Shown here: positions 1 through 64,000 of the stretch, one piece after another
Position numbering within the stretch: position 1 is the stretch's first letter
Layout: every line of letters starts with the position of its first letter
Assembly: GCF_003386095.1 (NCBI RefSeq)
Contig: NZ_QREG01000006.1
Location: 89,288 to 153,287 of the forward strand
DNA: 64,000 nucleotides
Reading direction: 5' to 3'
Source: Marinoscillum furvescens DSM 4134
GTDB taxonomy: Bacteria > Bacteroidota > Bacteroidia > Cytophagales > Cyclobacteriaceae
Program-made: the position numbers and the translations under genes
The notes under the pieces: model-generated
What the model saw: only the letters and a program-made list of their open reading frames with translations
Told to the model about the DNA's origin: nothing
Database searches by the model: none

Positions 1-1433
1 TGACAGCTCCTTATTCATTTGCCTGGAACAATGTGGCGGCTGGAAGCTACGACCTCACCACAGTAGCCACCGATGACCAGGGCGCTACGGGCACCTCAGC
101 GGTAGTGTCAATAACCGTAAATAGCACATCAAATGCCAACCCTACAACTTCCATCACTGCACCTGCCAATGGAGCAAGTTTCAATGAAGGTGACAACATT
201 ACGATCTCCGCAGATGCTACAGACACTGATGGCACTTTAAGCAAAGTGGAGTTCTTCCAGGGGGCCACCAAGCTGGGCGAGGACCTTACAGCTCCTTATT
301 CATTTGCCTGGAACAATGTGGCGGCTGGAAGCTACGACCTCACCACAGTAGCCACCGATGACCAGGGCGCTACGGGCACCTCAGTGGTAGTGTCTATAAC
401 CGTAAATAGCACATCAAATGCCAACCCTACAACTTCCATCACTGCACCTGCCAATGGAGCAAGCTTTAATGAAGGTGACAACATCTCGATCTCCGCAGAT
501 GCTTCAGACTCTGATGGTACCGTAAGCAAAGTGGAGTTCTTCCAGGGGGCCACCAAGCTGGGCGAGGACCTTACAGCTCCTTATTCATTTACCTGGAACA
601 GTGTAGCTGCTGGAAACTACGACCTCACCACAGTAGCCACTGATGACCAGGGCGCTACGGGCACCTCAGCGGTAGTGTCTGTCACGGTAGCGGCACCTGC
701 ATCAGGACTACAGGCTGGTACTATCTATCAAATCACAGCTAGCCACAGTGGTCAATCCATGGAAATCGTAGATGCTAAAACTGATAACGATGCTGAGGCT
801 GTCCAGAATCACTACACCGGAGCCAATCATCAAAAATGGGAACTGGTAGATGCCGGCAGTGGACTGTTTAAGCTCAAGGCCCTTCACAGTAATAAATATT
901 TACAAATAAAGGATGGTAAAAACGATGAAGGCATGGAGGCTGTGCAAAGCTCCAGCAACTCGTCCAATAACCAAAAATGGGACATTGTCGCACTGAGCAA
1001 TGGAAACTACAAAATTGTCAATCAAAACAGTTTCAAAGCGCTAGGTGTATTGGATGGAAAAACCGATGATGGAGAAAAGGTGGTACAATATACTTACAAC
1101 GGCAACTCCTCTATGCAATGGTCCTTCACTTCAGTAGGGAGCAGCTCCAAAATCATGACCATTACACCTGATGAAGTCTCAACTACTTTGAGCGTCTTCC
1201 CTAATCCGGCCACCCAGTTCATTGCACTGGAAATGAATGTCTCTGAGGTTGCTGCTTTCAGCGGACAACTCCTGTCTCTGGATGGAAAAGTGATTCGTGA
1301 TCTGAAGCCCGAAACGCTGCATAAAGGAACTCACACCATCACCATCGACCTGAGTGACTTGCAGCAAGGTGTCTATTTCCTAAAAACCTCTATTGGTGAC
1401 AACCAACTAGCGCATCGAATTCTGAAAAAGTAA
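1..1433 (+). CDS. Ig-like repeat / ricin-B lectin T9SS protein (3' part)
   Basis: The reading frame is already open at base 3, so the true start lies outside the window and only the C-terminal part is seen. It shows consecutive Ig-like modules of about 95 residues (Big_9-like, with the words KVEFFQG and TTVATDDQGAT), then a ricin-type beta-trefoil lectin domain with repeated QKW-type motifs (encoded around 710-1135). It ends with a type IX secretion sorting domain (SVFPNPA near the start, GVYFLK near the end). It is therefore an exported, probably surface-attached or released carbohydrate-binding protein. In related proteins such modules follow a catalytic domain, which would lie upstream here. 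It precedes the alginate lyase gene by 61 bases with no visible terminator, so co-transcription is likely. Confidence is high for the domains and none for the enzymatic activity. Confidence 0.85.
   Translation, partial: TAPYSFAWNNVAAGSYDLTTVATDDQGATGTSAVVSITVNSTSNANPTTSITAPANGASFNEGDNITISADATDTDGTLSKVEFFQGATKLGEDLTAPYSFAWNNVAAGSYDLTTVATDDQGATGTSVVVSITVNSTSNANPTTSITAPANGASFNEGDNISISADASDSDGTVSKVEFFQGATKLGEDLTAPYSFTWNSVAAGNYDLTTVATDDQGATGTSAVVSVTVAAPASGLQAGTIYQITASHSGQSMEIVDAKTDNDAEAVQNHYTGANHQKWELVDAGSGLFKLKALHSNKYLQIKDGKNDEGMEAVQSSSNSSNNQKWDIVALSNGNYKIVNQNSFKALGVLDGKTDDGEKVVQYTYNGNSSMQWSFTSVGSSSKIMTITPDEVSTTLSVFPNPATQFIALEMNVSEVAAFSGQLLSLDGKVIRDLKPETLHKGTHTITIDLSDLQQGVYFLKTSIGDNQLAHRILKK
3..690 (+). 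repeat. 285-bp in-frame tandem repeat (Ig modules)
   Basis: Units begin at 3, 288 and 573, a constant period of 285 bases (95 codons). Units one and two differ at only about a dozen positions by eye, and the third is truncated where the lectin domain begins. The near-identity at DNA level, including synonymous sites, points to recent duplication or gene conversion. More units probably lie upstream of the window. Confidence 0.9.
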
Positions 1434-1494
1434 AGGAATCGAGACCTAAACAACCAGCTAATCTTAAGTATCAATTTTACCTAAACTAATAACT

Positions 1495-3255
1495 ATGAAG
1501 AACAATCCAACCACGATCCGCAGTACTGTCTCACGTAAGAGCTGGCATTACTTGTCATCCCTTTTCTTTGGACTGACTCTACTGATCTGCTGCAGCTTTA
1601 TAAGTCAGGCGCAGACCTACAATGCACCTTATGACATCCCGAGGTTTCAGGATTTTATAGGGGAGTGCAAACTTCAAGCTCCTACGAGTTCTACAGAAGC
1701 CACCAACTCAGAGCTGAAAGCCGGCTACACATCCAGCTGGTTTTATGTAGTCAATGGTGATAAGGTAGCCTTTAACCAGTCTGGCTCCAAGCAGCGCACA
1801 GAACTTCGTGATCTACGCAATTGGGACCTTACCCAGGCTGATCAGTCGCTGTTCGGCAAAATCGACATTGTGCAGCAAACCTGTGATCAGGTGACGGTGA
1901 TGCAGATTCACGATGATGCCAATGCAGGGAGTGGCCCAAACAAGCCACTGCTACGGATCTACAAGCACAACGCCAAGTCACCCACCAACCACATCTGGGC
2001 GGCAATTAAAACTGACAATGGAGGGTCTAACACCACCCACATCGATCTGGGTGCCGACCCGGGTGGATATTTTACTTGCCATGTAAAGTTGGAAAACGGC
2101 CGCATGATCATCGATTATGAAGGTGTAGAAAAAGTGAACATGGACGTTTCCTTTTGGGATTTCCCCAGCTACTGGAAGGCAGGCGTATATCTGCAGGACG
2201 ATGGAGAAGCCACCGCTCATTTTGATGAGCTGCACACGGGCACTCCCTCCTCACCTTCAGACTACACGCTGACTACCAGCACGGTAGGCAATGGCACCAT
2301 CAGCCTCAACCCCGGAGGAGGCACCTACTCGCCGGGCACCACAGTATCTCTTACTGCCAATCCCGCGTCGGGTTACCAGTTTGATCACTGGAGCGGTGAT
2401 GCCAGCGGCACATCGGCTACTACTTCGGTGGTGATGGATGCCAACAAATCCGTAACGGCACACTTTGTATCTACGGGTGGCAGCATCCAGATCAGCTATG
2501 ATGATTTTGAAAATGGCTGGGGCAGCTTCTCTGATGGTGGTAGCGATGCTTCCAGGTATACCGGAGGCAACTACGCTTACGGTGGGGATGCCGCTATCAA
2601 CATTCAGGACAACAGCTCATCGTCTGTAATGACCTACACTAACAGTGTGGATATCAGCAGCTATTCTTCGCTCACTGTAGACTTTGCCTTCTACCCACGA
2701 TCTATGGAAAACGGGGAAGATTTTTGGCTGCAGCTCTATGACGGCTCCAGTTATACCACTGTGGGCTCCTGGGCACGCGGCACTGACTTTCAAAACAACA
2801 ACTTCTATACGGTGAGCGTAACGGTAGATCCTTCTATTGTGAACTTTGCTTCCAACATGAAGGTGCGCTTCAGGTGCGATGCATCAGGAAATGCTGACGA
2901 TGTATACATCGACAATGTAGAAGTAACGGCCAATGGAAGTGGCAGCCGTACGAGCGGTTCGAGTATTGAGTGGATGGGACGGCTGGAGACTGAGTCTCTC
3001 GAGCCTCAGGCGCTAAGCATTAATGCTTTCCCTAATCCCTTTGCGGAGCAGCTAAACATCCAAATAGCGGGAGAAAATACTAAACCAGCACTCTTGCGTA
3101 TTTATAGCATGGATGGCAAATTGGCCTACAGTAAATCAATAACTCCCAGCCAGGATGGCGTCAATATTACCACCGACCATTTAAAGTCAGGAATGTATTT
3201 GATACACCTACAGCAGGGAGTGAAAAAAGCTTCGTTCCGAATACTTAAACAATAG
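1495..3255 (+). CDS. PL7 alginate lyase, multidomain, T9SS-secreted
   Basis: Secreted polysaccharide lyase that would cleave alginate by beta-elimination. A signal peptide covers residues 1-40 (cleavage near SQAQ). The catalytic beta-jelly-roll (Alginate_lyase2, about 45-250) carries all three PL7 signatures: RTELR at 101-105, QIH at 137-139 and YWKAGVYLQ at 226-234. In PL7 the QIH form is usually linked to guluronate-containing substrate and QVH to polymannuronate. A glycine-rich bacterial repeat domain follows at about 257-325, then a MAM/laminin-G-like beta-sandwich at about 333-478 that may bind carbohydrate, and a T9SS C-terminal sorting domain. The ATG at 1495 gives a complete signal peptide. 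It lies 61 bases after the Ig/lectin gene and ends at a strong hairpin terminator. The lyase family is clear; the exact specificity is an inference. Confidence 0.88.
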   Translation: MKNNPTTIRSTVSRKSWHYLSSLFFGLTLLICCSFISQAQTYNAPYDIPRFQDFIGECKLQAPTSSTEATNSELKAGYTSSWFYVVNGDKVAFNQSGSKQRTELRDLRNWDLTQADQSLFGKIDIVQQTCDQVTVMQIHDDANAGSGPNKPLLRIYKHNAKSPTNHIWAAIKTDNGGSNTTHIDLGADPGGYFTCHVKLENGRMIIDYEGVEKVNMDVSFWDFPSYWKAGVYLQDDGEATAHFDELHTGTPSSPSDYTLTTSTVGNGTISLNPGGGTYSPGTTVSLTANPASGYQFDHWSGDASGTSATTSVVMDANKSVTAHFVSTGGSIQISYDDFENGWGSFSDGGSDASRYTGGNYAYGGDAAINIQDNSSSSVMTYTNSVDISSYSSLTVDFAFYPRSMENGEDFWLQLYDGSSYTTVGSWARGTDFQNNNFYTVSVTVDPSIVNFASNMKVRFRCDASGNADDVYIDNVEVTANGSGSRTSGSSIEWMGRLETESLEPQALSINAFPNPFAEQLNIQIAGENTKPALLRIYSMDGKLAYSKSITPSQDGVNITTDHLKSGMYLIHLQQGVKKASFRILKQ

Positions 3256-3270
3256 TTCCAAATAAGTTAG

Positions 3271-3320
3271 AGAGGGTGCTGTCCTGAAGTAATCAGCGGT
3301 GATGACAGCACCCTCTTTTT
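3271..3320 (+). terminator. Rho-independent terminator after the alginate lyase
   Basis: A perfect 13-bp inverted repeat (3271-3283 with 3304-3316) with a 20-base loop is followed by a run of T to 3320. It begins 16 bases after the PL7 stop codon and separates it from the next gene. Confidence 0.9.
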
Positions 3321-3326
3321 ATGTGA

Positions 3327-3334
3327 TACCTTTG
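3327..3334 (+). promoter_or_regulatory. Candidate -7 box (TACCTTTG) of the DUF1801 gene
   Basis: It matches the Bacteroidota -7 consensus TAnnTTTG exactly. It ends 4 bases before the ATG at 3339, so the transcript would be leaderless or nearly so. No clear TTG box is visible at the expected -33 distance, which lowers confidence. Confidence 0.4.
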
Positions 3335-3338
3335 CGGT

Positions 3339-3692
3339 ATGTCGCCGAAAGATCCCTCTGCTTTTTATCTTGCTCAACCTGAACCAAATCAAAGCTGCTT
3401 TTTGGCCCTACGCCAACTACTCTTAAATTTTCACCACGAAATCAGCGAATGCACCAAATACGGCATGCCTTGTTTTTGCCTAAGACAAAAAGCCTGGTGC
3501 TACTTGTGGCACGACAAGAAAACTCAACAGCCGTACCTACTATTGGTAGATGGTCAGCAGCTCAATCATCCCCTCCTGGAGCGTGGAAACCGCGCTCGCA
3601 TGAAGATATTCAACATCAACCCGACTGAAGACCTCCCGGTGGATTCCCTCGCCCAAATCCTCAATGAAGCTTTAGCAGTTCGCAATAGGTGA
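3339..3692 (+). CDS. DUF1801 domain protein
   Basis: Small cytosolic protein of 117 residues with the DUF1801 (YdhG-like) pattern: an N-terminal helix, then a CTKYGMPCF segment typical of the family's sheet, and the sequence NHPLLERGNRARMK near residue 80. No signal peptide or membrane segment is present. The biochemical role of DUF1801 is not established. It sits alone on the plus strand between the alginate-lyase terminator and the convergent VOC gene that ends at 3708, leaving only 15 bases between the two stop codons. The family assignment is fairly safe, the function unknown. Confidence 0.75.
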   Translation: MSPKDPSAFYLAQPEPNQSCFLALRQLLLNFHHEISECTKYGMPCFCLRQKAWCYLWHDKKTQQPYLLLVDGQQLNHPLLERGNRARMKIFNINPTEDLPVDSLAQILNEALAVRNR

Positions 3693-3707
3693 CCGGATGC
3701 TCATAAA

Positions 3708-4097
3708 TCAGGCTAGACCAAAAGTGTGATCTGCTGAAGCAGTAATGTAATAACCATCCGGATCTCGAAATGAAAACTCTTCTATTCCAGAGTTTGGATT
3801 CAAATGCACCTCCTCAACTACAGGGAACCCCAGTTTTTCCATTCTCGCACGAATTGCATGCATCTGCGGTGTCCGAAAATAAAGAATCAGCCCGTTTCCA
3901 GGAGTATCTGATGGTGCTCGTAGGGTCGGGTGCTCATGCGTTCCCCATTTGTGCAAGCAGAGCATCACCTCACTACCTTGTTGGGTAAGCACCTCAAATT
4001 CTTCACCTCCATGGCGAGCCTTCCACTGAAAAACCTGCTCGTACCACATAGCACTAGCACGCACATCTTTCACTCCAATGACCAGGTCTGGTTTCAT
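3708..4097 (-). CDS. VOC (glyoxalase/bleomycin-resistance) family protein
   Basis: Single-module vicinal-oxygen-chelate protein of 129 residues. It opens with a beta-strand and the phrase VKDVRASAMWYEQVFQWK, typical of VOC domains, and ends with SFRDPDGYYI, the usual final metal-site strand. Such proteins bind a divalent metal and act as glyoxalase I, dioxygenases, epimerases or resistance proteins; the substrate here cannot be told. No export signal is visible, so it is cytosolic. It starts at an ATG and is followed on the opposite strand by DUF1801 in tail-to-tail orientation. Confidence 0.82.
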   Translation of the reverse strand: MKPDLVIGVKDVRASAMWYEQVFQWKARHGGEEFEVLTQQGSEVMLCLHKWGTHEHPTLRAPSDTPGNGLILYFRTPQMHAIRARMEKLGFPVVEEVHLNPNSGIEEFSFRDPDGYYITASADHTFGLA

Positions 4098-4142
4098 AGT
4101 CTGCTATTCAAATGAAAATCAAACATAGCACTTTAGAATCGC

Positions 4143-4520
4143 CTATCCCACCTTATAAACAGACCCCTCTCGCACGTAGCCTAGTTTTTCATAGTAAGTG
4201 TCCACATCTGAGAGCACATAAACGTCCGTCTCTGGAAAGCTCAAATGGACATGTTCCAGCAACTGCCGTCCAATGCCATGGCCTCTAAAACGAGGAGCCA
4301 CCAGCAAGTCTATAACCCATACGTAGATGCCATGATCCAAAATGGCCCTTACGTATCCACCACATGCACCCTGACAATACGCCACATAGGTGGATGATCC
4401 CGCCAGAGCCTGCTGATAACCCGGCTTCAGGTAGTCTTTCCATTCGTCACCTTCAGACCTAAACAGCTCCTTTAGCGGCTCATAATCTACATCGCTATAC
4501 GCCTTGATTTCAGCTTTCAT
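4143..4520 (-). CDS. GNAT family N-acetyltransferase
   Basis: Predicted acetyl-CoA dependent acetyltransferase. The acetyl-CoA binding motif A is visible as VAPRFRGHGIGRQLL in the second half, and the C-terminal YYEKLGYVREG segment is characteristic of GNAT proteins. The ATG at 4520 (MKAEIK) is preferred; the frame extends to a GTG at 4544 but that adds eight residues with no family support. It is cytosolic. It lies 45 bases upstream of one VOC gene and 88 bases downstream of another on the same strand, a loose cluster of small accessory genes. The acceptor substrate is unknown. Confidence 0.82.
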   Translation of the reverse strand: MKAEIKAYSDVDYEPLKELFRSEGDEWKDYLKPGYQQALAGSSTYVAYCQGACGGYVRAILDHGIYVWVIDLLVAPRFRGHGIGRQLLEHVHLSFPETDVYVLSDVDTYYEKLGYVREGSVYKVG

Positions 4521-4608
4521 GGCTTTAAAATCTTTATAAGTCACACTTTACTCCACCCTTAATTTACTCATTTCACCTGTTGCAGCCAGATGCTAAGCGT
4601 GGCGTGCA

Positions 4609-5118
4609 CTATTGATGCTGATAGGCACCGGACGAATAAGTCAGCTCGTAGCTATGGGTATAGATTTCAAAGACGATTCCGAAAGGGTCTTCTACATAAA
4701 CCATTTTAAACGGTTTTTCCCCAGGGTAATATTCCCTGATAGGCATGCGCTGCTTACCACCAGCCTTCACAATGCGCTCTGTCAACCCTTCGATATCCGG
4801 ATCTTGCACGCAGAAATGAAACAAGCCCGTCTGAAATGGATTGAATGCCGGGGTCTCTTTGGGTGTTTCTGGAAATGAAAAAAGTTCTACACCTATACCA
4901 TCAGATGTAGCTAGATGTGCTATCTCAAAAGTTTCCCAATTTTCTCCGAATACATCAATACACATTTGTCCGATGGCTGTCTCCCGTTCCTTTTTCACCT
5001 CATTAGGCTCCATAATGAGGTACCACCCCATTGTTTCTGTATAAAATGCTACGGCTTTTTGTATATCAGGAACGGTAATTCCGATATGTGAAAATGATTT
5101 TGGATATTGCTTGTTCAT
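4609..5118 (-). CDS. VOC family protein (glyoxalase-like)
   Basis: About 169-residue VOC protein starting MNKQYPKSFSHIG, with the classic opening IGITVPDIQKAVAFYTETMGW, a central glutamate-containing strand (VELFSFPE) and the closing VEDPFGIVFEIYTH. The ATG at 5118 is chosen because the longer frame begins with GTG at 5145 and adds a non-homologous stretch. It is divergent from an HxlR-type regulator across a short intergenic region with an inverted repeat, suggesting that the regulator controls it. A role in detoxifying a reactive aldehyde or quinone is plausible but is an inference. Confidence 0.82.
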   Translation of the reverse strand: MNKQYPKSFSHIGITVPDIQKAVAFYTETMGWYLIMEPNEVKKERETAIGQMCIDVFGENWETFEIAHLATSDGIGVELFSFPETPKETPAFNPFQTGLFHFCVQDPDIEGLTERIVKAGGKQRMPIREYYPGEKPFKMVYVEDPFGIVFEIYTHSYELTYSSGAYQHQ

Positions 5119-5146
5119 CGTCTTTAGTTTATTTGATTTTACCACC

Positions 5147-5189
5147 TATACGGTAGCCAAAGCCAAAAAGATAGTACCCTACCCGTATG
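5147..5189. promoter_or_regulatory. Imperfect inverted repeat, possible HxlR operator
   Basis: CTATACGGTAG at 5146-5156 and CTACCCGTATG at 5179-5189 are near inverted copies of each other (one base inserted), with centres about 33 bases apart in the divergent promoter region. HxlR dimers commonly bind such sites in front of the adjacent divergent gene. No experimental support. Confidence 0.35.
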
Positions 5190-5249
5190 TTACATGGTTA
5201 CCAAAAGGTGTTAATTGATGATTGTCAGCAACAACAGCATGCTAAAAAA

Positions 5250-5579
5250 ATGAAAGAAAAATTTATTTGTCCACTGCATTACACGATGGAGCTGATTGGA
5301 AGCAAATGGAAACCCTTGCTGTTGTTTCACCTACTGAGTGGGCCACTGAGAGCAGGGGAATTGCAGCAATCAATCAGTGGTATTTCCAATAAAATGTTCA
5401 CCCAAAACATCCGCGAACTGGAGCGTGATGGACTGGTGGAGCGTACCGTTTTTGCAGAAGTACCTCCACGGGTAGAGTACATGCTTACCAATCGAGGGAA
5501 ATCGCTTGAACACATACTCAGACAAATGGACGAGTGGGGAGCCGAAGAGCTCAAGTCATTTGCTTCAGGGGATAAATAA
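5250..5579 (+). CDS. HxlR family winged-helix transcriptional regulator
   Basis: DNA-binding regulator with the HxlR hallmark CPLHYTMELIGSKWKPLLLFHL at its start, a recognition helix region (SGISNKMFTQNIRELERDGLV) and the wing (PPRVEYMLT). From the ATG at 5250 it has 109 residues, the usual HxlR length. An in-frame ATG at 5187 would add 21 residues not typical of the family and would overlap the putative operator. HxlR proteins often respond to aldehydes, quinones or redox stress and regulate a divergent gene. Here the divergent partner is the VOC gene starting at 5118, so a detoxification pair is the natural reading. Confidence 0.85.
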   Translation: MKEKFICPLHYTMELIGSKWKPLLLFHLLSGPLRAGELQQSISGISNKMFTQNIRELERDGLVERTVFAEVPPRVEYMLTNRGKSLEHILRQMDEWGAEELKSFASGDK

Positions 5580-5595
5580 TAAACTCAATACCTTC

Positions 5596-6699
5596 TCAAA
5601 ACGAATAGCTCAGCAACACTGCCAACTGGTTCTTTCCAAAATAGCTTTGGCTGCCAGGGTATTTGGTAAACCGAACCTCTGCAGAGATCAGGTTGCGTAC
5701 CGACACATAGCGCTGTACACCGATCCCCATGGATGCTCCCGCCATCAAATTCGCCACATGAGCTACGTCTGACTCATGCACACTCCCACTGGGGGAGACT
5801 TCCTTTAGGTAAGTTTCATTTGCGAGGTGATAAGCAACAGCGCCTCCAAAATTGAGAAACGGTCTCCAATTGTTGGTCTGTAACGTATAGCGCAACAGTA
5901 CAGGTAGCTCCACTGTCGTATGAGTCATCTTCATAGACAAATCATACTGCCCGGTCACTGCTGAAGCCTCCACTTCAGCTTTTGAGAAAAATAAGCCCGT
6001 GTAGAAAGAATAAGCGTTTCGTATAGGCATGTCTGCAAACGCACCAAAAACAACACCCTGAGCAGGGTCGAAAACAAGGTTTTTTAGCTGACTATTGGAA
6101 AGCTGACTGGTGGCCATATTGAAGGATACCGAATGGCTGGATTGTGCGAAACCTGCAGTTACTCCCATTCGGGGGAAATTTAACCGGCGATTTTCACCAT
6201 CGTTGTACATGTCCAGCAGCTGCTCCATGGATTTGGTGCGAAAAGCTACCAGTTCGTGTTGGCCATACGCCCAATCAAAATCTGCAGTATAGTCCATTAG
6301 TAATTGCCTGTAATTGTCTTCTGTTAGCATTACCAGTTCAGAGCTATCAGAACTAAGGTAAAACTTTCGACTCCCTGGCTCCTGATAGCTATACAAGGTC
6401 AGTCCGCCGTGTGTAAGCCGTTCTAAGAAAACAGGCCTGATTTCACCTCTTAGCTCTATTTCCCTGGATACATAGACGGTACCATCCTTGAGCCCATACT
6501 GCGTAAGCTGATGCGGCAGGTAAGTCACAGGCCTTCCCTGCTTGATTCTGGTTATATAATGAGCGTTTTCACTATCGGTTCCTGCCACCAGTTTTACTCC
6601 AGACACTAAAGAGGTATCCGTGGCAATGAAGCCACGCTTTTGCGCCTCGGCCAGTACCGTTAGACATGCAAAAACAACAAGCAATACATATCGACTCAT
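5596..6699 (-). CDS. Outer-membrane beta-barrel protein
   Basis: Protein of 367 residues with a signal peptide (residues 1-19, cleavage after AEA). A mixed alpha/beta N-terminal half (about 20-180) has no recognised domain. The C-terminal half shows alternating hydrophobic strands typical of Bacteroidota outer-membrane barrels (PorT/OmpW-like) and ends in aromatic-terminated strands (LLSYSF) with a terminal Phe. The first half resembles proteins that carry a surface or periplasmic sensor-like extension before the barrel. It is convergent with HxlR (16 bases between stops) and divergent from the small lipoprotein at 6938. No specific function can be proposed. Confidence 0.7.
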   Translation of the reverse strand: MSRYVLLVVFACLTVLAEAQKRGFIATDTSLVSGVKLVAGTDSENAHYITRIKQGRPVTYLPHQLTQYGLKDGTVYVSREIELRGEIRPVFLERLTHGGLTLYSYQEPGSRKFYLSSDSSELVMLTEDNYRQLLMDYTADFDWAYGQHELVAFRTKSMEQLLDMYNDGENRRLNFPRMGVTAGFAQSSHSVSFNMATSQLSNSQLKNLVFDPAQGVVFGAFADMPIRNAYSFYTGLFFSKAEVEASAVTGQYDLSMKMTHTTVELPVLLRYTLQTNNWRPFLNFGGAVAYHLANETYLKEVSPSGSVHESDVAHVANLMAGASMGIGVQRYVSVRNLISAEVRFTKYPGSQSYFGKNQLAVLLSYSF

Positions 6700-6894
6700 G
6701 GGGTTATGCGGAATTTGAATCTTAAAAATGAAACTGGAAAAAGTGTGGCTAATTTATAGTTAGGTGCGAACTCACACAAACAAGCAGGGTGTTTATTCTT
6801 GAAAACCCACCTGCAATGGCCTTTCTGACAGGTTTGAACAATCCCTCCCCTTTCAATAAAACACCATCCACCCTACCTATGTCCACCAACCGCA

Positions 6895-6902
6895 TACTTT
6901 TG
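6895..6902 (+). promoter_or_regulatory. Candidate -7 box (TACTTTTG) of the small lipoprotein gene
   Basis: Exact match to TAnnTTTG, 35 bases before the ATG at 6938, in the 238-base divergent region 6700-6937. The expected TTG near -33 is not obvious. The rest of this region shows no other convincing element. Confidence 0.4.
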
Positions 6903-6937
6903 ATGTATAATCCTTTATTCATAAAACCTTAACTAGT

Positions 6938-7393
6938 ATGCTAAAAAACAGAATTTATACCCTTAGCCTTTGCCTACTCCTTTCATTGTTTTTCGCCAGC
7001 TGCGGCAGCAGCAGCGATGACCCAAAAACTGCACAGGAGTTGACTATTGAAGCGCTACAAGGTACATGGACGTTGGACGCATCTCAGTCTGTATTTGCCA
7101 ATACCGGACTGGATGGTTCCGACCTGACGGTAAACATTAGTGAGACTGGTTTCACCTTATCTGGAAGCATTACCAGTTATGTGAGCGGCGGCACTTATAC
7201 GGTTTCTGAGGCTGGAGCACTGGCTGATCTGGCGGTGGCCCTGGAGTCTGCTGATCTTGAGCTAAGTGGCAACCCTTCTATTCAGATCAATGATGCGCTA
7301 ACGCAAATCACTGTTGCTTTTTCTACCAAGCAAGCCGACAGCCGTGTAGCGGGTCTTGGTGAGTTTAAGTTTGTCTTTGTAAAATCAGAATAA
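6938..7393 (+). CDS. Small lipoprotein, lipocalin-like, unknown function
   Basis: Protein of 151 residues with a lipoprotein signal (lipobox FASC, Cys22) followed by GSSSDD, an acidic stretch of the kind that exports lipoproteins to the cell surface in Bacteroidota. The mature part begins with the phrase LQGTWTLD, typical of lipocalin-like or META-type small barrels, and continues with alternating strands of low complexity. No catalytic motif is present. It stands alone between a divergent barrel gene and a hairpin shared with the end of the polysaccharide locus. Function is unknown. Confidence 0.7.
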   Translation: MLKNRIYTLSLCLLLSLFFASCGSSSDDPKTAQELTIEALQGTWTLDASQSVFANTGLDGSDLTVNISETGFTLSGSITSYVSGGTYTVSEAGALADLAVALESADLELSGNPSIQINDALTQITVAFSTKQADSRVAGLGEFKFVFVKSE

Positions 7394-7404
7394 GTAACAA
7401 GCTC

Positions 7405-7434
7405 GTCTCATGGTGACTAATTACACCATGAGAC
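7405..7434. terminator. Hairpin terminator between convergent genes
   Basis: A perfect 11-bp stem (7405-7415 with 7424-7434) with an 8-base loop, flanked by A/T-rich but not strongly T-rich sequence. It lies 11 bases after the lipoprotein stop and 31 bases beyond the end of the last gene of the minus-strand locus, so it can serve both directions. Confidence 0.7.
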
Positions 7435-7465
7435 ACTTTATTCTACCTTCCCTCTCCACCTGGAG

Positions 7466-8992
7466 TTACTGTCCCCACTCCCCATCATCTGTCCGAAAAG
7501 GATATACCGGAAGTCCGTATTCATTGACCAGGTTAACCTTCGGCTTACCTGCAAAGGCATACCTTACATACTTAGGCGAGCCTATTTCAGTAGCAGATAA
7601 GACCACACGATTTCCTTCAATTTTTGCCTGGGCCTCTACCCAGTTCTTACTTTCATCAGCTATCCAAAAACCAGAAGGTTTTCTTCCATTGGTTGTTTTC
7701 AGCCTATTGGCATCATCAAAATAAACGACCAATTGCCCTTCACGCTGTTCTACTTTTTGCATCACCGGCCCATCAGCCGGCACTTTCAGGTTAAGCGCGC
7801 GTTTGGCTGCCAGCAATGCCCCACGCTGCCCAATCGGCAATTTATCAGCCGGGTGAATATCTAGCGCTTCACCCAGGTCAATGGTATTGATCAATGAAGT
7901 GTTGGGCAGCTCCAGCACTTTGCTTTGAGACTCCCTCATCCAGGCCCACGATGGCTCGGTAGGACTCTCTGGATCGATCTCCTTTTTCGCTTCTGTTCCT
8001 TTCCCAAAGCCAGGCAGCATCACCACCAGAAAATGCATTTGCTCATCAGCCCATCGCTGACGGTAGGTTTGCACCCATTTTTTGAGCACATCTCCATACT
8101 CTTCCATGCCACACACGCGGTGAAACCAGTTTTTTTCATCTACCTCCGGCATCCCCGACAGATAGCGGGTGTTGCGCTCGCCCTGACACCAAACCAGCCC
8201 CCTGTTGGCAAATGGAATCAGTGGATGCATCATGGCATTGTACAGAATATTGGGCTGGCGGCGTAAAAACACATCTTCCTTGCCCGTACGGCTTTTGCCT
8301 TTGGCAACGATTTCCTGCACCCTTTTGGCTGTAGCCGTGTCTGCATCAAACTCCTCCATAATGGTCTTAAAGTGCGGAACCTCCCCGGTCATGCTGCGTG
8401 GCATCCACGCCTCTATAGACGAACTTCCCCAGGCAGTAAGAACGATGCCCACGGGCACCTCCGCCAACTCCTGAAGGAAATAAGCAAACGAAAAGGCCAC
8501 TGCACTCGATGGATGAATCTCCTGCCACTGCCCGATCACTTTTTCCTGCTCCTGGAGACCAACCGTACGAGTCACCTCAAAAGTCCGGATGTTCTGGGCG
8601 TAGGGAATCAACCCTCGCACTTCGGGAGACTTATTCGCATTAAACTGCATATTGGACTGCCCGGAACAGATCCAAACCTCTCCCACCAATACATCAGAAA
8701 TGACCACTTCCTGCCTGCCTGAGACCACCAAATCCCTGCCTTCCAGGGATGCTTTCATAGGGCTCAACCGAACCATCCATCTACCGTCTTTTCCAGCTTT
8801 GGTCTTTAGCGTTTGTCCTGCAAAAGAAACCGTTACCTTCTCTCGAGGGGCTGATTTGCCCCAAACAGGAACTTCCTTTTCTCGCTGCAAGACCATGTGA
8901 TCGGTAAAAATAGATGCCACTTCAAGCTCCTGGCCCAGCGATGTGAATGCCAGAGCGAGCAAGATCACGTAACTTATCGTTTGTTTCATCAT
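7466..8992 (-). CDS. Sialate O-acetylesterase-like carbohydrate esterase
   Basis: Predicted periplasmic esterase that removes acetyl groups from sugars. Signal peptide 1-20. An N-terminal beta domain (about 25-105) precedes an SGNH-type SASA domain with the nucleophile motif CSGQSNMQ (Ser113). Further motifs are WCQGERN in the middle (the family usually has W-Y/H-QGE-S/A-N) and DIHPADK near residue 380, supplying the catalytic Asp/His. The C-terminal beta-sandwich ends at about residue 505. Its length of 508 is normal for the family. It is the last gene of the 28-gene run, 24 bases after the GH36 gene, and ends near a hairpin. In this setting it most likely de-acetylates the sulfated polysaccharide rather than sialic acid. 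Confidence 0.87.
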   Translation of the reverse strand: MMKQTISYVILLALAFTSLGQELEVASIFTDHMVLQREKEVPVWGKSAPREKVTVSFAGQTLKTKAGKDGRWMVRLSPMKASLEGRDLVVSGRQEVVISDVLVGEVWICSGQSNMQFNANKSPEVRGLIPYAQNIRTFEVTRTVGLQEQEKVIGQWQEIHPSSAVAFSFAYFLQELAEVPVGIVLTAWGSSSIEAWMPRSMTGEVPHFKTIMEEFDADTATAKRVQEIVAKGKSRTGKEDVFLRRQPNILYNAMMHPLIPFANRGLVWCQGERNTRYLSGMPEVDEKNWFHRVCGMEEYGDVLKKWVQTYRQRWADEQMHFLVVMLPGFGKGTEAKKEIDPESPTEPSWAWMRESQSKVLELPNTSLINTIDLGEALDIHPADKLPIGQRGALLAAKRALNLKVPADGPVMQKVEQREGQLVVYFDDANRLKTTNGRKPSGFWIADESKNWVEAQAKIEGNRVVLSATEIGSPKYVRYAFAGKPKVNLVNEYGLPVYPFRTDDGEWGQ

Positions 8993-9016
8993 TGGAGTAT
9001 TTTCTAAAATTATAAT

Positions 9017-11122
9017 CTATTGGGTAATGGTATAGCGCAATGCATCTACTGTGTCCAAAGGAGTGCCTTTCCAAAGTCCGTTACCCACCGCCTCAAAGGT
9101 CAGCTGCTCAGATACAGGCACTTTGTCCTTCGCCCAGATCAGCACCGGGCCTGCTTCTTCTACATCGATCACTACACGGTCCGCTGAGATGCTTTGTAGT
9201 GTATAGCTACTGGCTCCCAGGTATTTGTCTGCCCGCCCGATGATGGACCATCCTTTTTGTATAGGGCTCAGCTGCACCAGTTTTTCTTGTCGGGTGCCCA
9301 GGCTGAAAGTATATTCACCATTGAGCATTTGAGCTTTTTGCTCGAAGTAGTCATATAGCAGCAAACCTTCGGCTGGAATCTCCCATTTCCCTTCATAGGG
9401 CTGAAGCATGCCTGAGGCATGGGTGTAGTCCTCAACCATAAAGCTGGCTTGCACTTCTGTATCGCGATTGAGGTTAAAAGCCAGGATAACTGCCGACTGA
9501 TTTTTCAGCGGGGCAATAACCCGAAAAGCCTCACCTCCTGTATAAGGATCCTGCATCAGCGTTTCCGGTAGCGGTACTGCCGGGGCAAGTGTGCCTAAAA
9601 GCCTACCATCTTCATACATCAATGGTTTCAGGTAAGTATCATCGATGTTTTTGGTTTCGTCAGAGAGGTACACAGGCCCACCCGATACAGCCCGCGCCAC
9701 TGCCATGAGTCGGGCCGTTTCCTTAAAACTGGTATGAAACATGTCCTGATCGGTCCAGTGCACATGCCCCAGCCAAAGCGCATTGGTGAAATTTTGCGCA
9801 AGGGTAAGGTCTACCCGATCCAGGTCGTTTTTATAATCTACACTCGAGCGAATCACCGAAGAGTAGGTCTGATGAAAAACGTTGAAATTTTGCATGGCTA
9901 TGCAATTGATCATGTGGAGGCCCTTCGCCTTTACCTGCTCCTCTAGTGCTTTTTGGTTTTGATATACCGCTCTTATGGCATTGGATTTTCCGCTGTTGTA
10001 TCGCCAGTTGTCCGACTGAAAATCCACCTTGATGATATCAAAGCCATTGTCATAAGTATCATTGATCATTTTTTCATAAAACTGATCCGAAGCAGCTTGT
10101 GATACTTTAGTGGTGAGTAGAGATCTTTTCCGTGACTGCCACATACTCTCTTCCAGCTGAGGTGCCAGCTCGGTCATGGTATGATCGGGAGATATTCCGC
10201 CCATGTAGCCATTGAAATTCCTCCAGATACCGAGCCATTTCACTTTGTCATCTTTCAGTTGGGTGATCGGCCCCCAGCCATTGGGAAATTTCTTTTCATC
10301 CACACCGAAAGAAAGCAGCTGCCCTTTATGCTGATGTAGATAGCCATCGTCCACCATCACCCAGCGGATGGGCAAATCACTTTGCTGAATATCTTTAATG
10401 GAGTTGGCAATGATGTCCTCATTGATTTTTTGTCTAAAATGCTCCCATGAGCACCAGCCCAGGTATTGGAAAGGTTCCGGGAAAGTTTTGTCACTTCGCC
10501 AGTTGATCTGACCTGCCAAAACGGGATGACTTTTGGCCAGCTCCCATACCCGACGTGTCGCTGCATAGGGACTTTCATCTTCGGCATACGCCAAAAGCGG
10601 GATTTCGATATCCACCGTATCTGTCCCGTAAGTAGCCGTTTGAAGGTAAAAAGCGCTATCCTTCACCGAAAAGGTGTTGCCCACCTCCTTAGATACCAGC
10701 GGCATCACTGCCAAAAACTGACCATTGGTTTTTCTCAGTAGCATAAACGCCCCGAACTGCATATTGTCATCCTCACGAGGCCTCTTGAGCTCATAGTTTT
10801 GTAGCTCCGCAGGGCTGCTAAACCACAGCGCCTCCATTCGATTGCCAGAGGCCACTCGATCAGAAAACGGACGGTAGTACATCCCTTTTTCGTAAGCGGG
10901 AAGCTTAATGGGAATTGTCGCGATCACCCCAACAGAGTCGGGAGTAAATTCCTGCTTGTTAATGGAAAAAATGCCTTCTCTGGAAACCTCGTTCACCGCC
11001 AATAGCGAAGGAATTTGATCAAAGTTCCCAACTTCATTTGCTTGTAAGGCCTGCTCTTTTTTTACTTCACAGGCAAGCAAGAATGCTGTGAGTAAGGTGA
11101 TGAAGTGAACGTATTTTCTCAT
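9017..11122 (-). CDS. GH36-type (Sip1/raffinose synthase-like) alpha-galactosidase lipoprotein
   Basis: Predicted retaining alpha-galactosidase of the Sip1/raffinose-synthase branch of GH36. The ATG at 11122 (MRKYVHF) gives a clean lipoprotein signal (lipobox LLAC, Cys18). A longer frame from 11197 would overlap the sulfatase and lose the signal. Landmarks are LGWCSWEHF and WVMVDDGYLH at the start of the barrel, then IIKVDFQ with the nucleophile Asp (residue 367 from this start). The segment SVDYKND is in the region of the acid/base. It lies 50 bases after a sulfatase and 24 bases before the esterase, so it is an integral part of the locus. It implies alpha-linked galactose in the substrate; specificity is an inference. 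Confidence 0.85.
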   Translation of the reverse strand: MRKYVHFITLLTAFLLACEVKKEQALQANEVGNFDQIPSLLAVNEVSREGIFSINKQEFTPDSVGVIATIPIKLPAYEKGMYYRPFSDRVASGNRMEALWFSSPAELQNYELKRPREDDNMQFGAFMLLRKTNGQFLAVMPLVSKEVGNTFSVKDSAFYLQTATYGTDTVDIEIPLLAYAEDESPYAATRRVWELAKSHPVLAGQINWRSDKTFPEPFQYLGWCSWEHFRQKINEDIIANSIKDIQQSDLPIRWVMVDDGYLHQHKGQLLSFGVDEKKFPNGWGPITQLKDDKVKWLGIWRNFNGYMGGISPDHTMTELAPQLEESMWQSRKRSLLTTKVSQAASDQFYEKMINDTYDNGFDIIKVDFQSDNWRYNSGKSNAIRAVYQNQKALEEQVKAKGLHMINCIAMQNFNVFHQTYSSVIRSSVDYKNDLDRVDLTLAQNFTNALWLGHVHWTDQDMFHTSFKETARLMAVARAVSGGPVYLSDETKNIDDTYLKPLMYEDGRLLGTLAPAVPLPETLMQDPYTGGEAFRVIAPLKNQSAVILAFNLNRDTEVQASFMVEDYTHASGMLQPYEGKWEIPAEGLLLYDYFEQKAQMLNGEYTFSLGTRQEKLVQLSPIQKGWSIIGRADKYLGASSYTLQSISADRVVIDVEEAGPVLIWAKDKVPVSEQLTFEAVGNGLWKGTPLDTVDALRYTITQ

Positions 11123-11172
11123 TGTAAATTCGGTTTTTCTCTTTTTGTTGAGCAATAACATCATTCGGAGTT

Positions 11173-12675
11173 CTAGTTCGGAGCTCCACTCTTCCAAAGT
11201 GTGATTTCTTCTAAGTCGTTATCTGATAAAATGCCTCGCCTGGTGTGCCCCATGGCTATATCTGACTTCAGGTCCTTCAGTAGTTTGTCTACCACTTCCG
11301 GCCTGGATTCAAACAGGTTTTTCGTCTCTCCAGGATCAGCATAGAGGTCGTAAAGCTGTGCTGCTGGCGCGTCTTCTGGCATGTCTTTCTCACGAGGTGC
11401 TGTCCACCCTCCCGAACCTTTGGCCAACAAGAGTTTCCACTTGCCCTGACGATACGCAAAATGCCCGCTGATCGAATGGTGGATAACACCTTTCCTTTCC
11501 GACTCAATTGGCTTTCCGTAAAGCGCTGGCAAGAAACTAAAACTATCCTCAGCCCCGGTGGCGGGAAGCTCCGTCTGCGTGATATCAGCCACGGTAGCAA
11601 AAAGATCGGTAAGGCAAATCAATTCATCAGACACTGATCCAGCCTGCACTTTTCCGGGCCAACTCACAATGAAAGGCACTCTGTGACCACCGTCCCAAAG
11701 GTCGGCCTTCGATCCGCGCATGTGTGCGCTGACCAAATGGCCCTGCTGGGCCAGCTCCGGGATGCCGGCAGCTTTTGAGCAGCCATTGTCACTGGTAAAA
11801 ATGATCAGCGTGTTTTCATCCAGCCCGTTGGCTTCCAGCGCCTTCACCACCTCACCGATTACGTTATCCGTTTCCATCACAAAATCACCGTACTTACCCA
11901 ACCCGCTTTTGCCTTGCCACGCAGCTGATGGCACAATCGGTGTATGGGGTGATCCCAAAGGCAAATACAAGAAAAATGGCGTGTCTTTGTCTTTAGCCCG
12001 TTCGTGGATATAAGCTACTGACTTCCGCGTGAGTGTTGGGAGCATGTTGATCTCCGGCTCATGGCTGATCACCCGGGTGTTTTCGATCACCTCTTGCATG
12101 CTCCCGGCATGGTGAAACCCATAGTAATAATCAAACCCACGCGTCAAAGGGCCATCCAGTATCTCTGTTCCAACCGGTGCTTTAAACGGTTTCCTTTTTG
12201 GTTTTTCCAAAAACTGGCCGGTCTCAGGATCCTGGTATTGAAAATTAAGGTGCCACTTGCCAAGGATTGCGGTATGATAACCGAGCTCCTTTAGGTGACT
12301 GGCCACTGTGGCTCTCTCGGGCGCGATCAGGTTGTCTGCATAGCCCTGCACCACGCCTCTCTGTAGCCTGGTTCGCCAGCTGTAACGACCCGTCAGCACA
12401 CCATAACGCGTGGGTGTGCATACGGATGAGCCGGAGTGTGCATCTGTAAAAACCATCCCAGCGCCGGCTAACTGGTCTGCGTGTGGCGTAGAAATCCTGG
12501 AAGTCTCAGGAGCCAGCGCATGCACATCGCCATAGCCCAGGTCATCACAAATGATGTAAATGATATTAGGGTGACGGGGGGAGTCACACGAAACGAATGC
12601 TAGACTCAGGATAAGCAATACAACATTGAGTGTAAATACCTGCAAATAATTGATCTTCACCTTCGTTGGTAGCAT
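11173..12675 (-). CDS. Sulfatase S1 family, lipoprotein (CTPTR)
   Basis: Formylglycine-dependent sulfatase with a lipoprotein signal (lipobox FVSC, Cys30). Metal-binding DD at 44-45, maturation motif CTPTR with Cys86 as the residue converted to formylglycine, GKWHLN in the middle, FTSDNGCS, and the usual C-terminal sheet domain (GKWKLLLAKGSGGW). Length 500 is normal. The start ATG abuts the GH116 stop codon (TAAATG), indicating tight coupling. It is closely related to the sulfatase at 39837-41399 (shared SSVCTPTRYG, ILTGRY-type and KGSGGW/PGSGGW motifs), an in-locus duplication. The sulfate position it attacks cannot be read from sequence. Confidence 0.93.
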   Translation of the reverse strand: MLPTKVKINYLQVFTLNVVLLILSLAFVSCDSPRHPNIIYIICDDLGYGDVHALAPETSRISTPHADQLAGAGMVFTDAHSGSSVCTPTRYGVLTGRYSWRTRLQRGVVQGYADNLIAPERATVASHLKELGYHTAILGKWHLNFQYQDPETGQFLEKPKRKPFKAPVGTEILDGPLTRGFDYYYGFHHAGSMQEVIENTRVISHEPEINMLPTLTRKSVAYIHERAKDKDTPFFLYLPLGSPHTPIVPSAAWQGKSGLGKYGDFVMETDNVIGEVVKALEANGLDENTLIIFTSDNGCSKAAGIPELAQQGHLVSAHMRGSKADLWDGGHRVPFIVSWPGKVQAGSVSDELICLTDLFATVADITQTELPATGAEDSFSFLPALYGKPIESERKGVIHHSISGHFAYRQGKWKLLLAKGSGGWTAPREKDMPEDAPAAQLYDLYADPGETKNLFESRPEVVDKLLKDLKSDIAMGHTRRGILSDNDLEEITLWKSGAPN

Positions 12676-15240
12676 TTATCCTTTTTTAATGGTGAAAGTC
12701 ACCGGTTCATCCTGATTGAAGGCCTTTGCCTTTTTAAATCTCACCGTGCCAAACCCGTCCAGTTCGAAGGACTTCAGATTCATTTTGCCATTGAGTAGGG
12801 AAAGCGTAACCTCTTTTTTGGAATCCTTTCCAGCTATTTTCACTGTTCCGAATTGATAGCCATTGGACCAGAAGTACGTGCCCGGCTCGGAAGTAATCGA
12901 CATGGACTTGTCTACGGCCGAATAATGGAATTTTGTAGTAGCCAGCACGGCTCCCCATGCCATCATGCTGCGGGCGTAGTGATTCCCATACTCTGCTTCA
13001 TTAAATGGGTTTCGCTTGTGGCCATCATAGCGATCTCGAATATCCGAAATGGTTTTGAGTCCGGCTTCCGTTTGGTCTTCATAAAGCATACCCACCGCTG
13101 CGGTATGCTCAAATCCGGTCATTACTTCCGTAAAATAAGGGAAAGGCTGCTTCGGTCGCTCTTTGGGGTAAGCTGCCATGAGTAGCGCTGATTCATCGCC
13201 ATAGGCATAGGAGCGCATGAAATTTGGATGCTTTGTCAAGCTTTCACGGTAGTTGTACTTCAGAATAGCTTCGTTGGTCTTTGCTATGTGAGATTCCTCA
13301 GCCAAATAGCCCAAATCAAGGATATGAGCCATCACCTGCCCTACCAGCTGATCTACCAACACCCCTTCTCCGAGCTGATACTGCGGATCATCTGGAACCA
13401 GCCTTCTTTTCACCCGAATCAGTCCATCGGCGATACTGTCCAGCGACATGGGAGGCACGATTTGCTGGATGTAATATTCTCCATTGAACAAATTTTCATC
13501 CATCCATGCCGACCCACTTTCATACAGTGACCGGCAAGTATTGGCAAATGATTCGTCTCCGAGGTAGCGGGACATCTCTTCACAGGCTCTGAGCGCACCG
13601 AGGTACCAAAAGCCCATCTGTGGATTGGGTCCGTAGTACTCTACGTCCATGGTGTTGTGCTGGGCACCTTCCATGATACCATCTTTGTCCGGGTCCCAGC
13701 CGTTTTTGATCCAGCAAAACTCCAGCGCCCGTTTTACTTTGCCCCAGTTTTGTTTCAGAAAATCATCATCACCCGAAAGCTGCCACTCTCTGTAGTACTG
13801 CATAATACTGCCGGTCTGCCCATCAGCAGCACCCAGTTTAAAACTGGTTCCCTTGGTAGCCAATGGCAAATCGATGCGGTAGTTCATCATGCCCCGGTCA
13901 TCCAGTGCATAACCAAACTCTACCTCGCGCATATTTTTAGCTACTTCCCCGAAGAGGAAAGGAACGGTTTGTTCGTAGTTCCAAACGTGTGTACAGGTAC
14001 CAGTCCCACTCCCCCGGTCATCTCTGGTTCCTTCCCAACCATGATAGTATCCAAACTTCGTTTTGAAAAAGAGCTGAGTGCGCAAATGCGCCAGGTTAAA
14101 CAGTGCCGCTTCTTTGACTACCTGAGGAATGTCACTATTCACAAAAGCATTGACGAAAGAAGTGGTCTGCTGCTCCAATTCGGGAAGTCTCGGAATCACC
14201 TGACGGGCCACATCCCATGAGTCTTCAAATCTGGTCGTGTAGTAGTTGCCCACGTTTCCTTTATTGGTCCAGTTGGGACGGTTAGGGAAATGCCAGGTCA
14301 GGTAAAAGCGAAACGTTTTTTCTTCATTGGCTTCCAGGGTGGTTTTTAGGGCCAGTGAGCCCATTGGCCGGTCACTATTCGATGTTCGGTCACCGAGCAT
14401 GCCATCATCGGTAAAATCATCCCAAAACTCCACAGTGCTGTTACCCCATTCTCCCGGCTTCCAGTCCGTGCGATAAGAAAACTCCCCCTCAGCATCAGTA
14501 GTCAGGCTAAAGGTGCCCCACTGCATGCTCTTCTGATCTACGCTATCCGAAACAAAGTGAATCCCTCTGATTCCGTCTTCTTCTCGATAGATATTCCTAT
14601 TGCTTTTCGCCTTTCCTTCTACCCCATCTTCTCCAATAAAATTGGGAATGTTTCCTACCAATGAAATGGTTAGTGGCTTGTTGCTCACGTTTTTGACCTT
14701 GTAAGTAAGAATAGCGATGGGCAGGCTACTATCGTCCACATTTCCCGGGATGAGCGGATTGAACGCTTCCACACTAACGGCTACCGGAACCTCCTCGTCT
14801 TTTAGGTTTACCCGTCCGAAAGGATAGGCGGTCTCAAAAATTGCTTCATCGAATCTCGGCAAACCGTGATTGGCAGCTGTGGAGCCATAATAGCCTTCGT
14901 CATAACGCACAGGTATCGGGCCTTCCATGGCCAGGGCCTGTCCTGCTTTGTTTTCCTCTTTGAAGTATATCGCAAAAAAAGGTGCACGCTTCAAGACACC
15001 TAGACCCATTTGTGGATTATACCCTTTGGCCGGGCGGCTCATGATCTCCCAGTCCTCAATGGCACCACGCCCCGTAAGAGAAACCGTACCCGTACCAATC
15101 CCTCCAATCGGCATGGCAATCCGATCAAGGTGCTCCCGGTCATAGGTTTTCAGGACCGGCCAATTTTCTGACTGTTGGCCATACAGCAGCTGCGAAAGAG
15201 TAAAAAGAGAACAAAATGTTATGATCGATTTCAACTTCAT
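12676..15240 (-). CDS. GH116 glycosidase (copy A)
   Basis: GH116 enzyme (beta-glucosidase, beta-xylosidase or N-acetylglucosaminidase in known members). Signal peptide 1-21. A GBA2-type N-terminal domain (about 40-330, opening MPIGGIGTGT) is followed by the (alpha/alpha)6 catalytic domain. By alignment with GBA2-type enzymes, the nucleophile is Glu403 in GWEG and the acid/base Asp532 in HNTMDVEYYGPN. Length 854 is normal. It starts 2 bases after a sulfatase and runs directly into another. A second copy at 32471-35077 shares most motifs, and both follow a sulfatase of the same type. The sugar removed is unknown; in marine loci GH116 often accompanies fucoidan-type substrates. Confidence 0.88.
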   Translation of the reverse strand: MKLKSIITFCSLFTLSQLLYGQQSENWPVLKTYDREHLDRIAMPIGGIGTGTVSLTGRGAIEDWEIMSRPAKGYNPQMGLGVLKRAPFFAIYFKEENKAGQALAMEGPIPVRYDEGYYGSTAANHGLPRFDEAIFETAYPFGRVNLKDEEVPVAVSVEAFNPLIPGNVDDSSLPIAILTYKVKNVSNKPLTISLVGNIPNFIGEDGVEGKAKSNRNIYREEDGIRGIHFVSDSVDQKSMQWGTFSLTTDAEGEFSYRTDWKPGEWGNSTVEFWDDFTDDGMLGDRTSNSDRPMGSLALKTTLEANEEKTFRFYLTWHFPNRPNWTNKGNVGNYYTTRFEDSWDVARQVIPRLPELEQQTTSFVNAFVNSDIPQVVKEAALFNLAHLRTQLFFKTKFGYYHGWEGTRDDRGSGTGTCTHVWNYEQTVPFLFGEVAKNMREVEFGYALDDRGMMNYRIDLPLATKGTSFKLGAADGQTGSIMQYYREWQLSGDDDFLKQNWGKVKRALEFCWIKNGWDPDKDGIMEGAQHNTMDVEYYGPNPQMGFWYLGALRACEEMSRYLGDESFANTCRSLYESGSAWMDENLFNGEYYIQQIVPPMSLDSIADGLIRVKRRLVPDDPQYQLGEGVLVDQLVGQVMAHILDLGYLAEESHIAKTNEAILKYNYRESLTKHPNFMRSYAYGDESALLMAAYPKERPKQPFPYFTEVMTGFEHTAAVGMLYEDQTEAGLKTISDIRDRYDGHKRNPFNEAEYGNHYARSMMAWGAVLATTKFHYSAVDKSMSITSEPGTYFWSNGYQFGTVKIAGKDSKKEVTLSLLNGKMNLKSFELDGFGTVRFKKAKAFNQDEPVTFTIKKG

Positions 15241-15242
15241 CT

Positions 15243-16658
15243 TTATTTTAAAGTAAGAGGCCTGGGACTATCCACCACCCCAACAGGTCGTGCGTTTGCA
15301 GTGATTTCTTTGTCAAATTTTTGCATGGCGGCTTTGAGCTGCGTCACAATTTCTGGATGCTGATCGGCAAGGTTTTGCGTTTCAGAAGTATCCGATTTCA
15401 GGTTGTACAGCGCTTCCTTGCCATTTACTATTCTAAGTTTCCAATCTTTCCAGCGTACGGCTTCCAGTGTTCCCCAATGCGAATAGAAAAAATACTCGTG
15501 AGGACTTGACTCCCCTGCCGTGAGAACTGGGAAAATATCCTTCCCGTCGATGATCCGATCATTGGGCACCTCAGCGCCCATGAGACCTGCAAAAGTGGGC
15601 AGCAAGTCCATTGCGGTGATCAGTTCATCGGTATCACTTCCGGCCTTGATGCCCTTGGGCCAGCGAATCACCGTGGGCATACGCATACCACCTTCCAGGG
15701 TACTTCCTTTGCCACCTGATAAGGGACGAAGCGAATTTTTTCTATGCCGGCCAGCTCCATTATCACTGGTGAAAAGCACGATGGTATTTTCATCAATGCC
15801 ATGCTTTTTGAGAGCCGAAAGGATTTGACCTACCGACCAGTCAATCTCATGAATAGCCGTCTCGTATATTTTTGATGAGGCCTCTACCCCATTGGCGAGG
15901 GCTTCAGCATAAGCTTTTTTGATTTCCGCGGAAGCCGCCACCGGACCATGAGGTATAGGATGTGGCACGTACAAAAAAAAGTTTTCGTCTTGATGCTCCT
16001 CGATAAACTGTACTGCTCGTTCGGTTATCCTTCGCGTGAGGTAATCCGCATCAGGATCCAATTCAATCACTTCCTCGCCTTCCAGCAACGGCAATGGAGG
16101 GAAATTGAAGTACTCCTGTCTTTTGTGTCTGGGCATGATATCATGGCTATAAGGAAGCCCAAAGAATTCATCAAACCCCTGGCGGGTAGGTAAAAACTCC
16201 GGTTGATCTCCCAAATGCCATTTCCCAAACATCCCGGTTCGGTAACCAGCAGATTTTGCAATCTCGGCGATGGTAATTTCGTCTGGATGCAGCCCATGGC
16301 CATCTGCTGCGAGACAAACTGGAAAACGCTTGCCTTCCGGGACATGGGGCAAAGCCACCACCCTGCTTGAGGGCGGCTCCATGCTGACGCGTCTGGGATA
16401 ACACCCCGTCATCAGCGCTGCTCGTGAAGGAGTACACAGGGGTGCGGCTACATAAAAACTCGTCAGTCGAGCTCCTTCCTTTGCCATTTGGTCTATGTGG
16501 GGAGTGTAGACGTGATCGCCACCAAAGCAACCAAGGTCTGCATAGCCCTGATCATCTGTGAAGATGATGACGATGTTGGGGCGGTCTTCTTTCGGCGTAC
16601 AACCCGCATTTACTACGAAAGAAACAATGATTAAAAAAGCAATTCTGACATATTTCAT
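15243..16658 (-). CDS. Sulfatase S1 family, lipoprotein (CTPSR)
   Basis: Formylglycine sulfatase with lipobox NAGC (Cys20), FTDDQGYADLGCFG at 33-46, maturation motif CTPSR (Cys75), GKWHLGD, FTSDNGAGR and the C-terminal sequence WRDWK-like EAVRWKDWKLR. Length 471. It lies 7 bases after one sulfatase and 2 bases before GH116 copy A. It resembles the sulfatase at 35107-36534, which likewise precedes GH116 copy B, sharing FTDDQGY, LTSFY and PSRAALMTG. This suggests that the sulfatase-GH116 pair was duplicated as a unit. Confidence 0.93.
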   Translation of the reverse strand: MKYVRIAFLIIVSFVVNAGCTPKEDRPNIVIIFTDDQGYADLGCFGGDHVYTPHIDQMAKEGARLTSFYVAAPLCTPSRAALMTGCYPRRVSMEPPSSRVVALPHVPEGKRFPVCLAADGHGLHPDEITIAEIAKSAGYRTGMFGKWHLGDQPEFLPTRQGFDEFFGLPYSHDIMPRHKRQEYFNFPPLPLLEGEEVIELDPDADYLTRRITERAVQFIEEHQDENFFLYVPHPIPHGPVAASAEIKKAYAEALANGVEASSKIYETAIHEIDWSVGQILSALKKHGIDENTIVLFTSDNGAGRHRKNSLRPLSGGKGSTLEGGMRMPTVIRWPKGIKAGSDTDELITAMDLLPTFAGLMGAEVPNDRIIDGKDIFPVLTAGESSPHEYFFYSHWGTLEAVRWKDWKLRIVNGKEALYNLKSDTSETQNLADQHPEIVTQLKAAMQKFDKEITANARPVGVVDSPRPLTLK

Positions 16659-16665
16659 GGTTAAA

Positions 16666-18111
16666 TCATTTCTTTAATTCAGCAGGATCACGCTCCTGAG
16701 GTGCTTCCAGGTTTGGTACGCGTTGGTCTGTCCCGATTACGTTCACATCACCCAGTTCTGCACGAATGGCTTCAGCTTGTGTTTTTAGCATGGCAACCAC
16801 TTCTGGATTTTGGTCGGCTACATTGGTCGTTTCGCCCACATCTTCTTGCAAATTGTAAAGCACGTAATCATCCAGAGTAATGAACCCCTTGTCCACTTTC
16901 GGGTGGGTAGATTTGGACCAAAAAGGCTGATCTGCCACCGTTCTGGGCAGGTGCAGTTTCCATTTGCCTTTTCGAACGGCCTGGAGATTGGTCCCATTAT
17001 AATAATAGGTAAACTCATGTGGAGATTGCTCCGACTCTCCTTTGAGGATATCAAAAATGTCTTTGCCATCTATGGTTCTGGCATTTGGTAGCTCTGCTCC
17101 GGCCAGTTTGCAAAAAGTAGGCAAAAGATCCATACTTGAAATGAGGGTATTTGAAACCTGCCCTCCGGGTATTTGCCCTGGCCAATAAAAAATTCCCGGC
17201 ACGCGATGGCCACCCTCCATGGTGCAGTATTTTCCACCATTGAGTCCTCCGGTTTGGCCTTTCCAGGTGGGGCCATTGTCGGAGGTAAAAACCACCAGGG
17301 TGTTTTTGTCCAAGCCATTTGCCTTTAAGGCCTCCATGATGCGGCCAGTGCTATAATCCAGCTCTTGCACGAAATCGCCATAAGCACCACGATCAGAAGT
17401 TCCCTTAAACGCTTCGCTGGGCAACAGTGGACTATGCACGATATGGTGGGATACATAGATGAAGAAAGGCTTTTCTTTTTGTTCTTCAATAAATGAAACC
17501 ACTTTATCCGTATAGGCTGATGTCAGCATTTCACAGGCTACATTCTCCTGCAAGACTTCTTTGTTGTGATAGAGGGTATTGTTATCACCCCAACCTTTGG
17601 GATCGTAGTTTCTTGGAATCCCCAGCCACTCATCAAATCCAGCATCCAAGGGGTGCGAACCCGGCACATTCATGCCGAGGTGCCATTTCCCCACCATAAG
17701 CGATCGATAACCCGCAGGTTTTAACAGCTCCGGAATGGTCAGCTCCTCAGCGGCTAAACCATAGTCCTTATACTTGAAAAACTGGGGTTTGGTGGCAATC
17801 GGATAGCCATTTCTCATGGGATACCTGCCTGTAAGCAGCGAAGCTCGTGATGGACTGCAAACATTGGCCGGGATGAAGAAATCAGTGCTTCGAAATCCTC
17901 CTGTAGCCAATGCATCTACATTAGGGGTCTTGATACCCTCTGCCCCATAGCACCCTATGTCGCCATAGCCCAGATCATCTGCAAAGATGACAATGATGTT
18001 AGGGGGTATGGCATTCGTTTCCTTACTTTCAGGGTTTGAGTTACAAGCTGAAAGAATTACTATCAGGCAAGCAACACATAAGCTCTCTAATTTCTGAATG
18101 TATTTCATCAT
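16666..18111 (-). CDS. Sulfatase S1 family, lipoprotein (CSPSR)
   Basis: Formylglycine sulfatase. Lipobox ILSAC (Cys23), metal DD at 45-46, maturation motif CSPSR with Cys85 in the phrase VCSPSRASLLTGRYP, GKWHLGM, FTSDNGPTW and a C-terminal GKWKLHL segment followed by YNLQEDVGET. This is the classic arylsulfatase-A-like arrangement. A second ATG directly after the first does not change the reading. It is separated by 4 bases from GH172 and by 7 from the next sulfatase. Substrate position unknown. Confidence 0.93.
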   Translation of the reverse strand: MMKYIQKLESLCVACLIVILSACNSNPESKETNAIPPNIIVIFADDLGYGDIGCYGAEGIKTPNVDALATGGFRSTDFFIPANVCSPSRASLLTGRYPMRNGYPIATKPQFFKYKDYGLAAEELTIPELLKPAGYRSLMVGKWHLGMNVPGSHPLDAGFDEWLGIPRNYDPKGWGDNNTLYHNKEVLQENVACEMLTSAYTDKVVSFIEEQKEKPFFIYVSHHIVHSPLLPSEAFKGTSDRGAYGDFVQELDYSTGRIMEALKANGLDKNTLVVFTSDNGPTWKGQTGGLNGGKYCTMEGGHRVPGIFYWPGQIPGGQVSNTLISSMDLLPTFCKLAGAELPNARTIDGKDIFDILKGESEQSPHEFTYYYNGTNLQAVRKGKWKLHLPRTVADQPFWSKSTHPKVDKGFITLDDYVLYNLQEDVGETTNVADQNPEVVAMLKTQAEAIRAELGDVNVIGTDQRVPNLEAPQERDPAELKK

Positions 18112-18115
18112 GTGA

Positions 18116-19819
18116 TCAGTCTAATGTCTGTTTCTCTGTGTTTAGCAGTGCTTTCAATCCTTCCGGATCAGGCGTTCTGTTGGAAGTGGTAGTGGCATCA
18201 CCGTACCAGTATACTCCCACTCCATATTCCATTTGGCAATCGGTCCAGCTCCACACTTCCATATCCAACTGCAGTGAGCTACCAAATGGCATCACATCCA
18301 ATGCTCTTGTGCGTGTTTCGGTGCTGTACAGCTGAGTGTTGCGATCGCCAAATTCTGCTTCGGTTTTACGGTTGTTTTTATTGTAAACATTGCTGGCAGG
18401 CTGCGCATGGAAGGGATGCTCGTAAAAATCATTACTCATGCCACCCCAGGAGTATCCGTAGTAGTCTTCCGTACCGGTACCAAATATGGAAGGGAAATCT
18501 TCACCATCGACCCATATTTTTTCATCGCCTTCACCCCACCATTTTTTTACCGGGTTCCAAATGGTCAATGCATCCCCCACATAGACGCCACGCCCCTTTA
18601 GCGTAACATAGTTCCAGTCTGAAAATGGACGCGTAGCTACCGGGTACTCCCCTCTCCAGGTGGCATTGAAGTACATGCTGTTTTCGTCCCAGGTGTAGTC
18701 TGCGACCTCTGCCTCTAGTTCAATCTCTACTGCCGCTTCACCCAGGTTTACGACAGAAACCTTCGCTGATTCCTGATAGGGCATCACCCACCGGCAGGAC
18801 ATGGTGCCATCGTCAGCGACTGTGCGGTACCACCCCTGAAAAGGATTGAGCCCAATGCCACTGCCGAAAAAATCACCTATTGGGCACCATACGGTTGGCT
18901 GTCCATCAAATTCCATTTTGAGCACCACGGATCGGGTCACTGTAGAATCCTGGTAGCTGCCCAGTTTGAGCTTCAAATTTCGAATTGCCTTCGATCCTGA
19001 AGGCAAGGACATAGAGACTTCATCGCCTGTTGTCAACCGCTGTTTTAAAGATTGAGGTGCTCCCTCCTGGTAGCTCTGTGGAGCCAGCAACATATCCCCA
19101 ACACTAGCTATCTGTTTTTCCTTCGCCTGAAAATCCTCCATTGTGAACGTCTTTACCTTTGTCCCCTCCTCATATTCCCGGTAAGTAAACTGGAAGAAAA
19201 AGGGCTTTTCGGTGACGGTGACTTTGCAGCTTTTGGCATACGGAATGGGGAAAAAGGAAATAGCCGAGCGCAGTGACTGGTGGGCAAACGGAAAGGGAAT
19301 CAAGCCTGTACCGTCCAGAAGTCCCAGCATGTTGCCTTCCAGAGCAGGCTCCTCTGCACCATCCAGGTAAAACTTAATCACGCTATTGGTTCCTGGCTTT
19401 TTAGGACCATTGAAAGGCATCCAGGTTCTCACGATGGCTCCCGGCCCCTGATGGTCCATTAGTACCCATTCCTTCGCTCCATTTTTCTCTTCGATACGAA
19501 CAAAGTTCTGATCCGTTTCTTTACTGTTGAAATCATGGTTGGTAAACCAGCCTACGGTATCCTCTGGAGTCTTTGAGGCTCTATTGTAGCTGCTCTCCTG
19601 CTTCAACCGAAAGTCTTTTTCGGGAAACCGGGTGATCGCCTCACGATCAACCATTTCGTTGAGCAGTGATTCGATGCTGATCTGTACTGGTTCAGGTTGC
19701 GAACAGGCAGTGATAGCAAATACCAACAAAACCGCAAAAAGCGGATGCTTCACCTTTGCAAAGGTTATAATGTTAGATTGTCCGTTCATCCAAAGCGCAT
19801 TTTCAAATAGTGATCTCAT
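18116..19819 (-). CDS. GH172 (DUF2961) glycosidase lipoprotein
   Basis: DUF2961 protein, the fold now called GH172, whose characterised members release alpha-fructofuranose or arabinofuranose and whose other activities are largely unexplored. Lipobox ITAC (Cys39); an internal ATG at residue 11 would give a more usual signal length. The jelly-roll contains GPGAIVRTWMP at 126-135, WWGEGDEKIWVDGE around 427-440 and GTGTEDYYGYSWG at 447-459. Glu451 in the last motif corresponds to a known catalytic glutamate region. The start overlaps the upstream sulfatase stop as ATGA, so translation is coupled. What furanose-like or other residue it removes from a sulfated algal glycan is an open question. Confidence 0.88.
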   Translation of the reverse strand: MRSLFENALWMNGQSNIITFAKVKHPLFAVLLVFAITACSQPEPVQISIESLLNEMVDREAITRFPEKDFRLKQESSYNRASKTPEDTVGWFTNHDFNSKETDQNFVRIEEKNGAKEWVLMDHQGPGAIVRTWMPFNGPKKPGTNSVIKFYLDGAEEPALEGNMLGLLDGTGLIPFPFAHQSLRSAISFFPIPYAKSCKVTVTEKPFFFQFTYREYEEGTKVKTFTMEDFQAKEKQIASVGDMLLAPQSYQEGAPQSLKQRLTTGDEVSMSLPSGSKAIRNLKLKLGSYQDSTVTRSVVLKMEFDGQPTVWCPIGDFFGSGIGLNPFQGWYRTVADDGTMSCRWVMPYQESAKVSVVNLGEAAVEIELEAEVADYTWDENSMYFNATWRGEYPVATRPFSDWNYVTLKGRGVYVGDALTIWNPVKKWWGEGDEKIWVDGEDFPSIFGTGTEDYYGYSWGGMSNDFYEHPFHAQPASNVYNKNNRKTEAEFGDRNTQLYSTETRTRALDVMPFGSSLQLDMEVWSWTDCQMEYGVGVYWYGDATTTSNRTPDPEGLKALLNTEKQTLD

Positions 19820-21408
19820 TTCTTAGTCAGGTTTGTTCTCATTTCGTTCAGACGTGCATCCATATGGGCCACTACATCCGGATATTCATTGTACAAATTC
19901 TGGGTTTGATTGGGGTCGGCCTCAAGGTCGTATAGCTGAGCAGGAGGTGAATCCGCTTTGATCTTCCCACCCTCGATATCGCTGTTTGTGCCACTTACCA
20001 ACTGCACCCCGGCCGGGCCACCCCACGCATGATGGTGTGGCTTGGACCCACCAAAGCCGCCACTTCCCTGAGCGGGTATGTACATCCACTTGCCTTGTCT
20101 GAGTCCCAGGTTTTTCTCTTTTCTTGGTGCCAAAAGCAACTCTTCCCGTTTACTCTTTTCATCACTCAAAAAGGTGGGAAGTACGTTGACACTATTTTTC
20201 GCTGATAAACTCAAATCTTGCTCCTGACCAGTCAGTGCCGTAAAAGTGGCCAGCATGTCGATGTTGGAAATCAGCTCGTCAGATACTGTACCTGCCGGTA
20301 CTTTACCCGGCCACTTGACGATGAAAGGTACCCGGTGACCACCTTCCCACACACCAAACTTGAAGCCCAGCAAGTCACCGTTGATTTTGTGCCCTTTTTC
20401 CACTGCTATGCGACCGCCCAGATTGAGCATGCCTCCATTGTCACTGGTAAAAATGATTATGGTATTTTCTGTCAGTCCGTTTGCTTCCAAAGACTTTACA
20501 ATCTCTCCCACCATCCAGTCGAGCTCATGGATGTAATCACCATAAAGGCCGGCCTGGCTGGTGCCTTTGAAGCGTGGTGCCGGAGTAAAAGGATGGTGAA
20601 TATTGGTAGTGGCGAAATACAGAAAGAATGGATTGTCCTTGTTTTTGGAAATCCACTCCGTGGCTTTCTCCGTGAGATAAGTTCCGGTTTTTTCGTCATC
20701 GTAGATCTGATGGGCTTTGTGCGCCCCGGCAAACCAGTTTTCTGTTTTAACGGACGCTTCTTTAGGGAATGTGGGTGTAGGTGAAGGCTCCAGATCTCCC
20801 TGATAATTTCTTCCTAAAAAGACCAGCGGATCATTAGGGTCATGGCCAACTACTGTTTTGTTTTCGACATACACGTAAGGGCTGCCACTATTCACAAAAG
20901 GTATGCCCCAGTAGTAGTCAAAGCCCACCTCATTGGGTCCGGGTGTCAGAGGTACCTGCCAGTCATTTTCATCCTTACCAAACCCTAAATGCCACTTGCC
21001 CAGACATGCCGTGGAGTAGCCTTTCTGCTGGAAAAGCTTACCCACGGTGAGTGTAGCGGTATCAATAATGAGCTTTGAAAGCGTAGGCAATGGCCCCCAG
21101 CTATCCACCCGGATGGGATACTCTCCTGTAAGCAATGCATAGCGGGAAGGTGTACAAACGGCAGAAACGGTGTGGGCATCTGTAAATCTTCGGCCCTGCG
21201 CTGCCAGTTGGTCGATGTTTGGTGTTTGCACTTTCGTAGCGCCCTGGCAGCTCAGGTCCCCATAACCCAGATCATCCGCATAGATGAGGATGACATTGGG
21301 AGGAGTATCTTTAGATTCATTTGTCTGAGAACAACTGATCAACAAAACACCAATAATGAACACTCCTAATAAGTGAGGTAAATGTTTAATCCAACGTTTC
21401 TGATTCAT
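19816..21408 (-). CDS. Sulfatase S1 family, lipoprotein (CTPSR)
   Basis: Formylglycine sulfatase, 530 residues. Lipobox LLISC (Cys26), DD at 45-46, maturation motif CTPSR with Cys85 (VCTPSRYALLTGEYP), GKWHLGF, FTSDNGGML and a C-terminal segment rich in His/Gly (GSGGFGGSKPHHHAW) that is not common to the other copies. It ends in an ATGA overlap with the GH172 gene, so the two products are probably made in fixed ratio and may act on the same residue. Confidence 0.93.
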   Translation of the reverse strand: MNQKRWIKHLPHLLGVFIIGVLLISCSQTNESKDTPPNVILIYADDLGYGDLSCQGATKVQTPNIDQLAAQGRRFTDAHTVSAVCTPSRYALLTGEYPIRVDSWGPLPTLSKLIIDTATLTVGKLFQQKGYSTACLGKWHLGFGKDENDWQVPLTPGPNEVGFDYYWGIPFVNSGSPYVYVENKTVVGHDPNDPLVFLGRNYQGDLEPSPTPTFPKEASVKTENWFAGAHKAHQIYDDEKTGTYLTEKATEWISKNKDNPFFLYFATTNIHHPFTPAPRFKGTSQAGLYGDYIHELDWMVGEIVKSLEANGLTENTIIIFTSDNGGMLNLGGRIAVEKGHKINGDLLGFKFGVWEGGHRVPFIVKWPGKVPAGTVSDELISNIDMLATFTALTGQEQDLSLSAKNSVNVLPTFLSDEKSKREELLLAPRKEKNLGLRQGKWMYIPAQGSGGFGGSKPHHHAWGGPAGVQLVSGTNSDIEGGKIKADSPPAQLYDLEADPNQTQNLYNEYPDVVAHMDARLNEMRTNLTKK

Positions 21409-21439
21409 ATTTATGGTTTTTCAGCGTATGGTGATTCTT

Positions 21440-23026
21440 TTAGTTCAGCGAGGCCTTTGGTAATACCCGGGTTTTACCGGTAAAATGTCCGTTTGCCAGG
21501 TCTCCGCCACAGGCTTCAATCAATTTAGCCTTTAGTGCTATGTACTTCTCCTCGTGATCAGCTATGAGGTCGTTTTCTTCTTTGTAATCCTCTGGCAGAT
21601 AGTACAGCTGGAATAAGTCCTGTTGGATAAAATAGCGCAGCTTCCATCCATCATTGGTGACCAGAGCCGGTCCCATAAACGAAGCATACACGGTAAAGTC
21701 CCTACTCGCTGATTCGGGTTCTCCCATCAAATGAGGTAGGTAAGATCTGCTGTGCTTATCTGCCGGCAGCTGTATGTCCAGCAGGTCAGCAAAAGTTGCC
21801 ATCATGTCATAGTTAGCCACCAATTGATTGATGGTTTTACCTCCTTCGATATTTCCATTCCAGTAGTAGATCAGAGGCACACGCACTCCTCCTTCCCAGT
21901 TGCTGCGCTTAAGTCCAGCCATGCCATCATTGCCATCAAAGACATCCACTGCGGTTTCACTGTAATATTTGACGTTGATGTTATCTATTTTCTCTCCGTA
22001 AATATTCTTTTTGACAGGCTTGGGCAGCTTGCCTTCACTTGGGTAGTATAGCTCATGGCCATTATCAGAAGAAAACACAATGATTGTGTTGTCCATCAAA
22101 TCCAGTTCCTCGAGCTTATTGACGATGGCGCCTACATGGTCATCCAGCATTTTCACCATCGAAGCATAAGTTTTTTCGATCTCCGTCAGGTTTGGGTTGT
22201 CTACAAAGTCAGGGTGAATTTCCGGCACAGCAGATGGGCCATGTGGCAGCTGGGTAGGATGATATAAAAAGAATGGTTCGTTTTGGTGATCTTCCAGAAA
22301 GGTTAAAATCTTGTCCAGAAAAAGGTTTTGGGAGTATTGCTTTTTGCCGGTCATGTCCCAGCGCTTTTCATAGCCTCCATTTTCATCATATTCGGGTGTT
22401 TTGCCACAATCAGCACGGGTATTTCCTGCTATGTCTACCTGATGGCCATTTTCGAATAAAAACGGCGGGTAGAACCCATGGCACCTCACATGGTCATAGT
22501 AGCCAAAATAGTAGTCCCAGCCGTGTCTTTTGAGCCGGTTGTGGGTGGTAGCAAAGCCCCAATCCAACTTCCCCACCTGGCCCGTCACATAGCCGGCTTG
22601 CTGAAAAACCTCAGCCAAAAACACTTCATCCTCCGGAATCTCACCATACTGTGCGTTTAGTGCGTTTTGGATCATGGTGTGGTTTACCGTGTCATTCGTC
22701 GTAATTGCTTTATAAATCCCTCCGTTTGAAATTTTCCACTTATCGGTCTGACAGTCATGGTAGCCTGTCAGCAAACTGGCCCTGGCCGGCGCACAATACA
22801 TGCTTCCGTATGCGTTTTCGAAACGCACGCCGGCTTTTGACAGTTTGTCAATATGGGGTGTAGCGATGATCTGCTGCCCTTCACTCGATAGCAATCCCCT
22901 GCCCAGGTCATCGGCATAGATAAAAACGACATTGGGTGTTTTTGGAGCTCCCGTCGTTTTTGAGAATGTACAACTCCCCAACACGAGCAAAGCACCAACA
23001 ATCAGTAGGTAGTTTAGGGCTTTCAT
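21440..23026 (-). CDS. Sulfatase S1 family, lipoprotein, divergent (CAPAR)
   Basis: Formylglycine sulfatase of 528 residues. Lipobox LGSC (Cys19), DD at 39-40, maturation motif CAPAR with Cys78. This fits C-x-P-x-R, but the common serine at position four is Ala. The usual GKWHLG is replaced by GKLDWG, so the histidine two residues after the conserved lysine is missing. SSDNGHE and the C-terminal GWKLRYF segment are present. It lies 4 bases upstream of a GH117-like gene's start in coding order (that gene precedes it) and 31 bases before the next sulfatase. It is probably active but belongs to a different subgroup from its neighbours. Confidence 0.9.
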   Translation of the reverse strand: MKALNYLLIVGALLVLGSCTFSKTTGAPKTPNVVFIYADDLGRGLLSSEGQQIIATPHIDKLSKAGVRFENAYGSMYCAPARASLLTGYHDCQTDKWKISNGGIYKAITTNDTVNHTMIQNALNAQYGEIPEDEVFLAEVFQQAGYVTGQVGKLDWGFATTHNRLKRHGWDYYFGYYDHVRCHGFYPPFLFENGHQVDIAGNTRADCGKTPEYDENGGYEKRWDMTGKKQYSQNLFLDKILTFLEDHQNEPFFLYHPTQLPHGPSAVPEIHPDFVDNPNLTEIEKTYASMVKMLDDHVGAIVNKLEELDLMDNTIIVFSSDNGHELYYPSEGKLPKPVKKNIYGEKIDNINVKYYSETAVDVFDGNDGMAGLKRSNWEGGVRVPLIYYWNGNIEGGKTINQLVANYDMMATFADLLDIQLPADKHSRSYLPHLMGEPESASRDFTVYASFMGPALVTNDGWKLRYFIQQDLFQLYYLPEDYKEENDLIADHEEKYIALKAKLIEACGGDLANGHFTGKTRVLPKASLN

Positions 23027-23030
23027 CTGC

Positions 23031-24053
23031 TTATTTTTTGTTCATTTCAAATCTCATCAGGTAGGCATAGCCTCTTCCCTGTGTCATGGAAATTCCCCAT
23101 CCGGGAGTTGTTACATCTGGATTTCCAGATTCCAGATGAGGTCGATATAGACCAGGAGCCATAGGAATGTTTTCCAGGCTATCGTACTTCATGGTAAAGT
23201 TCAGGCCATCTGCAGCGTGGTTGATCGATTGGCTCAAAGAAGCCAAACAGGAGACACCCTCCCCTTCCTTCCAGATCAGGACTTCATGACCTCTGTCCAG
23301 CAGAGAGCCTTTTTTCTCAAACGGGCCTTCCGGAGAATCGGCGATAGCCACTCCCATTTCGGTGAGTTTGGGTCCTTTTTTACCATGCTCAATACATCTC
23401 CCTTTATAATAAAGCCAAATTTTCCCATCTCGCACCAGCAAACTGGCGTCATCTACCCGGTAGCTGTCAAAGTCAGATGAAACCTCACTATGTGCGATCA
23501 CCGGATTGTTTGGCAAACGCTCAAATGGTCCATCCGGGCTATCTGCTACAGCCACACCGATGGCCGTAAAGTCATTGGTGCTGTTGCCCTCAAACTTACC
23601 CTCGGGATTGCTGGGAGTAGGACGCACCGCAGTGTAGTAGAGGTAGTATTTTCCATTGTATACCAAAATATTAGGCGTAAATACCGAATGACTATCAAAA
23701 GCACCAGCTTCGCCCAGCCCTAAGGCCATGCCCTGCTCCTGCCAGGTATAGCCTTCATCCTCTGAGGTAGCGTACCAGATGGTACCCCAGTAGCCCGAGC
23801 GAACGGGGCTGTCCATACGTGTGTAATACACATAGTACTTTCCGTTTACCTTGATGATATCACTGGGATCCCGCCGATTGTAAACAGAATCTCTTCCGAT
23901 TCCTGCTACATCCTGATAAGAAAAGGTTACCGTCTCAGTAGGTCGCTGTTCCTGAGTATCTTCTGCTTTACTACTTTTTGAGCTGCAGCCTGAGGTCACA
24001 GCCAGAGCATGCACCAAGGCGAAAAGTATAAATGAATTCAAGGATATTTTCAT
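23031..24053 (-). CDS. GH117/GH43-like five-bladed propeller glycosidase lipoprotein (copy A)
   Basis: Five-bladed beta-propeller glycosidase. Lipobox TSGC (Cys23). Motifs: NRRDPSDIIKV (Asp62/65), WYATSEDEGYTW, GAFDSHSVFTPN (Asp120), FDSYRVDDASLL (Asp201/202) and GHEVLIWKEG with His256. The DP, VDD and late His signatures resemble GH117, whose characterised members remove 3,6-anhydro-L-galactose from agar oligosaccharides, although related families hydrolyse other sugars. It lies 13 bases after a GH95 gene. A second, roughly similar copy lies at 30232-31212. Whether it acts on anhydrogalactose, galactose or fucose cannot be told. Confidence 0.75.
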   Translation of the reverse strand: MKISLNSFILFALVHALAVTSGCSSKSSKAEDTQEQRPTETVTFSYQDVAGIGRDSVYNRRDPSDIIKVNGKYYVYYTRMDSPVRSGYWGTIWYATSEDEGYTWQEQGMALGLGEAGAFDSHSVFTPNILVYNGKYYLYYTAVRPTPSNPEGKFEGNSTNDFTAIGVAVADSPDGPFERLPNNPVIAHSEVSSDFDSYRVDDASLLVRDGKIWLYYKGRCIEHGKKGPKLTEMGVAIADSPEGPFEKKGSLLDRGHEVLIWKEGEGVSCLASLSQSINHAADGLNFTMKYDSLENIPMAPGLYRPHLESGNPDVTTPGWGISMTQGRGYAYLMRFEMNKK

Positions 24054-24066
24054 CGTCGTGCTTTTA

Positions 24067-26391
24067 TCAATTCTCGATCTCTAAAAGGTGATTGAAGGTC
24101 AAAACTTCTCCTTTGTCCATTTCATAGGTCTTGTAGATGTTTCCATACCTGATCTTTGCCGTGTTGCCCAGCAATGATTTTACCGTGAGCCGGGTCAGTT
24201 TACCTTCTGCCCAGGCTATGTCCACTTCAAACCCTCCACGGGCGACAATGCCTTTGATACTGCCCGTAGGCCATGCCTGAGGAAGTGCCGGCAGTACTAA
24301 TATTTCTCCATCCTGGCTTTGCATGAGCATCTCGGTGATACCTGACACCACCCCAAAGTTGCCATCTATCTGAAATGGCGGGTGCAGGTCCAGGAGGTTG
24401 GGCAAAGTAGACTTTCGCTGTAGTGCCAGTATGTTTTCATGCGCCTTTTCGGCATCCTGTAGCCTGGCGAAGAAGTTGATGATCCAGGCCCGGCTCCAGC
24501 CAGTATGTCCACCACCGTGAGCAAGTCGGTAATCAATGGTTTTTCTGGCAGCATCAAACAGTTCAGGCGTTTTTACTTTAGAAATCTGGTTGGATGGATG
24601 TAAGCCATACAGGTGTGAAATATGGCGATGGCCGGGCATAGGTTCTTCAAACTCTTCTACCCATTCCATCAATCGTCCATCACTGCCAATCTCCAATGGT
24701 GGCATTTGGTCCATTTTCATTTTTAGCGTATCAGCGAACGCCTGATCGATACCCAGAATATCGGCTGCTTTGATACAGTTGCTAAAAAGTTCAAAGATGA
24801 TCTCTCGGTCCATCGTTGGTCCCATGTTGATGGTAGCTATTTTGCCATCATCGGTATTGAAGTTGTTTTCTGGAGAGACAGAAGGGCCTGACACCAACAA
24901 CCCCGTCTCCGGATGCGGCACCATAAAATCAATCATAAAAAGTGCAGCCTCCTTCATGACGGGATAGGCATAGTTTCTCAAATACGCTTCATCCTCAGTG
25001 TACTCATAGTGGGTAAACAAGTGCTGACAACTCCAGGCAGCTCCCATTGGCCACATGCCATACCGGGCTTTGCCAAATGGAGCTGTAGCATGCCAGGCAT
25101 CGCTGGTATGATGGGCTACAAATCCCCTGGCTCCATAGATTTCACGTGCTGTGATACGTCCCATTTCCCGGAGGTCTCCGATATACTCCAAAAATGGTTT
25201 GTGTAGCTCTGCGAGGTTGGTCATCTCCGCCATCCAGTAGTTCATCTGGATGTTGATGTTGATGTGGTAGTCGGAGTTCCACGGTGGCTTGAAACCGGTG
25301 GCCCAAATGCCCTGCAGGTTAGCTGGCAAAGTACCCGGACGCGAACTGCTGATCAATAAATACCGACCATACTGATACTGTAAGTGGGTCAGGTAATTAT
25401 CTACATTTCCTGCCTTCACATTTTCCAATCGCTGATCAGTTGGCAAATCATTCCCGACGCTATCAGAAAGGTCAAGGCTTACCCGATCGAAAAGCGACTG
25501 ATAGTCCGCAACATGACTTTCCAGCAAGCTTTCATAAGGCTTACCTAATGCCTGAGACAGGTACTGATCCGTGAGTGCTTGTGGATCATCTCCCCTGTAG
25601 TCGCTGGCCGCCACTATTCGCAGCACCACTTCGTCTGCCTCCTCTATCGCGAGGGAATTCTCCTTTACCACGGTACGACCTCCTTTTAGGTCAAAATGAA
25701 TGATCGCATCGAATGTTACTCCATAGCCATTCGAGACGTGCTCGGAGAAGCGAATGGTGTTTTCGTCTACCGCAATTTTCGTGTTTTCTGTACGGTCTAT
25801 GGCTGCAGAAAAGTTGATATTTCCGGGTTGGTCTGCTGTGTATTTGATGACCATTACCTTGTCTAGGAAGCTTGAGAAACTCTCCTGAGTGTATCCCACG
25901 CCATTTTGTTCAAATTCGGTAGTGGCTACAGACTTTCTAATGTCCAGCGTCCTCTTGTAGTTGCTAACATCGGTCAGGTCAGGGCGTGTGATGAGCAGAT
26001 TGCCCAACATCTGATAGCTGTGCGTACCCGATGGCAAACGCTCAGCCAGCACCTTTGCCTGCACCAGCTCTTCCGCCTCCACATATTTACCATCAAAAAG
26101 GAGCTGTCTGATAGAGTCCATGTACAAATGCGCATCGGGCATGTCACGGTCATACTGCTTTTCTCCAGACCAGATGGTCTCCTCATTCATGCAGATGATT
26201 TCCCTGTCAGGGCTGCCGTAAAACATCGCTCCCAGGCTCCCATTGCCAATAGGCAGCCCTTCATTCCACTTCGTGGTAGGTGCATCGAACCAAATGGTAA
26301 GCGGTGTTTTTGGTTGGTCAGCCCCCTCTTGCTTGCAGGCTATCAGACCCGAGATAAAAAGCAGAATAAGTAATTTGATAAATAGCTTCAT
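24067..26391 (-). CDS. GH95 alpha-L-fucosidase / alpha-L-galactosidase lipoprotein
   Basis: Inverting exo-enzyme of GH95 (alpha-1,2-L-fucosidase or alpha-L-galactosidase). Lipobox GLIAC (Cys19). The N-terminal beta domain opens with the family phrase WNEGLPIGNGSLGAM (42-56). The catalytic barrel carries the substrate asparagines in DYHININIQMNYW (Asn378 and Asn380), the acid Glu508 in VSPENNF and the base Asp676 in QIDGNFG, all matching the Bifidobacterium AfcA active site. Length 774 is normal. It sits between a sulfatase (33 bases upstream) and the GH117-like copy A. It is strong evidence that the substrate holds L-fucose or L-galactose. Confidence 0.92.
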   Translation of the reverse strand: MKLFIKLLILLFISGLIACKQEGADQPKTPLTIWFDAPTTKWNEGLPIGNGSLGAMFYGSPDREIICMNEETIWSGEKQYDRDMPDAHLYMDSIRQLLFDGKYVEAEELVQAKVLAERLPSGTHSYQMLGNLLITRPDLTDVSNYKRTLDIRKSVATTEFEQNGVGYTQESFSSFLDKVMVIKYTADQPGNINFSAAIDRTENTKIAVDENTIRFSEHVSNGYGVTFDAIIHFDLKGGRTVVKENSLAIEEADEVVLRIVAASDYRGDDPQALTDQYLSQALGKPYESLLESHVADYQSLFDRVSLDLSDSVGNDLPTDQRLENVKAGNVDNYLTHLQYQYGRYLLISSSRPGTLPANLQGIWATGFKPPWNSDYHININIQMNYWMAEMTNLAELHKPFLEYIGDLREMGRITAREIYGARGFVAHHTSDAWHATAPFGKARYGMWPMGAAWSCQHLFTHYEYTEDEAYLRNYAYPVMKEAALFMIDFMVPHPETGLLVSGPSVSPENNFNTDDGKIATINMGPTMDREIIFELFSNCIKAADILGIDQAFADTLKMKMDQMPPLEIGSDGRLMEWVEEFEEPMPGHRHISHLYGLHPSNQISKVKTPELFDAARKTIDYRLAHGGGHTGWSRAWIINFFARLQDAEKAHENILALQRKSTLPNLLDLHPPFQIDGNFGVVSGITEMLMQSQDGEILVLPALPQAWPTGSIKGIVARGGFEVDIAWAEGKLTRLTVKSLLGNTAKIRYGNIYKTYEMDKGEVLTFNHLLEIEN

Positions 26392-26424
26392 GTTAGTCGT
26401 TAATTCATAAAATAGTACTCGCCA

Positions 26425-27954
26425 TCAGCTTTCCAGCAGAGAAGCTTGTGGCAATGGCACATTGTTTTCCTTTCTCCATTTCGTCAGTTCCATCAGCAGC
26501 CGCGAAGCGATTTCTGGTTTATCATCCACCAGGTTTTCACGCTCCGCCAGATCTTTTTCCAGGTCATACAGCTCCACTTTGCCATCGTTCAGAAATTGAA
26601 TGAGTTTCCATTTCCTCTTTCTAATAATGCTACAAGGCGGGTTTTTGTAGCGGCTGCCGATGTGCCAATACAGTGGTCGTTCCTCTGAGGACTTGTTTAG
26701 ATAATGAGGCACCAGACTTTGGCCATCGAGCACGCCAGTGTAATCGCTGATCCCAGCTAGCTCCAGAAAAGTTGGAAAATAGTCGAGCCCTGAAATGAGG
26801 ACATCAGTCTGTCCGGGGCTGATCTTACCACGCCAATGAGCCAATGCAGGCACCCTTAACCCTCCTTCGTAAACGGTTCCTTTCGCTCCTCTAAGGCGAT
26901 TGTTCGTACTCTGTAGTCCGTTAAAGCCATTGTCTGAGGTTAATACAATCAGCGTGTTTTGGCGTAAACCTTGCGCATCCAAATGCTCCAGCAAACGCCC
27001 GACATTATCGTCCAGCGACTGGATCATCGTAGCATACCCCGCGATCTCTTCCAGCCTTTTGGTGCCTTGCCCTGTGACAGAGTCTGGTAGCTTGTTCATA
27101 AACTTTTCCCACCAGACAGAGTCCCGAACTACTGTAGGCCGATGTGGCGCGTAGTAGTGCAGGTTGACAAAAAATGGATTCTCCTGATTGCGATCTATAA
27201 AGTCAATGGCTTCATCCGTGAGCCGATCCGTGAGCCACTCATCAGATGGCTTATCTTCGATAAACGGATTTTTGAACGGGGCTATATAACCACCGCTGGG
27301 CGCTTTGTAGCCCAAATCATATCCCCTAGCCGGATCTCCCCACCAGGTACCTCCCACATTTTTATGGAATCCACGCCCCTTCGGATAGTAGGCTTGCACT
27401 TCATCCGATAAATGACTTTTAAGCCAGCTCAAGTCTCCATTTGCCGGCTGACTTAGTGGCTCTTCAAAAGGGTATTCTTTTGCTGTTTCCGCTAAAGGGT
27501 CCGGCCCTACTATGTGCCATTTTCCTATGTGAATGAGGTTGTATCCCGAATCTCTTAAAGGTTCGGAATATACTGTATGTTCCTTGCCCACCGTCCAGCG
27601 TGAATAGAGGTTTTGCTCTGGGGCATGCTTTTTTTCCAACACAGGCACGTTGTAAACCTGCGTCCTAAACGACTGCTTGCCTGTAAGCAGTGCTGCGCGA
27701 GAAGGTGAGCATGTGGGGTACATATACGCCTGATTGAAAACCAGACTTTGTTTTGCCAGGGCATCCAGATTTGGCGTTTCAAACCACTGACTGCCCATAA
27801 AACCAACATCCTGCCACCCCAAATCATCGGCCATGATGAAGATGATGTTGGGCTTATCGGACGTAGGCTCGGCACACGCTGTACTCAGCAGTACCAGCAA
27901 AAGTATGATGAGCTTATTTCGATATATTATGTCCACATTGGTTTTCATTTGCAT
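26425..27954 (-). CDS. Sulfatase S1 family, lipoprotein (CSPSR)
   Basis: Formylglycine sulfatase, 509 residues. Lipobox LSTAC (Cys27), MADDLGWQDVGFMG at 41-54, maturation motif CSPSR with Cys82, an extended insertion after it (TVYSEPLRDSGYNLIHIGKWHIVG), NLHYYAPHRP, LTSDNGFN and the C-terminal RKRKWKLIQF. It lies between the GH29 fucosidase (12 bases) and GH95 (33 bases). The position between two fucosidase-family enzymes suggests, but does not prove, that it removes sulfate from fucose. Confidence 0.93.
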   Translation of the reverse strand: MQMKTNVDIIYRNKLIILLLVLLSTACAEPTSDKPNIIFIMADDLGWQDVGFMGSQWFETPNLDALAKQSLVFNQAYMYPTCSPSRAALLTGKQSFRTQVYNVPVLEKKHAPEQNLYSRWTVGKEHTVYSEPLRDSGYNLIHIGKWHIVGPDPLAETAKEYPFEEPLSQPANGDLSWLKSHLSDEVQAYYPKGRGFHKNVGGTWWGDPARGYDLGYKAPSGGYIAPFKNPFIEDKPSDEWLTDRLTDEAIDFIDRNQENPFFVNLHYYAPHRPTVVRDSVWWEKFMNKLPDSVTGQGTKRLEEIAGYATMIQSLDDNVGRLLEHLDAQGLRQNTLIVLTSDNGFNGLQSTNNRLRGAKGTVYEGGLRVPALAHWRGKISPGQTDVLISGLDYFPTFLELAGISDYTGVLDGQSLVPHYLNKSSEERPLYWHIGSRYKNPPCSIIRKRKWKLIQFLNDGKVELYDLEKDLAERENLVDDKPEIASRLLMELTKWRKENNVPLPQASLLES

Positions 27955-27966
27955 ACTAGCACCTGC

Positions 27967-29583
27967 TTAATGATTCCCATCCAAATCCACCTTTTTCGTG
28001 CCTTTAAAGGCATTGTCTACATTCTGCTCTATCGCATTTGGTGTGTGCTGCTCACGGCTGGTCTGTATCTCAAAAGCCCAGGCATGCTGACTTTTACCTA
28101 AGTCAGCAGGTGGAACGATGGTAAGTCCATTCGAATCCATACTCCATTCGACAGCCCCATCAGCCCCAAGTAGCTTCACGGATTTAACCTCATTCTGCCC
28201 CCAGTCTTCAGTTCCCTCAATGGTGAATTCACCTGTAGGCCGATCCAAAGCGATGGCGTAGAGGTTTTTTCCTTTGGTGGTGAAGGCCAGGTTTCCTGCC
28301 TCCTGGTGGTTGATCTTCCAGTAGCGGGTGCCATAAATAGCCTCACCGTTGATACTCAGCCACTCACCCATCGCCTTTAGGCGCTCCACTTGCTCGGGCA
28401 CCAATGTACCATCTGCCTTCGGACCAATGTTGATCAGGAAGTTGCCATTGCGACTTATCACTTCCACCATTTCGTGGATCACACCCGCTATACTTTTGTA
28501 GGTATCACCTTCCAGGTATCCGAAAGACGTACCAAACGTGGTGCAGCTTTGCCATTTAGGGCCTATGGTTTTGAGCTTCAGGTTATCTTTTTCAAAACAG
28601 CCCACTCCATCTGGCCAATTGCGATTTCTACCTTTATTGTTGACATAAACTTCCTGTCCGTTAGCTGCTCCATTGTTCATAAAGTCGGTGATCAGCAGTC
28701 GGCATTGGTCATACAGGTATTTGATCTCTGGCTTGAAAACTTTTGGCTCCACCTGAGTATTGTTGCCATCGCGAGTGAAGATCGGAATATCATCTATCCA
28801 CAGCATATCGGGCTGATATTTTGCCTGAATCTCTTTCCATCGAGCTACATACTCATCAATGGCTTCTTTGCTAAAGCCAAAGGGCCCATAAAGTCTTTCT
28901 GCTTCGGGCATGCGCTCAATTTCCTCCAGAATGTCTGGACGCGGCTTAGCATCCACCACGTACTTTTTCGTGGTAAAAAAGCTGGTGTGTCTTTCTCTAT
29001 GATAGGAAGGAGCGTATTTCAGTCCCTTCTTTCGCACGGCTACCCCCAGATCCCCAACAAGGTCCCTTTTTGGGCCCATATCCACGGCATTCCACGGAGT
29101 GATTTCAGAATCCCAGTTGGCCCATCCGTCATGGTGCTCGGCTGTAAACACCACATATTTGGCGCCCACCTCAGCAAAAAGCTGTGCCCACTCGTCCGGG
29201 TTCCACTTTTCTGCTTTGAACATGGGGATGATGTCCTTGTAACCAAACTCCGGAGGTGCCGCTCCGAATCGCTCTCTCAGGTACGGATAGTAGTGGGCAG
29301 TATCATCATAAATCAGTTTCGGCACGTGCTCAGCATATCCCCTTCCGCCTTTGCGATAGCCGATGGCACTATAGGGCCCCCAGTGTATGAATATGCCAAT
29401 TTTACCGTCATTGAACCAATCTGGCACGGGCATTTGCTGGAGCGACTCCCAACTACCATCATAGGGAGGCTGTTGTGCTTCAGCTTGAGCACCTTTCGGC
29501 TGACAGGACACCATCCAAAGGCTAACAAGGAGCACGTTAAGCAAGACAACCACTGATCTACAGATACTTAAATTCGATTTCAT
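27967..29583 (-). CDS. GH29 alpha-L-fucosidase lipoprotein
   Basis: Retaining alpha-L-fucosidase family protein. Lipobox MVSC (Cys27). Motifs: WFNDGKIGIFIHWG at 56-69, the typical start of the barrel; EHHDGWANW at 149-157, contacting the sugar; and MLWIDDIP with the nucleophile Asp264. A C-terminal beta-sandwich follows from about residue 430. Length 538 is in the family range. The ATG overlaps the SGNH esterase stop as ATGA. With GH95 it is the main evidence for fucose in the substrate, though some GH29 members accept sulfated or other sugars. Confidence 0.92.
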   Translation of the reverse strand: MKSNLSICRSVVVLLNVLLVSLWMVSCQPKGAQAEAQQPPYDGSWESLQQMPVPDWFNDGKIGIFIHWGPYSAIGYRKGGRGYAEHVPKLIYDDTAHYYPYLRERFGAAPPEFGYKDIIPMFKAEKWNPDEWAQLFAEVGAKYVVFTAEHHDGWANWDSEITPWNAVDMGPKRDLVGDLGVAVRKKGLKYAPSYHRERHTSFFTTKKYVVDAKPRPDILEEIERMPEAERLYGPFGFSKEAIDEYVARWKEIQAKYQPDMLWIDDIPIFTRDGNNTQVEPKVFKPEIKYLYDQCRLLITDFMNNGAANGQEVYVNNKGRNRNWPDGVGCFEKDNLKLKTIGPKWQSCTTFGTSFGYLEGDTYKSIAGVIHEMVEVISRNGNFLINIGPKADGTLVPEQVERLKAMGEWLSINGEAIYGTRYWKINHQEAGNLAFTTKGKNLYAIALDRPTGEFTIEGTEDWGQNEVKSVKLLGADGAVEWSMDSNGLTIVPPADLGKSQHAWAFEIQTSREQHTPNAIEQNVDNAFKGTKKVDLDGNH

Positions 29584-30239
29584 TTTAACTGCTTTTTCAA
29601 ATAGTTAGAAATGTGTTTCCCTAGCTTCTCACTTCCCTTTTCGGTATAGTGCACATCATCATCTCCTTTGCCGTATTTGCGGTGAATTCGCCTGGATTTG
29701 GCGTAGATATCGTTAACTGCTACACCGTGCGCTTTCATGATTTTCTTAGCCACTGCATTGTAGCGCTGCGCGTCTTCAGAAAACCTTCCAGCTTCTTCTT
29801 CCGGCACGTAGGTTGTAGTTACGAAGATGAGCTCAGCATCTGAGTACTTTTTGATGAGCCGCACCAGCGAGTCCAGATTGGTTTCGTATTCTTCCAGACT
29901 GTAGGTAATGGTACCGTTTACTTTGTCTCTCTGACCTTGCACCTGTGACTCAGGATGTCGATAGCACAAATCCCACAATCCCCAATTGAAGTGAATGATG
30001 TCCCAATCCGTTTCGCCGATCCAATCTTTGATATGCTTCAGGCCATTTCCGGTATGCTTACCATTCCCCGGATTGTGAACAACTTCTGCGATCCCGTCCA
30101 GGTTTTGTTGAACAAATGGCGTATAGCCATTGGAAATAGAATCCCCGATGATGAGCACTTGCTTTTTCTTGGTTTGAAAAGCAGCAACGGTTGTCAGTAG
30201 AATTAATAAAACACCTACTCTTATAATGGTCTTATTCAT
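29580..30239 (-). CDS. SGNH/GDSL family esterase
   Basis: Predicted periplasmic carbohydrate esterase of 219 residues. Signal peptide about 1-21. SGNH blocks: IIGDSISNGY with the nucleophile Ser34, an Asn-containing block FNWGLWDL (Asn85) and the catalytic pair in DDDVHYTEKG (Asp194 and His197). It overlaps both neighbours (8 bases with the GH117-like gene, 4 with GH29), so these three are surely one transcription unit. It would remove acetyl or other acyl groups so that the exo-glycosidases can proceed. The acyl group and sugar are unknown. Confidence 0.87.
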   Translation of the reverse strand: MNKTIIRVGVLLILLTTVAAFQTKKKQVLIIGDSISNGYTPFVQQNLDGIAEVVHNPGNGKHTGNGLKHIKDWIGETDWDIIHFNWGLWDLCYRHPESQVQGQRDKVNGTITYSLEEYETNLDSLVRLIKKYSDAELIFVTTTYVPEEEAGRFSEDAQRYNAVAKKIMKAHGVAVNDIYAKSRRIHRKYGKGDDDVHYTEKGSEKLGKHISNYLKKQLK

Positions 30240-31212
30240 TTATCAATAGTTTTGGTTCCGGCCATTTCAGGTCATAGCGACGTAAAAACGGAAGGCTGCC
30301 TTCTTCACTGGCAATCTCAAGCCCCCAGGTAATTGGACTAATATTCGCACTTCCTGCAAAGTGATTTGAGCGATAGGCTCCAGCTGCTGCTGGGCCATTT
30401 ACCTGATAGTGTTTTTTGAAGTGTAAACCGTCCGAAGCATACATCACCGAACGGGTGATTTCCGGAGGACCTGTACCATCGATCATGGCTGCTACTCCTG
30501 AACCTTGCGGCCATACCAGCACCGCATGATTACCGGGGATAATTGGGTTATCCTCATATTTCTTGTAAGGACCTTCCGGGTTGTCTGCCACAGCCACTCC
30601 CATCTTGGTTTCATGAGGGCTTTTATCGATTTGGCGTCCTTTGTAGTACAGCCAATACTTCCCTTCCCTGACAATCATGCAAGCATCATCTATCAGGTAG
30701 CTATCAAAGTCTTCCGCCTGCTGGCTGTTTGTAAGAATGGGATTGATTGATAGCTTTTCCCATGGCCCGTCAGGAGTGTCTGATACCGCCAATCCAATTT
30801 TGGAATCAGGCTTAAATCCTTTTCCATAGTTTTTAGAAACCCCCGTATAAAAAAGCCAATAACGTCCTTTCGCCACCATGATGTTCGGGGTAAAAACACT
30901 ACCCGCATCCCACGATCCTGCCTGACCTTTAGCAATACACTCTCCTCGTTCTGTCCAGGTGTACCCATCAGGAGAAGTCGCATACCACACCGTAGCATTG
31001 TAGCCGGTCTTCTGCGGACCTTTGGAGTACCACACGTAATACTGACTGTCCACCTTAATGATGTCACTAGGATCTCTGCGCATTACTCCCTGCTCCCGGC
31101 CAATTCCCGTCACCTCAGTATAAGATACCTTAACAGTATCAAGTCCATCCTGAAAGGGATCGGTTATTAATAGAAAACAGAGCATAAGTAAAGTGGAGAG
31201 ACTCGTCATCAT
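30232..31212 (-). CDS. GH117/GH43-like five-bladed propeller glycosidase (copy B)
   Basis: Second propeller enzyme, related to the one at 23031-24053 along its whole length. N-terminal hydrophobic segment (1-16) without a lipobox, unlike copy A. Motifs: MRRDPSDIIKV (Asp47/50), VWYATSPDGYTW, GSWDAGSVFTPN (Asp102), FDSYLIDDACMI (Asp175/176), YYKGRQI and GNHAVLVWPQGSGV with His229. It has the GH117-like arrangement. It overlaps the DUF6786 gene by 4 bases (ATGA) and the SGNH gene by 8 bases. Keeping two diverged copies suggests two linkages or two sulfation states of one sugar. Confidence 0.75.
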   Translation of the reverse strand: MMTSLSTLLMLCFLLITDPFQDGLDTVKVSYTEVTGIGREQGVMRRDPSDIIKVDSQYYVWYSKGPQKTGYNATVWYATSPDGYTWTERGECIAKGQAGSWDAGSVFTPNIMVAKGRYWLFYTGVSKNYGKGFKPDSKIGLAVSDTPDGPWEKLSINPILTNSQQAEDFDSYLIDDACMIVREGKYWLYYKGRQIDKSPHETKMGVAVADNPEGPYKKYEDNPIIPGNHAVLVWPQGSGVAAMIDGTGPPEITRSVMYASDGLHFKKHYQVNGPAAAGAYRSNHFAGSANISPITWGLEIASEEGSLPFLRRYDLKWPEPKLLINE

Positions 31213-32465
31213 TTCTCCTTATTTAAAACGGACTCTATTTCCACGAGCGACACACCTAAAACCTGTACGGCAATACGATTGAGAGCTTTTTCATCCCCTT
31301 CGAAATGGCACGTGAGCTGCACGTGAGTTCCAGCTTCGCCAGACTTGAGGGCGAGTGCCGGTGAGGATGTTTCCAGTTCGTAAAACGGTCCTAATGGCTT
31401 GGCTCCAGGCTCTGGAGGTCCATCATTGTAAGAATTGACTACATCACCGGCATAAGGCGCGTCCTGAATCTCCCACATGGAGTTTACATAATCTGTCACA
31501 CCTTCCGGTTGATTGTATTTTACGATCGTCAAGATACCATTGGCGGCATCATACGAACCCAGCACATCTTTGGCCCGCTGTGGCGACAAACCAATCTTGC
31601 TGCGGAACTGGCCATCACCAGAGAAGAACAGCACACTGTCCCTAACTACCAGCCGATCCTCAGGCACTTTGCCAAAATAAGCGTCATTGACAGCAGGCCC
31701 AAGGTCTTCGGCACTGCCAGGCTTGAAAGGAATCACCACGGTGGTGGCAGGCGAGTGGTTAAACATACCCAAAAGCCAAATAGACAGCAGTCCCGATTCT
31801 TTTTCCCAATCCTGATTTCCTACATTGGTCAGCGAGTTGGTAGTTTGGTAAGCTACTACGCTGAGTTCCTTTTGTGGGGCTACACCCAACGCCTCAAAAA
31901 CCTCTTCTGCCGCCAGCACTTCTACTTTGCGCTCAATGGCCATATCAAACTCGAAACCAGAGTAGTTGGTTAGGGACGCATTTTTAGTAAATACAGCACT
32001 GCTTTTCGTCTGCGATAATATCTCAAAAGGCTCCAGATCGATCAGTCTGGGTGTGTACCAGTTGTCAAGGTTAAAGTCTGCACCATTTTCGAAGAAAATA
32101 GAATACTGACCACCCTCCGGCCCCAACCAAAAGCGCTCCTCACCACCGTAGACGTTGATGTGCTCCATGGTGTCACCTGAGGCAAAAAGCTCGCGGTTGA
32201 TCCAGCCGAAACTACGTCCTTCACGCCCGCGGGCACTACTCGTCATCACACGACCCTGAAGCGCTGGAGATACAGCCACTCTGCCTTGTCCGTCAGGAGC
32301 ATTGAGGTTAAGTATGTCGGTGTACTTGCTCATAAAGTCCACATCGTCGGCATACGTGTCGTATGCTTCAGGTGTAGACGTCTGCTGGTCGGACTTTTGA
32401 GGGGTACAGCCTATCATGCCTAAAACACATGCCAGTACCAGGGGTGTGATGATGTTTATTTTCAT
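31209..32465 (-). CDS. DUF6786 family lipoprotein, mutarotase-like
   Basis: Lipoprotein of 418 residues (lipobox MIGC, Cys20). It matches my memory of DUF6786, a family without established function. Phrases such as YGGEERFWLGPEGGQYSIFF and VAYQTTNSLTN, and alternating strands throughout, recall the galactose-mutarotase/GH-associated beta-sandwich fold. No known catalytic triad can be assigned. It lies 5 bases after GH116 copy B and overlaps the GH117-like copy B in an ATGA, so it is embedded among the glycosidases. It may be an epimerase, a carbohydrate-binding partner or an unrecognised hydrolase or lyase. Confidence 0.65.
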   Translation of the reverse strand: MKINIITPLVLACVLGMIGCTPQKSDQQTSTPEAYDTYADDVDFMSKYTDILNLNAPDGQGRVAVSPALQGRVMTSSARGREGRSFGWINRELFASGDTMEHINVYGGEERFWLGPEGGQYSIFFENGADFNLDNWYTPRLIDLEPFEILSQTKSSAVFTKNASLTNYSGFEFDMAIERKVEVLAAEEVFEALGVAPQKELSVVAYQTTNSLTNVGNQDWEKESGLLSIWLLGMFNHSPATTVVIPFKPGSAEDLGPAVNDAYFGKVPEDRLVVRDSVLFFSGDGQFRSKIGLSPQRAKDVLGSYDAANGILTIVKYNQPEGVTDYVNSMWEIQDAPYAGDVVNSYNDGPPEPGAKPLGPFYELETSSPALALKSGEAGTHVQLTCHFEGDEKALNRIAVQVLGVSLVEIESVLNKEK

Positions 32466-32470
32466 TGCTT

Positions 32471-35077
32471 TTATCTTTTGACGTTAAAGGCAACCGTCTT
32501 GCCTTCTTCAAATTCTTTTTTAGCATCGAATTTCACCGTTCCAAAGTCCCTCAATTCGAAGGCTTGAAGTGACATACTGCCGCTTAGCACGGTAATGGCT
32601 ACTTGCTTCAGCTCGTCCTCTCCTGAAATTTCCACCGTGCCATACTGATAGCCATTGGACCAGAAAAAGGAGCCGTTTGCGTCGTTAAATTTCATGGATT
32701 GATCTACCGCTGAGTATTGAAAACCTGTGGTAGCCAATATCCCTGCCCAGGCCACCATGCTTCTGGCATAGTGATGCCCGGCCTCCGCCTCATTGAAAGG
32801 ACTTCTTTTCCGTCCGTCGTAGCGTTCTCTGATGTTTCGAATGCATTTGAGGCCATCTTCCGTCTGGCCTTCCTGAAGCATGCCTATAGCAGCTGTATAC
32901 TCAAAGCCAGTCATCACCTCGGTAAAATAAGGGAATGGCTTTGCAGGTCGCTCTCCCGGATAAGCCGCCATCAGCAAGGCAGACTCATCGCCCAGTGCAT
33001 AGGAACGGTGAAAATTGGCATGGGAAGCCATCTTTTCCACGTAATTGTATTTCATGATGGACTGTAGGGTGGTCTTTATGTTTTCCTCATTGGCCAAATA
33101 TCCCAGCCCAACAAGGTGAGCAAAAAACTGTCCTACCAGCTGATCTACCAGTACACCTTCCCCCAGCTGAAAATCTGGTGAGGTGAGGTCGATCGCATTT
33201 TTACCGCTGGTAATCTCCATGAGTGATTCAGCTACATTATCTGCTGACATGGGTGGTTGGATGATCTGTTCGTAGTACTCTCCATTGAACAGGTTGGCAT
33301 CCATCCATGCGGATCCATTTTTGTATAGTTTTTGGCAGGTTTTTGCGAATTTCCTATCACCTAAGTAGGTCGCCATTTCGGCAGACGCCTTCAGCGCACC
33401 GAGGTACCAAAAGGCCATTTGCGGATTGGGGCCAAAGTACTCTACGTCCATGGTGTTGTGCTGCGAACCTTCCATCACACCGTCTTTGTCGGCATCCCAT
33501 CCACCGGGAATCCAGCAAAACTCCAAAGTTTTTTTCACCATTGGCCAGTGCTCTTTCAAGAACGCATCATCTCCTGACAGGTGCCAGTCGCGGTAAAACT
33601 TCATGACAGCCCCCATCTGCCCATCGGCAGCTGCCTTCCCCCACTTCTGTGCTGAGTCTAGCGGAAGGTAGGCTCGGAAACTCATCAGGCCAGTATCATC
33701 GGTAGCATATCCATACTCCACGTCCCGCATCGTTTTCGCTAATTCACCAAAGAGAAAGGCGGTGGTCTGTTCGTAATTCCACACATGAGTACAGGAACCA
33801 AAGCAAGAGCCATGACCATCAAAAAGCCCTTCCCAACCCAAAAAGTGACCGCTTTCGATCCTAAATGCGAGTTGTGTTCGCAAATGCGCCAGGTTAAACA
33901 GCGCGGCCTCTTTTACCTCCTCGGGAATGTCACTTCCCAACACGGCATTTACAAAAGTCACGGTTTTAGTTTCCAGCTCGTCTAATCGTGGAAGTGTTTT
34001 GGCAAGCACATCCCAAGAGTCTGTATAGTGCTTAGCGTAGTAGTTGCCCACAGTTGCTTTGATCAGTTTTTGAAATCCGGGCTTGTCCCAGGTTTGTCGG
34101 TTGGGGAAGTGCCAGCTAATCAAAAAACGAAAGTTTTTGGTCTCACCTGCTCTGAGTGTAGTTTTTACAGCTAGTGAACCCATTGGAGCATTGGCGTTCG
34201 GGTTTTCTCGCGGTTCCAATACGCCATCAGCGCTGAAGTCATCCCAAAAATCCAATCGTTTTTTATCCCATCGACTGGTCATAGGTTGCCAGGCTGTGCG
34301 GTAGGTAGTTTGCCCTTCATTGAGCGAAACAAAACTCATGGTTCCCCATTGCTCGCTGGCGGGATCTACACATTCTGAAGTATAATGAATGCCTTTCACT
34401 CCATCTTCTTCTCTGTAGTGGTTGACATTCCCTTGAGCCTTACCTCTATTCCCGTCAAACCCAATGAAATTTTGGATGGACCCAGATAAAGAAATGGTCA
34501 GATCTTCATTGCTTGTATTTTTTACCTGATAGTTGAGCACAAAAACCGGGATACTACTGTCGTCAATGTTGCCGGGAATCAGTGGATTGAAGGCTCCTAC
34601 TGTTACCTCCACAGGCAGGTCCTCATCGCTAAGGATGGCACGACCAAAGGGATATGCGGCCTCAAACCGGGCCTTCCCAAATCTCGGCAGTCCATGCTGG
34701 TTCCCTGTGGCTCCCCAAGCCGCTTCGTAGTTATTGATATCTACTGGGCCTTCCAGTAGTCTGGTATGATTATTTCCCTGGTCATCTTCTATGTAAATGG
34801 CGAAAAATGGTCCCTTTTCTTTTACCGGACCTCTGTTCTCCAGAGTAGGATTAAAGCCTTTGGCGGGGCGGTTCATGATCTCCCAGTCTTCCAGCCCACC
34901 TCTACCGGTCAGCGATATGGTGCCTGTACCGATACCACCCACGGGCATTTTGATCTTTTGGATGTGCTCCTGATCATAGGTTTTCAGTACAGGCCATTGG
35001 TCTTGTTGGGCGAATGCAATTTGCGCACCGCTCAACAAAAGCACGAATCCTAAAAGGAAATGGCGGCTGATTTGCAT
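32471..35077 (-). CDS. GH116 glycosidase (copy B)
   Basis: Second GH116 enzyme. The chosen ATG (MQISRHF) gives a good signal peptide; an upstream ATG at 35107 that shares bases with the sulfatase stop (TGATG) is possible and would add ten residues. N-terminal GBA2-type domain with MPVGGIGTGT, catalytic domain with LGWEG (nucleophile Glu, residue 416 from this start) and HNTMDVEYFGPN (acid/base Asp544). It has about 870 residues. It is very similar in layout to copy A at 12676-15240 and, like it, directly follows a sulfatase. It is followed after 5 bases by DUF6786. Confidence 0.88.
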   Translation of the reverse strand: MQISRHFLLGFVLLLSGAQIAFAQQDQWPVLKTYDQEHIQKIKMPVGGIGTGTISLTGRGGLEDWEIMNRPAKGFNPTLENRGPVKEKGPFFAIYIEDDQGNNHTRLLEGPVDINNYEAAWGATGNQHGLPRFGKARFEAAYPFGRAILSDEDLPVEVTVGAFNPLIPGNIDDSSIPVFVLNYQVKNTSNEDLTISLSGSIQNFIGFDGNRGKAQGNVNHYREEDGVKGIHYTSECVDPASEQWGTMSFVSLNEGQTTYRTAWQPMTSRWDKKRLDFWDDFSADGVLEPRENPNANAPMGSLAVKTTLRAGETKNFRFLISWHFPNRQTWDKPGFQKLIKATVGNYYAKHYTDSWDVLAKTLPRLDELETKTVTFVNAVLGSDIPEEVKEAALFNLAHLRTQLAFRIESGHFLGWEGLFDGHGSCFGSCTHVWNYEQTTAFLFGELAKTMRDVEYGYATDDTGLMSFRAYLPLDSAQKWGKAAADGQMGAVMKFYRDWHLSGDDAFLKEHWPMVKKTLEFCWIPGGWDADKDGVMEGSQHNTMDVEYFGPNPQMAFWYLGALKASAEMATYLGDRKFAKTCQKLYKNGSAWMDANLFNGEYYEQIIQPPMSADNVAESLMEITSGKNAIDLTSPDFQLGEGVLVDQLVGQFFAHLVGLGYLANEENIKTTLQSIMKYNYVEKMASHANFHRSYALGDESALLMAAYPGERPAKPFPYFTEVMTGFEYTAAIGMLQEGQTEDGLKCIRNIRERYDGRKRSPFNEAEAGHHYARSMVAWAGILATTGFQYSAVDQSMKFNDANGSFFWSNGYQYGTVEISGEDELKQVAITVLSGSMSLQAFELRDFGTVKFDAKKEFEEGKTVAFNVKR

Positions 35078-35106
35078 GTTTTTGAAAATAGATTGGGCTT
35101 TACACA

Positions 35107-36534
35107 TCACTTGTCAGGATTTTCTGTCTTAATAATTTCATTAGGTGTCCAGTAGGGTTCGTCTCCAAGGGGACGCGCATTTGCTCCTCTTTGCTCCCCA
35201 TCACCTATGTCTTTTCGAGCCCACTCCAGATGAGCTTTCAACTCAGCTACAACCTCTGGATAGTCTGCTGCCACATTGGTGGTCTCGGCAATATCTTGCT
35301 CTAGGTCATACAGCACGTACGTATCAAACATCTCCCGGTCTTCGGGCGCCACATGTATGGGCCATTTGGTGTAGACGATGGACTTGCCCTCTGGCCGATG
35401 CGGGAGATGAAGCTTCCACTTGCCTTTGCGTACCGCTCGGAGTTCCTGATGCTGATAGTAAAAGAACGTTCGATCAAGCTCTTCTCCTTTTCCATGAATT
35501 ACTTCAGTGATATCTATTCCATCGATTACCCGGTCTGAGGGAGTTTCAGCCCCAGCCAAATGAGCAATGGTGGGTAACCAGTCGATGGTGGCGAGCACCT
35601 GATCTGATTGAGTGCCCGCAGGTACTTTTCCTGGAGCCCATACAATGGCTGGTACACGAATTCCACCTTCCCATGCCGAAGTTTTTGCGCCACGCAGTGG
35701 TGCCGCACTGCCGGCATGCTCTTTTTTGATCCACCAGGGTCCATTATCACTCATAAAGATTACATAGGTGTTTTCATCCAGTTTTTTTTCTTTAAGAAAG
35801 TCCTGTATGCGCCCCACCTCATGGTCTATCTCCTCAATTACATCGCCATACAGCCCACGCTCCGACTGGCCTTTGAACTCGTCTGAAACCGCCAGTTTGG
35901 TGTGAGGCATGGTATGCGCCAGGTATAGAAAAAAGGGCTGCTCCTGATTGCCTTCTAGAAATTGAATCGCCTCATCTGTGTAGCGACGCGTCAATGTAGA
36001 CATGTCGGCATGCATCTCCACAAGTGTTTTATTTCGGATCAGGTGTACTCTATTGTCATTGCTACTGGGGGTGAAAAAAGAATAGTCAAATCCCTGATCT
36101 GCAGGCAGCAGGTTGGCGTTAAATTTTTCAGGATTGTGTCCGGCCAGGTCCCACTTACCCATCATGGCCGTGGTGTATCCTGCTTGCTTCAGCACTTCTG
36201 CAATGGTCACCTCGCTGAGCGCCAGCTTGGGGTGAGGAGCTACTCCGTTATCATTGCGAGCATTGCGCAAAGGATAGCTGCCCGTCATGAGTGCTGCCCG
36301 AGAGGGGCCGCACACAGTCTGTGCGTAAAAGCTGGTGAGCTTCATGCCTTCTGCAGCCATTTGATCGATATTGGGAGTTTTGATATTTGGTGAACCAAAA
36401 CACCCTAGATCATTGTACCCCTGGTCATCCGTGAAGATGATGATAAAATTGGGCTTTTGAGTATCTGCAGCAAAGCACCCGCTGGTAAACAGCAGGCATA
36501 TCAGGAATGTACAAATCAATGATGAGTACTTCAT
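35107..36534 (-). CDS. Sulfatase S1 family, lipoprotein (CGPSR)
   Basis: Formylglycine sulfatase. The ATG at 36534 (MKYSS) is chosen because the longer frame begins with TTG inside the GH97 gene; the chosen start gives lipobox TSGC (Cys20). FTDDQGYNDLGCFG follows, then the maturation motif CGPSR (Cys75). The usual GKWHLG reads GKWDLAG, so Asp replaces the active-site His. FMSDNGPW and GKWKLHLPHRPEG come later. It lies 5 bases after GH97 and is immediately followed by GH116 copy B. It is related to the sulfatase at 15243-16658, which sits before GH116 copy A. Confidence 0.92.
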   Translation of the reverse strand: MKYSSLICTFLICLLFTSGCFAADTQKPNFIIIFTDDQGYNDLGCFGSPNIKTPNIDQMAAEGMKLTSFYAQTVCGPSRAALMTGSYPLRNARNDNGVAPHPKLALSEVTIAEVLKQAGYTTAMMGKWDLAGHNPEKFNANLLPADQGFDYSFFTPSSNDNRVHLIRNKTLVEMHADMSTLTRRYTDEAIQFLEGNQEQPFFLYLAHTMPHTKLAVSDEFKGQSERGLYGDVIEEIDHEVGRIQDFLKEKKLDENTYVIFMSDNGPWWIKKEHAGSAAPLRGAKTSAWEGGIRVPAIVWAPGKVPAGTQSDQVLATIDWLPTIAHLAGAETPSDRVIDGIDITEVIHGKGEELDRTFFYYQHQELRAVRKGKWKLHLPHRPEGKSIVYTKWPIHVAPEDREMFDTYVLYDLEQDIAETTNVAADYPEVVAELKAHLEWARKDIGDGEQRGANARPLGDEPYWTPNEIIKTENPDK

Positions 36535-36539
36535 ATAAA

Positions 36540-38444
36540 TTATTCTTTCGGTCTGATCCACATGCAATGACCTCCACCTGGTGCCATCACAGCTTTAATT
36601 ACATCTCCTTTTTTCACCGTTCCGCTTCTTACCTGATAAGCTTCAGGGTTAGTCGTACCGTGTGTCTCGTTGGTATCTTCATAGAAAGTCACCAGGTATT
36701 CCTGATCGTCATTCAGAAAATCCAGAGCTATCTCCAAAGTACCGCCTCGCTCATCGTATACTGAGCCTACAAACCACTCTTCACCGGCTCTTCGGGCCGT
36801 AGTGATGAAGTCACCCATCTGGGCATGCAAAACCTTACTCTCATCCCATTTTCCTACAGGCTGCATTTGAATGAATTCAAACAAATCAGCCTTCGCGGCA
36901 TACGCTTCCGGCGCATCAGGAATACATACCAGACCACTGTGAATGACCAGCGTACGGGCGGCCTCAGACACCACGGTGGACATATAGGAGTTGGTTTTGC
37001 GTGGGCCTTTTTCCCTTTTGCCCTGATTGATACCGGTCAGATCAAAGTTTCCGTTGTTCATGTCCAGCGGCCCCTGAATGGCATTGATAAGTGCCATTTT
37101 GATGAAAGTCTCAGGGGTAAATGCCCGCCTGGAATCCTGCTGCGCATGACAAAACTCACGGGTGATGGCATTGGGCATGGTTCGTGCCACACCAGTCATG
37201 GGCACTGGGCCGTCATGAAAATCAATGAGCAGTTTACTTTCGGCACTTTGGCTAATGGCCTTGCGGGTAAAGGGTTCGTTGCTGCCCATGAAGCCGTATT
37301 TGATGCCCTTCATGTCGAGAGAAGCATAGTACTCGAACAGCTTGTCATCTCCGTACTCGCCATGCCTACGGTCATAATACAACAGCAGCTCCACGTCTTT
37401 TTCGGCAGCATAATCTATTACCTCCTGGAGATCGAGTTTATCCGAAAGTTCGAAATGTCCTGGTGTTACTTTCGTGTACCACGCATCATCGATCAAAAAG
37501 TATTCGATATCTTTTTCGGCAGCAAAATCAATAAACCGCTTATAGCTTTCGGTGTTGATGCCATAGGTAAAGCCGTCTTCAGCAGTAAATCCATGCACAC
37601 GCCAGTCCCACAGGGTTTTCCCAGGCTTGATCCAGGAAGGGTCCTCCAACTGAAGCGGTGTAGCCAGATTGAGCGGTACCTGATTGGTGACCAGGTCACC
37701 CAGTTTTTCATTAATCAAAATCACCCGCCAGGGAGTGGTATTCTCATCTCCTCCTAACTGCGCTTTATTTTCTGATACCAGTGCCCCATATACATCGTCA
37801 TACCGCACCTTCATCGTCTTAAACGCAGTGGCACTATACAGGTCAGACTCCAGCAAAGACAGGTATGGAGTCCCAGCTTTCTCCACCACGAGCGGAATCT
37901 TCAGCCTGACCTCTTCCTCATTGCCTAAGTCGCTTAGTTTCACCGGACCGAGAGGTACGCGCTCTCCACTGGGTGAGTAGATGGCAGCCTCTGGAATTAG
38001 TTGATATTGACACAGAAAAGTCACCTCTTGAGCCTCTTCAGCATTGGGCAGTGTGTAACGAAAACCAATGCCATTGTTATACACCCGCACAAACAGCTGA
38101 GCAGCCACCCCTTCATAATCAACATCTAAAACGAGCTCATTGTAGTGGTCCTGAACCTTGCTAAACTGTCCCCAAACCGGCTCCCAGCTGCTGTTGTTGC
38201 TGGACGTCCTGCTATTAATGATTGTGGCTTGCTGATCGGGGAAAAGTGAAATTTCAGACGGCTCGATCAGGTTCTGATCCTTGGAGAGCACCTCATATCT
38301 CAGTTTTCCTTCATTATTTGTCAGCTTGATCGCCACACCGCCATCAGGAGAGCTGAGGGTAAGGTCATTGGGCTTACAGCCAAATGCAAATACACCGAGT
38401 ACGGCTACTAAAAGCGTAAAGATTCGAGCTTTCATGGATATCAT
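36540..38444 (-). CDS. GH97 family glycosidase lipoprotein, atypical active site
   Basis: GH97 enzyme (alpha-glucosidase or alpha-galactosidase in known members). Lipobox AFGC (Cys23). N-terminal beta-sandwich about 25-265, barrel from about 275 (WDWRVHGF, YFLIDDAWY), C-terminal sheet from about 535. Retaining members have KVDF with Asp as nucleophile; here the position reads KYGF (Gly384), as in the inverting SusB branch. The later SusB-type glutamate motifs are also altered: DFHDGPVPMTG with Asp411, and TREFCHAQQD with Glu430. It starts with an ATGA overlap on a sulfatase stop. Activity and mechanism are therefore uncertain, though the fold assignment is secure. Confidence 0.85.
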   Translation of the reverse strand: MISMKARIFTLLVAVLGVFAFGCKPNDLTLSSPDGGVAIKLTNNEGKLRYEVLSKDQNLIEPSEISLFPDQQATIINSRTSSNNSSWEPVWGQFSKVQDHYNELVLDVDYEGVAAQLFVRVYNNGIGFRYTLPNAEEAQEVTFLCQYQLIPEAAIYSPSGERVPLGPVKLSDLGNEEEVRLKIPLVVEKAGTPYLSLLESDLYSATAFKTMKVRYDDVYGALVSENKAQLGGDENTTPWRVILINEKLGDLVTNQVPLNLATPLQLEDPSWIKPGKTLWDWRVHGFTAEDGFTYGINTESYKRFIDFAAEKDIEYFLIDDAWYTKVTPGHFELSDKLDLQEVIDYAAEKDVELLLYYDRRHGEYGDDKLFEYYASLDMKGIKYGFMGSNEPFTRKAISQSAESKLLIDFHDGPVPMTGVARTMPNAITREFCHAQQDSRRAFTPETFIKMALINAIQGPLDMNNGNFDLTGINQGKREKGPRKTNSYMSTVVSEAARTLVIHSGLVCIPDAPEAYAAKADLFEFIQMQPVGKWDESKVLHAQMGDFITTARRAGEEWFVGSVYDERGGTLEIALDFLNDDQEYLVTFYEDTNETHGTTNPEAYQVRSGTVKKGDVIKAVMAPGGGHCMWIRPKE

Positions 38445-39832
38445 TTGGTCATTGAAGTTTTTAGGGTATCAAATTTTCCGGGCATCTCTGCGTTGACTGT
38501 CGCCTGCCAGGCCCGAAGTTTTCTCATCATAGCCTCCATTTTGTCCTGGTGTTGAAAAGCCAGGTTTTTGGTTTCGGACAGGTCTTCGTCGAGGTTGTAC
38601 AGGAAGACACTGTTGGTCTCAAAATCCCATATGAGCTTCCACTCCCCTTCACGAATCACCGCACCCATGTCCAGCCCACTTTTTCTGAAATGAGGGAAAT
38701 GCCAATAAAGTGCTCGATCTTTTAGCTCACCAGCATCAGTGAGTAAAGGCCAAAGACTCTCTCCTTCCAGGTCTGATGGTTTTTCTTCGATATTGGCCGT
38801 TTCTATTAGCGTAGGAAACAGGTCTACACTCGTTACAGGCGTCTCTACTTTTCCAGGTTTTATCTTTTCTGGCCAGCTAATCACCAGCGGCACGCGAATG
38901 CCCCCTTCGTGTAGTGAGCCTTTGTCACCTCGCAGCGGCGGGTTGCCCCAGAGTCCTCCATTATCTGAGTAAAATACCACCAGCGTGTTATCTCTTAGTC
39001 CTTTGCGCTCCAGTGCACCCATCACCTTGCCCACATTTTCATCCAACTTCTCAATCATGGCATGGTAGGTATTGCCATCATTTCGCTCAATCACATCTTT
39101 AGGCGCACGCAGTGGCGTGTGTACCGTGTAGGTAGACAAGTACAGAAAAAATGGTTCGTGCTCGTGCTCATTGATGAAGGCAACTGCCTCATCGCCCATG
39201 CGGTCTGTGAGGTATTCACCCTCGGTTTTGTCTACCAGCGTGGCATTCTTATAAGGCGCAAACCAACTCGCAGGTTGCCCGTAAGCACATCCGCCTTTAT
39301 TGATATCAAACCCCTGATTATCGGGGTGGTACTGAGCATTGATTACTCCGTCACTTTTGCTACGTGCCGAACCCGACCCGGCCAAATGCCACTTGCCCAA
39401 AAAACCGGTGGCATATCCTGATGTTTTTAGCACCTCGGCGATCGTTTCTTCCGCTAACGGAAGGTGGTCTTTGAAATAAGCTTCCTCTATAGCCTTGCCC
39501 TTATGCTGGCGCTGAAAGTATTGATCCATCGGTAAGCCCGGAATGTGACAGGTGAGCTGAAGACTGGCTGGTGACTTACCTGTGAGGATGCTGGCGCGTG
39601 TAGGTGAACAAACCGGTGCTGCTGCATACGCCTGTGTAAAGACCTTTCCACTTTGCGCCAGTCGATCAATGTTGGGTGTATGGAGCCCTTCTTTGAAGCC
39701 CATGTAGCCCACATCGGAGTACCCCAGGTCGTCTACCAAAACAAAAACGATATTGGGCCTGTTTTCTTCTTTGGGGTGGCACCCCAAAAGTGAAGCTGCG
39801 ATACAGAGTATAAACAATCGGATGACCATCAT
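38441..39832 (-). CDS. Sulfatase S1 family, lipoprotein (CSPTR)
   Basis: Formylglycine sulfatase, 463 residues. Lipobox SLLGC (Cys18) followed by HPKEE, VDDLGYSDVGYMG at 33-45, maturation motif CSPTR (Cys75), GKWHLAG, FYSDNGGL and C-terminal GEWKLIWDFETN. It overlaps GH97 by an ATGA and follows the next sulfatase by 4 bases. The phrase LTGKSPASLQLTCH is typical of one S1 subgroup also represented at 44185-45636 in general layout. Confidence 0.93.
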   Translation of the reverse strand: MMVIRLFILCIAASLLGCHPKEENRPNIVFVLVDDLGYSDVGYMGFKEGLHTPNIDRLAQSGKVFTQAYAAAPVCSPTRASILTGKSPASLQLTCHIPGLPMDQYFQRQHKGKAIEEAYFKDHLPLAEETIAEVLKTSGYATGFLGKWHLAGSGSARSKSDGVINAQYHPDNQGFDINKGGCAYGQPASWFAPYKNATLVDKTEGEYLTDRMGDEAVAFINEHEHEPFFLYLSTYTVHTPLRAPKDVIERNDGNTYHAMIEKLDENVGKVMGALERKGLRDNTLVVFYSDNGGLWGNPPLRGDKGSLHEGGIRVPLVISWPEKIKPGKVETPVTSVDLFPTLIETANIEEKPSDLEGESLWPLLTDAGELKDRALYWHFPHFRKSGLDMGAVIREGEWKLIWDFETNSVFLYNLDEDLSETKNLAFQHQDKMEAMMRKLRAWQATVNAEMPGKFDTLKTSMTK

Positions 39833-39836
39833 GCTC

Positions 39837-41399
39837 CTAATTAATGATTGGTTCTATTTGGCTCCAGCCCTCCATCCCCTCATTTTTCTGAGGTTTCCCA
39901 GGGGTGCTTCTACCGTTTAAGATGATTTCCTTGAGTGCGGACTTAAGCTCGGCGGCTTTTTCCGGATAAGTAGCTATCAGATTGTTGGTTTCTCCAGCAT
40001 CCTCACTCAAGTTGTAAAGCTGCATGTCTGGCAAATCGAGCTGTTCGTTTTTGATGTCCTGAGGCCTTGGGTAGCTCCAGCCACCTGAACCCGGACATGC
40101 GATGAGCTTCCAGTCGCCCTGACGAATGGCAAAAGAGCCATTGATAGAGTGATGTACCGTATATTCTCGGATTTCCTTTTGGCTTTTACCGTTGATCAGC
40201 GGCAGCATGCTGTAGCTATCCTCGCCTTCTGAGTCTTTTATCTTGTAGCCAGTGATATCCGCACAAGTCGCAAACAAGTCTGTAGTGCAAATAACCTGAT
40301 CAGAAATGGTATTTTTTGCAGCTACTGCGGGCCACTCTACAATGAACGGAACGCGGTGGCCACCTTCGTAAATATCTGCTTTACTGCCTCTGAATTGACC
40401 ACTTGGGTAGTGGTCTACTTTTGCCAGCTCGTCAAAATCTGCCCGTGGCGAGCAGCCATTGTCACTGGTGAAAATGAGTAAAGTATTTTCTGCGATTCCT
40501 TGCTGCCGTAGTGCCTCTCTGATCTGGCGGACCACATCGTCTACCTGCATCACAAAATCACCGTACATATTGGTATTGCTCTTGCCCAAAAACGCTGTAG
40601 TGGGCAAAATAGGCGTATGTGGCGCTGGCAATGGAAAGTATAGGAAGAATGGTTTTTCATCGCTGGCTTGTTGACCGATATATTTCACCGCCTTATCGGT
40701 GAGATCCTGAAGCACATTGGTATGGTCAAAATCATCTGCGGTCAGGCCTTTTCTCCAGAAACCCTTCTCATCTACCGAGCGTGTCATTTTGGTGGGCACC
40801 ATCGTAGGCATGTCGTTTTCTATGTATACATAAGGCGCCATGTCCAAAGAGCCACAAAAACCAAAGGAATAATCAAACCCATGGGTATTTGGGCCGTTTT
40901 CCACCGGTTTAGTAAAATCCACTTCAGGACTTGCATTGAGCTTATTGATGCCGCTGGCATCCGCGTCTTTCAGTGCCCAGTCCCACCCGAGGTGCCATTT
41001 GCCGATAAACGCCGTGGCATAACCCTGAGTCTGGAGCATATCTGCTACGGTAGTGCGGTTTTTCTTAATGAGCGATTTGGAGTAGCCACCCAAAACTGAT
41101 TTTTTCAGGATTGTTCGCCAGTTGTACCGTCCTGTCAAAATGCCATAACGCGTAGGCGTACATACCGATGACGAGGTGTGCGCATCGGTAAATCGGATGC
41201 CATTGGCCGACATTTCGTCCAGGTGTGGTGTGGGGATTTTACCTTCGGGGTTATAAGCCTTTACATCTCCATAGCCCATATCATCGGCCAGGATGTAGAT
41301 GATGTTGGGCTGATCTACGCCGGCACTTTTCTGTGCCACACCACTGATGTAGGAACAACCGGCCAATAAGCCCAGCAACATCAATCCTATTTTGTTCAT
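39837..41399 (-). CDS. Sulfatase S1 family, lipoprotein (CTPTR)
   Basis: Formylglycine sulfatase. The ATG at 41399 (MNKIG) is chosen over a TTG at 41423; it gives lipobox LLAGC (Cys15). LADDMGYGD at 37-45, maturation motif CTPTR (Cys80), GKWHLGW, FTSDNGCS and CPGSGGW in the C-terminal part. It is closely related to the sulfatase at 11173-12675. It is the first gene after a 202-base gap that follows the GH-A/FN3 gene, so it may have its own promoter. Downstream spacing to the next sulfatase is 4 bases. Confidence 0.92.
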   Translation of the reverse strand: MNKIGLMLLGLLAGCSYISGVAQKSAGVDQPNIIYILADDMGYGDVKAYNPEGKIPTPHLDEMSANGIRFTDAHTSSSVCTPTRYGILTGRYNWRTILKKSVLGGYSKSLIKKNRTTVADMLQTQGYATAFIGKWHLGWDWALKDADASGINKLNASPEVDFTKPVENGPNTHGFDYSFGFCGSLDMAPYVYIENDMPTMVPTKMTRSVDEKGFWRKGLTADDFDHTNVLQDLTDKAVKYIGQQASDEKPFFLYFPLPAPHTPILPTTAFLGKSNTNMYGDFVMQVDDVVRQIREALRQQGIAENTLLIFTSDNGCSPRADFDELAKVDHYPSGQFRGSKADIYEGGHRVPFIVEWPAVAAKNTISDQVICTTDLFATCADITGYKIKDSEGEDSYSMLPLINGKSQKEIREYTVHHSINGSFAIRQGDWKLIACPGSGGWSYPRPQDIKNEQLDLPDMQLYNLSEDAGETNNLIATYPEKAAELKSALKEIILNGRSTPGKPQKNEGMEGWSQIEPIIN

Positions 41400-41476
41400 A
41401 AACTGTGTTTTTTCAATTATCAAAGTATTGCTCAGATTCCGCTGGATTCGTAAAATTCCGACACGATCTCACCCCT

Positions 41477-41502
41477 CAAATTAGCAGTTTTCAAGTGCCA
41501 AA
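41477..41502 (-). promoter_or_regulatory. Weak candidate internal promoter
   Basis: In the 202-base gap 41400-41601, the minus strand reads TTTG then, 15 bases later, TAATTTG, resembling a Bacteroidota -33/-7 pair but with short spacing and one base missing from the -7 box. The rest of the gap shows only a poor hairpin. It could boost expression of the downstream half of the locus. Confidence 0.25.
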
Positions 41503-41601
41503 CCGGCCTAAAACCATACGAATCGGCGTGCACTCCTGTGCGCATTTTCTTAATCAAAATCAAGGCAATCAAACCACCACATTCAGTGGAGCTTATGGCT
41601 A

Positions 41602-44172
41602 TCAATCATTACTGATATTTCGGTGTGGCGGCTCGCTGTATTTTGGAGCTCCATTGGTCATAATCAGTGCTTTCACCGCGTATTTATCGTTACCCCTAAG
41701 GTCTTTCGCAGGGATGGATACCATATAACTATTGTCTGAAATCTGCTCGGTGAAGTAGGTCCGCTCTTCTACGTTGAGATAGGAGACATTGCTGATCGCC
41801 ACACCGAAATACACATCACCATCTGTGGGAAAGTTCTGGAAGCTCACTTTCACTTTGAACTCTTCTCCCTCACGCTCGATACTCGCCACTTCGAGTTTCA
41901 ACAATTCATCAGAGCGAATCACTGTAGCAGTACTGGCAAAGAAATTGGTCTCGCCTGCCAAATTGTAGGCTTTCACAGAATAGTAAACTTCTTCGGTGTC
42001 CTGATTTTCATCCAGATAAGCATCACCAACAATATCATTGGCGATCGGCTTTAGGTTATAGGGAGAAGCACCACGGAATACCTTGTATTTCACATCCGGA
42101 TTGATGGTGTCTTGAACCAGCCAACACAGCTCTACACCACCCCGTGTTTCCTTGGCAGAAATATTTCGAGGAGGAATCGGAAGTTCTTCTTTACATGTGA
42201 TAACCACCTGGCTGGATGGCTCACCTTCTCCAAAGCCGTTGTACGCACGTACCCAAAACTCATAGGGCTGGTCATAAGTCAGGTTTTCTACTCTATAGCC
42301 AAATACATTGCCCGCATCATGCACTTCAAGATTACCGTTGGTATCTTTTTGATACACATAGTAGCCATTGGCATCTGGGACACTTCGCCACATCAGCGTA
42401 ACTGTTTGGTAGCGTCTTGCCGTTTTAAATATTGCTGGACTTGCGGGCTCTGCCATCACAAAAGAAACCGGAGTTGATGACTTGCCTTCTCCCCGATCAT
42501 TGAATCCGGATACACTTACCTCATAGCGCTCACCGGGCTGCAACCCCTCAAGCTGATAGTTGGTTACATCAGCTCCTACCTCCAGCACATCTGTACCGTT
42601 TTTGGAGGTCACCTTTAGTTGATAACCTTTTACATTTTCTAGTTTCCACCACTTCAGTTCGGCTCCATCTTCGGCAATGCTCTTGCTGAATATGCGTGTT
42701 TGGGTGGGGACGATTTCCTGTTCCTTTGCCCATTTGACGAATGTCACACTGTAAGGCTTCACCTGAAAATCTGCTGCACGGGAAGTAAAACTCATAATCT
42801 CTGAAGCCCTGCCTTTGCCATCTTCATTGAAAATATGCATCCCTTCGAGCGTTCCATCAAGAGGTTTTCCATTGTAAGAAATAGCAGGCGAAATAGTTTC
42901 TCCAGATCGGTTGCAAATCACGAGGTAATCGTAAGCCCCTACACCTTTAAACCCTCTGGCATACCAGCCCTTTTCTTCAGCGCCTTTCATGCCAGGAACC
43001 ATAGGTCCGTTGATTGTTTCTGACTTAAAAGTAAAATCGGACTGGTTGGTAGCCTGATGAACGAGGTAAATGGCTTTGCCTTCATCGGAAAATCGGATGC
43101 CTGTTCGTAACGAATCCGTATTTAGCTCCTTCCCTGATCTAAACGCTTCCAGGACTTCATCATTCCAACCTTTAGCCGGATGCGCCTTGTTGCTGATTTC
43201 ATGTGACCCTATCAAGAAAGCATTTTCATGCTCGAGCTGACGCAGGGTGTATTCAGCATTGTAAACTGCCGAATAAATTCTACTGAGTGCTCTGTTCCAG
43301 GTACCAAATTCGGTGACCATCAGTGGCACTCCCTCCCAGGTAAAATCCTCGATCTGCTTCATGGCCTTCAGGGATGTGGCCTGAATCAGTTTGGTATTTC
43401 CCCTGCGGTATGCAGACTCAGCCGATTCTCGCCCACCAATGTGAGGGGCATAGCTATGTTTGGAAAAAACATTCCAGTAACGGCCTTCCTCTTCCTGATA
43501 AGAATGAATCTCGCGCATAAAGCCCCAAATGCCATCCCAGGTAAAGTTGAGCGCGAGTTTCGCATCTGGAAAAACGGCTCGAATGGAATCGGCAAAGGGC
43601 TTCATTTTGGCGGCATAGTCTGCACCGTCGTTCCACCAGTACCGGTCCCGGTTGGGCACATAAAAATAGGGTTCGTTACAAAACTGCCAGGCTTCCACCT
43701 CGATATGGTTGTTTTTGCAAAACCGAGCCAGTTCAGCAGCGATTTCTGGGGTTTCGGTAAAGCCATTGATTGTCACCACCAGCTTACCACCTACGCGACC
43801 TAATACCTGATACAAGTCTGCTACTGTATGTGGGCCTTTTACGTGGGTAAAAGCATAGCCGTTGAGGTATTGCTTCTGATGATCAAACTGCCAGGCATAG
43901 TCATAGTCATAAAGTCCGGTGGCAGCATTGAAAGCGTCTCCCATGGTACCCGAAAAGTACCTGAGCCAGCCCGGCTTCATGCTATCTACCGCTGCAATGA
44001 AATCCGGATGCGTATAGCTCCACACTTTATCCGCAATGCGCACATTAAAGCCACTGGCACCTTTGATGAGCGCATGCCCGCCCTCATCTGAGAGGTTGAT
44101 CTGGGGGCTTTTTTGACCCATGCCTTTCAATACCAGTACCGATAAAAGTGTAATGAGAAGTAGTCTACTCAT
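41602..44172 (-). CDS. Clan GH-A-like glycoside hydrolase with three FN3 domains, family unassigned
   Basis: Secreted protein of 856 residues, signal peptide 1-19 (cleavage near GMGQ). Residues about 30-300 look like a TIM barrel with a retaining clan GH-A active site: acid/base Glu167 in AWQFCNEPYFY and nucleophile Glu288 in VTEFGTWN, with MKPGWLRYFSG at 65-75 recalling GH51/GH79/GH39. A beta-sandwich covers about 340-480. Three fibronectin type III domains follow (roughly 490-580, 580-668, 670-755), then a C-terminal beta domain without a T9SS tail. I cannot place it in a numbered GH family. It is the only candidate endo-acting enzyme of the locus. It starts 12 bases after a sulfatase gene. 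Confidence 0.75.
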   Translation of the reverse strand: MSRLLLITLLSVLVLKGMGQKSPQINLSDEGGHALIKGASGFNVRIADKVWSYTHPDFIAAVDSMKPGWLRYFSGTMGDAFNAATGLYDYDYAWQFDHQKQYLNGYAFTHVKGPHTVADLYQVLGRVGGKLVVTINGFTETPEIAAELARFCKNNHIEVEAWQFCNEPYFYVPNRDRYWWNDGADYAAKMKPFADSIRAVFPDAKLALNFTWDGIWGFMREIHSYQEEEGRYWNVFSKHSYAPHIGGRESAESAYRRGNTKLIQATSLKAMKQIEDFTWEGVPLMVTEFGTWNRALSRIYSAVYNAEYTLRQLEHENAFLIGSHEISNKAHPAKGWNDEVLEAFRSGKELNTDSLRTGIRFSDEGKAIYLVHQATNQSDFTFKSETINGPMVPGMKGAEEKGWYARGFKGVGAYDYLVICNRSGETISPAISYNGKPLDGTLEGMHIFNEDGKGRASEIMSFTSRAADFQVKPYSVTFVKWAKEQEIVPTQTRIFSKSIAEDGAELKWWKLENVKGYQLKVTSKNGTDVLEVGADVTNYQLEGLQPGERYEVSVSGFNDRGEGKSSTPVSFVMAEPASPAIFKTARRYQTVTLMWRSVPDANGYYVYQKDTNGNLEVHDAGNVFGYRVENLTYDQPYEFWVRAYNGFGEGEPSSQVVITCKEELPIPPRNISAKETRGGVELCWLVQDTINPDVKYKVFRGASPYNLKPIANDIVGDAYLDENQDTEEVYYSVKAYNLAGETNFFASTATVIRSDELLKLEVASIEREGEEFKVKVSFQNFPTDGDVYFGVAISNVSYLNVEERTYFTEQISDNSYMVSIPAKDLRGNDKYAVKALIMTNGAPKYSEPPHRNISND

Positions 44173-44184
44173 GATGTGTATTAA

Positions 44185-45636
44185 CTAATGACGTTGATTT
44201 GTTTTGGTTTTTTGCTGTATAGCTTTCGCTTCAAATGAAGCATCGTAGGCTTTATTTTCTGGCAGCTTCCAGGGGGCATTCATTTGCTTACGCCAGACCT
44301 TCAATTCTTTTTTCAAGTCTCTCACTACCCTGGGAAACTGTGCAGCTACATCCTGCTGTTCTCCCGGATCGTTTGCCAGGTTAAACAGCAAGTATTCATC
44401 CTCCTCCAGGTAATGATGTAGTTTCCATTCTCCCTTCAGTACGACCGTACCTGGTCTGGTACGAAACAGCGGATCTCTAGCCCCATCTTTTTGTCCGTTA
44501 TAGGCTTGTAAGTAAATGGGAAAGTGCCAGAAAAATGCGCGCTCTGAGAAATCCTGAGAATTCCCTCTGAGCGTGGGTAAAATACTCTTTCCGTCAACTG
44601 GCTGCTCAGGTGCCATTCCCAGCATTTCTAAAAATGTAGGATAAAAATCGAGGTTTACAGTAGGCGTAGTGGTATGCACACCTTTAGGAGCTACCCTTGG
44701 CCAGCGTACGAGTAATGGCACTTTCAGCCCTCCCTGAAAATACGAGCCTTTCCCTGCTCTGGCAGGTGCCTGACTGGAAATAGCCGCGATACCCCCATTG
44801 TCAGCCGTGAAGATCAGCAGCGTTTTTTTTGACAACTGCATGGAGTCCAATGCGTCCAGTAGCCGACCGATATTTTCATCAAGTCCGTGGACCATGGCGG
44901 CATATTTGGCCTGAGCCTTTGACTCGTAAACCGGGTTTTCCCTGTAAGCCTCATAAATATCTGGACGAGGAAGCAATGGCGTATGCACCGTATAGTATGG
45001 AAGATAGGCAAAAAAGCGCCGCTCCTTGTTTCGGCCAAAAAAAGAAATAGCCTCTTTGGTTAGCCGATCTGTTAAATATTCTCCTTCCGGACCATCCTCA
45101 ATATTTGGGATACTATAAGGAGAAAAATAGCCTCCTTTACCAGGATTACCATTTTTACCACCTCCTACATTCACATCAATGCCCTGTGTGCCGGGGTTTT
45201 CTCCCACATGCCATTTCCCAAAATTGGCCGTTACATAACCCGCCTTCTGAAACAGCTCAGGCAGCGTAATGATCGCTTCTGTAAGATGATCAGTATTTGG
45301 CACAGGCACCAGTTTCCTGGTTTTGGCATTTCCCCGGGCAGAAGGACTCACCGTATACACGCCATGTCTGGGTGTATTTTGTCCACTGATGAGGCATGCC
45401 CTACTGGGTGCACAATTGGCAGCACCAGCATATGCATGAACAAATTCCAAGCCCTCTGCTCGTAAACGATCGATATTGGGTGTATGGAAAAGTTCGGGTT
45501 GTTGATAGCCCAGATCCATCCAGCCCAGGTCATCCACATTGATGAACAGGACATTTGGCAGCTCCTGGCTCTTCACTAAAGTGAAAACCAGCAAAGCTAT
45601 CAGTGAAAATCCAACCTTTTGCGACATTTGATGCAT
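44185..45636 (-). CDS. Sulfatase S1 family, secreted (CAPSR)
   Basis: Formylglycine sulfatase of 483 residues and the only complete one here with a non-lipoprotein signal peptide (cleavage near VKSQ). NVDDLGWMDLGY at 33-44, maturation motif CAPSR with Cys75, GKWHVGE, FTADNGGI (Ala in place of the usual Ser) and C-terminal GEWKLHHYLEEDEY. A second ATG at 45627 would shorten it by three residues. It follows a 129-base gap after the GH2 gene and precedes the GH-A-like gene by 12 bases. Soluble rather than anchored, it may act on larger or differently located fragments. Confidence 0.93.
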   Translation of the reverse strand: MHQMSQKVGFSLIALLVFTLVKSQELPNVLFINVDDLGWMDLGYQQPELFHTPNIDRLRAEGLEFVHAYAGAANCAPSRACLISGQNTPRHGVYTVSPSARGNAKTRKLVPVPNTDHLTEAIITLPELFQKAGYVTANFGKWHVGENPGTQGIDVNVGGGKNGNPGKGGYFSPYSIPNIEDGPEGEYLTDRLTKEAISFFGRNKERRFFAYLPYYTVHTPLLPRPDIYEAYRENPVYESKAQAKYAAMVHGLDENIGRLLDALDSMQLSKKTLLIFTADNGGIAAISSQAPARAGKGSYFQGGLKVPLLVRWPRVAPKGVHTTTPTVNLDFYPTFLEMLGMAPEQPVDGKSILPTLRGNSQDFSERAFFWHFPIYLQAYNGQKDGARDPLFRTRPGTVVLKGEWKLHHYLEEDEYLLFNLANDPGEQQDVAAQFPRVVRDLKKELKVWRKQMNAPWKLPENKAYDASFEAKAIQQKTKTNQRH

Positions 45637-45674
45637 GTAAACTTCTGGTGTCGGTTTTGAACTGAATGTAAACT
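45635..45674 (-). promoter_or_regulatory. Direct repeat ATGTAAACT x2, 31-bp spacing
   Basis: The nonamer ATGTAAACT (plus-strand reading) occurs at 45635-45643 and 45666-45674, start-to-start 31 bases, about three helical turns, in the gap between GH2 and the next sulfatase. AraC-type regulators often bind direct repeats. However, one copy overlaps the start codon, so this may be chance. Confidence 0.2.
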
Positions 45675-45765
45675 ACCTGAACCTTGGTCTTAAAAAAATA
45701 AGATGTAGACAGGGCCACTGCTCCAGGTTTGCAAAACCAGCGATCAGCCACCCTGCATGAATGTC

Positions 45766-50479
<4,714 letters not shown>

Positions 50480-50486
50480 TCGATGA

Positions 50487-51935
50487 TTATTTGACAATGA
50501 TTCCAACTTTGTAAATGGTCCTCAACGAGAACGCCTTTTCGTAGGTCAGGCTATCGGTTTGAAGGTCCATGGTCCTATCTACATAATAGGTTTTGCGCAG
50601 ATCGTCCAGATCAAAAGAATTAGGATTCTCTTCATATTCGAGGTAGTATGCACTAAAGTCATTTTGGGTCTCACCCGAAATCTGCACTCCTCCTTTTTCT
50701 ATGGAAACGGTCTCTACACCTTCTGCATCAGGCACTGAAAAAGTGGGTTTTAAGCTTCGCAACCAGGTTCGTGCCGTTTGTCCTTCGGGGATCTGATCTG
50801 CCGGAAGCTCTACGTCTATGTGATATACCGCCAGGTTGCCAGCGGATTCCAGGCTGATGGTTCCTGCTACACCTTCTACTTCATAGTTTTCGAAACCTGG
50901 AACTTCGAGGGCTTTTACGTGCACCTCAGAATCTACATGGAAAACAGATTCATAATCTTCCTGCTCAAACTCTAGCTGAAACGTAACCACATTGGTAAAA
51001 TCTAGCGCATCCGTGCCATTAGAGACGTCTGCACCATTATGATAAACCGAAGTTTCAGCTGGATAAAACAATGAAAATGTAGGTGTGAGGCTTGTCAGGT
51101 CCTGACCTGCTGACGCTGGAGCCGTGAGGAAAAAGACCTGATCATCAGACGGATGTACCTTGTTGATACTAGCCACTCCATTCAGGGTGAATTCCTCAAA
51201 TTCAGGAATTTCTACAACACTAACCAGATAATCATTGCCCTCACCATTGGCAGGTTTTACGGTGTAAGTAAGCGGACGGAAGCGTTCTTCAAAATTGGTA
51301 TGAATCACGCGATCACCCCTGGTATAATTCTGATTTTTTTCGATGATAATCTCTGCTGCTTCAGATGCTACCGAAATTGTTGGCACCAGTGGTAACGAAG
51401 ATCGGTTTTGATATCCAAAGTGTCGGTAATTGAGCACTGGCACCAAAACCTCCTTTTGTGCATTGGGGATGCTTTCTACAGCATAAAACGAAGCATTCGT
51501 ATTGCCACTTCTATAGTACTCACCTATGTCCTGAAAAGAAATCTTGGAGAGCGTATTCAGCGTATCATGTACGCTAACACTCTTAAATGAAACGCTTTCT
51601 TTTACCTCACCATCAGCATAGGTGCTTACCACAAATGCTACCTCGTAAACACCAGGTTTCGTATAAGAAAACGAGGCATCCCCGTTTTGATTACCAGGTA
51701 TCCCGGAATCGCCCTGCTCTCTATTCGCATATTGGCTGCCTTCTGCTCCGGTATATATGGTATAGAATTCTCCTGCACCGGTATTCTTTAAGTTGACCAC
51801 CTCGAAGGTGTTCACGGTGGTTTTGCTCAGGCTAAATGAAGCTACCGGATCCAGGTCATCATCGTATTGCTGACAGCCCACAAGTACTATCAGACTTAGT
51901 ATAAACAGTTTTATTCTTGTCATAACGAAATCCAT
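50487..51935 (-). CDS. SusE-position surface glycan-binding lipoprotein
   Basis: Lipoprotein of 482 residues directly after SusD (3 bases). The signal ends at lipobox LVGC; the internal ATG at 51923 (MTRIK) gives the most typical signal length. The acidic stretch after the cysteine (QQYDDDLD) resembles a Bacteroidota surface-export signal. Residues about 30-125 form a PKD-like domain (ASFSYTKPGVYEVAFVV). Three repeated beta modules then recall DUF5018 (LTSLTPTFS, LRSLKPTFS, DFTN-type words). It has no catalytic motif. By position and architecture it is the third component of the outer-membrane glycan-uptake complex, binding the polysaccharide at the surface. Sequence-level family assignment is tentative. 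Confidence 0.75.
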   Translation of the reverse strand: MDFVMTRIKLFILSLIVLVGCQQYDDDLDPVASFSLSKTTVNTFEVVNLKNTGAGEFYTIYTGAEGSQYANREQGDSGIPGNQNGDASFSYTKPGVYEVAFVVSTYADGEVKESVSFKSVSVHDTLNTLSKISFQDIGEYYRSGNTNASFYAVESIPNAQKEVLVPVLNYRHFGYQNRSSLPLVPTISVASEAAEIIIEKNQNYTRGDRVIHTNFEERFRPLTYTVKPANGEGNDYLVSVVEIPEFEEFTLNGVASINKVHPSDDQVFFLTAPASAGQDLTSLTPTFSLFYPAETSVYHNGADVSNGTDALDFTNVVTFQLEFEQEDYESVFHVDSEVHVKALEVPGFENYEVEGVAGTISLESAGNLAVYHIDVELPADQIPEGQTARTWLRSLKPTFSVPDAEGVETVSIEKGGVQISGETQNDFSAYYLEYEENPNSFDLDDLRKTYYVDRTMDLQTDSLTYEKAFSLRTIYKVGIIVK

Positions 51936-51938
51936 ATT

Positions 51939-53627
51939 TTAATAGCCGGGGTTTTGAAGTACTACTCCTCCTGATGCATCCACTTCCGTTTGTGGGATAG
52001 GCAGCACTTCGCTTACTCCTTTCACAAAGTCTTTGCGGTATTCGGCCTCTACTACGCCATTGTATGCAGCTATAGCACTCTGCGCCTGACCTGTGCGCAC
52101 CAAATCCCAAAAACGATCAAACTCAAAACAAAGCTCAATTCGTCGTTCATTCCAGATACGCTTTCGGGTATCCAGGTAGTTAGCCAGACCATAATCAGCG
52201 GGCTCTGTAGAAGATGACACACGTGGATCCCCTGCATTTACAATGTTTCTGGCTCTTGCTCTGATGCGGTTGAGTTGCTCGGTAGCACCCGGCTGATCTC
52301 CTGTTTCATTGAGCGCTTCTGCATAAAGCAATACCACATCTGCATACCTCATGATGGTGAAGTTTTTCACTCCCGCTCGCTCATTGTTGAGTGTGTGCCA
52401 CTTGTAGCAGGCTGTCTTATCCGGGAACGGGGGATTTCCCACTACCGTACCATCAGGCAAAGTAGTACCACTGGTCATGACCATAATGCGGGCACGCGGG
52501 TCAGAAATGTAATTGGACGCAAAAGCCTTGGTAGGCTGCAAAATGTTACTAGATCCCACTCCGGTATGAAATGGTGAACTCAGGTTGACCGTATTGTCGG
52601 GAAGTACAACGTGATTGACCTCAAAGATCGCTTCAGAGGAGAAGTCAGCCGATTCACGGTTTAGGAAAGCATACTGAAAGTTGAGATCATAAGAGTTATT
52701 GGAATCTCCCATACCTGCCGTGCTACCATCTAAGAACTCTTCATCGGTCAGATGTTCAAACACTAAATCTTGCTTTATGCGCTCGAGCTCTGCTGGGTCT
52801 TCATAAAGCTGGTCAAAATTTAGAATCTCACGGAAACTCAGGGCGGCGTTGGTTCTGGCCACAATATGATCTCCTACTGCTTTGGCTTGCTGCCATTTCA
52901 CAGAGCCATCTCCAGGGTTAGCCTGATATACCAGTACTTTCAGCAACATGGACCATGCTGCTCCCTCAGTGATTTTCCCCAGGATCGATACGTCATTGCC
53001 TCCTACCTGTCTGCGATCCAGCGCAATAGCTGCTTCACGAAGGTCTTTTTCTATGTAGGCATACACTTCCTCTACCGAACTACGCGGTTGGATGAAATTG
53101 TCTTCATCACCTTTCAGCACCAGTTCTTCAGGCTTAATCGGCACCCCACCATAGGTACGCACCAGGTTGAAGTAGTAAAATGCCCGTAGAAACTTCGCCT
53201 CACCCATCATGATGCGCAAGTTCTCCTGGTTATTCTGCAGGTTGTTACTATCAAATGTACGCATGTAGCGTGCTTTTGAAATCACCTGATTGGCACGAAA
53301 AATCCCACGATAATTTTGACTCCAAAAACCGCTCACCATAGGGTCCAGAGAATTGGCTGTTAACTTAAAAAGGTCGGCTGTGGGTGTAAATCGTTGGCTT
53401 TCTACCACCACCATGTTGTCTCCACGGCCGGTTCCTATGTAGGCATAACCGTTTTGAAAAGTCCCATTGGTGAGCACTTCATAGATAGCATTTACCCCCA
53501 ACTGCACCTCGTTTAGGCTAGAGTAAAATTCATCAGAAACTGGGCTACCCAGTGGTTCTTCATCCAAAAACTCACAAGAGCTCAGGACCAAAAAAGTGAC
53601 TATGAATAGTTTATATAGCTTAGTCAT
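51939..53627 (-). CDS. susD: SusD/RagB family outer-membrane lipoprotein
   Basis: Substrate-capturing lid of a SusC/SusD importer. Lipobox LSSC (Cys18) followed by EFLDEEP, an acidic surface-export pattern. The N-terminal TPR-like helices include YSSLNEVQLGVNAIYE, and the typical FLRAFYYFNLVRTYGGVPI motif lies near residue 145. The C-terminal part includes IRYADVVLLYAEAL-type (IMRYADVVLLYAEALN) and RKRIWNERRIELCFEFDRFWDLVR, hallmarks of the family. Length 562 is normal. It sits 5 bases after SusC and defines the cargo as a polysaccharide. The specific ligand cannot be deduced. Confidence 0.95.
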   Translation of the reverse strand: MTKLYKLFIVTFLVLSSCEFLDEEPLGSPVSDEFYSSLNEVQLGVNAIYEVLTNGTFQNGYAYIGTGRGDNMVVVESQRFTPTADLFKLTANSLDPMVSGFWSQNYRGIFRANQVISKARYMRTFDSNNLQNNQENLRIMMGEAKFLRAFYYFNLVRTYGGVPIKPEELVLKGDEDNFIQPRSSVEEVYAYIEKDLREAAIALDRRQVGGNDVSILGKITEGAAWSMLLKVLVYQANPGDGSVKWQQAKAVGDHIVARTNAALSFREILNFDQLYEDPAELERIKQDLVFEHLTDEEFLDGSTAGMGDSNNSYDLNFQYAFLNRESADFSSEAIFEVNHVVLPDNTVNLSSPFHTGVGSSNILQPTKAFASNYISDPRARIMVMTSGTTLPDGTVVGNPPFPDKTACYKWHTLNNERAGVKNFTIMRYADVVLLYAEALNETGDQPGATEQLNRIRARARNIVNAGDPRVSSSTEPADYGLANYLDTRKRIWNERRIELCFEFDRFWDLVRTGQAQSAIAAYNGVVEAEYRKDFVKGVSEVLPIPQTEVDASGGVVLQNPGY

Positions 53628-53632
53628 AAATC

Positions 53633-56600
53633 TTATAAATTGAAATCAACACCAATCAAATACAATCGCCCTTGCGGGTAACTACCGTAATCGATTCCGG
53701 CAGCAATACCGCCTCCACCGCCCACTTCGGGATCAAATCCTTCGTATTTGGTAAATGTCAGTAGGTTTTGTGCCGACACATACAGGCGCAGCGATCTGAG
53801 CTGCAGACGAGAAAGCACCCGATCGTCAAATGTGTACCCCAGCTGTACGTTTTTCACTCTTAGGTATGAAGCATCTTCTACATAAAAGTCGGAGGCATGT
53901 CGGTAGCTTTCATCATTATTGGCAGACATAGCCCGTGGCAAAGTAGGGTTCTGATTACCCCCCTGGTACTTGTTCGCAATATCTGCTGGCACTTCACTTC
54001 CTTCAAAGTTGAGATCGGTGGTCCATACATCATCCAAAATGCTACTGAGGCCACGAGTTCCATTAAAACCATGAGTATGGTAACGCAACACGTTGAAAAC
54101 GGAGTTACCATGCACTCCCTGAAGCTGCGCCACAAAATCAAAGTTTCTATAGCCCAGATTAATTACACCTCCATAGGTAACGTTGGGAATAGGGCTTCCA
54201 AGGTAGGTGCGGTCATCCAGGGTGATCTTCCCGTCATTGTTGAGGTCTTTGAAAATGAAATTTCCATTTTCGTCGAGTCCATCCGTCACCCGCCCATAAA
54301 AAGTTCCAATCGGACGTCCCACTACCGTTTTGGTTACGTTACCCATAACCACCGGGATGGCGTTATTGACGTACCCGCCATACACTGGATCATTGTTCAC
54401 GCCAAGTTCCAATACATTATTGATGAGGTAAGTACCATTAGCAGATAGGTCAATCGACAGATCACCGATGCTATTGCGGTAACTCGCCGAAAGCTCTATA
54501 CCATCATTAATGACCTCCCCAATGTTTCGTCGGGGTGTTGAAGAAAACCCAATCGATTGTGGTACTGGTACGTTGAGGAGCATATCCTTGGTATGTCTCC
54601 TAAAAACGTCCGTAGTGAGAAACACATGTCCATAAAGGTCCAAATCAACTCCAAGGTTATAAGAGTAGGTACGCTCCCAGGAAATATCCGAATTACCGAT
54701 TTCTGTAGCGGCATAACCTGTGTAGTAGTTGAAGTTATCATCAGCACCATAGGCGTAAACTGAACCATTGCCCAAGGTCGTAACGCTTTCATAGTTGTTA
54801 ATACGGTTGTTACCCAGCACTCCGTAGCTTACTCTGAGCTTACCGTTTTGCAAAACTGCATTGCCAGGAAGTAGGTCTTCTGAAAACACCCAGGCGGCAG
54901 ATGCCGATGGGAAGAATCCCCAGCGGTTGCCTTTTGCGAAGCGAGACGAACCATCTGATCGAAGGTTTGCCTGAAAGACGTATTTACCCTGAATACTATA
55001 ATTGGAGCGAAAAACAACTCCCATTTGACTCCATGCTGTAGTGGCACCGTTTACGTTTAGCGACCGGAAAGCATTGCTGAGGTATGCAGTAGACTCATCT
55101 CTACCCAATGGACTAGAGCCTTTCGCTACCACGTTCTGTTTTTCCTGGCGCTCCATTGAAAATGCACCTGTGAGTGACAGGTTGTTTCCACTGATTTTTT
55201 TATTGAAAGAAAGCACTTGCTCCCAAAGCACTTTATTAGTTAGTGTAGAAGTCTCGGTGACCGCTGCAAAGGAATTAGGGCTCAATGTCTGCTCCACAGC
55301 TGTCCCTGGCTTAGAAAACTGGTGACGGTCTACTCGGTTTTGGTCCATACCAAAACGAGAGGTGAACTTCAATTCAGGTGAGATTTTGTAATTAAAGAAG
55401 AACTTTGTTTGTAAGTTGTGAATTCCACGTTCGTCCACATTGTCTTTGGCCTTCAGCAATGGGGTATTGTTTAAAAAACCATCTTCATCCACCAGCTCCT
55501 TGTCTGGTGAGTCTATCACCACTCTTCTAAAAAGGCTATACTTAGATTCCGTGTCCTGTACATTTCTCTTAGCATTGCTGTAGAGTACGTTTGCCCTCAG
55601 GTTAATATTATCTGTAATGTCAAACGTGAGGTCACTCAGTACATTTATTCGAGTAAAGTCACTGTTGATGACTATTCCTTTTTCGTTGAAAAAATTAGAG
55701 GAAAGTCTGTAAGTCATTCTTTCTGTTCCTCCTGAGAAGGAAAGGCTATGTTGCTGTCGGGTACCTGTTCGAGTGATCAGGTCGAGCCAGTCATTGTCTT
55801 CTGCTGTTTCCAGGTTAGTCAGCAGGTTTCCCATTACTTCCGGACTACCACCGTTAGCCAGTCCCTTCAGCTGGAAAAACTCACTGGTGTTCATCAGATC
55901 CGGTTCATTCCACAGGTTTTGCAGTCCGTATTGTGAGGTTACGTTGATTTTCACATCACCTGCACTACCCTGTTTTGTCTGGATCACCACTACACCATTG
56001 GCTGCTCGTGATCCATAGAGTGATGCCACGCTGGCATCTTTCATGATTTCAATGCTTTTTATGTCGTTTTGAGAGAGGTAGTTGATTTCATTGACCACCA
56101 CCCCATCTACTACATAGAGAGGAGAGGCATCTCCAGTGATGGTACCTACACCTCTAATTCTAATCGCTGTACCAGCACCAGGTGATCCTGAGTTTGGCGT
56201 TACCTGCACACCCGCTATTCTACCTTGCAATGCTTGTGATACATCAGATACGGCTACATTTTTGATTTCGTCGATATCTACGCTGCTGACCGCTCCGGTT
56301 AGATCACTTTTACTTATTTCTCCATACCCGGTAACCACTACCTCATCCAGAGCAGTTACGTCTGGTTGCAATATCACTTCGATATCGGATCGCCCATTGA
56401 CAGGAATGGATTGAGGTGTGTAGCCTACAAATGTCACGTTGAGTACGTCATTTGACTTTACAGTCAGGCTAAAGTTGCCATCAAAATCCGTAATGGTGCC
56501 TGTGGTGGTGCCTTCTACCATAATCGTAGCTCCTGGCAGCCCTTCATTGATATCGGGATCAATTATTTTACCCTTCAACGTATAGCTCTCCGCATCCTGG

Positions 56601-56662
56601 GCATATCCCAACAACGCCATGAAGGCTAAAAGAAAATATAAGTTTAGTGCCTTTAACTGCAT
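53633..56662 (-). CDS. susC: SusC/RagA TonB-dependent outer-membrane transporter
   Basis: TonB-dependent oligosaccharide importer of 1009 residues. Signal peptide 1-21, carboxypeptidase-regulatory-like domain at about 27-105 (GTITDFDGNFSL, FVGYTPQ), TonB-contact/plug start at DEVVVTGYG, plug domain with the SusC-typical LYVVDGVVVN and IEIMKDASVASLYGSRAANGVV, then a 22-strand barrel ending in LYLIGVDFNL with a terminal aromatic-rich strand. No N-terminal signalling extension is present, consistent with regulation by the hybrid two-component system instead of an anti-sigma factor. It is the first gene of the 28-gene run; a hairpin terminator lies just 26 bases upstream of its ATG. Confidence 0.96.
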   Translation of the reverse strand: MQLKALNLYFLLAFMALLGYAQDAESYTLKGKIIDPDINEGLPGATIMVEGTTTGTITDFDGNFSLTVKSNDVLNVTFVGYTPQSIPVNGRSDIEVILQPDVTALDEVVVTGYGEISKSDLTGAVSSVDIDEIKNVAVSDVSQALQGRIAGVQVTPNSGSPGAGTAIRIRGVGTITGDASPLYVVDGVVVNEINYLSQNDIKSIEIMKDASVASLYGSRAANGVVVIQTKQGSAGDVKINVTSQYGLQNLWNEPDLMNTSEFFQLKGLANGGSPEVMGNLLTNLETAEDNDWLDLITRTGTRQQHSLSFSGGTERMTYRLSSNFFNEKGIVINSDFTRINVLSDLTFDITDNINLRANVLYSNAKRNVQDTESKYSLFRRVVIDSPDKELVDEDGFLNNTPLLKAKDNVDERGIHNLQTKFFFNYKISPELKFTSRFGMDQNRVDRHQFSKPGTAVEQTLSPNSFAAVTETSTLTNKVLWEQVLSFNKKISGNNLSLTGAFSMERQEKQNVVAKGSSPLGRDESTAYLSNAFRSLNVNGATTAWSQMGVVFRSNYSIQGKYVFQANLRSDGSSRFAKGNRWGFFPSASAAWVFSEDLLPGNAVLQNGKLRVSYGVLGNNRINNYESVTTLGNGSVYAYGADDNFNYYTGYAATEIGNSDISWERTYSYNLGVDLDLYGHVFLTTDVFRRHTKDMLLNVPVPQSIGFSSTPRRNIGEVINDGIELSASYRNSIGDLSIDLSANGTYLINNVLELGVNNDPVYGGYVNNAIPVVMGNVTKTVVGRPIGTFYGRVTDGLDENGNFIFKDLNNDGKITLDDRTYLGSPIPNVTYGGVINLGYRNFDFVAQLQGVHGNSVFNVLRYHTHGFNGTRGLSSILDDVWTTDLNFEGSEVPADIANKYQGGNQNPTLPRAMSANNDESYRHASDFYVEDASYLRVKNVQLGYTFDDRVLSRLQLRSLRLYVSAQNLLTFTKYEGFDPEVGGGGGIAAGIDYGSYPQGRLYLIGVDFNL

Positions 56663-56687
56663 ACAACTAACTTGTCAAAAATTGAAA

Positions 56688-56721
56688 AGGATGAAAACAA
56701 GCCACCCCGAAGGGCGGCTTG
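56688..56721 (-). terminator. UUCG-capped hairpin terminator/attenuator before susC
   Basis: On the minus strand a 10-bp stem (56712-56721 with 56698-56707, one G-T pair) is capped by a TTCG tetraloop closed by C-G and followed by TTTTCATCCTTTTC. It lies after the ELWxxDGT gene and only 26 bases before the susC ATG, leaving little room for a separate promoter, so it may act as a partial terminator. Confidence 0.85.
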
Positions 56722-56744
56722 TTGGTTGAAAATCTATCCGTGAT

Positions 56745-59324
56745 TTATTTGATGATCAGCTTGCTATGTCCAAGAATCTCACCTGCTACATTACGTGTAG
56801 ACACTGAATAAATACCTTTTTCCAGATGCTGTACAGGCAGTGAGTTCACACCTTCTGTAAGCTCTGTCTGAAGTACTGTTCTGCCAGCCATATCAATCAA
56901 AGAGATCATGACCACTTCATTTCTATCGTTACTGATATTTACAAACCCACTTGTCACAGGGTTTGGATACACGATCATGCCTTTGGCCAATTCATTGGAA
57001 AGTACCAGCTTTTCGTAGATTACGGTTCGTGTCTCGGACTCACTAGACGCGCCCTGAATATCAGTAGCTACTGCTTTGATCACTGCAGTGCCTTCCACTG
57101 TGAGGCCATCCCACTCAAATCCAAAAGGTGCTTCTTCGTCTTTGAAAAGCAGCTCATCTCCGTTGTAGAACTCTACTACCAGGCCGTCCAACTCGTCACT
57201 TGCTGTAGCAGCAATCTCCACAGATTCACCAATCAACAAAGTGGTATTGTCATTTGGAAGAGTCATCTCTACCGATGGAGGCGTATTTCCTATCACCAGT
57301 ACATCTATAGGCATAGAGAATGAAGAGTCGTTGGCATCATAAGCCACAGCCGTGATGCGTGTAGGCTCCCCTTCTGCACCTGCAGGTATATTTTCCCAGT
57401 TGAAGGTAAACTCACCCTCGGTAGCTACTCCTACCTGTACCCAGGAGTTGTAGTAGTCTCCAGTATAGTATTCTACCTTAGAGATGGCATCACCTTCTGC
57501 ATCGTTGAGTGCCACAGCCAGGGGCACAGTAGCTCCTTCTATCAGTGTAGCACCGTTTTCAGGACTGGTAAAAGACGCCATAGGTGCAGCATTCAAATGT
57601 GCATTGGCACCAATCTCTACCGCAGGCCCTACTGCTTTAGGGTCCTGATATTCGCCGGTTTTTTCAAGCCCGTCATCAAATACGGCAAGGGTACCTGAAA
57701 TTGTTCTGAAAATCAGGTTTCCGTTAAGTTCTCTCAAATCGGTAGGCAACACTCTGTTGAACCCATCTACATCGTCAAAAACTTTATAAATCAGGTATTC
57801 AGACTTTTTAGACAAGTTGTCCAATTCAGGCACCTGAGGATCTTTACCATCACCTACCACGTCCAATGCCCAGATATCATAGCTACTTTGGTTGTTTCCA
57901 GTATTGGCTGTGAAATACATTCTGCCATTTACCACTGTTTTGTTTCTAGGGAATGAGCTGGTACCTGCTCCAGGAAAAACATCTGCAACCAACTCTACAC
58001 TATCTGTTTCCGGATTGTACATACCCAGTTCTTGTCCAGATCGTGGGTTGGTATTTTCAGCTCTCGAGCCAAAATTCACTTTAAAAAAGAGTTTTCCATC
58101 AAAAACGAAAAAGTCATCTGGAAACGACTGACGCTCCTGCGTATCAAATGGAGCAATGTCAAAGGCCATTTCAAGCTCATCGCCAGTGCCTTTCAGGCCA
58201 TTCATTCGCATCAATTCCGTACCCTTACCTGCATTTCCTCGGTAGTATACCTTACCATCAAATACGATTGGGTTAGCACTTCCCGAATTTGCTGTGGTAT
58301 TTGCCTCCGACCCAGGGGCATCAGCAGCATCCTGAAGCAGGTAGGTACCTTTCGTAGTACCGTCAGTTACCCAGTACTCGTTATCGAGCGTTGTAAGCTC
58401 AGGCTTGCCCGCCCATTTGCCAGGCGTTTTAGCTCTGAAAATTACTTGTTTCTCATTCACCGCCAGTATCCACTGGATGTTGGAGTTGTCAGTAGGAGGG
58501 TTGATATCCACGAGCATTTTAGTACCCCATGGCTCAGGAGTACCATTGGTCACCCAAATTTCTTCTCCCACGATGAGCTCTGTCTCTCCATCCATTCCAA
58601 CTACACGATCAGAAGTTCCTCCAAAAATGGCAAGTGTATCACCAATCACCTGAATTGGGCTGTAGGTTTCTTCTCCGTCGAGACCTGTAGTCTTGGGCTG
58701 CACCCCTTCTTTGTTATCCGCAGACATTCTCTTGGTGCCTTCTGGCGTACCATTAGAAAACCACAAGTGCTGTCTGGTCTTACCATCTCCATAATCTGAC
58801 GAGCTTGCATCCACTGCTGCGAAAAGGAATCCATTTTTAAATGGTGTAATCGCACTAGGTTCAGAACTAGCAGCTCCTTCGTTGAGGTCTATGAGCAGCG
58901 ATGTACCTGCTTCTGTACCATCGGTTACCCAAAGCTCTGTACCTTCCGCTTCGGTGGTAGCAGTAAAGTATACTGACCCTCCCACTCCTACAAGGTTTGC
59001 AGGAAGTGAGCTCGCTGCTCCAGGATTGATGTCTTTTACCATTTTAGTTCCCTCACGTGTACCGTCAGTTACCCAAAGCTCATCGCCAGTAGCGTCATTA
59101 TGAGCGGTAAAGTAGTACTTACCACCATAAGAAATGGCCTGACGTCCGCTGTAGTTTTTGGCTCCACCACGACGACCATCACTGGTCACCGAATCAGCTG
59201 TAGAAGTCAAAGCTGTAAGTGTTCCATACTCAGCAGATATGCTCTGCAGGTTTTCATACTCTTGTGCCACACTCTCAGCCAGCGCCAGGAGTGTAATCAG
59301 GCAAAATGTAAATAGGTGTTTCAT
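56745..59324 (-). CDS. ELWxxDGT-repeat surface protein with Ig domains and T9SS tail
   Basis: Secreted protein of 859 residues, signal peptide 1-20. The first half holds five or six ELWxxDGT repeats (ELWVTDGTREGTK, ELWVTDGTEAGTS, HLWFSNGTPEGTK, EIWVTNGT, EYWVTDGTTKGT), which are expected to build a beta-propeller. Ig-like Big_9 modules follow (about 590-770, ASFTSPENGATL and VEMTLPNDNTTL), then a T9SS sorting domain (VYPNPVTSGF, GIYSV). No catalytic residues can be assigned. It lies between the regulator and SusC on the same strand, preceded by a 199-base leader region and followed by its own terminator. It is likely a surface glycan-binding or adhesion protein expressed with the locus. The Ig modules resemble those of the protein at 1-1433. 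Confidence 0.85.
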   Translation of the reverse strand: MKHLFTFCLITLLALAESVAQEYENLQSISAEYGTLTALTSTADSVTSDGRRGGAKNYSGRQAISYGGKYYFTAHNDATGDELWVTDGTREGTKMVKDINPGAASSLPANLVGVGGSVYFTATTEAEGTELWVTDGTEAGTSLLIDLNEGAASSEPSAITPFKNGFLFAAVDASSSDYGDGKTRQHLWFSNGTPEGTKRMSADNKEGVQPKTTGLDGEETYSPIQVIGDTLAIFGGTSDRVVGMDGETELIVGEEIWVTNGTPEPWGTKMLVDINPPTDNSNIQWILAVNEKQVIFRAKTPGKWAGKPELTTLDNEYWVTDGTTKGTYLLQDAADAPGSEANTTANSGSANPIVFDGKVYYRGNAGKGTELMRMNGLKGTGDELEMAFDIAPFDTQERQSFPDDFFVFDGKLFFKVNFGSRAENTNPRSGQELGMYNPETDSVELVADVFPGAGTSSFPRNKTVVNGRMYFTANTGNNQSSYDIWALDVVGDGKDPQVPELDNLSKKSEYLIYKVFDDVDGFNRVLPTDLRELNGNLIFRTISGTLAVFDDGLEKTGEYQDPKAVGPAVEIGANAHLNAAPMASFTSPENGATLIEGATVPLAVALNDAEGDAISKVEYYTGDYYNSWVQVGVATEGEFTFNWENIPAGAEGEPTRITAVAYDANDSSFSMPIDVLVIGNTPPSVEMTLPNDNTTLLIGESVEIAATASDELDGLVVEFYNGDELLFKDEEAPFGFEWDGLTVEGTAVIKAVATDIQGASSESETRTVIYEKLVLSNELAKGMIVYPNPVTSGFVNISNDRNEVVMISLIDMAGRTVLQTELTEGVNSLPVQHLEKGIYSVSTRNVAGEILGHSKLIIK

Positions 59325-59484
59325 AATAGGTTTCTGTTACATTCAAATGATAAGATCTTCGTAATTAGATTGGTGTTACGATTAGTCGCCAAAAAGCGAA
59401 TTCATAACGAGACAAATATGCGAGAATCCAATCCCGAACTAAGGGGGTAGATTGCTAATAGACGGTGCGAGTATTGTTCAAAAC

Positions 59485-59507
59485 CCCATTTAACTCAAGA
59501 AAATGGG
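59485..59507 (-). terminator. Hairpin after the regulator gene
   Basis: A 7-bp stem (59485-59491 with 59501-59507, loop 9 bases) lies 17 bases after the regulator's stop and is followed on the minus strand by GTTTTG. The T tract is short, so termination may be incomplete. The rest of 59325-59523 holds a possible -7 box CATATTTG on the minus strand near 59418 (7 of 8 matches) for the ELWxxDGT gene. Confidence 0.5.
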
Positions 59508-59523
59508 ATTTTATAGTAAGTTT

Positions 59524-62500
59524 TTATAATAATCTTTTGGGTGCATCCATTTTCACATCCGATGGCAGACGGTTAAACTCCTTCTTGAAAATGCTTCGGA
59601 AATATTTCACATCATTGAAGCCTACAAAGAAGGCTGCCTCACTCACATTCATCTTACCACTGGAAATGAGCTCTTCGGCTTTCTTCAACTTCAGCTTTCT
59701 GATAAACTCATTGATCGATAGCCCTGTGACGGATTTGAGCTTACGATACAGCGATGCCCGGCTAAAGCCTAGTTCACGAGCCAGCTCATATACACCTATG
59801 TCTTTTCCGGTTTCCAGGCGCTCTTTGAAGATGACTTCCTCAATTTTTTGTAGAAATTCCATCTCCACCTGCACGCGAGAGTCTTCTTTCTTTTGGTCTT
59901 CGCTGGTCTCAGCTTCCTCACTATCAGCTTGTCCCAAAAAGTAAGACTTGAGCACTACCCGGCTTTTGAGCAAGTTATCAACCCTTGAAAGCAGCAGTTC
60001 CTCGTCGAATGGCTTCACCATGTAACTATCTGCCCCTTCTGAATAACCCAATATAGTATCTTCGGTAGAGTGCTTGGCAGTAAGCAGAATAATCGGGATA
60101 TGACTTGTCCTGGAGTCATTTTTCAATGCCTTGCACAGGTCTATGCCTGTTTTTACCGGCATCATCACATCCGAAACAATAAGGTCTGGAATCTCCTCCA
60201 TGGCTAGTGCGATACCTTTTTCCCCATTGGTGGCTACATACACTACATATTTGTTTTCCAGCACTTGCTTGAGGTAGCTGACGATATCTTCATTGTCATC
60301 TACGATGAGCAGGCGTTCACGCTTATCATTCGGATCTACTACCTGATCAGATAGTTCGTCAGTTTCCTGAGTAGCAGGGTATTCTGGTATTTCCAGCGTA
60401 AGCGGGCGCTGCTCCACAAACTCCATCTGCCCGAGATGCTCTTTCCCTTTGGGTAATGAAAAGTAAAAATCAGCGCCTTCATTTTTGAGGTTACGAACCT
60501 TGATCACACCTCCATGAAGTTCCACGATTTTTTTCGTGAGTGCCAGACCTATACCTGTTCCTGACACACTTTTGGAATCGTAGGCCTGGTAGTACCACTG
60601 AAAAATCGTCTTGATAGAATCCTTTGGTATCCCCGGTCCCGTGTCTTTGACTGAAACGGTCACCTGATCTGATGCTTCGGTAAGTGAAACGGTAATGCGT
60701 CCACCAGTGGGGGTGTATTTAAAGGCATTAGAAAACAGGTTATTCATGACGATTTCGAGCTTTTCGGCATCCACCCATAGCGCCAGTTCCTGATCGGGCT
60801 TTTCAAATAAGAGGGTGACGTTTCTAAACTTGGCCAAATCACGGTAATTGCTGATAATCGAGTCCAGCACTTCTACAATATCGTACTTACTCACCTGCAA
60901 CTTGAAATTCCCAACTTCGGCTTTCCTAAACTCCAGCATCTTGTTGATCAGGTTACTCAGTGAAAGTGCATTGCGCTGTATCAGCTTGAGACCTTCTCTC
61001 ACCTCATCATCCTTAGCCCGGATGATCAGGCTTTTGAGCGGCCCAATAATCAATGTAAGTGGTGTACGCAGCTCATGCGAAAAGTTGGTAAAAAACCTGA
61101 TGCGCTCCTGATTGAGCTTATGCTCCTGAAAGCGAATTTTCTTTTCATACACCAGCGAACTTCTCAGCTGAATTTGTGAAGTATAATACCAGACAAAGAG
61201 CAGCAGCAGACCAAGTCCTACAATTATGTAAAGGATTATGGCCGTTTTGGTTTGCCATATAGGTGGCTCGATAACCAACTCTACACGCTTTACATCTACT
61301 TTGGAGCCATCCATGGTCTTAGCGATACGAAAAGTATATTCTCCAGGACTTAGGTTGCCATAAGTGATGGCGTCCGCTCCACGTGCCACGTTCCACTGCT
61401 GATCACTGCCCTCTAAAGTGTAATGAAGCATTTGCTTGGCAGCCACGGGATAGTTGAGAGTTTCAAACTCAAACGTAAGTACGTTGTGATCATATGGCAG
61501 TACTACAGGCCCCTGAGCAAATAAAGGAGATTTTCGACCTTCCAGGTCGGTAATGGAGTTACCCAATATGAGGATGTCGGTAAGCAGTGGCTTTTGATTG
61601 GTGGTATTGGCTTTTAGGTTTTCCGTATCTACAATATTTAGTCCACGCGTACCCCCGAAGGCTAACCGGCCGTTTGGGAGCCTGGCCACAGACCCCACAT
61701 TAAACTCGCCTTTTTGTACATTATAGGACGAGCCAAAATTTTGAAAAAGCTTATCGGTTACATTAAAAACGCTAATCCCTCTATCCGTAGCTATCCACAG
61801 CTCACCCGCTTCATCAAACTCCAATGCTCGAATACTATTATTGATTAGACCTTCATTTTCATCGTAGATCACATAAGTGGAATCGAGGGTATTAAACTTC
61901 ACCAGCCCATTATACCTTGTGCCGATGTAGAGATGGTCTCCCCATAGCCTGATACTGGATATCTTGTTGCCCTTAAACTCTCGAATGATGTTGGCATCTA
62001 TTTTAGTAAACTCACGGTTTTCTGGATGGTAATAGAAAAAGGTCTCACTATAGCCAGAAATCCAATAGCCACCGTTCTGATCTTCACATATCGATCGGAC
62101 ATCCATGCCTCTAAACTCATCTATGGAAAAGAAGCGTTCAAAAACTGCATCATAAATCTGCAACCCTCCTCCATTGGTACCAATAAACAATCTTCCTCTG
62201 GAGTCTTCAAAAATCAACCTTACGTCATTCCTGTTAATGGTGTTTCGGTGCTCCTTATTTCGCTGATAAACACGTCTGGCACCTGTTTTCAGGTTTAGGC
62301 GGATTAAGCCTTCTTTGTATGTACCGACCCAAAGCACATCATCGGCCGTTTGGTGTATAGAGAGCACCGCCAGATCATCCGACATCCCAAACCTGCTTAA
62401 CACCCCTCGTTGCACCTCGCCAGTTTTGATATTGAGGCTATTGAGACCACCGCCATCTGTGCCTATCCAGAGTATATCATCTGCGTAATCCAGCCCCCAG

Positions 62501-63588
62501 ACACGCTGATGACTAAAGTGAACTTTAGCCCGTGGGTTACCGTCTATGAGTCGAATAGAAGCCCTTTTTGGACCTACGTAATTTATACCTGAACTCCACG
62601 TACCCATCCATATAGCTCCCTCTTCATCTTCGAAAAAAGTCTGAATGGTTTTACTAAATACACTGGACCCGTCTGAGCGTGGAGTGTAATAATCAAACTG
62701 CAGATCCGGGCCAAAGTCTTCCACAGGGGTTTTACTAATCGCAAGGCCTTCTTCACGAGTACCTATCCACAAGTGTCCCTCTTTGTCCAAATACGAAGCT
62801 ACTATGTCCGTTTCATTCAGGTAGGCATTGTCAGTTGGTTCAAATTGTCGCTTTTCAGCATCAAAAACATACAAACCAAGATTAGTGCCCAGCGTAAGTC
62901 GATTGAGGTAGCAGCTTGGCTTGTTTAACACAATATCGTCTCCGATAAAAATGCGTTCTGTGGTTCTGTCGTTAAGATGGTGTATGAGCAAATGTCCTCC
63001 GTGCTGCACCACACAGACCGATGTATCTCCCATGTAGGAGATATACATCGCATTCGAGGAGCCAGTTCGCTCGGGCTTGTAATAATTGTAGGATTCCCCG
63101 TCGTAGACCAGAAGTGCACTATTGCTAAATGCTACAGCTACATCTCCTTTACTGTTTTGGGTGATTGCCACGCTGGCATGACTGAGCTTCACTCCTGCTA
63201 TGGAATCCAGCCGCGAAAACCTCATGGTTTCCAGATCCAAAATTTCCAACCCCAAACTGGTACTTATCCAAATGCGATTGCTATTGGCTTCATACAATAC
63301 ATCGTTGAGGTTGTTGCTGATGATCGAGTTGGGATCATTGATATCATGCCGAAAGACTTTAAACTCATTGCCACCATACCTGCACAGTCCATCTGCTGTA
63401 GCCACCCACATAAATCCGATGGAATCCTGAGCAAATCCATATACCAGGTTATTAGAAAGCCCGTCTTCTACATTGATATTGGTGAATGATTTATTAAAAG
63501 CATCGAACAACTCCTGTGCTGCACCCAAACGAGGCAGCATTGTGGAGCAAATAAGTATTATCCAAAAACAACGTCTCACTTCTATCAA
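59524..63588 (-). CDS. Hybrid two-component system regulator (HTCS)
   Basis: One-polypeptide sensor-regulator of 1354 residues that controls PULs in Bacteroidota. Periplasmic part: signal peptide, then two seven-bladed propellers of Reg_prop repeats (about 35-690, words such as LWIGTDGGGL) and a Y_Y_Y domain to about 775. One membrane helix at about 780-802. Cytoplasmic part: HisKA with FSHELRTPL (His838), HATPase with NNLFSNAFKY at 949-958 and DTGPGIP at 982-988, receiver at 1091-1205 (Asp1140 in SDVMMP, Lys1192), and AraC-type HTH at about 1250-1347. No ATG suits the signal peptide; the start is probably the TTG at 63588. It lies 30 bases after a sulfatase stop and ends before a weak hairpin. 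Confidence 0.95.
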   Translation of the reverse strand: MIEVRRCFWIILICSTMLPRLGAAQELFDAFNKSFTNINVEDGLSNNLVYGFAQDSIGFMWVATADGLCRYGGNEFKVFRHDINDPNSIISNNLNDVLYEANSNRIWISTSLGLEILDLETMRFSRLDSIAGVKLSHASVAITQNSKGDVAVAFSNSALLVYDGESYNYYKPERTGSSNAMYISYMGDTSVCVVQHGGHLLIHHLNDRTTERIFIGDDIVLNKPSCYLNRLTLGTNLGLYVFDAEKRQFEPTDNAYLNETDIVASYLDKEGHLWIGTREEGLAISKTPVEDFGPDLQFDYYTPRSDGSSVFSKTIQTFFEDEEGAIWMGTWSSGINYVGPKRASIRLIDGNPRAKVHFSHQRVWGLDYADDILWIGTDGGGLNSLNIKTGEVQRGVLSRFGMSDDLAVLSIHQTADDVLWVGTYKEGLIRLNLKTGARRVYQRNKEHRNTINRNDVRLIFEDSRGRLFIGTNGGGLQIYDAVFERFFSIDEFRGMDVRSICEDQNGGYWISGYSETFFYYHPENREFTKIDANIIREFKGNKISSIRLWGDHLYIGTRYNGLVKFNTLDSTYVIYDENEGLINNSIRALEFDEAGELWIATDRGISVFNVTDKLFQNFGSSYNVQKGEFNVGSVARLPNGRLAFGGTRGLNIVDTENLKANTTNQKPLLTDILILGNSITDLEGRKSPLFAQGPVVLPYDHNVLTFEFETLNYPVAAKQMLHYTLEGSDQQWNVARGADAITYGNLSPGEYTFRIAKTMDGSKVDVKRVELVIEPPIWQTKTAIILYIIVGLGLLLLFVWYYTSQIQLRSSLVYEKKIRFQEHKLNQERIRFFTNFSHELRTPLTLIIGPLKSLIIRAKDDEVREGLKLIQRNALSLSNLINKMLEFRKAEVGNFKLQVSKYDIVEVLDSIISNYRDLAKFRNVTLLFEKPDQELALWVDAEKLEIVMNNLFSNAFKYTPTGGRITVSLTEASDQVTVSVKDTGPGIPKDSIKTIFQWYYQAYDSKSVSGTGIGLALTKKIVELHGGVIKVRNLKNEGADFYFSLPKGKEHLGQMEFVEQRPLTLEIPEYPATQETDELSDQVVDPNDKRERLLIVDDNEDIVSYLKQVLENKYVVYVATNGEKGIALAMEEIPDLIVSDVMMPVKTGIDLCKALKNDSRTSHIPIILLTAKHSTEDTILGYSEGADSYMVKPFDEELLLSRVDNLLKSRVVLKSYFLGQADSEEAETSEDQKKEDSRVQVEMEFLQKIEEVIFKERLETGKDIGVYELARELGFSRASLYRKLKSVTGLSINEFIRKLKLKKAEELISSGKMNVSEAAFFVGFNDVKYFRSIFKKEFNRLPSDVKMDAPKRLL

Positions 63589-63618
63589 TCTAAACAGCCA
63601 TTAAACTCTTGCCACACA

Positions 63619-64000
63619 TTATTTCTTGCTTTTTTCCAGTTTCACCAGTGGAAACTCTGGATGCTCGGATCTGGCACGTGCAAGCAACTCCTTCAATTCT
63701 TTGGCTCGCTCATGCTGCTCCTGATATACATTTTGCTCCTCGGCAGGATCCTTTTCGATATGATAAAGCTCATAATGTGATCCCACAAAATACAACAATT
63801 TCCAGTCACCCTTCATGATCGCCTGTATGGGCCCTTTACGTTCATTAAACTCCCAATACAAATAATCATGATTTTTTTGCCTGAGCCCTCGCAGTGCATT
63901 CAAATAGGAAATGCCGTCAGTCGGTGCTGAGGGAGTTACGTTTGCTATGTCACAAGCTGTAGGCAGAAAATCCCAAAACGCCGACGGGTGGTCAGATGTA
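63619..64000 (-). CDS. Sulfatase S1 family, C-terminal part (truncated by window edge)
   Basis: The frame is open to base 64000, so the N-terminus with the maturation motif is outside the window. The visible 126 residues are the sulfatase C-terminal region: SAFWDFLPTACDIANV, then APTDGISYLNALRG, HDYLYWEFNERKG, MKGDWKLLYF and HIEKDPAEEQNV, all typical of the S1 family and most like the sulfatase at 48968-50479. It lies 30 bases upstream of the regulator gene, so the locus continues beyond the window. Confidence 0.9.
   Translation of the reverse strand, partial: TSDHPSAFWDFLPTACDIANVTPSAPTDGISYLNALRGLRQKNHDYLYWEFNERKGPIQAIMKGDWKLLYFVGSHYELYHIEKDPAEEQNVYQEQHERAKELKELLARARSEHPEFPLVKLEKSKK

Follow-up and report, generated by a model that had tools for sequence, protein, structure and literature searches.

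The window analysed here, a stretch of 64,000 nucleotides from Marinoscillum furvescens DSM 4134, carries a Bacteroidota polysaccharide utilization locus (PUL), with a susC/susD pair, co-directional genes for carbohydrate-active enzymes and a linked regulator. Its target is probably a heavily sulfated, acylated polysaccharide that combines L-fucose (possibly L-galactose) with galactose, most likely a fucose-containing sulfated polysaccharide (FCSP) from brown algae or diatoms, of the galactofucan or fucogalactan type. Judged by its gene content, the locus is of the type for which predicted FCSP PULs have been reported before, and holds GH29 and GH95, multiple motif-bearing S1 sulfatases, and GH117-like enzymes together with GH2 and GH97. 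The preliminary description did not recognise this combination as described. That may still apply to the exact locus, of which we found no description in the open-licence literature, but hardly to the kind, since FCSP PULs have been reported (PMC6298971).

Organization and gene content of the locus

ORF calls and Pfam bore out the 31 minus-strand genes announced between position 7466 and the right edge of the window, 28 of which, from susC (53633-56662) down to 7466, form a nearly gap-free run. Within this run intergenic distances vary between -28 and +33 bp, with two exceptions of 178 bp (41424-41601) and 129 bp (45637-45765). The span of 7466-64000 then proposed was right in its gene list but too short on the right, where related genes continue beyond the window.

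Read in the direction of transcription, the window opens with the C-terminal end of one more S1 sulfatase, the twelfth (63619-64000), which is cut by the window edge and matched by NCBIfam arylsulfatase models below their cut-offs; the remainder is a PF00884 protein in the flanking piece L030. There follow a hybrid two-component regulator with propeller sensor, HisKA, HATPase, receiver and AraC HTH domains in Pfam (59524-63588) and a secreted protein made of ELWxxDGT repeats (NCBIfam TIGR04534, E 2.6e-59) and Ig domains with a T9SS tail (56745-59324). The run proper begins with the SusC-like TonB-dependent transporter (Pfam plug, barrel and CarbopepD_reg) and the adjacent SusD-like lipoprotein (51939-53627; SusD_RagB and SusD-like_3). 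The next gene (50487-51935) codes for a protein with a lipobox-like motif and no Pfam or NCBIfam match, a putative surface glycan-binding lipoprotein in view of its place after susD. This lipoprotein, the ELWxxDGT protein, the regulator and a DUF6786 protein are absent from the preliminary description.

The locus comprises 25 enzyme genes. As claimed, there are eleven complete S1 sulfatases besides the partial one, all recognized by Pfam and all with the C-x-P-x-R motif (48968-50506, 44185-45636, 39837-41423, 38441-39832, 35107-36567, 26425-27954, 21440-23026, 19816-21408, 16666-18111, 15243-16658 and 11173-12675). The genome has 67 PF00884 matches, 66 of them over cut-off, so that an even spread would place 0.49 sulfatases in the 44.5 kb that hold these eleven; this null is crude because the genome holds other sulfatase clusters. 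Together with the ortholog control given below, the figure leads us to reject chance clustering. A foreign base composition was also rejected, GC and GC3 of the locus being close to those of other stretches of the genome, and the Bacteroidota-type promoter consensus gave one match against 1.72 expected.

The glycosidases listed earlier were likewise recovered by Pfam: a LacZ-type GH2 (45766-48957), GH97 (36540-38444), two GH116 (32471-35110 and 12676-15240), GH29 (27967-29583), GH95 (24067-26391; best structures 7kmq and 4ufc), a DUF2961 protein (PF11175; 18116-19819), which we take to be GH172, and a GH36-type enzyme of the Raffinose_syn family (9017-11197; 7exf, E 1.3e-26). The GH36-type gene was called with a TTG start, and its sequence suggests that the true start is probably an internal ATG. 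The closest solved structure to GH29 is the exo-alpha-L-galactosidase 7ljj (E 7.2e-67). Also recovered were two GH43/GH117-like enzymes, two esterases, one of the GDSL type (29580-30239) and one of the SASA type that ends the run (7466-8992), and a GH-A-like enzyme outside assigned families, with FN3 domains (41602-44172). One of the GH117-like enzymes (23031-24053) matches the 3,6-anhydro-alpha-L-galactosidase 3p2n (E 1.7e-37); the other (30232-31212), labelled GH43/GH32 by Pfam, would be GH117-like in that the two genes have common matches in related loci. The DUF6786 protein (31209-32465) matches PF20583 with E 5e-164.

Right flank and secreted proteins

From C6:153001 to where the fetched flank stops there are 42 ORFs. 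Seven of them are orthologous to genes of the sister loci described below, the last of these seven reaching to about 32 kb beyond the window, and three further GH29 matches lie within 40 kb to the right of the window. This flank codes for secreted proteins. A fucolectin-like domain (FBP32, E 5.7e-27) is present in the profile built from ten secreted homologs of seven sister loci, a match that rests on the sister proteins, to which the homolog of M. furvescens is 37-44% identical. Another secreted protein (L030:1655-3172) has a GH59 match just below the Pfam cut-off (26.9 against 27 bits), while for yet another the catalytic part of the Flavobacterium algicola homolog gave loose GH30/GH164-like model matches (TMq 0.46-0.58). 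A PDB search with one of these proteins of M. furvescens returned a single match at chance level (E 0.14).

A gene set shared with sister loci

Eighteen of the 21 genomes with a homologous locus were searched, and 11 of these 18 were used as sister loci, picked for carrying the GH-A-like or a GH117-like gene. Their carriers include Mariniflexile fucanivorans, F. algicola, Flavobacterium sp. UMI-01, Wenyingzhuangia sp. 2_MG-2023, Carboxylicivirga sp. and Flavivirga jejuensis. For 23 of the 25 enzyme genes, one or more of the sister loci hold a reciprocal-best ortholog with 50% identity or more; of 78 ORFs taken as a control from three further clusters of the genome that are rich in sulfatases, none has one. 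The loci have much of the enzyme set in common, in shuffled order and with up to 79% protein identity, a value reached by the GH116 at 32471-35110 in M. fucanivorans. They differ in that SusC, SusD, the regulator and the surface lipoprotein of the window are not conserved among the 11 loci, a point against the FCSP reading.

Conservation varies from gene to gene. Orthologs at this threshold occur in ten of the 11 loci for GH97 and for the GH117-like gene at 23031 (the latter count owing something to how the loci were chosen), in seven for DUF6786 and for the sulfatase at 35107-36567, in six and four for the GH116 genes at 12676 and 32471, respectively, and in four for GH36. GH172 has one in Carboxylicivirga only, and the sulfatase at 11173-12675 in none of the 11. 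The GH-A-like gene falls outside the fetched stretch in M. fucanivorans, Wenyingzhuangia and F. jejuensis, where it lies on another contig, those stretches being centred on the GH117-like gene. Conversely, among 415 ORFs from the sister loci and the right flank of M. furvescens, 183 have no counterpart in the window, ten of them from M. furvescens itself; Pfam was applied to 19 sister-locus and ten own flank proteins of this set.

We found no published function for the sister loci in the open-licence literature. It is conceivable, though we hold it to be rather doubtful, that a single galactose-containing FCSP has a conserved pathway of its own, as yet undescribed, and that the locus is a copy of this pathway. 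Its core (GH97, the GH117-like enzyme, DUF6786, two GH116, GH36, the recurring S1 sulfatases and, in eight of the 11 loci, the GH-A-like enzyme) would then have been reshuffled between Flavobacteriia, Carboxylicivirga and the Cytophagales host, the GH-A-like enzyme would found a new GH family, and DUF6786 would be a new enzyme or an accessory of the pathway. This is weakened by the GH-A-like gene missing from three loci, and because GH36, GH116 and GH117 have already been linked to fucoidan in the part of the source at hand (PMC9865893). A gene set that recurs in 11 loci nevertheless helps separate the core chemistry from passenger genes, and yields a shortlist for assays: DUF6786, the GH-A-like enzyme, the GH117-like pair, GH97, GH36, GH116 and the recurring sulfatases.

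The likely substrate and its rivals

If the target is indeed a galactose-containing FCSP, secreted T9SS enzymes encoded to the right of the window would cut the polymer and strip its acyl groups. The resulting oligosaccharides would be taken up by the surface lipoprotein, SusD and SusC, and sensed by the hybrid two-component regulator. In the cell envelope about a dozen sulfatases might alternate with the exo-glycosidases (GH29, GH95, GH117-like, GH2, GH36, GH97, GH116 and GH172), removing sulfate and sugars, and freed fucose would be imported through a carrier of the FucP type and converted by the isomerase FucI, the genes for both of which lie elsewhere in the genome. In favour of this reading, a fucP-family transporter is present over cut-off in all 12 genomes, and Fucose_iso_C in nine. 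The remaining three (G004, G016 and G018) carry a sister locus yet give no match to Fucose_iso_C above the cut-off, which weakens the FCSP reading, just as the naming of the families noted above supports it. The isomerase gene lies 9.8 kb from the nearest ortholog in G011 and 10.1 kb in G017. We gave no weight to a chance estimate of 0.011 for this proximity, because the 10 kb limit was chosen once the positions were known, and G017 falls outside it.

Two of the enzymes point to red-algal galactans, namely GH29, nearest to an exo-alpha-L-galactosidase, and the GH117-like protein, nearest to 3,6-anhydro-L-galactosidases and retaining the RRDPS and GHE stretches of 3p2n, by its sequence a predicted GH117 exo-enzyme. 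On an agaran-type galactan (porphyran, funoran or branched agaran), GH29 and GH95 would take L-galactose, the GH117-like enzymes 3,6-anhydro-L-galactose, and GH2 and GH116 beta-D-galactose. The three genomes lacking the isomerase match would suit such a diet, as would the sulfatase at 35107-36567, whose nearest structures are mammalian sulfatases and also include a kappa-carrageenan S1_16. We consider it unlikely nonetheless, since GH16 is found inside the core locus in none of the 12 genomes, the nearest copy (G003, C3:238592) standing about 9 kb outside the core, beyond another susCD. Moreover, elsewhere in five genomes (G004, G007, G014, G015 and G016) GH16 genes occur within about 10 kb of further GH117-family members, which share some 32-41% identity with the copy in the locus, so that these genomes seem to possess a separate agar locus. 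The fucose isomerase near the locus in G011 and G017 and the fucolectin-like domain of the sister secreted enzymes do not fit either.

The abundance of GH172, GH97, GH36, GH2 and two GH116 in the run might rather suggest a different sulfated galactan, or an arabinogalactan, from green algae, diatoms or animals and with fucose as a minor component, GH172, GH97, GH36 and the GH43-like enzymes removing arabinose or galactose branches. The near-cut-off GH59 and the GH30/GH164-like secreted proteins would fit endo-action on a beta-galactan. Yet M. fucanivorans is a fucoidan degrader going by its name, and so is F. algicola according to the part of the literature seen (PMC12786026); the fucolectin-like domain and the rarity of GH172 among the sister loci again argue against this substrate, to which we give as little credit as to an agaran. 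Less probable still is a target made of sulfated fucan alone, in which case the galactosidase families would serve fucan-related or unrelated activities. GH29 and GH95 with many sulfatases are, in the excerpts consulted, the usual fucan signature (PMC12786026; PMC6315715), and GH36, GH116 and GH117, their function given as unknown, are listed along with fucoidan-degrading families (PMC9865893, in part). Against it stand four galactose- or glucose-type families (five genes), of which GH97, GH36 and the two GH116 are conserved as reported above, and the absence of GH141 from the contig, which also speaks against the FCSP reading; its four matches in the genome are on C2, C3 and C10, and two sister loci have it. 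A sulfated, acylated algal polysaccharide with fucose and galactose, as first proposed, thus continues to be the best reading, but the "galactofucan-type fucoidan" then favoured is only one of several candidates.

Relation to described systems

Families related to fucoidan have been listed for Verrucomicrobiota, in which Lentimonas was the subject of work by Sichert et al. in 2020. In the section seen, GH36, GH116 and GH117 stand beside GH29 and GH95, which together with many sulfatases resembles our locus; the difference is that this is another phylum and a whole-genome list, which also names GH168, rather than one locus (PMC9865893). Closer in kind are the FCSP PULs predicted by Kappelmann et al. 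in North Sea Flavobacteriia, with a mean of 38 genes. The text section available to us associates GH29 and/or GH95 with GH117, GH2 and GH97, the sulfatases being marked in the legend of Fig. 5; it adds GH43/30/39/120 xylosidases, GH3 and GH31, and does not name the GH116, GH36, GH172, DUF6786 and GH-A-like genes of the window (PMC6298971). The mixed ulvan/fucoidan PUL of Maribacter dokdonensis 62-1, as far as the source was seen, unites GH29, GH95, GH97, GH117 and sulfatases in one PUL, but also has PL33, PL40, GH28 and GH141, none of which we saw in the window (PMC8072126).

The fucoidan cluster of Wenyingzhuangia fucanilytica CZ1127 shares GH29, GH95 and several sulfatases, and holds, in the parts of the sources consulted, the endo-fucanases GH107 and GH168 and four GH141, a family that our locus lacks (PMC6315715; PMC10778895; PMC12786026). 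Agar and porphyran PULs share the GH117-like enzyme, GH2 and a GH29 of L-galactosidase type; our locus is without their GH16. FCSPs are said, in the excerpt seen, to break down slowly and to be under discussion as a store of carbon, many FCSP PUL genes having no assigned function (PMC12786026). In Zobellia, according to another partly seen source, macroalgae elicited a response from three predicted FCSP PULs and extracted FCSP did not, an observation that counts against the FCSP reading (PMC9296495).

The GH-A-like enzyme and DUF6786

These two proteins are the freshest parts of the locus. DUF6786 (PF20583) went without mention in the open-licence literature searched. The GH-A-like protein has no catalytic model in Pfam and no NCBIfam match, and its best PDB profile match is at E 0.41. 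Its structural model (pLDDT 84.6) nevertheless places it in clan GH-A, with a predicted TIM barrel and two conserved acidic residues, the first of them after an Asn. N166-E167 and E288 are invariant in 22 aligned sequences, the stretch T287-E288-F289-G290 being likewise invariant, and E167 and E288 would be the catalytic residues. The best 50 matches of the fold search are mostly FN3; once these are set aside, GH79 is the best fold among the matches listed (TMt 0.60-0.62, TMq 0.34-0.35, rmsd 8-9). Membership of GH79 was rejected by sequence, the best beta-glucuronidase matching at E 0.013 with phmmer and 0.81 with a profile.

A search of relatives with the full alignment was inflated by FN3 (42 of 59 genomes), and full-length matches came only from M. 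furvescens and one other genome (G031). With the catalytic part, two of 296 Bacteroidota genomes matched, one being M. furvescens itself. In the 21 homologous loci of the gene its neighbours recur: the sulfatase at 39837-41423 is directly downstream here and in seven of them; the best match of the sulfatase at 48968-50506 is directly upstream in seven, an arrangement that the window does not have; and in five, genes for secreted proteins of the fucolectin-domain type take this upstream place.

Gene content and extent of the locus

By its gene make-up, the locus is a large member of the kind of polysaccharide utilization loci (PULs) predicted to target fucose-containing sulfated polysaccharides (FCSP). 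ORF calls place 31 genes on the minus strand between 7466 and the right edge of the window. From susC (53633-56662) down to 7466 they form a run of 28, with intergenic gaps of -28 to +33 bp save two wider ones, of 178 bp (41424-41601) and 129 bp (45637-45765). Pfam matches on this strand comprise eleven complete S1 sulfatases, glycosidases of the GH29, GH95, GH2, GH36-type, GH97, GH116 (two copies) and DUF2961 (GH172) families, two GH43/GH117-like enzymes, GDSL and SASA esterases, a DUF6786 protein, and susC, susD and a hybrid two-component regulator. C-x-P-x-R, the formylglycine motif, is present in all eleven complete enzymes. ORF calls and Pfam thus confirm the large colinear sulfatase-rich locus reported in the preliminary description, and every gene it had listed is correct, DUF6786 having been missed. 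New here are a recurring gene set and two uncharacterised proteins.

The 44.5 kb between 7466 and 51935 hold 11 of the 66 sulfatase matches above cut-off in the genome, against 0.49 expected under an even spread, a crude null because the genome holds other sulfatase clusters. Such clusters are found at L069-L071 (contig C20), L072-L074 (C16) and L075-L077 (C10), and the genome has 16 GH29 matches. Many of the 25 enzymes of the run are probably located in the cell envelope, judging from their sequences, since none matches a T9SS tail in Pfam and 15 carry a lipobox-like motif found with a simple pattern.

The locus extends beyond the right edge of the window (G000:C6:89288-153287, G000 being its own genome). 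The right flank holds the body of a twelfth sulfatase cut by this edge, a GH29, a 1726-aa T9SS protein, a second GH2, and a secreted protein whose GH59 match falls slightly under cut-off. Farther right come a BD-FAE esterase-domain protein of 1736 aa, a further GH29 and a sulfatase. Seven of the 42 right-side ORFs, spanning C6:153001 to C6:185492, have orthologs in sister loci. The first step of degradation would likely be extracellular, performed by secreted T9SS enzymes encoded right of the window.

A gene set that recurs in reshuffled order

The GH-A-like protein (41602-44172), used as query against species genomes, identified 21 loci; 18 of the genomes concerned were searched with a GH117-like protein, and 11 loci were extended for comparison, an ortholog being a reciprocal best match of at least 50% identity. 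Of the 25 run enzymes, 23 have an ortholog in one or more of these 11 sister loci, or 21 of 23 when the two genes by which the loci were chosen are excluded. Breadth is greatest for two genes, GH97 and the GH117-like one at 23031 (10/11 each), followed by the sulfatase at 35107 and DUF6786 (7/11 each); two further sulfatases (19816, 15243) and one GH116 gene (12676) each recur in 6/11. GH2 and the sulfatase at 11173 have no ortholog at this threshold in the 11 loci, nor do SusC, SusD, the surface lipoprotein, the regulator and an ELWxxDGT-repeat protein with a T9SS tail, which sits between regulator and susC (56745-59324). Three sulfatase-rich clusters located elsewhere in the genome, with 78 ORFs, served as a control and yielded no such ortholog; Fisher's test of locus versus control gives about 1e-19 to 1e-20, the genes of one locus not being independent.

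Gene order is reshuffled between loci, with small blocks kept. In 7 of the 21 loci the GH-A-like gene directly follows a sulfatase matching that at 48968, and in 7 of 21 it directly precedes one matching 39837, itself followed by GH97; the window reads 44185, GH-A-like gene, 39837, 38441, GH97. Five of the 11 sister loci also encode secreted T9SS proteins bearing a GH128-type (Glyco_hydro_cc) domain, namely L042:5909-8077 and its homologs, often in tandem and close to the GH-A-like gene; none was seen in the window or its right flank.

The GH-A-like protein

No Pfam or NCBIfam model matches a catalytic domain in this protein, which carries FN3 domains, and a profile search of PDB sequences gave no catalytic match either (best E 0.41). 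N166-E167 and E288 are invariant across 22 sequences. Its predicted structure (pLDDT 84.6) has as closest fold the GH79 beta-glucuronidases, with TMt 0.60-0.62 among the best 50 matches listed, FN3 and similar domains excluded. It may already be numbered in CAZy. A reciprocal best match exists in 8 of the 11 sister loci at 45-53% identity, reaching at least 50% only in Carboxylicivirga; in Mariniflexile fucanivorans, Wenyingzhuangia and Flavivirga jejuensis the gene lies on a contig other than that of the sister locus. Its distribution is rare and patchy: the full-length gene occurs in one of 58 relatives (G031, of the window's own family), is absent from all five genomes searched within the window's genus, and occurs in one of 295 other Bacteroidota sampled. 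The stretch bearing it in G031 is identical over 5562 bp to one from Cytophagales bacterium MAG.99 (L002).

The likely substrate

The preliminary description had proposed a galactofucan-type fucoidan as the probable target; this is partly supported, the locus being of the FCSP-PUL kind and galactofucan one candidate polymer among several. Three kinds of evidence speak for fucose. First, published FCSP PULs resemble the locus in make-up (PMC6298971; PMC8072126). GH36, GH116 and GH117, of unknown function, are counted among fucoidan-related families (PMC9865893). In Zobellia galactanivorans, brown algae trigger a predicted FCSP PUL carrying GH117, and extracted FCSP gave no response from three such PULs (PMC9296495).

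Second, a fucolectin-matching domain (FBP32, E 5.7e-27) appears in the profile of 10 secreted homologs from seven sister loci; the window's own secreted homolog is 37-44% identical to these proteins, the match itself coming from the sister-protein profile. In 5 of 21 loci the gene directly upstream of that for the GH-A-like protein is of this type. Third, among the 12 genomes (our own and 11 sister genomes), all have a fucP-family transporter above cut-off and nine have Fucose_iso_C, which is absent above cut-off in G004, G016 and G018 although the sister locus is present. The isomerase lies 9.8 kb from the nearest ortholog in Flavobacterium algicola and 10.1 kb in Mariniflexile AS56.

The nearest structures of two enzymes point instead to an agaran, a red-algal galactan: that of the GH29 is an exo-alpha-L-galactosidase, and those of the GH117-like enzyme are 3,6-anhydro-L-galactosidases. 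Such names do not settle GH29 specificity, because L-fucose and L-galactose differ solely at C6. Against an agaran, GH16 is found in the core locus of none of the 12 genomes, whereas in five it lies close to other GH117-family genes, away from the locus; the GH16 of M. fucanivorans (C3:238592) stands about 9 kb outside the core, past another susCD pair. Against fucose, GH141 has no match on the window's contig; it is present in the sister loci of G009 and G014.

Neighbouring and related loci

In our own genome the fucose isomerase adjoins a fucP-type gene on contig C3, not at the sulfatase locus; with a sulfatase and a GH141-type match nearby, this cluster (G000:C3:92276-98541) is probably a second fucose locus of the host. 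Two neighbouring PL7-type alginate lyases with T9SS tails, on the plus strand (window 1-3255 and L032:18884-19999), make up a separate alginate function adjoining the sulfatase locus; the first of them, which apparently starts left of the window, has Ig and ricin-type lectin domains.
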